Source of the DNA: a virus
Reading direction: 5' to 3' (one strand)
IMG/VR virus record: IMGVR_UViG_3300033141_001044
Span: 1-32,497 of that record
Length of the DNA stretch: 32,497 nt
Part shown: positions 1-32,497 of the stretch, piece by piece
How positions within the stretch are numbered: position 1 is the first letter of the stretch
How the letters are laid out: every line of letters starts with the position of its first letter
The notes under the pieces: generated by a model
Told to the model about the DNA's origin: nothing
Databases searched by the model: none
What the model saw: only the letters and a program-made list of their open reading frames with translations
Made by a program: the position numbers and the translations under genes

Positions 1-114
1 CGTATGCAGAAGGCCGTCGTTGTCGAAATCAACGTTGACCCCGCCGAAATCGAAGCGTTCAAAGACCAGGTCAAAACCATTCACGCGAAGGATAATCGCG
101 TCGCCAGTATTGGC
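1..114. repeat. Terminal direct repeat, left copy (circle junction)
   Basis: Bases 1-114 match 32384-32497 exactly. The reading frame at the right end runs straight into the frame at the left end, through codon CGT at 1-3 and ATG at 4. A perfect overlap that preserves a reading frame is typical of an assembled circular or circularly permuted phage genome, here with a 32,383-bp unit. A genuine short terminal redundancy is the other reading. Confidence 0.93.
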
Positions 115-984
115 GAAAAGCCGAACTTATTCAGCAAACCGGCGCAAGCCACGCCGCCCGCGCCGTCTTCACTGGCGGAAGCCGCGAAAGTCTCCGCGGA
201 AGACGCTGGCGTGGAAATGAAGGAAGTCAATCTGTTTAACCAGCCGGACCCGAACGCCTGGCGAACGGGGGAAGAAGAAGTCCGCCAGGAAGAACCGGAA
301 CTTGAATTCACATCCGAAGTTCTTTGTATCCCGCCCGCCCTGGCGACGATTGAAACACAGGTCGGGAAGGCCGTCCCTGGGTTGTTCAAACTTTACCAGG
401 AAGCTTCGTCGCTTCTTGAATTCGCGAAGGCCCGCGTTATCACCACGGCCGAAGACCTGAAGCCCGCGACGAATGACCTTTCCATTATCTTGACTTGTCG
501 AAAGGCCATGACCGCCAGGAAAGCGGAACTTGTCGGACCCCTGAAGGCAAAGCTTGACCTGGTCAACAAGGCATTCAACGACATTATGTATCCCGTCGTA
601 GAAGCCGACCGGTTGACCAGGGACCAGGTTCAAAAGTTTGACCGTGAACAACGGGCCAGGTCCGCGGCCGCAAAGCGAATCGAAGAAGAAAAGTTTCGAT
701 TGGCACAAGAAGAAGCGTCCTTGAAACAGGGCGAAATAACGATTCCCCTGGGGACCGTTGAAGAAGTCGCCCCGCCGCCCGAACGGACCCGAACGGACCT
801 GGGGACCCTGGGGGGGCGGGACAACTGGAAGGCCCGCGTCGTATCCTTCAAGGACCTTGACGACGCTTACAAGTTACCCGATATGCAAACCTTGAACGCG
901 AAGGCCAGGTCCAGCAAAGGGACCGCCGTCATTCCAGGGGTAGAATTCTACAACGAACGAAGCGTGACCGTCCGTACCAGGTAA
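1..984 (+). CDS. Coiled-coil early phage protein, 3' part (5' part is at the right end of the window)
   Basis: This is the last 327 codons of a gene that begins before the circle junction (see 32111-32497). There is no ribosome-binding site before the ATG at 4, so that ATG is not a real start. Across the junction the N-terminal part reads as a small beta-rich module (YTYFTDEPLGMGELVFVPV), which recalls the 3'BD-type DNA-binding fold of primosomal proteins. A Pro/Ala-rich linker follows, then a long helical, coiled-coil stretch (roughly residues 115-240 counted from base 4). The C-terminus ends with an IPGVEFYNERSVTVR motif. Proteins of this kind sit in phage replication/recombination clusters near Gp157- and DUF1351-like proteins, but I cannot name the family. 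Its place among replication genes suggests a DNA-metabolism role (inference). Confidence 0.8.
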   Translation, partial: RMQKAVVVEINVDPAEIEAFKDQVKTIHAKDNRVASIGEKPNLFSKPAQATPPAPSSLAEAAKVSAEDAGVEMKEVNLFNQPDPNAWRTGEEEVRQEEPELEFTSEVLCIPPALATIETQVGKAVPGLFKLYQEASSLLEFAKARVITTAEDLKPATNDLSIILTCRKAMTARKAELVGPLKAKLDLVNKAFNDIMYPVVEADRLTRDQVQKFDREQRARSAAAKRIEEEKFRLAQEEASLKQGEITIPLGTVEEVAPPPERTRTDLGTLGGRDNWKARVVSFKDLDDAYKLPDMQTLNAKARSSKGTAVIPGVEFYNERSVTVRTR

Positions 985-1008
985 ATTTAAGAAGGGGGAA
1001 ATGAAACA

Positions 1009-1647
1009 ATGACGAAATCATTATCTAACCAGGAAAAGAAGGCGAAGAAGGACGCCAGAAAACAACAAAAGGCCACTTCCACGACTTCGACCCATGTCAA
1101 CATTCCAAAGCATGAAGAAGGGCCCGCGGAACCGCCCGCGGACCCCGTGAACCTTTGCGACGTTTGCGCTTATGAGTTCGGTGAATGCGAAGGGAAACCG
1201 AAGCTTGCTTCGGATACCGACGACACGCTGACGGGGGCGGCGGCCGACCGCGTTATCGCTTGCGAAGGATTCTTGAACGTCGAAAAAATGCCAACCGCTG
1301 ACCAGGCGAAGAAGGACGCGGCCGCTGAACAACCGCGCCAGGGGGAAGGTCCCGACGCGGCCCATGACGGCGACGACGAAGGTCCTGGCGAAGCTGAAGA
1401 AGAAGAACCAGGGGAAACCGAAAAACTAACCCCGACCGACGAACTTCCTTATCGGCCCGCCGCTGGCCCGAACAAACCCGACCCGAAGCGGTTCCAGAAG
1501 GAAGAAGACTTCGGGGCTTGCCCGTCATGTAACCGGCCGCTGAAGCGAACGTCACTGAACCGATATATTGACGCGATACGTTGTACGAATCCACGTTGTC
1601 GGGCTTATCGGTCCGTCGTGAAAACTTTATCAACGGGGGTGAAGTAA
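1009..1647 (+). CDS. Two-zinc-ribbon protein, unknown function
   Basis: A 212-residue acidic protein. Its N-terminal Lys-rich segment is followed by a Cys cluster starting CDVC (about residues 50-53) with further Cys downstream. A long, disordered Glu/Asp/Pro-rich linker leads to a C-terminal zinc ribbon (CPSC near residue 171, then CTNPRC). The C-terminal ribbon resembles those that bind nucleic acid or act as protein adaptors. The start is set by GGGGG ten bases before the ATG. The gene lies 24 bp after the coiled-coil gene and ends two bases before the next start, so it is co-transcribed with them. Function is not assignable; a role in early DNA metabolism is inferred from position only. 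Confidence 0.85.
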   Translation: MTKSLSNQEKKAKKDARKQQKATSTTSTHVNIPKHEEGPAEPPADPVNLCDVCAYEFGECEGKPKLASDTDDTLTGAAADRVIACEGFLNVEKMPTADQAKKDAAAEQPRQGEGPDAAHDGDDEGPGEAEEEEPGETEKLTPTDELPYRPAAGPNKPDPKRFQKEEDFGACPSCNRPLKRTSLNRYIDAIRCTNPRCRAYRSVVKTLSTGVK

Positions 1648-1648
1648 A

Positions 1649-2545
1649 ATGGCGCAAGGAACGACAATCCCGAAGCAACAACTTTCAATAACGAATATCG
1701 AAATGGACGTCCCATATTCCCAGGGGACGAAGCAACTGGACCGCGTCCACGCCGTCAACCTTTCCCTTCCTGAAGGCGACCCGCTGGCGGGGAAGGATAT
1801 TCGTCTGACTATCTTTAACGGGGACCTGAAGACCTTCGTCCGCGGGAAGGCGAACATTGTCGCCGACATTGAAGAACGCCCCAGGCCAGGTCGTGATTAC
1901 GGTCCCGACCGAACCATTGTCCAGATATATGACGGCCAGGGGCAACCCGTTTCCAAGAAGCAATTTGGCGGCGGGGGTGGTTGGAAAGGGCGGTCACTGG
2001 AAGACGACCTGGCCCTGGAAAACGTGAAGCGTCGGTCCATTGAAGGACAAACGGCAATCGCCCAGGTCGGACTTGCCTTGACTTGCACGACCCCGCTTGA
2101 AGGCGACGACCTGGGAACCGACGAAGAAACCTGGAAGCGTATCCTGGCGAAGTATTGGCGCGCCGTGGAAAAGTCCCTGGACAACTTCCTGGACGAACCG
2201 CAATCCGCGAAACGGAACACAACAACAACACGGAAAGCCCCTGGCAACGCCCCAGGTCAACAACAAGCGGCCGCAACGACCGAATCAGTATCGAAGGACG
2301 CGCCGCCACCGCCACCTGCCGGAAAACGCCCTTCCGACCCGTTGCCCGACCGTGTGAAGAACGTCGGGGACCTTTTGACCAGGGCGAACAAAGTCGGGGT
2401 CAACCCCGCGCTTGCCGCTGAAATATTGGGGGTCCAGGAAGTAAGGGAAGTTATCAACCTTGACGGGTCCTGGAAACTAATACAAGCCTTCGCCGCCAAA
2501 AACAAAAAGGCGGACACGAACGACCCTGACGGGATATTTGCATGA
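1649..2545 (+). CDS. Early phage protein, possibly nucleic-acid binding, unknown family
   Basis: A 298-residue protein with three visible parts. Residues 1-105 are beta-rich, with alternating hydrophobic strands and a Gly-rich turn (QFGGGGGWKGRS), compatible with an OB-like fold. Residues 110-185 are helical (ending WRAVEKSLDNFLDEP). A low-complexity Thr/Gln/Pro linker then leads to a helical C-terminal domain (NVGDLLTRANKVGVNPALAA). The layout of OB-like core plus linker plus small C-terminal domain would suit a single-strand DNA-binding or annealing protein, but I see no diagnostic motif. GGGGG precedes the ATG by nine bases, and the stop overlaps the next gene by four bases. Confidence 0.85.
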   Translation: MAQGTTIPKQQLSITNIEMDVPYSQGTKQLDRVHAVNLSLPEGDPLAGKDIRLTIFNGDLKTFVRGKANIVADIEERPRPGRDYGPDRTIVQIYDGQGQPVSKKQFGGGGGWKGRSLEDDLALENVKRRSIEGQTAIAQVGLALTCTTPLEGDDLGTDEETWKRILAKYWRAVEKSLDNFLDEPQSAKRNTTTTRKAPGNAPGQQQAAATTESVSKDAPPPPPAGKRPSDPLPDRVKNVGDLLTRANKVGVNPALAAEILGVQEVREVINLDGSWKLIQAFAAKNKKADTNDPDGIFA

Positions 2546-2922
2546 GCGACCAAAAGCCGCGACGACCTTGTCCCTTATGGCTTCAGGACGACAGTCCGCC
2601 GGACCGCGATTATATCAAAAGACGTCGCGAAGAACTGGCGCGCCGCCGGAAGCTGAAAAAGGAACTTCTGGCGGAATGCCCCAGGGACGAAGCGGGGAAT
2701 ATCCTTTGTCCGCGTTGCGGGAAGCGGTCCGATTTCCGCGGGCTTCAACTGGTCCATAAGCAAAGCCTGGGAAGCGGCGGGAAGACAACCAGGGCGAATT
2801 GTTGTATCCGGTGTGCGCCTTGTCATTTCGGCTTCGGCGAACCCTGGTCCCATAGAACCGAAGGGCGGGCCGAATACGAAGCGGGGCTTGACAATAACGA
2901 TACAACCGCCGTACAATCCTAA
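2542..2922 (+). CDS. HNH endonuclease-like protein
   Basis: A 126-residue protein with a basic N-terminal helix (residues 23-43). An HNH-type zinc fold follows: Cys56-x2-Cys59, then the His72 region (GLQLVHKQSLGSGG), Asn86, and Cys91-x2-Cys94 followed by His95. HNH proteins are metal-dependent DNA nickases or endonucleases, often found in phage replication or packaging clusters. The second half of the metal motif is less canonical than in GVE6-type enzymes, so catalytic activity is not assured. The start overlaps the upstream stop (ATGA). Its 3' end contains the promoter at 2888-2917, so the end of this gene also serves regulation of the next one. Confidence 0.82.
   Translation: MSDQKPRRPCPLWLQDDSPPDRDYIKRRREELARRRKLKKELLAECPRDEAGNILCPRCGKRSDFRGLQLVHKQSLGSGGKTTRANCCIRCAPCHFGFGEPWSHRTEGRAEYEAGLDNNDTTAVQS
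2888..2917 (+). promoter_or_regulatory. Sigma70-type promoter for the ribbon-helix-helix gene, with operator-like repeats
   Basis: TTGACA (2888-2893), an 18-bp spacer and TACAAT (2912-2917). Five bases after the -35 box lies GATACA, and CGATACA (2898) and CCGTACA (2909) repeat 11 bp apart, one helical turn. The early promoter at 31823 has the same -35, spacer length, -10 and GATACA at the same offset. It lies inside the end of the HNH gene and 24 bp before the next ATG. Confidence 0.7.
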
Positions 2923-2941
2923 AAAAGAAAGGGGGTTTTGA

Positions 2942-3133
2942 ATGGTAGATACCGGACACAAAAAAGGCAAGGTTGCACCTGGTAAAATCAATCGAAACTG
3001 GCGTATCCTGGAAGGCGTGGACGTACAACTTCACGAAGAAGCTGAACGCCTGGGATTCCACAGCGTAGCGGCTCTTATCAATTCCCATTTCGTCCGTTAT
3101 TTCAACGGCGAAGTAATCAAGCGCGACCCGTAA
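2942..3133 (+). CDS. Ribbon-helix-helix regulator (Arc/CopG-like)
   Basis: A 63-residue basic protein. The segment NRNWRILEGVDVQLHEEAERLGF followed by SVAALINSHFVRYF (broken here for length) fits one beta strand and two helices, the ribbon-helix-helix fold of small dimeric repressors. Such proteins bind tandem half-sites spaced about one turn apart. The gene forms its own unit: promoter at 2888-2917 with 11-bp repeats, GGGGG ribosome site six bases before the ATG, and a terminator just after the stop. The matching repeats in the early promoter at 31823 suggest that it represses both its own and early transcription (inference). No other repressor candidate is visible in the genome. Confidence 0.75.
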   Translation: MVDTGHKKGKVAPGKINRNWRILEGVDVQLHEEAERLGFHSVAALINSHFVRYFNGEVIKRDP

Positions 3134-3159
3134 AATATCATTGCGGGTCGTTTCCTTTT
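3124..3159 (+). terminator. Intrinsic terminator after the ribbon-helix-helix gene
   Basis: Inverted repeat CGACCCG (3124-3130) and CGGGTCG (3144-3150) with a 13-base loop, followed by TTTCCTTTT. It overlaps the stop codon region. The loop is long, so termination may be partial and let early transcription pass. Confidence 0.65.
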
Positions 3160-3180
3160 CCGAAAGGGGGAAATATCACA

Positions 3181-3924
3181 ATGGCAAAGAACAAGCCCGA
3201 AACCGTGGACAACGAAATCATTCAACCGCTGAAGGTCGAAATTGACTTCCCGTCAATCATGGACCTAAAGCAAGCCCTGGCGTTTGACGCCGACGGAAAC
3301 CTTTTGACAAAGATTCAATTCACGGCCCGCGTTGACCAGTTCGAAACCTTCCGCCTGGTTAATCTTCTGAAGCAACCACACGGCGCACTATACGCTAAAA
3401 TCGGGACGCTTCAAGCCGCAATGGACTTCCACTTCTCACCCGACAAAGATTGCGCAATGTCTTTGAAAGCAACGAACGTCCTTCCCCAGGGGGGGGAATA
3501 CGGCGGACCCAGGGCGGAAGACATTGTATCGTCCGACCCTGAAGTCAAGGAAGTGAAAACGCGGAAAAAGAAGGACCAGGTCGCCGACGTGGTCGCCGAA
3601 AGGACCCAAGAAGAAGAACCCGTCGTCAAGATTCATTCCGTAACATTCAACCACATTCCAGAAGACGACCGGCCCTTCGGCGTCCTGATTGAATACGTCA
3701 ACGGGACGGGGGAAATCCGAACCGTTGCCGGTCGCGGGAATAACCCGACTGAAGCGGTCCTGACGGGGGTCAAAGCAACGAACGCCCTTCCCGACTTCCT
3801 GAAGGAACCCTTCGAAATATCGGCCGCCTTGGAATGCCTGGACCCTTCACCCGAATGCGGCAAACTGATTAAGGTCATTGAAAGCGGCGAATTCGAAAAA
3901 TTGGAATCAGAAAAGGGGGCCTAA
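3181..3924 (+). CDS. Hypothetical early protein
   Basis: A 247-residue acidic protein of unknown family. An N-terminal alpha/beta part (residues 20-85, containing TARVDQFETFRLVNLLK) and a C-terminal alpha/beta part (residues 145-240) flank a charged, disordered linker with the basic patch KTRKKKDQ. There are no Cys clusters or nucleotide-binding motifs. The start is set by GAAAGGGGG ten bases upstream, right after the terminator at 3124-3159. It directly precedes the replication initiator with a 3-bp gap, so the two are probably co-expressed; a replication-accessory role is a guess from position. Confidence 0.82.
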   Translation: MAKNKPETVDNEIIQPLKVEIDFPSIMDLKQALAFDADGNLLTKIQFTARVDQFETFRLVNLLKQPHGALYAKIGTLQAAMDFHFSPDKDCAMSLKATNVLPQGGEYGGPRAEDIVSSDPEVKEVKTRKKKDQVADVVAERTQEEEPVVKIHSVTFNHIPEDDRPFGVLIEYVNGTGEIRTVAGRGNNPTEAVLTGVKATNALPDFLKEPFEISAALECLDPSPECGKLIKVIESGEFEKLESEKGA

Positions 3925-3927
3925 AAC

Positions 3928-4797
3928 ATGGGGGCCGAAACCAGACTTCTATACGACGAACGTCCCCTGGTCGTTATCCCTGAACTGGCCCGAATGTTAT
4001 CGGCCATTAAGGGATTCGACGGCCTTCAGGAAGCCCTTGTTCTTCAACAGGTCCACTATTGGGTCATACTGAACAAACGGGCCAACCGTAACGAACAAGA
4101 CGGCTTCTTCTGGACGTATAACACGTTCAAGGAATGGCACGAACAATTCCCTTTCTGGTCCCTGGCGACAATCAAGCGAATATTCGGTCGCCTGGAAAAG
4201 GCGGGGTTCCTGATATGGGGGCGATTCAACAAGTCGAACATCAACCGAACGAAATGGTATCGCGTGGACCATGAAGCTATTTCCCGAATGGTTCAAAATG
4301 AACTATCCATTGTATCAGATTGCGACAATGGAGAGTGTCAACTTGACACAATGGATAGTGTCAACCTGATACAATCGGGCCAGGCTCAAGCTACGCACGA
4401 AAAAGAAGTACCAGAGAGTAACCATAGACTAACAACAGAGAATAACCAGAGAGTAACGGAATCTTCTTCTTTGAAGAAGCGCGCGCCGAAACTTCATTCC
4501 CGCCCGATATTTGCTGAAATTCAAAAGGAATTTGGGTTTCCTGAAAAGACACAAAAGGACCCGATACCGAATTACGGGAAGGAAGCGAAAGCGATTGACC
4601 GAATGCTGAAGCGGGGGTATAGTGAAGCCGAAATATTGGAAGCCTGGCGAACAAAGGTCAAGGCCAGGGGGGAATTCGTGTCGATGGTATGGGTCAATGA
4701 AGACATTGGCAAATCTGGACGCCCAAAGCAAACGACTTTCCTTCCGACCGAAAACGACCTGGTCGCCGCGGCCAAAGAAAAGGGGTTAAATACATGA
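3928..4797 (+). CDS. Replication initiator / replisome organizer, winged-helix type
   Basis: A 289-residue protein. Residues 10-115 form a helical plus winged-helix DNA-binding domain (WSLATIKRIFGRLEKAGFL, then a wing with YRVDH), as in phage replisome organizers of the DnaD/O-protein kind. Residues 125-180 are a low-complexity linker whose DNA holds the repeat clusters at 4303-4375 and 4411-4457. Residues 185-285 are a helical C-terminal domain (GYSEAEILEAWRTKV) likely to contact the helicase loader. Initiators that carry their own origin iterons inside the gene are known from lambda O and many siphoviruses. The next gene, overlapping by 4 bp, is a DnaC-type loader, which supports this. GGGGG lies nine bases before the ATG. 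Confidence 0.85.
   Translation: MGAETRLLYDERPLVVIPELARMLSAIKGFDGLQEALVLQQVHYWVILNKRANRNEQDGFFWTYNTFKEWHEQFPFWSLATIKRIFGRLEKAGFLIWGRFNKSNINRTKWYRVDHEAISRMVQNELSIVSDCDNGECQLDTMDSVNLIQSGQAQATHEKEVPESNHRLTTENNQRVTESSSLKKRAPKLHSRPIFAEIQKEFGFPEKTQKDPIPNYGKEAKAIDRMLKRGYSEAEILEAWRTKVKARGEFVSMVWVNEDIGKSGRPKQTTFLPTENDLVAAAKEKGLNT
4303..4375. other. Putative origin: three palindromic sites at 23-bp spacing
   Basis: Two adjoining 23-bp direct repeats (4320-4342 and 4343-4365) match at 20 of 23 positions. A partial third repeat lies at 4366-4375, and an inverted copy (CTATCCATTGTATCAG) at 4303-4318. Read another way, three 21-bp imperfect palindromes are centred at 4319, 4342 and 4365, exactly 23 bp apart. 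The best is GTGTCAA, C, TTGACAC. The related site at 13734-13754 shares 18 bases exactly. Iterons inside the initiator gene suggest the replication origin; autoregulation is the alternative. Confidence 0.7.
4411..4457. repeat. Second short-repeat cluster in the initiator gene
   Basis: CCAGAGAGTAAC occurs at 4411-4422 and again at 4446-4457, with a close relative, ACAGAGAATAAC, at 4435-4446. The stretch is more AT-rich than its surroundings and encodes a low-complexity linker. It may be the unwinding part of the origin or a second set of binding sites. Confidence 0.5.
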
Positions 4798-5378
4798 GCA
4801 ACGAAGACGAACGCCGCGAAGCATTATACCGGAACCGAATTTATGCCAACGTGTCCAGGTCGGGGGTTCCCGCCTGGACACAGAATGCCCGCCGGTTAGA
4901 CGACTTCCAGGAAACAACCGACAACGCGAAGGCCCTGGCCGCCGTTCGTGATTTCCTGGCGGGCGAAGTAACGCCGCCCCTGGTCCTGATTATCGGGATA
5001 CCAGGGACGGGAAAGTCACACCTGGCAATCGCCGCCGCCTGGGATTATCTGGAAGAAGGATATACAGTCCAGTATTACCAGGTTGAAGACTTCCTGGTCG
5101 GACTTCAATCAAGCCTGGACGACGGGAAGGAATACAAGCGATTATGGGCCAGGGCGAAGGACGCTGACCTTCTTATCCTGGACGATATGGGCGCGCACAA
5201 TCCGACAAACTGGCGGACGTCACAACTGGACGCCCTGGTTGATTTCCGATACCGCGAAGCCCTTCCCCTGATAATGACTTGTAACAAACTAGACTTCAGC
5301 GACCGAATCCTGGACCGCGTCAAGGACGGACGGTCCGCGGTTATCACGGGCGAAAGCTGGCGGGGGAAAACGAAATGA
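4794..5378 (+). CDS. dnaC: DnaC/IstB-like AAA+ helicase loader
   Basis: A 194-residue ATPase. Walker A is GIPGTGKS (residues 68-75) and Walker B is LLILDD (126-131). A sensor-1-like segment (LIMTCNKLDFSD) and an arginine-bearing C-terminus (DRVKDGRSAVI) follow, in the order seen in DnaC/DnaI/IstB ATPases. These load the replicative helicase onto origin DNA. No helicase or polymerase is encoded, so the phage must recruit the host DnaB-type helicase and replisome. The gene overlaps the initiator by 4 bp (ATGA), the usual initiator-loader pairing. It is shorter than E. coli DnaC (245 residues), with a reduced N-terminal helicase-binding region. Confidence 0.9.
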   Translation: MSNEDERREALYRNRIYANVSRSGVPAWTQNARRLDDFQETTDNAKALAAVRDFLAGEVTPPLVLIIGIPGTGKSHLAIAAAWDYLEEGYTVQYYQVEDFLVGLQSSLDDGKEYKRLWARAKDADLLILDDMGAHNPTNWRTSQLDALVDFRYREALPLIMTCNKLDFSDRILDRVKDGRSAVITGESWRGKTK

Positions 5379-5674
5379 CGTTCACAATGAAAGATTATTA
5401 CAATAATCTTCGCCGCGGGGATTGTCCGCAATGCGGCGGCCCCAGGAACGCCGAAGGCTTCCTTTGTCAGAAATGCCTGGAAGGGAACCGCCGCCGCGGG
5501 GCCCTGGTTCCCAGGGAAGCGCGGACCCGTTACCAGCGCGATTATAGACGGCGGAATAAGCGGAACGGACTTTGTCCAGATTGCGGGAAGACGCCCGCCC
5601 AGGGTCGTATATATTGTCAAAAATGTCTTGACGCGGCGTGGCGTCGTCGAAGGGGGATACTGGTCAATGAATAA
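5375..5674 (+). CDS. Basic protein with two duplicated zinc ribbons
   Basis: A 99-residue Arg-rich protein made of two similar units. The first has CPQCGGPRNAEGFLCQKCL (residues 17-35) and the second CPDCGKTPAQGRIYCQKCL (residues 66-84). Each has four Cys in a CxxC-x9-10-CxxC pattern followed by an Arg cluster, so the gene looks like an internal duplication. Such small ribbons commonly bind nucleic acid. It overlaps the loader gene by 4 bp and the next start by 8 bp. GGGGG precedes the start. Function is unknown. Confidence 0.85.
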   Translation: MTFTMKDYYNNLRRGDCPQCGGPRNAEGFLCQKCLEGNRRRGALVPREARTRYQRDYRRRNKRNGLCPDCGKTPAQGRIYCQKCLDAAWRRRRGILVNE

Positions 5675-6161
5675 TCGTTTCATATCTTTGGACCCGTCAA
5701 CAACATTCACCGGTTGGGCCGTTTTCCAGGACGAAGGACTGGTCGCCTGGGGGGTTATTGACACGCGGAAGCTTCCGATTGACCAACGTTTTCACACGAT
5801 AGTCGCCCATATATCCGAACGCGCTTCTGAATACGGGGCCCAGGAAATCGCAATCGAAGACGTGAAGTTCGCCTGGCAAGGGAAGAACAGGAACCGGAAT
5901 ATCGCGGGCCTTCAAATAGTCTTCAGGTCAATTCAGGATTGGGCGAAGACCGTCGGCTTTCCGCTGGTCGCATACAATCCCGCGTCCTGGAAGAACGCCG
6001 TCGTCGGTTACGTCCACGCTTCGAAGGAAGACACGAAATTAAATATCCTTCTTCGCTTTCCCAGGATACCCGACAAACTGACCGAACACGAATACGACGC
6101 AATCGGAATCGGTGTCTACCATGCGGGGAATCTGAAATATAATTCAATGGGGGTGAAATGA
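5667..6161 (+). CDS. RuvC-like Holliday junction resolvase / RNase H-fold nuclease
   Basis: A 164-residue protein with the RuvC pattern. Asp9 is in SLDPSTTFTGWA, Glu64 is in IAIEDV, and the acidic C-terminal motif is HEYDAIGIG (Asp144, with Glu140 or Glu142 near it). These residues would chelate the two metal ions that cut branched DNA. In phages such enzymes resolve replication and recombination intermediates before packaging. I chose the ATG at 5667 over 5628 because GGGGG lies at the right distance and the family begins just before the first Asp; 5628 would add 13 residues deep inside the previous gene. Confidence 0.85.
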   Translation: MNNRFISLDPSTTFTGWAVFQDEGLVAWGVIDTRKLPIDQRFHTIVAHISERASEYGAQEIAIEDVKFAWQGKNRNRNIAGLQIVFRSIQDWAKTVGFPLVAYNPASWKNAVVGYVHASKEDTKLNILLRFPRIPDKLTEHEYDAIGIGVYHAGNLKYNSMGVK

Positions 6162-6358
6162 CTGCAATAATTATCACAGCGACCGCCGAACACGATTGCA
6201 ATTTTAAGCATTGCCCGAAGGCGAACAAGATTATCGTCGGCGAAAAGGCCGTCAAGACAACGGGCCGTCGTTCGACTTGCGGGGAAACTTACACGACGAC
6301 CGTTTATTATCACGAAGAATGCTACAACGCGAAAGGGGGGGAACGTGGAAGAAGATAA
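6158..6358 (+). CDS. Small Cys/His protein, unknown function
   Basis: A 66-residue protein with possible zinc ligands: Cys14 and Cys19 (CNFKHCPK), a Cys in RRSTCGE, and YHEECY near the C-terminus. The arrangement recalls treble-clef or PARP-type zinc fingers, but I cannot place it in a family. The ATG follows GGGGG by four bases and overlaps the previous stop by 4 bp. Its end overlaps the next gene by 14 bp. Confidence 0.75.
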   Translation: MTAIIITATAEHDCNFKHCPKANKIIVGEKAVKTTGRRSTCGETYTTTVYYHEECYNAKGGERGRR

Positions 6359-6596
6359 CAATACATTCCTGAAGGAAGGAACCGTCCTGGAACCGAAGGC
6401 GGTCCAGGAAGCTATTCACTTATTGAAAATTGACCAGGCGGAAGCCGACCTGGAAAGAGCAGTCCGCGTCCGTGACATAATGGAACGCAAACTGGTCCAC
6501 GCCGTCGGCCTGGTCATAAAGGAAGCCTACCGCCTGAAGGAATCATTGAACGACGTTGTCGAACGACACACCGTCGGAGAGGGGGATTTCAGATAA
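6345..6596 (+). CDS. Small helical protein, GTG start
   Basis: An 83-residue, almost fully helical, acidic protein (heptad-like DLERAVRVRDIMERKLVHAV), probably a coiled-coil dimer. It starts with GTG at 6345, placed right after GGGGGG at the usual distance; there is no in-frame ATG at a suitable place. It shares one base with the next start. No family recognised. Confidence 0.75.
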   Translation: MEEDNNTFLKEGTVLEPKAVQEAIHLLKIDQAEADLERAVRVRDIMERKLVHAVGLVIKEAYRLKESLNDVVERHTVGEGDFR

Positions 6597-6814
6597 TGGA
6601 TATAATCGTTTGTTCGCAATGCGGACAAGGAATGGCGCGAATGGAAACGGTGGTCGAAGAAGGGGTCACGGTCGAAAAGGACTGGACCCTGGACACGCCG
6701 CTTTGTCCAGTATGTCGCGGGATACCTGGGGCGGCCCCGCTGGTCCGAAAGCGAAACGTCCTGGGGGGCTTCGCCTGGAAGCGGGACGCCGACGGGAAGA
6801 AGGTCACGAAATGA
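6596..6814 (+). CDS. Small zinc-ribbon protein
   Basis: A 72-residue protein with CSQC (residues 6-9) and CPVC (residues 37-40), a four-Cys zinc ribbon, followed by a basic tail. GAGAGGGGG precedes the ATG. It overlaps the following membrane peptide gene by 4 bp. It is one of a series of tiny zinc-binding proteins in this early region; function unknown. Confidence 0.78.
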   Translation: MDIIVCSQCGQGMARMETVVEEGVTVEKDWTLDTPLCPVCRGIPGAAPLVRKRNVLGGFAWKRDADGKKVTK

Positions 6815-6957
6815 ACGACGCCGTTGTGATTGTTGTCGGGTTCACTATTGCGAACGCCTTCGTCTTCATTGCGACCGTGGCCTTCTTCTTCGCGAACCTG
6901 AAGCTATACACGGAAATTCTGAAGGCGAAGGACCAACGCGAAAGGGGGGCGAAGTGA
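6811..6957 (+). CDS. Single-pass membrane peptide, 48 residues
   Basis: A 48-residue peptide starting MNDAVVIVVGF. A long hydrophobic stretch (residues 4-30) would span the membrane, followed by a charged C-terminal helix (LKAKDQRERGAK). It overlaps both neighbours by 4 bp (ATGA before, GTGA after), which supports translation despite a modest ribosome site. A longer reading from 6556 is not credible, since it overlaps the zinc-ribbon gene in another frame. It could be a superinfection-exclusion or inner-membrane peptide; this is a guess. Confidence 0.75.
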   Translation: MNDAVVIVVGFTIANAFVFIATVAFFFANLKLYTEILKAKDQRERGAK

Positions 6958-7319
6958 ACGAAGATAAAGTTAGAAATCTCACTGAAGAACTGGCGGACCT
7001 GAAGTCCCGTCGCGAAAAGGCTTTTGACATGATTATTCGTCCGTTTGACGTCTGCATAAGCAAAGCGGAACGGGAAAGGGCCCTTCTGGTATGCCCCTTC
7101 GAAGTCGGCGATATACTGGTCAACTTTCACGGGGAACGGGCCCAGGTCGAAACAATAGAACCGCCGACTTCGTATAACGGCGACCAGGGTTATAATTTGA
7201 CCGGCTTTTATGTGAAGAAGGACGGGACGCCCGCCATGAACCCAGGGCGTGACAATACCCGTCCCAGGATATGCACATTCTGGTTATATGAACCCTGGCA
7301 GAAGGAAGGCGAAGAATGA
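6954..7319 (+). CDS. Hypothetical early protein, GTG start
   Basis: A 121-residue protein. A helical N-terminus (residues 1-45) is followed by a beta-rich part with an SH3-like or Tudor-like look (FEVGDILVNFHGERAQVETIEPP, broken in two by the turn at GER). The GTG start follows GGGGGG and overlaps the membrane peptide gene by 4 bp. No family recognised. Confidence 0.78.
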   Translation: MNEDKVRNLTEELADLKSRREKAFDMIIRPFDVCISKAERERALLVCPFEVGDILVNFHGERAQVETIEPPTSYNGDQGYNLTGFYVKKDGTPAMNPGRDNTRPRICTFWLYEPWQKEGEE

Positions 7320-7783
7320 AAGCAATATCCTTTCGTCAACCCTGGGCGACCCTGGCGGCCCTGGGCTTGAAGCCCGTTGACAACCGGCCCTGGCGGACCG
7401 ATTACCGCGGGCCGATATACATTCACGCTTCGGACGGACCCGAATACTATCCGCCGCCATATACGAAAGAATGGTTGAACGCTAACCTGGACCCCGCGGG
7501 ACTTGAACTTTTCCTGGAAACCCCGCGGACCAGGGGGGCGATTATCGGCGAAGCGGTCCTGGTTGATTGTCTACTACCAGGCCAGGAACCGCTTTTCCCT
7601 GAATATCGTTCGCCGGTCCAGTGGTCGCCCTGGTTTGTTAAGGGATACGGCCTTGTCCTGGCGGAACCGAAACTATACGAAACGCCCGTCCCATATAAGG
7701 GGGCATTGAAACTATTTGAAGTAAATATCGAAAGGGGGGGGAATGAACAACGAACCAGTATCTGCCGCAAATGCCAAAATTGA
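7316..7783 (+). CDS. ASCH-domain protein
   Basis: A 155-residue protein whose N-terminus (ISFRQPWATLAALGLKPV, then NRPWRTDYRGPIYIHAS) is the signature of the ASCH fold, a PUA-like beta barrel thought to bind RNA or modified nucleic acid. The conserved Gln-Pro-Trp, Arg-Gly and His-Ala-Ser are all present. Some ASCH proteins are RNases or amidohydrolases acting on modified nucleosides; no such activity can be deduced here. The last 40 bases overlap the next gene in another frame, so the C-terminal tail (ERGGNEQRTSICRKCQN) may be an accidental extension. It sits among small early accessory genes. Confidence 0.85.
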   Translation: MKAISFRQPWATLAALGLKPVDNRPWRTDYRGPIYIHASDGPEYYPPPYTKEWLNANLDPAGLELFLETPRTRGAIIGEAVLVDCLLPGQEPLFPEYRSPVQWSPWFVKGYGLVLAEPKLYETPVPYKGALKLFEVNIERGGNEQRTSICRKCQN

Positions 7784-8108
7784 AACAAGACCGCCGCTTC
7801 CGCGAAAGGTCCGCCGTCAAATGGAACGGCAAGCGACAAAAAACCGACTGCGGGGGAAGTGTCCGTTCCCAAACTGCGGGAAGATATTCTTCCTTGAAGA
7901 AGGGAAGCCGGACGCGTGTCCCAGGCATAGGGAACTAATCACCGACGTCGTGTTCATAATGAATCACGTCGGCGGGAAACCCGACGTCCAGGGAAAAGCG
8001 AAGGAACCAGCGACGGACCAGGGTCCCGCGCTTTTCATTCCGAAACCTGGTATGAGCAACCAGGCAATCAAAGAAGCGGCCAAAGCCGCGAAAGGGGGCA
8101 AGCAATAA
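7743..8108 (+). CDS. Small zinc-finger protein
   Basis: A 121-residue basic protein. The central motif CPFPNCGKIFFLEEGKPDAC followed by PRHR gives Cys/Cys/Cys/His ligands for one zinc. The N-terminus is Arg-rich, and the C-terminus is an Ala/Lys helix. GGGGGGGG stands two bases before the ATG. It shares one base with the next gene. Function unknown. Confidence 0.8.
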   Translation: MNNEPVSAANAKIETRPPLPRKVRRQMERQATKNRLRGKCPFPNCGKIFFLEEGKPDACPRHRELITDVVFIMNHVGGKPDVQGKAKEPATDQGPALFIPKPGMSNQAIKEAAKAAKGGKQ

Positions 8109-9295
8109 TGAACGTCGAACAAGACAGCGACCGGCGGATAATATACCAGGCTGGCGACGTCGTCGGCGTTGCGAATTATGGCTTCCTGGGGAAGCTGGCA
8201 TATAAAATATTCGAACCACAAACGCCGTTCTTCCACTTCTTCTTGATAGACGGATACCTGAAAGGCGAAGACGACTATTCGATAATTGAAAGTGTCGCGA
8301 AGGGCCCGACAATGGGTCGCCTTTCCTGGTATGCGAAGCGGGATTATCAAGTCTTCAGGGTCAACGAAGAACATAAAACATTCTGGCCCGTCTTTAACAC
8401 CCATAAATACCGCTTGAACGCGTCGCGGTCGGCTGAATACCTGGGGGAAATCGCCGTCGGGAAGGCGTCGAAGTTCGGTCGTCACGGATACGACTTCGCG
8501 CTATACCTGAAACTTCTGGTCGGCGCCCTTCAATTCCAGGTCAATCGCCTGGCCCACGGGGAACGTCCACGGCGAATGACACCCGAAGACGTTCCATATT
8601 CCAGGGACAAGTCCTTCGTTTGTACTGAACTTGTATTCGAAGCCTGGCGCGCGGTCGGGATTGAACTTCGCGCCCCAGGTCACGCCCCGATTCCTTGTGA
8701 ATTCGTCCTGGCGGAAGCCCGCGGCGAACTCAACCAGATTGACTTCCACAACGGAACCCAGGGGCAAACTTGGCGGTCACGTCAAACCGGCCCGCCCCGA
8801 CTGGCGTTATGTCCCAGGTCCGAAATGAAGCGTGAAGGTTGTGGAATGTGTTCGTTGCGTTACGTTTGCGACGACCCAGGGCGGGACGACGTTTCGATAA
8901 TGTCGCTATACTCGACGGCCAGCACCGAAATTAAACCGAAACCAGGTCCCGACCTTATAGGCCGCCAGGGGGGACAAAAGCGGAACCGCGTCCACGTTTA
9001 CCGTCAACCGCACGGATACCCGATTCGTTTCTGTGACGGGGAAACATTCGACAAAGAAGACCTGGAAGCCTTGGGTAAATGCACAGGGGGCGACGGCTCT
9101 TCTGAACCGGCAATGTTGAAAATGGCCCTGGCCCTTCAGGAACGGACGCCTGGCGTTGTTATCTGTAAGCATTGCCTGGCAATTCTGGACGGGAAGCGCG
9201 GAAACGGTTCGGCTGACCGTGGTTATGGTGTCCAGCGATTCCTTTTATTGACTAAATGGCAAGTTAAGGCTACAACCCAGGGGGCGTTGATATGA
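8108..9295 (+). CDS. Permuted papain-fold (NlpC/P60, YiiX-like) protein with zinc-binding C-terminus
   Basis: A 395-residue protein. Residues 10-205 look like a permuted NlpC/P60 fold: GDVVGVANYG, then His43 in TPFFHFFLID, and the nucleophile Cys172 in SFVCTELVFEAW. Such proteins act as amidases, peptidases or acyltransferases. Residues 235-254 hold a Cys cluster (Cys235, 245, 248, 254). Residues 275-395 form a separate C-terminal domain with CKHC. I see no signal peptide and the gene sits among early genes, so it is not an obvious endolysin, although no other peptidoglycan hydrolase is visible. Removal of a host protein or lipid modification is an alternative. The start ATG follows GGGGG. 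Confidence 0.7.
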   Translation: MNVEQDSDRRIIYQAGDVVGVANYGFLGKLAYKIFEPQTPFFHFFLIDGYLKGEDDYSIIESVAKGPTMGRLSWYAKRDYQVFRVNEEHKTFWPVFNTHKYRLNASRSAEYLGEIAVGKASKFGRHGYDFALYLKLLVGALQFQVNRLAHGERPRRMTPEDVPYSRDKSFVCTELVFEAWRAVGIELRAPGHAPIPCEFVLAEARGELNQIDFHNGTQGQTWRSRQTGPPRLALCPRSEMKREGCGMCSLRYVCDDPGRDDVSIMSLYSTASTEIKPKPGPDLIGRQGGQKRNRVHVYRQPHGYPIRFCDGETFDKEDLEALGKCTGGDGSSEPAMLKMALALQERTPGVVICKHCLAILDGKRGNGSADRGYGVQRFLLLTKWQVKATTQGALI

Positions 9296-10461
9296 CGGAA
9301 CCGGTGAAGAAGGAAACACACAATATACTCGAATCGCTTTTACCATTGGCGGTTACTATTGACAAGGTAAAGCTGGACCCGCGGAATGCCCGCACACATC
9401 CCGAACCGAATATGGCGGCTATTCAACAAAGCCTTAAAGCATACGGCCAGCGTAAACCGATTGTCGTCAATGCCAGGACGGGGGAAATCGAAGCGGGCAA
9501 CGGATTATTCCAGGCGGCCGTCAATTTAGGCTGGACCCAGGTCGCCGCGGTCATGGTCACGGACGACGAAGACACGGCGAAGGGTTATGCTATCATGGAC
9601 AATCAAAGCGCGTTACTGGCGGAATGGGACTTCCCCGTCCTGAAGGACTTACTTCAAGAACTGGACACGGGGGCGTTCGACATGGACTTGACGGGCTTCA
9701 ACCAGGGGGAAATCGAAGACCTTATGACGCGATTCCAGGTTATCGAACCAGGGAAGACCGACGACGACGCAATCCCTGAAGAAGTCGAAACGATATGTAA
9801 GACAGGCGACCTCTGGATGTTAGGTAATCATCGGCTCTTATGTGGTGATGCTACTATTATAACGGATGTGGAGAAGTTGATGGGGGGCGAGAAGGCTGAT
9901 ATGGTATTCACTGACCCGCCTTATGGGATAGCTTATAAAGACGTAAAAGGTAAGCATAAGCCGATTGTCAATGATAATGGTGTGGCAATCTCTGAATTAC
10001 TAGCATTGTTGCCCTTCGATATTCCCAGTTACGTTTGCTGTAATTGGCAAAGCTATCCAGAATATTATAAAGCAATACCCGATGTGAAAGCTCTTATTGT
10101 CTGGGATAAAGGGCATGGAGTCCAGAATCTGGACAAGTTCTATAAACGCCATGAATTTATTATCTATCGTGGTGAATACGGTGGACAAAAGACGGTGGAT
10201 GGGGATGTTTGGTTGGTTGATAGGGAAGTAAGGGCTGACCATCCTACGGCGAAGCCAGTTCTGCTCATTGAAAAAGCTATCGGCTATTCTAGTTTCGTGG
10301 GGCAAATAGTCCTTGACCTCTTCGGTGGCTCCGGCTCCACACTAATAGCCTGTGAGAAGCTAGGTCGCAGGTGTTTTATGATGGAGATAGACGAGCATTA
10401 CTGCGATGTCATAATCAAGCGGTGGGAAGATTTCACGGGAAGGAAGGCGGTCAAGCTATGA
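9292..10461 (+). CDS. ParB-like domain fused to beta-class DNA adenine/cytosine-N4 methyltransferase
   Basis: A 389-residue protein. Residues 15-160 are a ParB/Srx-like domain (KLDPRNARTHPEPN, GNGLFQAAVNLGW). Residues 170-389 are an amino-methyltransferase: GDLWMLGNHRLLCGDAT, catalytic DPPY at 208-211, and the S-adenosylmethionine-binding DLFGGSGS at 342-349. The order DPPY before FxGxG makes it class beta. It would methylate phage or host DNA, probably against restriction; the target is not readable. The ParB half has the phage's usual codons (GAA, GAC, CTG). From about base 9805 the DNA switches to GAG- and CTC-containing, more AT-rich codons, so the catalytic half looks recently swapped in. 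GGGGG precedes the ATG. Confidence 0.9.
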   Translation: MTEPVKKETHNILESLLPLAVTIDKVKLDPRNARTHPEPNMAAIQQSLKAYGQRKPIVVNARTGEIEAGNGLFQAAVNLGWTQVAAVMVTDDEDTAKGYAIMDNQSALLAEWDFPVLKDLLQELDTGAFDMDLTGFNQGEIEDLMTRFQVIEPGKTDDDAIPEEVETICKTGDLWMLGNHRLLCGDATIITDVEKLMGGEKADMVFTDPPYGIAYKDVKGKHKPIVNDNGVAISELLALLPFDIPSYVCCNWQSYPEYYKAIPDVKALIVWDKGHGVQNLDKFYKRHEFIIYRGEYGGQKTVDGDVWLVDREVRADHPTAKPVLLIEKAIGYSSFVGQIVLDLFGGSGSTLIACEKLGRRCFMMEIDEHYCDVIIKRWEDFTGRKAVKL

Positions 10462-11135
10462 CTGAACAAAAGCGGTCGCATAAACGGAAGTTAGACAGAA
10501 GGGAAGACCGTACTGCGGCGAAGGCCGACGCGTTATTCTTGACTTATGTTCAATTGGGGGAAGACCGAACACTAAAAAGGTTATGGGCCTTTGTCCGTTC
10601 AATGGACGTTAAAATAAGCCTGAAGACGATTGAGCGTTGGTCCGCTAGTTTCCATTGGCAAGAACGCCTTCTTCAATACCAGGCTGAAATCGAAAGGAAG
10701 CGCGCCCTGGAAGGCGTCGAAGCCCTGGAAGACATGGACAAGCGTCATGTCCAGTTAAATCAAGCGTTGGGGTCGCTGGCCGCGGCGGGGATTAGTCATT
10801 ATCAAGACCTGATTGCGAAAGCCCAGGCCGAAGGAAAGCGCGGTTTGAAATTGGATATAAACGAAATTGTCGGATTGATAGGCCAGTCGCAACGGGGCGA
10901 ACGCCTGGCGCGGGGGCTTGCCACGTCGAAGGCGGAAGTTATTGTTGAAATCCTTCCGCCCCTGGTCAAGGATATATTCGCCGTCTTCCTGGCCGTGAAC
11001 GTGATTACCAATGACCCGCCCGAAATGGTCCGCAAGCGGGAAGCCGAATTCATAACCAGGGCGGACCAACAACTGAATCAGTATTATAAGCAAACGAAGC
11101 AAATACCCGAAGGGAAAGGGCATGGCCAACTGTAA
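10458..11135 (+). CDS. terS: Terminase small subunit-like DNA-binding protein
   Basis: A 225-residue basic protein from the ATG at 10458, which overlaps the methyltransferase stop by 4 bp (ATGA); reading from 10371 would run through methyltransferase DNA. The N-terminal helix-turn-helix (SLKTIERWSASFHWQERL) is typical of terminase small subunits, which bind the packaging site. Long helices (residues 70-160) fit the oligomerisation core. The C-terminal part (ADQQLNQYYKQTK) would contact the large subunit. The large terminase lies two genes downstream, which supports the call. Confidence 0.72.
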   Translation: MTEQKRSHKRKLDRREDRTAAKADALFLTYVQLGEDRTLKRLWAFVRSMDVKISLKTIERWSASFHWQERLLQYQAEIERKRALEGVEALEDMDKRHVQLNQALGSLAAAGISHYQDLIAKAQAEGKRGLKLDINEIVGLIGQSQRGERLARGLATSKAEVIVEILPPLVKDIFAVFLAVNVITNDPPEMVRKREAEFITRADQQLNQYYKQTKQIPEGKGHGQL

Positions 11136-11568
11136 GCAATGCGGGCAACCGCTGAAGAAGGGAAATATCAAGGTCGTTCGGAAGCCTGGGAAGCGGACAT
11201 ATCGGGTATGTCGCCATTGTCCCCAGGTTCGTTCGGAAGCTATTCAATGCCCGCCGCCCCTGGAAGACTTCGCCCAGGTTCCGAAAGTGCCTGGCGAAAC
11301 CGTGGGGGACGTGGTCCAGCGGCCCCAGGATACAACGGGCGGGCCCTGGACGGGCGAAGTGGTATATTCCTATTCGACGCCGACCTGGTATCGCTTTTTT
11401 ATGACCAGGGACCAGGCGGAAAAGGTCAAGGCGTCGGTTGAAAAGAACGTCGCCTTCGGGTTCGGTGTATCCTTCGAAGTGATACCCGTTCTTGCCCACC
11501 TGGTTGACCAGGACCCCGACGCATACGCGGACCTGGTCGAAGTGAAGGTTGACTGGGGGTTCGAATGA
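11122..11568 (+). CDS. Zinc-ribbon protein
   Basis: A 148-residue protein. The N-terminal ribbon is CKQCGQPL (residues 4-11) plus CRHC (about residues 30-33). The rest is alpha/beta with no recognised family (TWYRFFMTRDQAEKVKASVE). It overlaps the small terminase gene by 14 bp and the next gene by 4 bp. It sits between the two terminase subunits, so an accessory role in packaging is possible but unproven. Confidence 0.8.
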   Translation: MANCKQCGQPLKKGNIKVVRKPGKRTYRVCRHCPQVRSEAIQCPPPLEDFAQVPKVPGETVGDVVQRPQDTTGGPWTGEVVYSYSTPTWYRFFMTRDQAEKVKASVEKNVAFGFGVSFEVIPVLAHLVDQDPDAYADLVEVKVDWGFE

Positions 11569-12041
11569 CACACGACGAACTTGTAACCAGGGCGACGGCC
11601 TGGTTGAAGAAGCGTAAACGTTGCGGCGTGGTCCTGGCCGAATATCATTGCTGGACCGCGGAAATACCCGACGCAATCGGCTTCAGGAACGATTATTCAA
11701 TACTGGTCGAATGTAAGGCCCACAAGTCCGACTTCCAGCGGGACCGTCGAAAGCCTTGTCGAAACCGCGGGGAAAATCACTTTGGGAATTATCGCTTCTT
11801 CCTGGTTCCTGAAGGACTGGTCCAGGCCGAAGACATCCCCGAAGGTTGGGGCTTGTTATATGCCAGGCCGCGGGGAATAGCCGTAATCGTCACGGCCCCG
11901 CGTCATACGTCGCCCGCGATAAAAGCCGAAGAATACGGGATATTGTATTCCCTGGGCCGCCGCGCGGAACTTCGGGGCCTTATTCCGACCTTGACGAAAC
12001 CGCTTGATAACGGGTCCGTTTATTACGAAGGGGGCAAATGA
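11565..12041 (+). CDS. PD-(D/E)xK superfamily nuclease
   Basis: A 158-residue protein with the restriction-nuclease core. Glu33 and Asp36 lie in AEIPDAIGF, and Glu49-x-Lys51 in SILVECKAHKSDFQRDRRK. That spacing matches MmcB/VRR-NUC-like nucleases (PD, then ExK on the next strand, then SDF-x-D). A Cys-rich NHFGNYRFFLVPEGL segment follows. It cuts DNA in a metal-dependent way; in a packaging cluster it may process branched DNA for the terminase. It overlaps neighbours by 4 bp on both sides, and GGGGG precedes the start. Confidence 0.82.
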   Translation: MTHDELVTRATAWLKKRKRCGVVLAEYHCWTAEIPDAIGFRNDYSILVECKAHKSDFQRDRRKPCRNRGENHFGNYRFFLVPEGLVQAEDIPEGWGLLYARPRGIAVIVTAPRHTSPAIKAEEYGILYSLGRRAELRGLIPTLTKPLDNGSVYYEGGK

Positions 12042-13525
12042 TTACACGAACGCCGTACCGATTCAAAGACGCCGCGACCGAATTCAACGGCCGCCAGGTG
12101 GAAGACCTTCTTGACTGGACCAGGACGCCGTCAACGGTTGGCGCGTACCTTTCCCGCGGCGCATATACCAGGCCGAAGCATATCGAATATTTATCGGAAC
12201 GAATAACGGAAATCGCGGAAGGGTCCCGCTTCTTTGTCTTCACGGTCCCGCCTCAACACGGCAAGTCCGAACTTGTGTCCCACTGGACGCCCGTCTGGTT
12301 CCTGAAGAAGTTCCCCTGGAAGAAGGTCGGCCTGGCGTCTTACGAAATGGGTTACGCTTCGGAATGGGGCGGCAAGGCGAAGGACACAATCAACGAAAAC
12401 GCCGACGACCTGGGCCTGGAACTTCGCCAGGATACGAAAGCGAAGGGCCGCTGGAACCTTCGGGGATATGGCGGTGGTATGTTCGTCGCTGGTATCGGGG
12501 GACCTTTCACGGGGCGCGGGTTCGACCTGATTATCATTGACGACCCTATTAAGAATCACGCCGAAGCCCTTTCGGACGTTTACCGGCGGCGGAATTGGGA
12601 CTGGTATCGTTCCGTTGCCAGGACCAGGCTTGCCCCTGGGGGTTCCATTATCCTGATTATGACCCGCTGGCATGAACAAGACCTGGCGGGCGCGCTTATG
12701 GGGAACCCGCCCGAAGACGACGAAGACGACGCCTTCATTGAAGACGAAGACTTCGAACCGGACGCATGGGAATGTATCAATCTTCCCGCCCTGGCCGAAG
12801 ACAACGACGTCCTGGGACGGAAGAAGGGCGAAGCCTTATGGCCCGAACGATACGACGCGCCCGCAATCAGAAAGGCCAGGTTCGCCGCTGGTCCGTATTG
12901 GCGAACCGCCTTATACGAAGGTCGCCCGCAACCTGAAGGCGGCGGGATTATCAAGACAGGCTGGTTCAAGACGTATGACGACGACGACCTTCCGAAGTCC
13001 TTTTCCCGCGTCGTTCAGATATGGGACACGGCCCACAAGGAAAAACAGAAGCATGACCGTTCGGCTTGCCTGACAATCGGATATACAGCGAAGCCGCGGC
13101 GATACTTCCTTCTTGACCTATTCGTTGACCGGCTGGCATTCCCTGACCTGACCCGCGCGGCCGAAGCGCAATATTCGAAATGGGAACCCGACCGCGTCAT
13201 TATCGAAGACAAGGCGTCGGGCATTTCGCTTATTCAGCAATTACGGCGGGACACTCATATTCCGATTCGGGCAATCAAAGCCGTGGACGACAAGGTCACA
13301 AGGGCGCACACAGTCACCGGCGTCATGGACGGCGGACAAGTCCTGATTCCGCGCTTCGCTTCCTGGTTGTCTGATTTCCTTCAGGAAGTCGGGGCCTTCC
13401 CGACCGGCGCGCATGACGATATTGTGGACGTCCTGGTCCACGGCTTGCGATACCTGAAGCCGCGATTGCGTACTGGACGGGCGGGCGTCGAACACGAAAC
13501 GAAGACGTCCCGCTGGAAGGACTGA
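12038..13525 (+). CDS. terL: Terminase large subunit
   Basis: A 495-residue packaging motor. The ATPase domain has Walker A PPQHGKSE (71-78), Walker B LIIIDD (164-169) and a coupling segment (ILIMTRWHEQD). The nuclease domain has Asp330 in VQIWDTAHKEK, Glu390 in RVIIEDKASG and Asp460/461 in AHDDIVDVLVHGL, the acidic triad of the RNase H-like terminase nuclease. Length and order are normal for the family. The start follows GGGGG and overlaps the nuclease gene by 4 bp. It makes the cuts at the packaging site and pumps DNA into the prohead through the portal. Confidence 0.96.
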   Translation: MITRTPYRFKDAATEFNGRQVEDLLDWTRTPSTVGAYLSRGAYTRPKHIEYLSERITEIAEGSRFFVFTVPPQHGKSELVSHWTPVWFLKKFPWKKVGLASYEMGYASEWGGKAKDTINENADDLGLELRQDTKAKGRWNLRGYGGGMFVAGIGGPFTGRGFDLIIIDDPIKNHAEALSDVYRRRNWDWYRSVARTRLAPGGSIILIMTRWHEQDLAGALMGNPPEDDEDDAFIEDEDFEPDAWECINLPALAEDNDVLGRKKGEALWPERYDAPAIRKARFAAGPYWRTALYEGRPQPEGGGIIKTGWFKTYDDDDLPKSFSRVVQIWDTAHKEKQKHDRSACLTIGYTAKPRRYFLLDLFVDRLAFPDLTRAAEAQYSKWEPDRVIIEDKASGISLIQQLRRDTHIPIRAIKAVDDKVTRAHTVTGVMDGGQVLIPRFASWLSDFLQEVGAFPTGAHDDIVDVLVHGLRYLKPRLRTGRAGVEHETKTSRWKD

Positions 13526-13527
13526 AC

Positions 13528-13770
13528 ATGATTACATCTTTTCAACGGGGACACCTTATCGAATACGCTGGTGGTCAATGGATTTATGCCGATGATAAAA
13601 CGACGATAGCGAAGGAACGTCCCTGTATTCGTTGCGGAAGATTACCGACGCCGGAAGGGTTCGACGCTTGCTTGGGATATTTGCCAGGCGTTAAATCGGC
13701 TTGTTGTGGACATGGCCGCGCGATAGCTTCCCGATTGTATCAACTTGACACAATGGAGCGCGACAAGTAG
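13528..13770 (+). CDS. Conserved phage zinc protein (CIRCG...DACLGYLPG...ACCGHG)
   Basis: An 80-residue protein with CIRCGRLPTPEGFDACLGYL, then GVKSACCGHG. This Cys-rich pattern is a conserved uncharacterised family, often found near head and packaging genes of phages of Gram-positive bacteria (from memory, not searched). The ligands suggest one or two structural zincs. The 3' end contains the promoter at 13745-13773 and the 21-bp palindrome at 13734-13754, so this coding tail doubles as a regulatory region. The ribosome site is weak (GGAAGGAC). Confidence 0.82.
   Translation: MITSFQRGHLIEYAGGQWIYADDKTTIAKERPCIRCGRLPTPEGFDACLGYLPGVKSACCGHGRAIASRLYQLDTMERDK
13734..13754. promoter_or_regulatory. 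21-bp palindromic operator over the late promoter
   Basis: ATTGTATCAA (left arm), a central C at 13744, and TTGACACAAT (right arm), with one mismatch between the arms. It covers the -35 box of the promoter at 13745. Bases 13740-13757 match 4338-4355 in the initiator gene exactly (18 bases), so the same protein probably binds both places. Confidence 0.68.
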
Positions 13771-13773
13771 AAT
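13745..13773 (+). promoter_or_regulatory. Probable late promoter before the portal gene
   Basis: TTGACA (13745-13750), a 17-bp spacer, then TAGAAT (13768-13773). The -35 is perfect and the -10 has one mismatch to TATAAT. It stands 40 bp before the portal ATG and would start transcription of the head genes. The -35 lies inside the palindrome at 13734-13754, which would let a bound protein block or modulate it. Confidence 0.72.
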
Positions 13774-13812
13774 CATTCCAAAGGCCCGAAATAACCGAAG
13801 GGGGTTGCGACA

Positions 13813-16026
13813 ATGGTCGAAAACTCAAAACGGGGATACACACCGCCGGACCCGAATTCTAAACGTAGTCAACGCCGCCGCGATAATGAAGGGCGGCGTC
13901 CCCATAATCACCAGGAAGACACGGGCGGGAACATCAAAACTGTAATCGGCGTCACAGGGTTGAAGCATATCGGCGGGCAAATCCGCGAAGAATACCTGAA
14001 CGCTCTTAGGAACTGGTCAACTGAAGTCAAGCTATACCTGGAAATGCGCGACGACCCGATATGCGGGTCCCTGGTAGACGCAATCAAGCTTCCCCTTCAG
14101 GCCGCACAGTTTGACGTTGAACAATCCCCAGGGGGCGCGCCCAACGACGAAGCCGCGGCCGAATGGTTATGGGACGTTATGAATAATATGGACGGCCAAA
14201 CGTGGATTTCTCACGTTGAAGACGCCCTGGAATGCCTGGACTTCGGGTTCGCCTTATCGGAAATCGTCCTGGACAAACGGGCCGACGGCCGACTTTGGTT
14301 GAAGAACATTGACCCACGCGGTCAAGATAGCCTGGACCATTGGCTATACAACGAAACCGAACGGGACAAACTGGAAGCCTTCGTTCAGCGTGACCCGAAT
14401 TATGGCGGAACCTACACGATACCGCTTTCGAAATGCGTTCATTTCACATACAAAGGACGGAAGGGAAACCCCCAGGGTCATTCCATTTTACGGGCCTTAT
14501 ATCGGCCGTATAAGTTCGCGCGGAATCTGGAAGACCTGGAAGGAATCGGAATTGAGCGGGACGTCGGCGGAATGCCGTACGCGAAGCTGACCGACGACAA
14601 CTTCGAACCGGACGACATGGACGACTTGAAAAAGGCATTGAAGGGCCTTCGGAAGGACGAAGAAGCTTATCTTATCGCCCCGCCTGGCGTGGAAATTCAA
14701 GCTTACGGCGGCGGGTCGAAGGTATATGACGTCAACCAGGTAATTGACCGCTGGCATAAAATAACGCTAATGCGCTTCTTCGCGCAATTCCTTATTTTAG
14801 GAATGGGAAGCGTTGGGACACAGTCGCTTGTCAAAGGGTCCCAGGACTTCTTCACGCTCGTACTGGAAGCGGTCCAGCGGTATCTTCTGGAAGCCTGGAA
14901 CCTTCAGCTTGTCCCGTATCTTTTCAGGTTCAACGCCTGGACGGGTATTTCGGGGTATCCGAAAATCGTTTGGGAAAAACCAGGGACCGTTGACCTGAAC
15001 GCGCTTATCACGGCATTGAATACAGCGAAGGGCGCGGGAATCTTCACGCCGACCGACCTTGACGAAGACCACCTTCGAAGCATTGCTGACCTTCCCGAAC
15101 TTCCCGAAGAAGAACGCGGGGGCCTTCGTGATGTTGAAGCCCCGCCAATGGGCGGCTTGTTCGACCTTCCTGATAAACTGGACGACCTGGGGAAGCAAGT
15201 CAAGGACCTATTCATACGATACGCCGCCAGGCCGAAAGCTGGCCAGAAGCAAAGAATCGGGTCGGGGACGTACGAAGAACGGACCAACCGGCAACAACGG
15301 AAACTGGTCCGCGTATATGACGAATGGTCCGCGGCCTTGAAGCGTGACCTGGCCGCGCTGACAAAGAAGGGGGCGACTTCCGCCGAACTTCAAGTACACC
15401 TGGACGCGGCTATTCCGAAGCTGGAAGCGCGCCTGGTTGAAATCCAGTCGGCGGGAATCAAGTCCGCGGCGAAGACGGCCGCCGGTTCACGGGCGGAACT
15501 TCCCGCGGTCCTGGCGAAGACCGACCAGCAAATCCGTGACAACGTCGCGTTGATTCAAAGGAACCTGGTTCCCAGGATACATGAAAAGCTGACCCTGGCC
15601 CTGGCCCTGGCGGTTCCCCTGGCCATTGGCGGAATCGGCGGGCTGGCCGTTGAACAACAGAAGTCCGTTGCCCTGGCCATTAAGAACGCGACCCTGGCGG
15701 GGCGTTCCATGCCCGCCCAATATGCGGGCGGATATTGGGTCGCTATATTTGAAACCGAAAAGACCCTGGGAAGCGTTCGGGAAGCTGAACGGTCCGCCTT
15801 GGGGCTTGACCCCGAACCCGTCCGTTGGGACCTGGACCCGCGGGCCGTTCATTGTAAAGCGTCGCCTGGATTTTATGGTTGTCCTGACCTGGCGGGCGAA
15901 TACAAGGGCGGCTGGTCCACACTTCCGACGGTCCCCGCTGGACAAGTCACTTGTCGCGGGAATTGTCGTTGTCGAATATCCGTCTTCAGGGACGGCCAAT
16001 GGCAACGCGGGGTATATGACGACTAA
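13813..16026 (+). CDS. Portal protein (Mu gp29/DUF935-like) fused to Mu-F-type head morphogenesis domain
   Basis: A 737-residue protein. Residues 40-430 resemble the DUF935 portal family (EEYLNALRNWSTEVKLYLEM, then DPICGSLVDAIKLPL; CVHFTYKGRKGNPQGHSILR). Residues 490-737 resemble SPP1 gp7/Mu F minor head proteins, ending with the family's Cys/His signature (HCKASPGFYGCPDLAGEY, then CRGNCRCRISVF). The portal is the DNA gate at one capsid vertex, and the Mu-F part is usually a separate gene just downstream. Here both are in one open frame with no stop. The ATG follows AAGGGGG and lies 40 bp from the late promoter. Confidence 0.9.
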   Translation: MVENSKRGYTPPDPNSKRSQRRRDNEGRRPHNHQEDTGGNIKTVIGVTGLKHIGGQIREEYLNALRNWSTEVKLYLEMRDDPICGSLVDAIKLPLQAAQFDVEQSPGGAPNDEAAAEWLWDVMNNMDGQTWISHVEDALECLDFGFALSEIVLDKRADGRLWLKNIDPRGQDSLDHWLYNETERDKLEAFVQRDPNYGGTYTIPLSKCVHFTYKGRKGNPQGHSILRALYRPYKFARNLEDLEGIGIERDVGGMPYAKLTDDNFEPDDMDDLKKALKGLRKDEEAYLIAPPGVEIQAYGGGSKVYDVNQVIDRWHKITLMRFFAQFLILGMGSVGTQSLVKGSQDFFTLVLEAVQRYLLEAWNLQLVPYLFRFNAWTGISGYPKIVWEKPGTVDLNALITALNTAKGAGIFTPTDLDEDHLRSIADLPELPEEERGGLRDVEAPPMGGLFDLPDKLDDLGKQVKDLFIRYAARPKAGQKQRIGSGTYEERTNRQQRKLVRVYDEWSAALKRDLAALTKKGATSAELQVHLDAAIPKLEARLVEIQSAGIKSAAKTAAGSRAELPAVLAKTDQQIRDNVALIQRNLVPRIHEKLTLALALAVPLAIGGIGGLAVEQQKSVALAIKNATLAGRSMPAQYAGGYWVAIFETEKTLGSVREAERSALGLDPEPVRWDLDPRAVHCKASPGFYGCPDLAGEYKGGWSTLPTVPAGQVTCRGNCRCRISVFRDGQWQRGVYDD

Positions 16027-16047
16027 ACGAAAAGGGGGAATTTTATC

Positions 16048-16149
16048 ATGGCGAAACCTTGCCCTGGAAGTAAAATCAGAAGCGGGGGGACTGGAAAAGG
16101 AACTGGAAAGGGCGGCGGGAAAGGCCCTATTGGAAAACCTTCCCGATAA
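16048..16149 (+). CDS. 33-residue Gly/Lys-rich small protein
   Basis: A 33-residue basic peptide starting MAKPCPGSKIRSGG and ending GPIGKPSR, rich in Gly and Lys. It has one of the strongest ribosome sites in the genome (AAAAGGGGG eight bases before ATG) and fills the gap between the portal and the next gene, so it is probably translated. The composition suggests binding to DNA or to an acidic protein. No function is known to me. Confidence 0.7.
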   Translation: MAKPCPGSKIRSGGTGKGTGKGGGKGPIGKPSR

Positions 16150-16170
16150 AAAAAGTGAGCGAATTAAAAA

Positions 16171-16374
16171 ATGATAACCGGCAATACCATATATTGCGAT
16201 TGTTGCGGAACTGAAAAGCTGGCCCAGGTCGTCGGCGATAACCTGGTTATTAAGGACCGGCGACACGGGGAAAAGCATATCGCCGTCGTCCCGATTAAAT
16301 CATTACTTGACATTATAAATACTGCGAACGATAATGGTCGAAAGGACCAGGTCGCGGAAGTGGCCAAAACTTAA
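16171..16374 (+). CDS. Small protein with CDCCG motif
   Basis: A 67-residue protein with a CDCCG motif near the N-terminus (residues 9-13), a basic beta-rich middle (VIKDRRHGEKH) and an acidic helix. Only three Cys are present, so zinc binding would need His34/His38 or dimerisation. The ribosome site is poor (no G-run). The gene contains the promoter at 16307-16335 that would serve the tRNA. Function unknown. Confidence 0.7.
   Translation: MITGNTIYCDCCGTEKLAQVVGDNLVIKDRRHGEKHIAVVPIKSLLDIINTANDNGRKDQVAEVAKT
16307..16335 (+). promoter_or_regulatory. Promoter for the tRNA
   Basis: TTGACA (16307-16312), a 17-bp spacer, GATAAT (16330-16335; one mismatch). The predicted start is about 50 bases before the tRNA. 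Together with the terminator at 16491 it would form a separate tRNA transcription unit inside the structural region. Confidence 0.6.
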
Positions 16375-16391
16375 CAACTGAATACAGGCGG

Positions 16392-16465
16392 CGCGGGTAG
16401 GACAAACGGAAAGTCGGCGTTCTCATAAGTCGCAGAACGGGGTTCAATTCCCCGACCCGCTACCA
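16392..16465 (+). tRNA. tRNA-Met (CAT anticodon), initiator-like
   Basis: A 74-nt cloverleaf with encoded CCA. The acceptor is CGCGGGT / ACCCGCT, with all pairs except a C1-T72 mismatch. The D stem is GAC/GTC with A11-T24. The anticodon loop is CTCATAA (CAT at 16424-16426). The T arm is CGGGG / CCCCG around TTCAATT, with discriminator A. An unpaired 1-72 end and A11-T24 are hallmarks of bacterial initiator tRNA. However, the anticodon stem (GCGTT / GTCGC) has only three good pairs and lacks the three G-C pairs next to the loop. A lysidine-type tRNA-Ile(CAT) is the alternative. It lies between head genes and a terminator. Confidence 0.85.
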
Positions 16466-16490
16466 AAGACCGCCCATTGTTGGCCCGACC

Positions 16491-16530
16491 AACCCCGACA
16501 GACGGATTTCCGTCCTTCGGGGTTTTTGTT
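16491..16530 (+). terminator. Intrinsic terminator after the tRNA
   Basis: A two-part stem, CCCCGA / TCGGGG and GACGGA / TCCGTC, with a small internal loop and a two-base loop, followed by TTTTTGTTTTT. It is the strongest terminator in the window. It would end the tRNA transcript, and possibly part of the portal transcript. Confidence 0.88.
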
Positions 16531-16554
16531 TTTGACCTGGTCGGGGGTTCGGAA

Positions 16555-16752
16555 ATGGAGTGCCCGAATTGTCGAAACGAAATGAGAATAAACGAAACGC
16601 TTTCCCGTGGAATGGGGAACCAGTCCTTTCAGGATTGCCCTGTTTGCGGGCTTGTGACGTTGTGTTCGGGTGAACTAATTCAACAAGCCTGGCGTCCTTC
16701 TGACGACGTTAAAAAGGGGGGAAACGAATATGCCATTCGGACCGTATGCTGA
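16555..16752 (+). CDS. Zinc-ribbon protein
   Basis: A 65-residue protein from the ATG at 16555, with CPNC (residues 3-6) and CPVC (residues 29-32) forming a zinc ribbon. GGGGG precedes the start. A longer reading from 16477 would run through the terminator stem and is rejected. It overlaps the next gene by 23 bp. It contains GAG trinucleotides (ATGGAGTGCC, GAATGAGAAT) that are rare elsewhere, so it may be a recent arrival. Confidence 0.72.
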   Translation: MECPNCRNEMRINETLSRGMGNQSFQDCPVCGLVTLCSGELIQQAWRPSDDVKKGGNEYAIRTVC

Positions 16753-18451
16753 TTTCGACGAATGTGTTTTGAAAAATTCTGACAAGTCCAGTCCTGAAGG
16801 CTTCTGCGCCTGGTTACATAAAAAGATATTGGGGACCTGGCCGTCGGAAATGTCCGACGCTAAATTTCCCGAATCCTGGTTGAATGCTTATGACGCGGCC
16901 CTGGTTGCGAAGAAGCCCGAAAAGGAAGCTTTCGCATTGGCCGAAACCGCGGCCCAGGAAGCGGGCTTCGAAAAGGCGTCCTTCGGTTGGGTCAAGCAAT
17001 ACCAGGCCCCGAACATGAAAACCGTCAAGGACGTATATGTTTTCGCTTCGGGTACATGGACCGACAGCGCGGGCAACGAACGGACCTGGACGAACGACGA
17101 ATTGGATAGAATGGTCGTCGCTTTCAAGGCGGGCGTTCCCGTCATGGTTCCCGTCAAATGCGGACACACGTCCGACGACTTTAACGCAAAGATAGCCGAA
17201 GCCCTGGGGGTCCCGAACGAAGTTATCACGGGGGACCACGGCCAGGGTCAAATCAAAGTTGGAAATATGACTTCTCTTGAACGGAAGGGTGACTGGAACG
17301 TTGCCACTTTCGGCAATATCCCCGAACCGATAGCCGACCTTATCGAAGGCGGTCAATACTCGACCGTATCGGTTGAGATTGAAGACGAAATCGGGGAATA
17401 TGGTCCCGCCATAACAGGCGTCGCTTTACTAGGCGCGGAAGAACCAGCAGTCGAAGGGGCGACCCTGGAAAAGGCCCTGGTATTTGGCGGGGCAAGAAAA
17501 GGCGCGCGTGTATGGTCGTTTAGTCGCGACCAGTTACCCGACCCCGTGACGCTTCGGTCGGAGTTTGACGACATACGAAGCAAGGTCGCGGACATTATCA
17601 AGGGGAAGAAAGGCGCGCCGCTTTTCAGGGCATTGTTCGGCAATATAACCGAACTATTCGAACACATGGTCAACGGTAGTCATGCCGCTGAACCAGGGTC
17701 CGGCAAAACGGACCCGAACCAACGCGCCGCAAATGACCAGGGGAATGACGCCCTGGCAAAGAATAAATTGGAAAAGGGGGAAAAACTAATGAAATTACCC
17801 AAAGTCCTTGAAGGCAAAAAGCCCGAAGCTATTCGGGCCATGACTATTCCGGCCCTGGCAAAGCTTTTCGCTGAAGGGGAAACCCCGAAGGTTGAAGAAC
17901 TTTCCGCCGCTTTCCAGGAAGGCGACCTGGCCGCTATTGCCGCGGCCCTGGGCCTGGGCGAAGAAGCAACGCCGGAAGATATTATGACGGCAATCGCCGC
18001 CATGATTGAAAAGGCCAAAGCCGTCCCTGAAGGGAACGAAGGCGGGGAATTAGGAAAGGAACTTCAGAAGGCGAACGATAAAATCGCGGACCTGACGAAG
18101 CGACTGGACGGGCAAGCGGCCCTTTCTGCATGGAAGGAAAAGACGTCCGCATTCGTGAACATCCCTGGGACGCCGACTGAACACGCGGCAAGCCTGGCCA
18201 ACATTGAAACAAAGGCGGGCAAGGAAGCCGCCGAATCACAGTTCGCCGCCCTGGAAGCCGCGAACAAACTGGCCGCCGAAGCTCAAAAGGTTATCGGAAC
18301 GACCAGGTCCACGGGCCCGACTGACTTCGATAACGAAGTCGCGAAGTACATGGACGCTCACGCCGACACAACGAAGGTCAAGGCTATTGAAGCCGTTTCC
18401 AAATCACACCCTGACCTATACTTCGCCAGGCGGGAATCCTGGAACCAGTAA
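16730..18451 (+). CDS. Prohead protease with C-terminal scaffold (Mu gpI-like)
   Basis: A 573-residue protein. Residues 1-85 are a helical N-terminal extension (SWLNAYDAALVAKKPEKEAFALAE, broken for length). Residues 100-255 match the Mu I-type prohead protease: FASGTWTDSAGNERTWTNDE, His146 in VKCGHTSDD, GDWNVATFGNIPEPIADLI, Ser214 in YSTVSVEIED, and the family-typical ITGVALLGAEEPAV. Residues 300-573 are Ala/Glu-rich and helical, as in scaffolds. It would guide capsid assembly and then cleave the scaffold. An in-frame internal start at 17789 gives a scaffold-only product (see that entry). GGGGGG precedes the ATG. Confidence 0.88.
   Translation: MPFGPYADFDECVLKNSDKSSPEGFCAWLHKKILGTWPSEMSDAKFPESWLNAYDAALVAKKPEKEAFALAETAAQEAGFEKASFGWVKQYQAPNMKTVKDVYVFASGTWTDSAGNERTWTNDELDRMVVAFKAGVPVMVPVKCGHTSDDFNAKIAEALGVPNEVITGDHGQGQIKVGNMTSLERKGDWNVATFGNIPEPIADLIEGGQYSTVSVEIEDEIGEYGPAITGVALLGAEEPAVEGATLEKALVFGGARKGARVWSFSRDQLPDPVTLRSEFDDIRSKVADIIKGKKGAPLFRALFGNITELFEHMVNGSHAAEPGSGKTDPNQRAANDQGNDALAKNKLEKGEKLMKLPKVLEGKKPEAIRAMTIPALAKLFAEGETPKVEELSAAFQEGDLAAIAAALGLGEEATPEDIMTAIAAMIEKAKAVPEGNEGGELGKELQKANDKIADLTKRLDGQAALSAWKEKTSAFVNIPGTPTEHAASLANIETKAGKEAAESQFAALEAANKLAAEAQKVIGTTRSTGPTDFDNEVAKYMDAHADTTKVKAIEAVSKSHPDLYFARRESWNQ
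17789..18451 (+). CDS. Nested scaffold protein from an internal start
   Basis: In frame with the protease, codon 354 is an ATG preceded by AAAAGGGGG at eight bases, the same ribosome site used by the strong capsid genes. The 220-residue product (MKLPKVLEGKKPEAIRAM...) holds only the helical scaffold part, including a coiled coil (LGKELQKANDKIADLTKRLD). Lambda C/Nu3 and Mu I/Z make their scaffolds the same way. A scaffold made in excess over the protease is what capsid assembly needs. Confidence 0.8.
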   Translation: MKLPKVLEGKKPEAIRAMTIPALAKLFAEGETPKVEELSAAFQEGDLAAIAAALGLGEEATPEDIMTAIAAMIEKAKAVPEGNEGGELGKELQKANDKIADLTKRLDGQAALSAWKEKTSAFVNIPGTPTEHAASLANIETKAGKEAAESQFAALEAANKLAAEAQKVIGTTRSTGPTDFDNEVAKYMDAHADTTKVKAIEAVSKSHPDLYFARRESWNQ

Positions 18452-18502
18452 GGCTAGTCAAGGACTGGTCAACAAGTAAATTCTGAAAAGGGGGAATTTT
18501 CA

Positions 18503-18898
18503 ATGGGAATGGGATATAACGAAAAGCTTATCTGGACCGAAAGCATGGAATCGGGCGACGACTTTTCTTCAAAGCAATATTACGGTTGTAAAATGGAATC
18601 TGACGGCGTTATTGCTTTGACTACCGGTGACACAGACACGCCCGTCGGCCTGATTATCAACGACCCCGAAGACGGGGAAACCGCGAACGTCCTTATCGTC
18701 GGCCGCGCGCCTGGCGTCGTTGCTGAAGCGATAGACGAAGGGGAAAAGGTCCGAATCGCCAGCGGCGGGAAGGTCGCGCTTTGGGAAACCACGGACACAA
18801 CGACATTCTGTGTCGGGATATGCGTTAAGGCCGCCGAAAACGACGGCGAAATGGGCGTCTTCCTGTTTAACTTCCCGTCGGCAATAGACACGTCCTAA
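18503..18898 (+). CDS. Capsid decoration protein candidate (DUF2190-like)
   Basis: A 131-residue, beta-rich, acidic protein, with PVGLIINDPEDGETANVLIVG and a repeated GEKVRIASGGKVALWE-type strand pattern. This matches the small beta-barrel trimers that stabilise phage capsids, and the gene lies between scaffold and major capsid, the usual place. The start follows AAAAGGGGG. No membrane or zinc features. The alternative is a head completion protein. Confidence 0.75.
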   Translation: MGMGYNEKLIWTESMESGDDFSSKQYYGCKMESDGVIALTTGDTDTPVGLIINDPEDGETANVLIVGRAPGVVAEAIDEGEKVRIASGGKVALWETTDTTTFCVGICVKAAENDGEMGVFLFNFPSAIDTS

Positions 18899-18948
18899 CC
18901 TGGAAAAATAAGAATTGGAACTAAATTGAAAAAGGGGGAAATTAAACA

Positions 18949-19911
18949 ATGAAACGATTCTTCGGAAATCCAAGCGCGGGCGATGTTCATATTGATTCGG
19001 CCTTATCCGAAATCGCAATCGCCTATAAGAACAAATCGTTCATAGCTGACCAGGTCTTCCCGCTTGTCACCGTGGAAAAGCAATCCGACAAGTATTACGT
19101 TTGGGACAAGGGTTCCTGGTTATATAACCAGGTTGAAAAGCGCGCGCCTGGCGACCTGTATCCTGAAGGCCGTATGAAGCTTTCAAACGACGAATATTAC
19201 GCTGACGTTTTTCACCTGGGTTACGGGATACCTTGGGAAAAGAAAAAGAACGCTGACACCGCGATAAACCTGGAACGGTCGGGAACTAACTGGTTAGCAC
19301 ACCAGTTCGCCTTGAACCGCGAAATCCAAATCGCGGCCGATATATTCGTGACTTCCGTATGGGACACGAATCCCGACGTCGGCGACGACTTTATCGCCTG
19401 GGACGACGACGACAATTCGAACCCGCCTGAAGACATAGACGGTTACAAAGACACGGTCCTTCAGAATACGGGCGTCGAACCGAATACACTGGTAATCGGG
19501 AAACAGGTACTCAGCAAGCTTCGCCGGAACCCGATTCTTCTGGATATGTTCAAATACACGGGCAAAGGCATTCTGAACGAACAGCAAGTCGCCGAAGCCC
19601 TGGACATTGAACGCCTGATAATCGGGAAAGCCGTTCAGCGGACTTCGATTGAAGGGGCGACCACAGCAACCCAGGCTTTCGTTTGGGGCAAGAACGCGCT
19701 TCTTCTGTATGTTGCACCGGCTCCCGCCATTGACGAACCTTCAGCGGGATATACCTTCGTTTGGAACCTGGACGGAAGCGGCTTCACAACCGCGATAATC
19801 CCCACGGTCCAGGAAGAACGCGACCGCGATTTCCTGAAAGGAAAACACGCCTTCGATTACAAGGTCACGGGGGCGGACCTGGGCGTCTTCTTTGAGGACG
19901 TCATAAGCTAA
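18949..19911 (+). CDS. Major capsid protein
   Basis: A 320-residue protein with the layout of an HK97-fold capsid protein of the Mu-T or lambda-E kind. The N-terminal segment (LSEIAIAYKNKSFIADQVFP, VTVEKQSDKYYVWDKGSW) is typical. A helix-rich middle follows (WLAHQFALNREIQIAADIF), then TLVIGKQVLSKLRRNPIL, and the C-terminal VFFEDVIS. It follows protease/scaffold and decoration genes. The ribosome site AAAAAGGGGG is among the strongest. The product forms the icosahedral shell. Confidence 0.92.
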   Translation: MKRFFGNPSAGDVHIDSALSEIAIAYKNKSFIADQVFPLVTVEKQSDKYYVWDKGSWLYNQVEKRAPGDLYPEGRMKLSNDEYYADVFHLGYGIPWEKKKNADTAINLERSGTNWLAHQFALNREIQIAADIFVTSVWDTNPDVGDDFIAWDDDDNSNPPEDIDGYKDTVLQNTGVEPNTLVIGKQVLSKLRRNPILLDMFKYTGKGILNEQQVAEALDIERLIIGKAVQRTSIEGATTATQAFVWGKNALLLYVAPAPAIDEPSAGYTFVWNLDGSGFTTAIIPTVQEERDRDFLKGKHAFDYKVTGADLGVFFEDVIS

Positions 19912-19987
19912 ACATAACCAAATCGGCGGGCCCTGGGAAAGCCTGGGGCCTGACCGAAATTCGTTAATCGAAAAGGGGGAAAGTAAA

Positions 19988-20899
19988 ATGACAGTACGAT
20001 GGAGAGGGCGACACGTTTTTGATTCCCTGGCCGCGGGCAAGATAGACGGGGTCCCGCAAAGCATGGTCGGGGAGCAATTCTACGTTTCCGTGAATGACGG
20101 TTCCGATACCAACGTTGGGACCAGTCCTGACAAGCCCCTGAAGACCCTTGAACGGGCCAGGGTATTGAACAACGCCCTGGTTGATTGGGCGCATGACAAC
20201 TATAAATACAACGTGATATGGGTCGAACCTGGCATTTACGACGAATACTTCGAAGGCGGCTTTTATTATTCATACCTGGTCGGCCTGGGGGGGAATCGCC
20301 AGGATGTTCAGATTCGCCCTTCGGAAGACGGGGGCGTTTTCCGAAGCAACGCGACCCTTATCAACGAAGTGTTCCAGAACATTCATTTCCAGTCGCTAAT
20401 CCAGGACGTCGCGACCCTGGACCTGGGAACCGTCAATTATGTGAAGTTCCTGGGTTGTAAGTTCAGCCTGGCCGCCGCCGTAACGGGTGTCAAAGCGATT
20501 GACATTTCAATCGGTTGCGCGGACTTGGAACTGGACGATTGCGACTTCACTTCGGGCGAAACCGAAGACTTCGATTATGGGATATACCAGTCCGCGGGCT
20601 TTTGTCACAACGCCCTAATCAGGAATAACCGCATTCATGCGGACCTGGGCGGAATATACCACGTTGACGGTGTTATCGCGTCCGAAGCTCACGCCATTGA
20701 AAACGATATTCATATCAACACAACGGGAATTGGGATTGACGGCAAAGGCGGCGGCGGGGATTCGGGGTCTTCACTTCTGGCAATCAAGAACCGCATTATC
20801 GTTGACGGCCTGGGCGACGCAATTCACGGCCTTGACGCTGGTAACAAGCTTCACAATGAAACCAACGTGAACGGGACGTTCGCTTACGAAACCGCGTAA
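19988..20899 (+). CDS. Right-handed parallel beta-helix protein in the capsid module
   Basis: A 303-residue protein. The start FYVSVNDGSDTNVGTSPDKP is the classic N-terminal cap of DUF1565/pectate-lyase-like beta-helices. Repeating strands follow (LIRNNRIHADLGGIYHV, IENDIHINTTGIGIDG). This fold occurs in phage tailspikes and in carbohydrate-binding proteins. Its place right after the major capsid gene, not with the tail fibres, suggests a capsid-surface protein that binds host or environmental glycans (inference). A Glu/Asp pair for catalysis is not obvious. AAAAGGGGG precedes the ATG. Confidence 0.8.
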   Translation: MTVRWRGRHVFDSLAAGKIDGVPQSMVGEQFYVSVNDGSDTNVGTSPDKPLKTLERARVLNNALVDWAHDNYKYNVIWVEPGIYDEYFEGGFYYSYLVGLGGNRQDVQIRPSEDGGVFRSNATLINEVFQNIHFQSLIQDVATLDLGTVNYVKFLGCKFSLAAAVTGVKAIDISIGCADLELDDCDFTSGETEDFDYGIYQSAGFCHNALIRNNRIHADLGGIYHVDGVIASEAHAIENDIHINTTGIGIDGKGGGGDSGSSLLAIKNRIIVDGLGDAIHGLDAGNKLHNETNVNGTFAYETA

Positions 20900-20935
20900 C
20901 GAATAGCCTGGTAGAATCAGGAAGAAGGGGGCGAC

Positions 20936-21091
20936 ATGAAGGAAAGGATACCTGTAATAACCGCTGAAGACGTCGCGAAAGGCGACGCCCAGGCGACCGC
21001 CCAGGCTAAAGAAACAATGAACGCATTGGCCAGGGCGCAAGGCTTCGAAGAAGAAGCCAAACCGAAGCCGAAGAAGGCTTCGAAGAAGTAA
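20936..21091 (+). CDS. 51-residue Ala/Lys-rich small protein
   Basis: A 51-residue helical peptide: MKERIPVITAEDVAKGDAQ, then an Ala-rich helix and a Lys/Pro/Ala tail (KPKPKKASKK). The start is well marked by GAAGAAGGGGG. It sits at the head-tail boundary and may be a minor structural or DNA-binding peptide. No family recognised. Confidence 0.72.
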   Translation: MKERIPVITAEDVAKGDAQATAQAKETMNALARAQGFEEEAKPKPKKASKK

Positions 21092-21104
21092 TCCAACGTA
21101 TCAC

Positions 21105-21185
21105 CTGGGGCCCCTGGGTCAACCTGGGGGCCCCTTAACAACAGAATGAGTATATCGGGTTGCTGGCCCCCAGGGGGCCGTCCTG
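21105..21185. other. GC-rich double hairpin in an intergenic gap
   Basis: GGGGCCCC occurs twice about 13 bases apart and can form an 8-bp stem with an intervening loop. It is followed by GGCCCCCAGGGGGCC, which can fold on itself. There is no T-tract, so this is not a plain terminator. It may be an mRNA-stabilising or processing element in the 121-bp gap between 21091 and 21213. Confidence 0.5.
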
Positions 21186-21212
21186 AATTAAAACGTAGGG
21201 GGTAACGAAACA

Positions 21213-21596
21213 ATGGGAAAAGAAGCAACGGGTCGCGACAGTCGTTCGGCCCGACAAATCACACGGAAAGCAATTCCACTCGAAAAGGCAAACGTCCACG
21301 ACGGGGACAAAGACGCGAATAACGATTTCCTGGCCGTCAACTTGACCCCTTCTGATTATCCCGTCCTTTTCCGCGTTCAAGTCATGCTACCCGCCGCCGC
21401 AAAGTTCACGGCTATGATTTCGGACGGGACAACTGAATTGTCATGCGACCTGAACGGCGGGTCGAACCTGGTTGCGTCGGCGTTGTATGTCTTCGACGTC
21501 CTGGTCCATGAAGACGACGAAGTCAATTTCCAGTCGGACCAAAACCAGGACGGTTTCTTGCTACGGGTCCAGGAAATAACCTGGGGGGTCCAGTAG
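21213..21596 (+). CDS. Hypothetical structural protein
   Basis: A 127-residue, mostly beta protein (PVLFRVQVMLPAAAKFTAMI, ALYVFDVLVHEDDEVNFQSD) without recognised motifs. The jelly-roll-like strand pattern and the place between capsid and connector genes suggest a minor head or tail-surface component. GGGGG is followed by an 11-base spacer. It ends one base before the next start. Confidence 0.75.
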   Translation: MGKEATGRDSRSARQITRKAIPLEKANVHDGDKDANNDFLAVNLTPSDYPVLFRVQVMLPAAAKFTAMISDGTTELSCDLNGGSNLVASALYVFDVLVHEDDEVNFQSDQNQDGFLLRVQEITWGVQ

Positions 21597-21597
21597 A

Positions 21598-22173
21598 ATG
21601 TCGTTCCCGCCCCAGGGATTAGACAAGTCGGACGTCCTGGCAAACCAGTCAACCTTGTTGACCAGGTTGTCGGCGGCCCGCGCTGGTTATCTTGACAATA
21701 TCAACCAGGCGGGGCTTCTGGACTTGACGTCGGGACGGGTCCTTTCTATTGATGATATAGACGATGCGCTAAAACATAAAACGTATATATTTCCAGGGGA
21801 TACTTCCCTGACGTGTACGTTGACCGCGGGGCAAGCCCTGGATACCTGGTCAACCTGGGCCGAATTCATAGACAGCGCGGCCAATAACTTCAGTTCGTTA
21901 CTTGCCGTGGCTGATGGTCATATAACGGTTATTCAGCAAGAAGAAGTAAGCGACGAAAATACGCTATACCAGCTTGAAGTTTCGTACGGGGAAGACAAGA
22001 CCCACATCACTTCGCAAAGGTTCGCGGGTTCGGGCAAGTTTCAGAATCCCGACAATCACGCGCGGGTATTCTCCGGTGAAATCCCCGCGGGCGAATCCGT
22101 TTATTACCGGTTGAAAAGCAATACAGCGGTCGCAGATACCGTGTTAGTGCATATCAGATACCACACACATTAA
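21598..22173 (+). CDS. Structural protein with AARAGYLDNIN motif (first of a pair)
   Basis: A 191-residue protein starting MSFPPQGLDKSDVLANQSTL and containing LLTRLSAARAGYLDNIN, a helical motif seen repeatedly in phage structural proteins. A beta-rich C-terminal domain follows (LYQLEVSYGEDKTHITSQRF). The gene at 22189 starts the same way and has the same motif, so the two share an N-terminal anchoring module with different C-terminal domains. GGGGGG precedes the start. Confidence 0.78.
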   Translation: MSFPPQGLDKSDVLANQSTLLTRLSAARAGYLDNINQAGLLDLTSGRVLSIDDIDDALKHKTYIFPGDTSLTCTLTAGQALDTWSTWAEFIDSAANNFSSLLAVADGHITVIQQEEVSDENTLYQLEVSYGEDKTHITSQRFAGSGKFQNPDNHARVFSGEIPAGESVYYRLKSNTAVADTVLVHIRYHTH

Positions 22174-22188
22174 AAGGGGGAAAGTAAA

Positions 22189-22914
22189 ATGAGTTATCCG
22201 CCACAAGGAAACAAAGCTGACGTCGCCGATATTGAAACCGACGTTGACACGCTATTGACCAGGATTACGGCCGCCCGCGCTGGTTACCTGGAAAACATCA
22301 ACAACGTGACACTGAAGACAATGGAAGCTATGCGCGGGACCGATAGCGCGGCCCTGGCGTCTTCCTGGACTGCTGGCCTGGCGACGGCCCTGGGTAATTA
22401 CGACGCGACACGCGCTGGTTACCTGGACGCTTTGAATCGGGACCGTCCTTCAATGCTTTTCCCGTCGGCCATTCCGAAGGCAATTATCGCCGTTCCAGCG
22501 GTCGCCGCGGACCTGGCATTCCCCGACATTGTAATCGCGGGACTTCCTTCAGGGATTACTATTGCGCGGGCGGACCTGGTCCTGGTAATCGGGGGCTTAT
22601 TCGATACGTCGGCCGCTGAAAACCAAATCGCCGCCGCCGCAAAGACGCTTCGCGTGAAGCTTTCGACGGGGGCCTGGGGAACGGACGACATTGTCGCATT
22701 GACCTTCGTCCAGAATTCGCTTCAGGTTGACGCCGACGCTTATCGCGGCGGGACCGTACTATTCGGCGCGACTGACATTAAGTCGGTGATAACGGCCAAC
22801 GGGACATATAACTTCAGTTCAGAAGAAACCGAACGAAGCGAAGGGGTTATCGCAACCGGCGCAAGCCTGGAACTTCTGGACGTGTCCGTTATAATCCGCG
22901 TTTGGTTCAACTAA
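22189..22914 (+). CDS. Structural protein with AARAGYLENIN motif (second of a pair)
   Basis: A 241-residue protein starting MSYPPQGNKADV, with LLTRITAARAGYLENIN (residues 22-38) and a second, weaker copy (ATRAGYLDALN, residues 65-75). The rest is beta-rich (ARADLVLVIGGLF) and resembles a small surface domain. It is paralogous at the N-terminus to the gene at 21598. It is probably a trimeric virion-surface or fibre-like protein. AAAAGGGGG lies eight bases before the ATG. Confidence 0.78.
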   Translation: MSYPPQGNKADVADIETDVDTLLTRITAARAGYLENINNVTLKTMEAMRGTDSAALASSWTAGLATALGNYDATRAGYLDALNRDRPSMLFPSAIPKAIIAVPAVAADLAFPDIVIAGLPSGITIARADLVLVIGGLFDTSAAENQIAAAAKTLRVKLSTGAWGTDDIVALTFVQNSLQVDADAYRGGTVLFGATDIKSVITANGTYNFSSEETERSEGVIATGASLELLDVSVIIRVWFN

Positions 22915-22926
22915 GGGGGTAAAAGA

Positions 22927-23433
22927 ATGGAGACTGAAGAACAGCTAGTCTATGATTCAAGGGGCATTCTTTACGCTGGTCAATACTACCGACAAGGACA
23001 AAAGCTAACTATACCCAATAGGACAATAGCCAGGATTGGCTTTTGGTTGGATAAAGTCGGTTCCCCAACTGGCAATATTCTTTATGCATTGCGTAAGGTT
23101 AGCGACGACAGCCTCATATATTCTCAAGTCCTATGTGATGCCGCCGCCCTTGAAACAGAAGCCACATATGAGGAACTGGTTTTAGATACTCCCCAACTTA
23201 TCAATGAAGAAGTGCGCATGTACGTTGAATTCAACGGCGGGGGTTCAAGTGATAATGTCGGAGCGTACTTTAATAACAGTGATACCAAAGCTAGTGAAAT
23301 AAAAAGTGCCTATAAAACAAGTTGGGCGGATATAGCCAGTCAAGATATAGCTTATATATACACTTACGGCGAAGAAGCCGCCGGTGGGGACGGTGGACAA
23401 GCGAGCTTGCTTGTCGCCCAGGGGTTGATTTAA
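22927..23433 (+). CDS. Beta-sandwich surface protein, foreign codon usage
   Basis: A 168-residue protein with a jelly-roll or carbohydrate-binding look (IARIGFWLDKVGSPTGNILY, then ALRKVSDDSLIYSQVL). Its DNA is more AT-rich and uses codons avoided elsewhere (GAG, CTC, AGT, CCA), yet its ribosome site is the phage's usual AAGGGGG. That points to a recent transfer of the coding part behind a resident start signal. The last 40 bases return to phage-like composition. It is probably a virion-surface glycan-binding module; exact function unknown. Confidence 0.75.
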   Translation: METEEQLVYDSRGILYAGQYYRQGQKLTIPNRTIARIGFWLDKVGSPTGNILYALRKVSDDSLIYSQVLCDAAALETEATYEELVLDTPQLINEEVRMYVEFNGGGSSDNVGAYFNNSDTKASEIKSAYKTSWADIASQDIAYIYTYGEEAAGGDGGQASLLVAQGLI

Positions 23434-23448
23434 CGAAAGGGGGAAATT

Positions 23449-23961
23449 ATGACAGTTAGCGCGAATACCTACGCGGACCACGAAGACGTCGAACGGCTTA
23501 TCGGCGATATAGTCGAATCCCGCACATTCACGGAAACAACCGTCCCGACCCTGGACCAGGTCGAAGCGGAACTGGACAACGCCGCTTTTGACTTGAATCG
23601 GGAACTGGACCAGGTCGGATATACCGTCCCCGTATCCGAAACCGATTACGCGACAGCCTATGGCTACCTGAAGGCGGCCAATGCTTACGGGGCGGCCGCG
23701 GTCCTATTGTCCACGGTCCCGTCGGAAGGATTCGACCCCGTCGAAGAAGTCGAAACGCCTGGCATTACCAGGGCCCAAACATACGCGAACAAATTCAAGT
23801 CCGCATTGAAGGCAATCAAGGACAACCGGCTTCGCGCTGGTCGCCGGTCCCGACGCCTGGCCAAACTATACGCTGGCGCGGCCCAGGACGACGCGGGGAA
23901 CGAAACGAACCCGATATTTAACAGGGGAATGGACGATTATCCTGGAAGGCGGAATATATAA
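23449..23961 (+). CDS. Head-tail connector protein candidate (gp6/DUF1320-like)
   Basis: A 170-residue, mainly helical protein starting TYADHEDVERLIGDIVESR. This layout (short N-terminal helix, a linker with VPTLDQVEAELDNAAFDLN, and helices with YLKAANAYGAAAVLL) is that of connector adaptor proteins that bind below the portal. A basic C-terminus (RLRAGRRSRRLAKL) follows. It is followed by tail-terminator- and gp10-like genes, the standard order. Confidence 0.75.
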   Translation: MTVSANTYADHEDVERLIGDIVESRTFTETTVPTLDQVEAELDNAAFDLNRELDQVGYTVPVSETDYATAYGYLKAANAYGAAAVLLSTVPSEGFDPVEEVETPGITRAQTYANKFKSALKAIKDNRLRAGRRSRRLAKLYAGAAQDDAGNETNPIFNRGMDDYPGRRNI

Positions 23962-24404
23962 TGTCAAGTCAACGAACGATTGAAGACGCTATCGTCGCGA
24001 CGGTCACGCTACACGCTGACTTTAACGACAACAATGTCTTCATTTATGACAAACGGGCCCTGGGGAAAGGGCTTTCCCGCCTGGTCATTGTGTCGTATTC
24101 TACGCATAGGCGGGAAGGATTGACCCTTCAGATTGAACGCCGGATATGGTCCTTCAACGTGGACGTCCTGGTCCCCTGGCGGGGGGAACTAGCGGACATG
24201 GACAAGTCCGTCGGGACCGAAACGCAGAAGGTTATTGATACCCTGGCGAAATATCCGCGCTTGAACGCGACCACTGACATTCAACGAACGGATATGACCG
24301 CTTCGAACACGACCGACGTATTAACGGAAAGGAAGGGTTCATATCGCGGACGCCGTCATGTCCTGGAAGTCCGCGAAATATACAATCCTTCAAGGGCCGA
24401 ATAA
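23961..24404 (+). CDS. Tail terminator / minor tail protein candidate
   Basis: A 147-residue alpha/beta protein (TIEDAIVATVTLHADFNDNN; RRIWSFNVDVLVPWRGELAD; HVLEVREIYNPSRAE). The strand order and length match phage tail terminator or tail completion proteins, and the gene order (connector, this gene, gp10-like, tail tube) supports it. It shares one base with each neighbour. No direct motif proves it. Confidence 0.62.
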   Translation: MSSQRTIEDAIVATVTLHADFNDNNVFIYDKRALGKGLSRLVIVSYSTHRREGLTLQIERRIWSFNVDVLVPWRGELADMDKSVGTETQKVIDTLAKYPRLNATTDIQRTDMTASNTTDVLTERKGSYRGRRHVLEVREIYNPSRAE

Positions 24405-24904
24405 TGCCAGCAAGCGAATTTGAATATAGTGAATTTGCCGCCTTCAACCAGCGAATCAACAAAGCGGGGACCACAGTCACCCGAATTACTTTGAACGAAG
24501 GACTTCGAAAACTTGGAAAGCTTTTCGTACCTGCGACGGGGACGGGGCCCCTGGCGGCCGCAACCCCTAAAGTAACAGGAAAACTTGCCAGGTCAACCGT
24601 CTTCCAGATTATCGGCGGGGCCATGAACCAGGCCCTTGAAATACGCCAGGCGGCGAAGTCGCCTGAAGGCGTTTATTATGGTTATATCGTCCGCGAAGGA
24701 AGAAAGGCCGTCCACGCGGTCAATGCAAAGTATCTTCACTTTTTCATTGGGGGCCAGGAATTCTTCAGGAAATCAGTCAAAGCCGCCGCCCCGAACCCGT
24801 ATCACCGGCGGGTCATGGCCCAACTTATGCCACAAATTCAGAAGATTGTAAACGACATGGGAGAAAAGGTCGGGGCCTATATAAGCGGACGGGATTATAC
24901 TTAA
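24404..24904 (+). CDS. HK97 gp10-like head-tail joining protein candidate
   Basis: A 166-residue protein. Residues 35-130 show the gp10 pattern: an N-terminal helix (LNEGLRKLGKLFVP), a VTGKLARSTVFQII turn-strand, YYGYIVREGRK and KAAAPNPYHRRVMAQLMP. This family sits at the head-tail interface. It lies just before the tail-tube gene, consistent with that. The overlap with the previous gene is one base. Confidence 0.75.
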   Translation: MPASEFEYSEFAAFNQRINKAGTTVTRITLNEGLRKLGKLFVPATGTGPLAAATPKVTGKLARSTVFQIIGGAMNQALEIRQAAKSPEGVYYGYIVREGRKAVHAVNAKYLHFFIGGQEFFRKSVKAAAPNPYHRRVMAQLMPQIQKIVNDMGEKVGAYISGRDYT

Positions 24905-24919
24905 AAAGGGGGAAATCAA

Positions 24920-25351
24920 ATGCAACCATTCGACAGTCAACAATCAATATTCCAAATTACGGATACAGAGGGGACACTTCGGGACATAACCCCGTATATT
25001 ATTTCGGTTGACGGGCTTCCTGGCCCGCGGGAACTGGCCGAAGCGACGACCCTAAATTCCAGCGGCCGGAATTGGTATCCGACACTTGAAAACGGGAAGA
25101 TTGCCTTGGAATTGCTTTGGTCGGACGACGCCGACGTCGGTTCCGATACGGTCCTGGGTCCCCTTCGAACGCATAGCGCGAAGGTCGCCTTTGACTACGG
25201 TCCAGAAGGGAAGGCGGCGGGCGACGTAAAATATAGCGGTTCGGCCTGGGTATCCGATTATCGTATCCTTTCCAGGGTTGGGGACCTGGTCAAGGCTCGT
25301 TGCGATTTAAGCGTTGACGGCGTCATTACCCGCGGAACCTATTCAGAATAA
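24920..25351 (+). CDS. Major tail (tube) protein candidate
   Basis: A 143-residue beta protein. The start QQSIFQITDTEGTLRDITPY, then ELAEATTLNSSGRNWYPTLE and a strand-rich C-terminus resemble siphovirus tube proteins (ITDxSGTxxDIT, central loop, GxxTxGTY end). AAAAAGGGGG precedes the ATG. The tail chaperone pair follows directly, the canonical order. Confidence 0.8.
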   Translation: MQPFDSQQSIFQITDTEGTLRDITPYIISVDGLPGPRELAEATTLNSSGRNWYPTLENGKIALELLWSDDADVGSDTVLGPLRTHSAKVAFDYGPEGKAAGDVKYSGSAWVSDYRILSRVGDLVKARCDLSVDGVITRGTYSE

Positions 25352-25386
25352 AAGCCCGTATTGACAAAAACCGAAAGGGGGAAGAC

Positions 25387-25812
25387 ATGACATTCGAACC
25401 GAAAACAATCAAGATAGAACTGGACGGGGGCGAAGGATTCGGGCCTTTCAAGAAGGCGAACTTCGTCGTTCTATATCAGGAACTTCGACACGGAACCCAA
25501 AGGCGCGTTAATGCAATGACGCGTCCTTTGCTCAATTTCGGCGGCCCGTCCCCAAAACTGGTTATGGACCAGGAAGAAGGCAATTCGAAGATTGAAGGCG
25601 CGAACAAGGTTGACATTGACCTGGCGAAGATAGACTTCGACGCCGTCAATGATACAATCATAGTCGGCCAGGTCGCGGAATGGTCCTTCGGTCCAGTGAA
25701 CCAGGACACACTTGACGGCCTTCCTGAAAGCCTTCGGGGGGCAATAGTCGCGAAGTGTAATGAACTATACGGGGGCAAGGGCCCTTTAGCAGAAGGCGGC
25801 GTCGGGAACTAG
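25387..25812 (+). CDS. Tail assembly chaperone, upstream frame (lambda G-like)
   Basis: A 141-residue alpha/beta protein before the tape measure. It ends with the Gly-rich tail GGKGPLAEGGVGN. A slippery heptamer, CCCTTTA (25782-25788), is in the correct frame (C CCT TTA) near the 3' end. A -1 slip would join it to the frame ending at 26009, giving about 207 residues. Tail chaperones G and G-T are made this way in lambda and most siphoviruses. The start follows GAAAGGGGG. Confidence 0.85.
   Translation: MTFEPKTIKIELDGGEGFGPFKKANFVVLYQELRHGTQRRVNAMTRPLLNFGGPSPKLVMDQEEGNSKIEGANKVDIDLAKIDFDAVNDTIIVGQVAEWSFGPVNQDTLDGLPESLRGAIVAKCNELYGGKGPLAEGGVGN
25782..25788 (+). promoter_or_regulatory. -1 ribosomal frameshift site
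   Basis: Heptamer C CCT TTA (X XXY YYZ form), placed 24 bases before the stop of the upstream frame. After a -1 slip the frame reads AGC AGA AGG CGG and stays open to 26009. A downstream G-rich stretch (GGCGGCGTCGGG) could add a pause. Confidence 0.8.
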
Positions 25813-26009
25813 GGGAAGGACTTTTCCTTTCCTTTGAAATGCCGAACCGATACCCGTTGCCGCCTGATATGGAAGAAGCAATGTTAATAACTGAAATCGG
25901 ATTCCCGCCTCAGGTCATTGACGAAATGGACCAGGGCACACTTGAACGAATGCTGGTTTATAAGGGCGTGAAGAACGTCGCCCAATATGGCGGTGACTGG
26001 CAACCATAA
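25788..26009 (+). CDS. Tail assembly chaperone, frameshift extension (lambda T-like)
   Basis: About 73 codons of the -1 frame, reached by slippage at 25782-25788. From the ATG at 25839 onward it reads MPNRYPLPPDMEEAMLITEI, then FPPQVIDEMDQGTLERMLVY; the second half is helical. It could be made independently from 25839, but there is no G-run ribosome site there, so the fusion is the likelier product. The extension is typical in size for T parts of G-T proteins. Confidence 0.8.
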   Translation, partial: SRRRRRELGEGLFLSFEMPNRYPLPPDMEEAMLITEIGFPPQVIDEMDQGTLERMLVYKGVKNVAQYGGDWQP

Positions 26010-26021
26010 GGGGGTTATATT

Positions 26022-26567
26022 ATGGCGAATGAAGCGGCCGTCACGGTCGTTATGAGAATGAAGGACGAAGCTTCGGCGGGAATGCAACAGTTCGGGCAAA
26101 CGACCCAACAGACGGAAATCCAGGCCCTTCAGTTAAACGCCGCATTAACGGCAATGGGAAGCGCATTCACGGCCGTTGGTTCCCTGGTCGGGCAACTTGA
26201 AAACCCGCTGGCGAAGACGGCTTCAACGTTCCTTATGACTGGCGGGGCGATACTTTCAACCGTCGCCGCTATTGGGACTATGCTTCCGTATATTCGGACC
26301 CTTATCACTTCACTTCGGGCCCTGGCGATAACTCAAACCCTGGTCGCCGCCCTTTCGGGTCCCGTCGGTTGGGGTAGACTGGCGATAGGGCTTGGAATAG
26401 CGGCGGGGGCGACCGCGGGGATTGTCGCCGCGACGGGCGGATTCGGCGGGGGTGGTCAAACGGTGAATATAAATACTCAAGCTTTCATGGGTTCACAGTC
26501 CGACGCCAGGCAGTTCGCGGGCAAAGTTCAACGCTTCAATCGTGAAAGCGAAAGGATTGGTAGATAA
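26022..26567 (+). CDS. Short tape-measure-like protein
   Basis: A 181-residue protein just after the tail chaperones. An N-terminal segment (EAAVTVVMRMKDEASAGMQQ) is typical of tape measures, followed by two hydrophobic stretches (about residues 65-115 and 118-140) and a Gly-rich tail. It is very short for a tape measure, which often exceeds 600 residues. At about 0.15 nm per residue it would set a tail of only some 27 nm. It could also be a remnant. AAGGGGG marks the ATG, and one base overlaps the next gene. Confidence 0.68.
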   Translation: MANEAAVTVVMRMKDEASAGMQQFGQTTQQTEIQALQLNAALTAMGSAFTAVGSLVGQLENPLAKTASTFLMTGGAILSTVAAIGTMLPYIRTLITSLRALAITQTLVAALSGPVGWGRLAIGLGIAAGATAGIVAATGGFGGGGQTVNINTQAFMGSQSDARQFAGKVQRFNRESERIGR

Positions 26568-28963
26568 TGGCATGGATTGCAGAAGCTAACGACCCCGAAG
26601 TTTGGGACAATCACAGCTTTTCTTCAATAGTTTGGAATTACAGCGAAGAATACTATTACACCTATGTTGGCGGTATAACGGCCGTAGAATTCTACCATTA
26701 CAATATAACCGATAACATCTGGACGAAGAAGGCAACGCCGCCCGCATACTTATATCAAGGACTTGCATTGAACCCCTCAAAAACAAAAGTTTGTGGACGC
26801 ACAACCAACAGTCAATATTTATATATTTACGACATTGACGGAAATTCCTGGACAACTTCAGCGGTCGTTCCCGATGCTTACACGATGAATTCGCACGTTT
26901 GGGCCACCGCCGACGCTATTTGGTGCAATGTTCGGAAGTATGTTAGTTCAAAATGGCGCGTAAGATTTATGAAATACACGCCTTCGACCGATAGTTGGAC
27001 GTCATATTCAAATTATATGCTTCCTGTTACAAATACATTTCCTAGTTCTTGCGTTAGCATAAGCGGGGACATTCTATATTCCGGAAGTAGCGGCGTGGCG
27101 TCAATTAAATATACAATTTCGACCGATACTTATTCAGCGGGGACTTCGCTTGCGTCGGCTTATTATTTCGCATGGACTTGCGACCGAAATCGTCTTTGGT
27201 TCGGCCCCAGGCGGACAACTCCTGCTCAACACGCCACATTAACCCGCTGGTTAAACCCCGACAATGGAGTGCTGGAAGCGATTGTCTTCACCGAAAAGGA
27301 CGACGCAAATCGGCCGTCGAATATGTCCGCGGGAATTAGCGAAACTCACGACATGGCCATTACGAACCATGATATGTCAACACAACCGAATTGTTGGTCG
27401 GAAAACGTTGGGGGGCCCCCCCCCGTCCAGTCAATACTTACAGTTAAAATCGGCGAAGTTGATTTATCCGATTATATCCTGGGCATTCATATAGAACGCG
27501 GGGAAGATAGCGAACTGGCCGAAGCGACGACAGGGTCTTGTCAATTGATATGCGATAATCACGAAGGCGACTTTTCCCCTGAAAACGTAGACGGAGAATT
27601 TTACCCCGACCTTCAATTGGGTTCCGTGGTCAAAGTGTACGAAACTTTCGAAGGAACCGCCCGCTATTTATTCACCGGCCGGATTGACGCTATTGACCCG
27701 CGGGCGGAACCGACAAGCCCTTATGCTTATATATCCGTTCTTGACGGAATGGACGACATGGCGGGGACTGAAATTTCGACCGTCCTTCGAACTGATACCG
27801 ACAGCGGGACATTGGTTGACGACATACTTGACGCCGTTGGTTGGGACGAAGACGCCCGCGATATTGACACGGGAAGCGACGTTCTTCAATTGGCCTGGTT
27901 CCATAAGATTGACGCCCTGGAAGCAATTCATATCTTGGAAAGGGTCGAACATGGCCGCTTCTTCATATCGCCGACAGGCGTCGCGACCTGGCATAATCGC
28001 CACCACAGAATTACAGGCGCGGGCCTGGTATCACAGTTCGACGTCGCGGAAACTTCGGTCGAACTTGATTATGAATACAATAAGCGGGACATTCGGAACG
28101 AAATCAATCTTCGCGGCCGCCGTTATTATTCAGGCGGCGGGGCCACCTTGTTTTCAGGTTATGACCTGGCAACTATTGACAGCGACTTGATATGGTCGGC
28201 CCATGCTGGCGACGCGGGGGCCCCGTATATCCCTCAACAAACGTCCTTGACACTTTGGGCCGATATGAACGCGCCAATGGCCTCTTATGACGAACTAGAA
28301 ACCGACATACACTGGAACGCTAACACGGCGGCCGATAAAACTGGCGTTGATATAACCGCCGACATTGACCTGGTTCAAACGCAATATGGCCAGTCGGTCA
28401 AACTGGTCTTCACAAATAACGGGACGGTCGGGGCTTATCTGGTCGAACCCGACAGCGCGCCATTGGGCGCGCCGGAAGACCGAACCGTCCTGGTATATGG
28501 AACGCTTTACGGGGAAGACGTCATGGGGATTACAGAAGCCGACGCGACCAGTCAAACGGCATACGGAAAACGGTCGCTTAACATGGACTTGCCTTTCAAG
28601 TCGAACCCAAACGATATATTATCAATGGCCCAATATTTGAAGGCGAAATATAAAGACCCCGTTCCCAGGGCCGTTTCGGTCACAATGGCGCAAAGGACGG
28701 GCTGGCCGAATACTACAATCAAAGTACAATGCCTGACGCGCGAAATAAGCGACCGAATAACAGTCGCGTCTTCCAGGTTAGGCTTCGACCAGGACTTCTA
28801 TATCAACAAAATTGTCCAGGACTTCGCTTTTAACGAAGGTCGCTTCATGGCAAATACTACATGGTATATTGAACGGGCAATCGGAAACATTGACGAACTA
28901 TTCTGGATATTGGGCGAAGCCGGATTTTCAGAAGTGGGCGAAACGACTTATATCGGATTTTAA
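26567..28963 (+). CDS. Kelch-like propeller fused to a tail hub/baseplate protein
   Basis: A 798-residue protein. Residues 1-280 contain at least four Kelch-like repeats (YHYNITDNIWTKK, YIYDIDGNSWTTS, MKYTPSTDSWTSY, IKYTISTDTYSAG), a likely beta-propeller. Residues 285-798 look like a siphovirus tail hub or Tal-type protein (LTVKIGEVDLSDYILGIHIE, FTGRIDAIDP, AISYVTMAQ-type strands, DQDFYINKIVQDFAFNEGRF). The join is coded by a G6-C9 run (27410-27424). The N-terminal half is more AT-rich. The propeller probably binds a host surface component, while the C-terminal part anchors to the tail tip. Confidence 0.78.
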   Translation: MAWIAEANDPEVWDNHSFSSIVWNYSEEYYYTYVGGITAVEFYHYNITDNIWTKKATPPAYLYQGLALNPSKTKVCGRTTNSQYLYIYDIDGNSWTTSAVVPDAYTMNSHVWATADAIWCNVRKYVSSKWRVRFMKYTPSTDSWTSYSNYMLPVTNTFPSSCVSISGDILYSGSSGVASIKYTISTDTYSAGTSLASAYYFAWTCDRNRLWFGPRRTTPAQHATLTRWLNPDNGVLEAIVFTEKDDANRPSNMSAGISETHDMAITNHDMSTQPNCWSENVGGPPPVQSILTVKIGEVDLSDYILGIHIERGEDSELAEATTGSCQLICDNHEGDFSPENVDGEFYPDLQLGSVVKVYETFEGTARYLFTGRIDAIDPRAEPTSPYAYISVLDGMDDMAGTEISTVLRTDTDSGTLVDDILDAVGWDEDARDIDTGSDVLQLAWFHKIDALEAIHILERVEHGRFFISPTGVATWHNRHHRITGAGLVSQFDVAETSVELDYEYNKRDIRNEINLRGRRYYSGGGATLFSGYDLATIDSDLIWSAHAGDAGAPYIPQQTSLTLWADMNAPMASYDELETDIHWNANTAADKTGVDITADIDLVQTQYGQSVKLVFTNNGTVGAYLVEPDSAPLGAPEDRTVLVYGTLYGEDVMGITEADATSQTAYGKRSLNMDLPFKSNPNDILSMAQYLKAKYKDPVPRAVSVTMAQRTGWPNTTIKVQCLTREISDRITVASSRLGFDQDFYINKIVQDFAFNEGRFMANTTWYIERAIGNIDELFWILGEAGFSEVGETTYIGF
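27410..27424. repeat. G6C9 homopolymer tract at the domain junction
   Basis: Six G (27410-27415) followed by nine C (27416-27424) encode GGPPP between the propeller and the tail-hub domains. Runs of this kind slip in replication and sequencing, so the frame across this junction could vary. Confidence 0.85.
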
Positions 28964-28982
28964 CCGAAAGGGGGAAATTATT

Positions 28983-29435
28983 ATGAGTGAACTTATTACG
29001 GCGAATACATGGTTCGCGAATATGTCCACCCGCCCAGGGCCGAAGATTATGACCTGGGCCGACTGGCGCAAGTATCGCCTGGGAAGGCTTCGGGAACGCT
29101 TTCACATACCGGACGCCGGAATGGACAATGACATGGAACCAGTCAAGGCATTCGTCAACAAGGGACGCTGGATTGTTGTATGTCCGCATTGCGGCGGCGG
29201 TGAATATGCCTGGGAAGAAGGTTATTATTTTTGTTGCTCATGCCTGAATTCTTACATGAAGCATAAATTCCGCCGCCTGGTCTTCCCGAAGGAACGGTCT
29301 AAAATCGAAGCGTTGCTTTCCGTCCGGCCCTTGGGGAATAGGAACTGGACCATGAAGGAAACCGTCACGGACCTTACACGCGAAAACAAAATACACGCCG
29401 CCGAACTCTTGACGGCGGAAGGGGGGATTGAATAA
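28983..29435 (+). CDS. Zinc-ribbon tail-region protein
   Basis: A 150-residue protein starting at 28983 (AAAGGGGG upstream); reading from 28812 would lie inside the previous gene. Residues 67-89 hold CPHCGGGEYAWEEGYYFC followed by CSC, a zinc ribbon. The surrounding helices (WADWRKYRLGRLRERFHIP) are basic. It is probably a minor tail or assembly protein; no family recognised. Confidence 0.78.
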   Translation: MSELITANTWFANMSTRPGPKIMTWADWRKYRLGRLRERFHIPDAGMDNDMEPVKAFVNKGRWIVVCPHCGGGEYAWEEGYYFCCSCLNSYMKHKFRRLVFPKERSKIEALLSVRPLGNRNWTMKETVTDLTRENKIHAAELLTAEGGIE

Positions 29436-30289
29436 TGGCCTGGACAACTCCAACCGTAAGAAGCACCGGCGACCTGATAACGTCTTCGATATGGAATACT
29501 GACATTGTCGATAATCTGGCATATTTGAAAGGGGAAGCGGGCGTTGATATTGCCCTGGAAGAAGACGTCGTTCCTTCCGCGGGAATCGAAAAGGTTGGAC
29601 TTTCAACGAACCCCTGGGACGAAGGTCATTTCAACAAACTATTCGCGGGACCCCGTTGTGCGCTTCATAAGTTCATTCGCGAAATTGTCGTGAATTGGGA
29701 AGACGACGGTTCGGCGAACTATTCAATGCAGACGCCGACCACCGGAAACGGGACCTTCGCAATGGGCGGCTTCGGGCAAGCCAGGCTTGACGTTGATAAT
29801 AACGCGGTAAGTACGGTTTACGTCCGCGGCATTGGCGAACAAAACAACGCCCTGGACAATTCCTTCAACGCTTCCAGGTCGCCGTATTATCGCCAGGAAT
29901 TCGCTATATCGCAGAACACTTCTGACCAGGGCGTCTTCATTGGCCTTCGGCAAACGCCAGGGACGGCTCTTCCCGCTTATACTACCGAACACTTCTTCGG
30001 CCTGGTATGGACGGGGGCAATATGGATATTCCAGACGGGGAATGCTTCGACCCAGGACGTTTCGGGAACCCAAACGATAACACCCGACACGCGATACGTC
30101 GTTGAATTCCTTCTGGTCGCCGCGACGAAAGTCGAATGCTATTTGAACGGAACCCTGATTGATACCTTGACCGTGGTCCCGACGGGCGACCTGGAATGGT
30201 CCGCCCTTATGGAAAGCGACGGGAGCGGCGGCGCAACGCATACATATTTGACCCTGGGGAAGGTTATTCTACAAGAGGACTTATCGTAA
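29435..30289 (+). CDS. Tail fibre-like protein
   Basis: A 284-residue protein. The start MAWTTPTVRSTGDLITSSIW, then NTDIVDNLAYLKGEAGVD is the usual N-terminal attachment module of siphovirus tail fibres. Residues 75-284 are beta-rich with Gly/Thr/Asn loops, like a lectin or concanavalin-type jelly roll (TRYVVEFLLVAATKVECYLNG, then TLIDTLTVV). It follows the tail-hub gene, the place for receptor-binding proteins. GGGGGG precedes the ATG. Confidence 0.82.
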   Translation: MAWTTPTVRSTGDLITSSIWNTDIVDNLAYLKGEAGVDIALEEDVVPSAGIEKVGLSTNPWDEGHFNKLFAGPRCALHKFIREIVVNWEDDGSANYSMQTPTTGNGTFAMGGFGQARLDVDNNAVSTVYVRGIGEQNNALDNSFNASRSPYYRQEFAISQNTSDQGVFIGLRQTPGTALPAYTTEHFFGLVWTGAIWIFQTGNASTQDVSGTQTITPDTRYVVEFLLVAATKVECYLNGTLIDTLTVVPTGDLEWSALMESDGSGGATHTYLTLGKVILQEDLS

Positions 30290-30304
30290 GGAGTGTTCAC
30301 GACT

Positions 30305-30595
30305 ATGACTTCAACAAAGAGGCCGCCAGGAATGACGCCGGAAGAAGCTATATTTGACGTTCGCGAACGAATGGTCCGTGTCGAAACTGTATTGACGGGG
30401 GTCGCTGGAACCAAAGACAAAGGGTTATGCGGGGACGTTGATACAAACACATTAGAGATAGACGCGACTAGGAAGAAACTCGGACGGCTTGAAATTCGCT
30501 TATGGATATTAGTTGCCTTTCTTATGGGAAGCGGTATTGTGAACGGGTTCGCTTTACATGAACTTGTCCAGGTAGCATCCGCAAGTGGCCCTTAA
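30305..30595 (+). CDS. XhlA/holin-like membrane protein
   Basis: A 96-residue protein from the ATG at 30305, which lies 11 bases after GTAAGGAG, the only canonical GGAG ribosome site among the structural and lysis genes. A helical N-terminus (VRERMVRVETVLTGV) and one C-terminal membrane helix (RLWILVAFLMGSGIVNGFAL) match the XhlA holin-associated family. GAG-containing codons suggest recent acquisition. It may cooperate with the protein at 30785 in lysis. A GTG start at 30293 is possible but would use the ribosome site itself. Confidence 0.72.
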   Translation: MTSTKRPPGMTPEEAIFDVRERMVRVETVLTGVAGTKDKGLCGDVDTNTLEIDATRKKLGRLEIRLWILVAFLMGSGIVNGFALHELVQVASASGP

Positions 30596-30599
30596 CAGG

Positions 30600-30627
30600 G
30601 ACCCGCCTTCGGGCGGGGTCTTCCTTT
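30600..30627 (+). terminator. Terminator-like hairpin after the structural genes
   Basis: ACCCGCC, loop TTCG, GGCGGGGT with one bulge, then TTCCTTT. It starts five bases after the stop of the XhlA-like gene. Confidence 0.7.
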
Positions 30628-30632
30628 CGGTT

Positions 30633-30671
30633 GGACCCTGGGGGAATCGGGCTTCCCCTGGGGTCCTTTTT
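30633..30671 (+). terminator. Second terminator hairpin
   Basis: GGACCC...GGGGAA pairs with TTCCCC...GGGTCC around a TG/TG internal loop, followed by TTTTTATT. Together with the hairpin at 30600 it would end the late transcript. Confidence 0.75.
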
Positions 30672-30682
30672 ATTGCCTTCGA

Positions 30683-30707
30683 AGTACAGGACTTTTGTCC
30701 TGGTACT
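30683..30707. other. Inverted repeat before the lysis/early-type genes
   Basis: AGTACAGGAC, loop TTTT, GTCCTGGTACT with one bulge. It lies between the terminators and the next candidate promoter and could be an operator or part of the terminator cluster. Confidence 0.5.
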
Positions 30708-30716
30708 AAAAGGAAC

Positions 30717-30745
30717 TAGACAGGGGCAGTACATTATTATAGACT
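30717..30745 (+). promoter_or_regulatory. Weak promoter candidate
   Basis: TAGACA, a 17-bp spacer, TAGACT (5/6 and 4/6 to consensus). A hairpin (GGCGGG / CCCGCC) follows just before the ribosome site of the gene at 30785. It would restart transcription after the terminators. Confidence 0.35.
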
Positions 30746-30784
30746 GAATATGGGCGGGGTGACTACCCGCCGAAGGGGGTTCGA

Positions 30785-31081
30785 ATGAAGAAACTGGTTG
30801 CAATCCTGGGAATAACCTTCGTCGTCGCGGAAGCGGCGGACGCCTTCTTGACCCTTTGGGCCGTGAACAATGGCTTCGTCGAAATCAACCCGTTGCTTGC
30901 CCCGATAGCGGGAACCTGGTTGTCGCCCCTGGTCAAGATACTTCCGGCGGCCCTGGTCGTCTGGTTCCTGGCCCGCCTGGGCCGAAGATACCCGAAGACG
31001 CAACCCGTGACCGCCGTCGGCCTGGTTGTCGTCGTCGCTTTCCTGGGCGTCGTCCTGGCCGCCAACGTTGCCGAACTATAA
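30785..31081 (+). CDS. DUF5658-like small membrane protein, holin candidate
   Basis: A 98-residue, highly hydrophobic protein with three likely membrane helices (residues 4-30, 46-66, 76-96). The motif EAADAFLTLWAVNNGFVEIN, then PLL is typical of DUF5658 (D-x-x-LT...E-x-NP). Size and topology fit a class I or II holin, and the XhlA-like gene is nearby, but DUF5658 proteins are not established holins. GAAGGGGG precedes the ATG. Confidence 0.75.
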   Translation: MKKLVAILGITFVVAEAADAFLTLWAVNNGFVEINPLLAPIAGTWLSPLVKILPAALVVWFLARLGRRYPKTQPVTAVGLVVVVAFLGVVLAANVAEL

Positions 31082-31107
31082 CCGAATAAATTTGAAAGGG
31101 GGAAATT

Positions 31108-31317
31108 ATGAATAAAGCGCGAAGAGCAGTATTAGAAAGCCTGAAGTTCGAACTAGAAATCCTGAAGGAAGAAGAAGAAGAAGCATTTGAGAATATGCCC
31201 GAAAGTATTCAGGGCGGCGAACGCGGGGAAGCTTCCGAAGCCGCTTCTTCTCAACTGGACGACGCTATTTCCAACCTGGAAGAAGCCGTATCGAGTATCG
31301 AAGAAGCCGCGATATAA
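31108..31317 (+). CDS. Small acidic coiled-coil protein
   Basis: A 69-residue acidic protein with a helical N-terminus (ESLKFELEILKEEEEEAFEN), NMPESIQGGERGE and a second helix (LDDAISNLEEAVSSIEEA). I recognise it as a small conserved phage family of unknown role (from memory, not searched). AAAGGGGG gives a clear start. Confidence 0.8.
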   Translation: MNKARRAVLESLKFELEILKEEEEEAFENMPESIQGGERGEASEAASSQLDDAISNLEEAVSSIEEAAI

Positions 31318-31389
31318 CCAGTGAATACAAGCATTAAAGCGCGGGGCCCTGGAATATTAACGGGGCCCTGGGGAACCGAAAGGGGATAT

Positions 31390-31818
31390 ATGAAGAAGGA
31401 ATTCGAAACTAAAATGAAAGTCGTTTGCGCGTGGTGCGGGGCGGACCTGGGGACGAAGGACGGCCACGGGTCCACGGGGACCACTCACGGGATATGTAAG
31501 GATTGCGCGAAAAAGGAAACCGCGAAGCTTCCGAAGGAATCCCGCCGTTGGAACCTGGTCGGCCGCTTCCTGGAACGCCGACGGGCCCGCCGTGAATTCT
31601 TGAAGGCACTGGAAGCCGAACACGCCCAATTATTAGAACTTGACCGCCAGGCAAACGAACGGGAAGAACTTCGCCAGGCATTTGAAAAAAACCCGACCCT
31701 TCAGCTTTGGGCCGTCTTACACGGAAAGCCTGGCGTCCATTATCTTGACCTTAAAGTTTTGACCGTTCTTCAAGACCGTGTCAATGACGACCCCGAACTG
31801 AAGGCCCGCTTGAACTAA
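31390..31818 (+). CDS. Zinc-finger protein with helical tail
   Basis: A 142-residue protein from the ATG at 31390 (GAAAGGGG upstream), preferred over 31321, which has no ribosome site. CAWCGADLGTKDGHGSTGTT, then HGICKDC (residues 13-38) forms a zinc finger, followed by a basic, long helical part (FLERRRARREFLKALEAEHA). Its stop lies just before the early promoter at 31823. Function unknown. Confidence 0.8.
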   Translation: MKKEFETKMKVVCAWCGADLGTKDGHGSTGTTHGICKDCAKKETAKLPKESRRWNLVGRFLERRRARREFLKALEAEHAQLLELDRQANEREELRQAFEKNPTLQLWAVLHGKPGVHYLDLKVLTVLQDRVNDDPELKARLN

Positions 31819-31822
31819 AGAC

Positions 31823-31852
31823 TTGACAAGGGCGATACATGGGCGATACAAT
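31823..31852 (+). promoter_or_regulatory. Early promoter with operator-like repeats
   Basis: TTGACA (31823-31828), an 18-bp spacer, TACAAT (31847-31852). CGATACA repeats at 31833 and 31844, 11 bp apart, with GATACA five bases after the -35 box, exactly as at 2888. It stands right after the gene ending at 31818 and would drive the early operon across the circle junction. It is the best sigma70-type promoter in the window. Confidence 0.8.
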
Positions 31853-31901
31853 AAACGACCTGGGGAATGACCCCAGGGAAAAACGAAAGGAAGGTGAAAA
31901 A

Positions 31902-32246
31902 ATGGGAATGCCAGAAGAACCAGAATATCAGATGTTTGAATACACTTGCCCGCATTGCGGGAAACATCACGAAGAAGCGGGGTCGGTTAAATGTCATACT
32001 GATAATATGACTTGTCCGTTTTGTGGGAAGAAGGGAAGCGACCCAAAGGACGAACGACCGACCGGAACTTGTAAGCATGGGAAATTCATTCTGACTGAAG
32101 GTTGTCCGCAATGTATCGCGGAACGCCAGGCGGCCGAAGTCGAAATCAAGTCGTCGAAGTCGAAATCAAGTCGTTCGAAAACATCAGGAAGCGGGCTGAC
32201 GAAGCCGAACAACGCGCCGCCGCCCAAGAACCGCCCGAACCAGTAA
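31902..32246 (+). CDS. Zinc-ribbon early protein, truncated by a tandem duplication
   Basis: A 114-residue protein from the ATG at 31902 (AAAGGAAGG upstream). It has CPHCGKHHEE, CPFCGKKG and CKHGKFILTEGCPQC, at least two zinc sites. After residue 84 the frame passes through a 20-bp tandem duplication and ends as a low-complexity tail (KSKSSRSKTSGS) that looks unselected. With a single copy of the 20-mer it would continue into the coiled-coil protein at 1-984, giving one 481-residue protein. So either this is a broken gene, or two proteins now replace one. Confidence 0.78.
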   Translation: MGMPEEPEYQMFEYTCPHCGKHHEEAGSVKCHTDNMTCPFCGKKGSDPKDERPTGTCKHGKFILTEGCPQCIAERQAAEVEIKSSKSKSSRSKTSGSGLTKPNNAPPPKNRPNQ

Positions 32247-32497
32247 AGCCCGCCCCGCCCGTATCACTCGTTAAGGTCCGGTATTATTCCGAAACGAAGG
32301 GCGAAATGAGTGGTCGCCCTTATACTTATTTCACCGACGAACCCCTGGGAATGGGCGAACTGGTATTTGTCCCCGTTCGTCAACGTATGCAGAAGGCCGT
32401 CGTTGTCGAAATCAACGTTGACCCCGCCGAAATCGAAGCGTTCAAAGACCAGGTCAAAACCATTCACGCGAAGGATAATCGCGTCGCCAGTATTGGC
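32111..32497 (+). CDS. Coiled-coil early phage protein, 5' part (continues at base 1)
   Basis: The open frame runs from a stop at 32096 to the window end and continues at 1-984. In-frame ATGs are at 32111, 32306 and 32351; only 32306 has a weak ribosome-like GAAGGGCGAA. The credible coding part begins after the tandem duplication: EIKSFENIRKRADEAEQRAA, a Pro-rich stretch, then VKVRYYSETKGEMSGRPYTY. Since the frame before the duplication (MYRGTPGGRSRN) does not look like protein, the ancestral start was probably that of the zinc-ribbon gene at 31902. Confidence 0.68.
   Translation, partial: MYRGTPGGRSRNQVVEVEIKSFENIRKRADEAEQRAAAQEPPEPVKPAPPVSLVKVRYYSETKGEMSGRPYTYFTDEPLGMGELVFVPVRQRMQKAVVVEINVDPAEIEAFKDQVKTIHAKDNRVASIG
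32135..32174. repeat. Perfect 20-bp tandem duplication
   Basis: CGAAGTCGAAATCAAGTCGT at 32135-32154 is repeated exactly at 32155-32174. As 20 is not a multiple of three, it shifts the reading frame. Removing one copy joins two open frames without a break. Confidence 0.93.
32384..32497. repeat. Terminal direct repeat, right copy
   Basis: Identical to 1-114 (see that entry). It marks the circle junction, so bases 32384-32497 should not be counted twice. Confidence 0.93.

What the first reader, a model, noticed from the sequence alone, without database searches (positions are those of the whole stretch)
1..32497. GAG and CTC are depleted more than tenfold, on both strands and in all frames
Reading the whole window I find roughly 40 GAG and 30 CTC outside the methyltransferase domain, where random sequence would give about 500 of each. 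Glu is almost always GAA. The avoidance also crosses codon borders: GGG is used for Gly before G, and CGA is followed by A. Since all genes are on the + strand, a codon, tRNA or mRNA-level pressure would deplete GAG but not CTC to the same degree. Symmetric loss points to double-stranded DNA as the target: a host restriction, defence or modification system with a very short motif, or a biased mutation/repair process. I know of no described system that would purge a bare 3-mer this strongly.
Basis: partly seen in the sequence, partly recalled or inferred. Interest (0 to 1): 0.88.

Follow-up and report, generated by a model that had tools for sequence, protein, structure and literature searches.

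The report
Phage clade purged of GAG/CTC
A family of uncultured tailed phages has removed nearly every GAG/CTC triplet from both DNA strands, even from its ribosome-binding sites, which suggests its unknown hosts attack DNA at an unusually short 3-letter target.

Summary
The depletion is real. The window has 53 GAG and 55 CTC against 454 and 355 expected (order-1), the lowest of all 32 triplet pairs. A clade of related phages from many metagenomes is stricter: 191 GAG+CTC in 164 kb (o/e about 0.03), with all 16 NGAGN contexts depleted at least tenfold. With protein and codon usage held fixed, the loss remains in every reading frame and on both strands. Different bases are changed in different frames, so one directional mutation bias cannot explain it; selection against the dsDNA word can. 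Even Shine-Dalgarno sites are rewritten, from AAGGAGG in non-avoiding relatives to AAGGGGG here. Genes imported into two of these genomes carry normal GAG density but no GATC, so selection per GAG site is weak but persistent. Two lineages lost the avoidance independently, and in partly relaxed genomes GAG returns together with GATC and CCSGG. The same phages avoid many classical restriction sites. Best explanation: long exposure to a host restriction-like system with a bare 3-bp GAG target (or a GAG PAM). The host and enzyme were not found, so the mechanism is inferred. I found no described prokaryotic system with this target.

The parts
1..32497 (.). Whole phage contig depleted of GAG/CTC (108 in total) and of GATC (0) and CCSGG (0); CCWGG enriched (414 sites)
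9760..10461 (+). C-terminal half of the ParB-N6/N4 methyltransferase gene: recently imported segment with near-normal GAG (14 vs 21 expected) and GATG (11 vs 5.7), no GATC and no CCWGG
   Evidence: homologue absent from the strict avoiders
994..998 (+). GGGGG Shine-Dalgarno site of the gene starting at 1009 (wobble form of GGAGG)
12030..12034 (+). GGGGG Shine-Dalgarno site of the terminase large subunit gene starting at 12038
13800..13804 (+). GGGGG Shine-Dalgarno site of the portal gene starting at 13813
12038..13525 (+). Terminase large subunit, used to find relatives and build the tree
   Evidence: Pfam Terminase_6C/6N; tree
13813..16026 (+). Mu-type portal protein, used to find relatives
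   Evidence: Pfam Portal_Mu
3928..4797 (+). DnaD-like replication/helicase-loader gene; cluster of 7 residual GAG at 4331-4451
4794..5378 (+). DnaC/IstB-like helicase loader

Best explanation
The phage lineage has been selected over a long time to lose GAG/CTC because its hosts attack double-stranded DNA at that bare, non-palindromic 3-bp word. Each remaining site adds a small risk, as a nicking or low-efficiency restriction enzyme paired with host modification would. Shown: the depletion, its dsDNA symmetry, its independence of protein and codon choice, its reach into Shine-Dalgarno sites, weaker selection per site than for GATC, and its reversibility. Inferred: that the agent is a host restriction-like system.
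For: Codon-shuffle null: cross-codon GAG+CTC 163 observed vs 1612 expected in 15 relatives; in-frame GAG 2% of Glu, CTC about 1% of Leu. All 16 flanking contexts at 0.00-0.09. Routes of escape differ by frame, including transversions: Ala before AG is GCC 72% and GCG 3%, but GCG 74% before AA. Shine-Dalgarno: GGGGG at 25/38, 29/43 and 21/34 starts with GGAG or GAGG at 1 each in strict genomes, vs 22/34 and 20/35 GGAG/GAGG in non-avoiders. Islands in G008 and the window hold GAG at 91 vs 89 expected but GATC at 0 vs 11. The trait was lost at least twice on the TerL tree. In relaxed genomes GAG, GATC, GCAG and GATG rise together (G157 0.19-0.35; G156 0.45-0.84). The clade avoids classical Type II words all-or-none, lineage by lineage (CCGG, GANTC, GTAC, CATG). 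In L020 the other avoided words are palindromes or part of palindromic sites (GATC, CCGG, CATG, GCWGC; GAATC/GATTC within GANTC), so GAG is the odd one out.
Against: No host and no enzyme were identified. I know of no prokaryotic restriction enzyme with a 3-bp site. A 3-bp site would oblige the host to modify about one site per 32 bp. Published site avoidance is almost confined to orthodox Type II systems (PMC6286503). Imported genes tolerate about 75 GAG sites at once, so the penalty per site must be small. GAG shares its fading with several other short words, so it may be part of a broader, not fully resolved set.
Confidence: 0.52

Rival explanations
1. GAG (or CTC) is the PAM of a very active host CRISPR-Cas system, and the phages have erased potential protospacers.
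For: PAMs are normally 2-4 nt, act on either strand with no further context, and give a small cost per site, which matches the bare 3-mer and the GAG-rich islands. PAM depletion in phages is published (PMC4246573, PMC12174588).
Against: Published PAM depletion is modest and seen mainly by comparing groups of phages, not a 30-fold purge. The same genomes avoid many restriction-type words. No host array could be examined.
Confidence: 0.17
2. A context-dependent mutation or repair process (deaminase, Vsr-like patch repair, error-prone repair at GAG) converts GAG to other words.
For: CCWGG is 3-5-fold enriched and CTTGG/CCAAG depleted in the same clade, the pattern expected of Vsr-type repair, so a biased repair process may be active.
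Against: All three bases of the triplet serve as the changed base, depending on the frame, and at positions where a given change would be non-synonymous another one is used. GAG is normal in imported genes. GAG recovers together with restriction words in relaxed lineages.
Confidence: 0.08
3. Several ordinary restriction enzymes with longer sites that contain GAG act together, and no 3-bp system exists.
For: Many known 4-7 bp sites contain GAG or CTC; some G+C-flanked contexts are the most depleted (GGAGC 0/464, GGAGG 0/464; TGAGT 25/266).
Against: Every one of the 16 contexts is at most 0.094 of expectation, so at least four enzymes covering all NGAG or GAGN words would have to be shared by hosts of all members. 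L020 shows GAG loss with only palindromic companions.
Confidence: 0.1
4. The phage itself encodes a GAG-specific nuclease used against host DNA and avoids its own target.
For: Chlorella viruses encode a 3-base nicking enzyme, R/AG, paired with a methyltransferase (PMC7248222; PMC8845596). The window has one weak HNH match at 2542-2922.
Against: Among 47 proteins scanned from G003 and G004 no nuclease family beyond RuvC and no methyltransferase appears in Pfam, nor in the PHROG families listed. The weak HNH gene has homologues in only two loci.
Confidence: 0.06

Closest known systems
Restriction-site avoidance in prokaryotic viruses (Rusinov et al. 2018, PMC6286503)
   Same: Loss of a short dsDNA word from phage genomes beyond protein and codon constraints; GATC, CCSGG, CCGG, GANTC and CATG in this clade are textbook cases.
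   Different: Known avoidance is nearly all of orthodox Type II sites. Here a bare, non-palindromic 3-mer is purged 30-fold, and ribosome-binding sites are rewritten.
Chlorovirus 3-base nicking/methylation systems (Nt.CviQII R/AG with M.CviQII AG; Nt.CviPII CCD)
   Same: Precedent for DNA enzymes with 3-base, asymmetric specificity; GAG is within RAG.
   Different: Encoded by algal viruses, not bacteria. AAG, which R/AG includes, is enriched here (1.9-fold in G003/G004), not avoided.
PAM depletion in phages facing CRISPR-Cas (PMC4246573, PMC12174588)
   Same: Depletion of a 2-4 nt word in any context.
   Different: Modest effects in the published cases; here about 97% of sites are gone.
Ssp phosphorothioation defence (motif CCA, from general knowledge)
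   Same: A 3-base DNA motif used by a bacterial defence system.
   Different: Different motif. By what I recall the motif marks host DNA and need not be present in the phage to be attacked.

Membership tests
Restriction-site avoidance (dsDNA word under selection) | Word depleted on both strands and in all frames beyond protein and codon constraints | tested here: met
Restriction-site avoidance (dsDNA word under selection) | Depletion present in some lineages and lost in others, as expected of host-dependent pressure | tested here: met
   L016/L017 and L021 are two separate losses on the TerL tree
Orthodox Type II recognition site | Site of 4 bp or more, usually palindromic | tested here: not met
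   GAG is non-palindromic, and no 4-mer or longer context explains it
Host restriction-modification system | Host encodes a GAG-specific nuclease and modification | not testable with these tools
   No host found: two genome-contig scans gave at best TerL 43% in a Methanomassiliicoccales MAG, and loci of that order share only TerL with the window
CRISPR PAM avoidance | Host spacers with protospacers next to GAG/CTC | not testable with these tools
   No host array available
Chlorovirus-type R/AG nickase | Both GAG and AAG avoided | tested here: not met
   AAG is 1.9-fold enriched (order-0) while GAG is 0.03
Codon- or mRNA-level pressure | GAG depleted on the transcribed sense strand only, or only in frame | tested here: not met
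   CTC equally depleted, all frames

The most novel reading that the evidence does not exclude
The unknown hosts (probably bacteria) carry a defence system that recognises a bare, non-palindromic 3-bp word, GAG/CTC, in double-stranded DNA: a shorter target than any described prokaryotic restriction enzyme I know of. It has driven a whole phage clade to erase the word genome-wide, including from ribosome-binding sites.
Probability: 0.42. Interest if true: 0.88.

Novelty: new variant of a known kind. Interest (0 to 1): 0.79.

Why it matters
Restriction-site avoidance is known, but for longer, mostly palindromic sites. A 3-bp word purged to 3% shows how far a phage genome can be reshaped: codon pairs, Leu/Glu/Ser codon choice and the Shine-Dalgarno sequence are all rewritten while proteins stay intact. 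It predicts an undescribed host enzyme or PAM with a 3-bp target, which would be useful as a dense cutter or mark and is directly testable once the host is found. The clade, with strict, relaxed and reverted members and GAG-rich imported islands, is a natural series for measuring how fast site avoidance is gained and lost.

Tried and rejected
Codon or tRNA bias and mRNA-cleaving toxin: rejected because CTC is lost equally in all frames. Single directional mutation (for example A to G or C to T in GAG): rejected because each frame uses a different escape. Sequencing or assembly artefact: rejected, since the pattern occurs in contigs from many metagenomes and spares imported genes in the same contig. 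Longer motif containing GAG: rejected, all 16 contexts depleted. The window's own methyltransferase as cause: rejected, it is absent from the strict avoiders; three of the relaxed genomes (window, G155, G156) carry methyltransferase-like genes, which is suggestive but far too few to test. Host search: portal and TerL scans of GTDB genomes, TerL profile over 147 genomes of the order of the best hit, phage and plasmid collections; no host found. Searches with three other window genes added only two new contigs, one avoider and one not. Literature search for trinucleotide avoidance found no precedent.

Full report
What was checked. The window (a 32,497-base virus record) has 53 GAG and 55 CTC; an order-1 model expects 454 and 355. 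The pair is the lowest of all 32 triplet pairs, pooled o/e 0.13 (order-1) or 0.10 (order-0); the next are CTA/TAG, CAC/GTG and GCA/TGC at 0.57-0.60 (order-1). Remaining sites are spread over the window except for two clusters: seven GAG in a short stretch of the DnaD-like gene (4331-4451), and the methyltransferase domain at about 9760-10461.

Relatives. A scan of IMG/VR with the terminase gave 40 related loci. In the close clade GAG/CTC o/e is 0.03-0.22; in L016 and L017 it is 0.78-0.99, in L021 0.47, and in more distant relatives about 0.7-1.1. Further scans with TerL and portal profiles kept the same split. Whole-record counts: G003 has 40 GAG+CTC in 35.5 kb and G004 has 32 in 35.8 kb (o/e 0.04 and 0.03), against 859 in 28.6 kb for the non-avoiding G160. 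Among 149 loci of 9 kb or more outside the clade, the only one whose lowest triplet pair falls below 0.3 (order-1) is L158, a 71% G+C contig with a handful of AAT sites; in all 40 clade loci the lowest is CTC/GAG.

A true 3-mer, on dsDNA. Synonymous codons were shuffled among positions with the same amino acid, keeping proteins and codon usage. Over 15 relatives the cross-codon GAG+CTC count was 163 against 1612 expected; in-frame GAG is 2% of Glu codons (AAG is 70% of Lys) and CTC about 1% of Leu codons. All frames and both strands are affected. In 164 kb of strict avoiders all 16 NGAGN contexts are at 0.000-0.094 of expectation. A stepwise motif search that conditions on motifs already accepted picks CTC/GAG first in all three groups tested, and it is the only 3-mer chosen.

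Selection, not one mutation bias. The base that is changed depends on the frame. Before AG, Ala codons are GCC 72% and GCG 3%, although before AA they are GCG 74%. Before TC, GCC is 1%, although before TT it is 38%. Gly before G is GGC 57%, GGG 40% and GGA 1%. No single directional change does this.

Ribosome-binding sites. In the strict genomes G003, G004 and G158, GGGGG lies upstream of 25/38, 29/43 and 21/34 starts, and GGAG or GAGG at one each; in non-avoiding G160 and G159 it is 2/34 and 3/35 GGGGG against 22/34 and 20/35 GGAG/GAGG. The partly reverted G156 is mixed, 15 GGGGG and 9 GGAG/GAGG of 37. The likely reading is that AAGGAGG became AAGGGGG, which can still pair with a CCUCC anti-Shine-Dalgarno through G-U wobble (inference; the host 16S rRNA is unknown).

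Weak selection per site, acting over long times. In G008 two islands (13125-14111, HNH and pentapeptide-repeat genes; 16204-17535, PAPS-reductase-like gene and a neighbour) and in the window the methyltransferase segment carry GAG at 91 observed against 89 expected, but GATC at 0 against 11. Either the donors already lacked GATC or GATC is removed at once; GAG is not. Residual levels agree: GATC and CCSGG are at zero in the strict genomes, GAG at 3%.

Gain and loss. On a TerL tree the avoidance is placed at the base of the clade and was lost at least twice, in L016/L017 and in L021. Starred branches force three changes in all; one gain and two losses is the simplest reading. In the partly relaxed G157 and G156, GAG (0.19, 0.45) rises together with GATC (0.29, 0.68), GCAG (0.32, 0.50) and GATG (0.35, 0.84), roughly as expected when words of length 3-4 drift back neutrally.

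Company it keeps. The clade also avoids GATC (1/431), CCSGG (5/669), GCAG, GATG, GGTG, GTAG, GTGC, CCAAG and CTTAAG. CCGG, GANTC, GTAC and CATG are avoided completely in some members and not in others, as expected of Type II restriction. In L020 GAG stands beside GATC, CCGG, CATG, GCWGC and GAATC/GATTC only, so GAG is separable from GATG, GGTG and the other short asymmetric words. CCWGG is 3-5-fold enriched in the clade, a separate phenomenon.

Mechanism. The best-supported account is a host system that attacks dsDNA at GAG with a small penalty per site: a restriction-like enzyme, possibly a nickase, with host modification; a CRISPR PAM is the main rival. Steps shown: dsDNA word, selection, weak per-site strength, reversibility. 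Steps inferred: host agent and its nature. Strict avoiders carry no recognised methyltransferase among 47 scanned proteins (Pfam), while window, G155 and G156 carry methyltransferase-like genes; with so few genomes this is only a hint that modification may replace avoidance.

Host. Not found. Portal and TerL scans of about 85,000 genomes gave no clade member; the best TerL hits (43-44%) lie in Methanomassiliicoccales genomes, and in a gene-by-gene comparison those loci share only TerL with the window. The DnaC/IstB, DnaD-like and DnaA-like domains suggest bacterial hosts (inference).

Known context. Site avoidance in phages is documented almost only for orthodox Type II systems (PMC6286503). 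Three-base enzymes are known from chloroviruses (R/AG and CCD), but R/AG would also hit AAG, which is enriched here. PAM depletion is documented but modest. A literature search for trinucleotide avoidance returned no precedent. Novelty: a new variant of a known kind (site avoidance) whose inferred cause would be new.

Noticed in passing
whole window and clade; e.g. G003, G004: CCWGG is enriched 3-5-fold (414 in the window; 538 and 569 in G003 and G004) while CTTGG/CCAAG is depleted to about 0.07 and CCSGG is absent; resembles a Vsr-type repair bias or selection for CCWGG.
   Followed up: partly
window 9292-10461: ParB-N6/N4 methyltransferase whose C-terminal half looks recently imported; its nearest homologue among the loci is L023, a non-avoider (48%), and it is absent from most avoiders.
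   Followed up: yes
window 16392-16465; L204 11259-11332; L210 8365-8438: A tRNA gene with CAT anticodon is conserved in several members; in G003 and G155 the base before the anticodon reads C instead of the usual T, turning CTCAT into CCCAT. It may be degenerate.
   Followed up: partly
portal gene of relatives, e.g. L002 5768-6332, L014 6369-7225: In many relatives the portal match is split in two by up to 0.9 kb at residue about 466; in the window it is continuous.
   Followed up: no
L208 13125-14111 and 16204-17535 (record G008): Imported HNH, pentapeptide-repeat and PAPS-reductase-like genes with normal GAG density inside a GAG-poor genome.
   Followed up: yes
L023, L266-L272: CCWGG completely absent in these more distant relatives (0.00), the opposite of the window's clade.
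   Followed up: no
window 4331-4451: Seven GAG in about 120 bases inside the DnaD-like gene, in near-repeats of AGAGAGTAAC.
   Followed up: no
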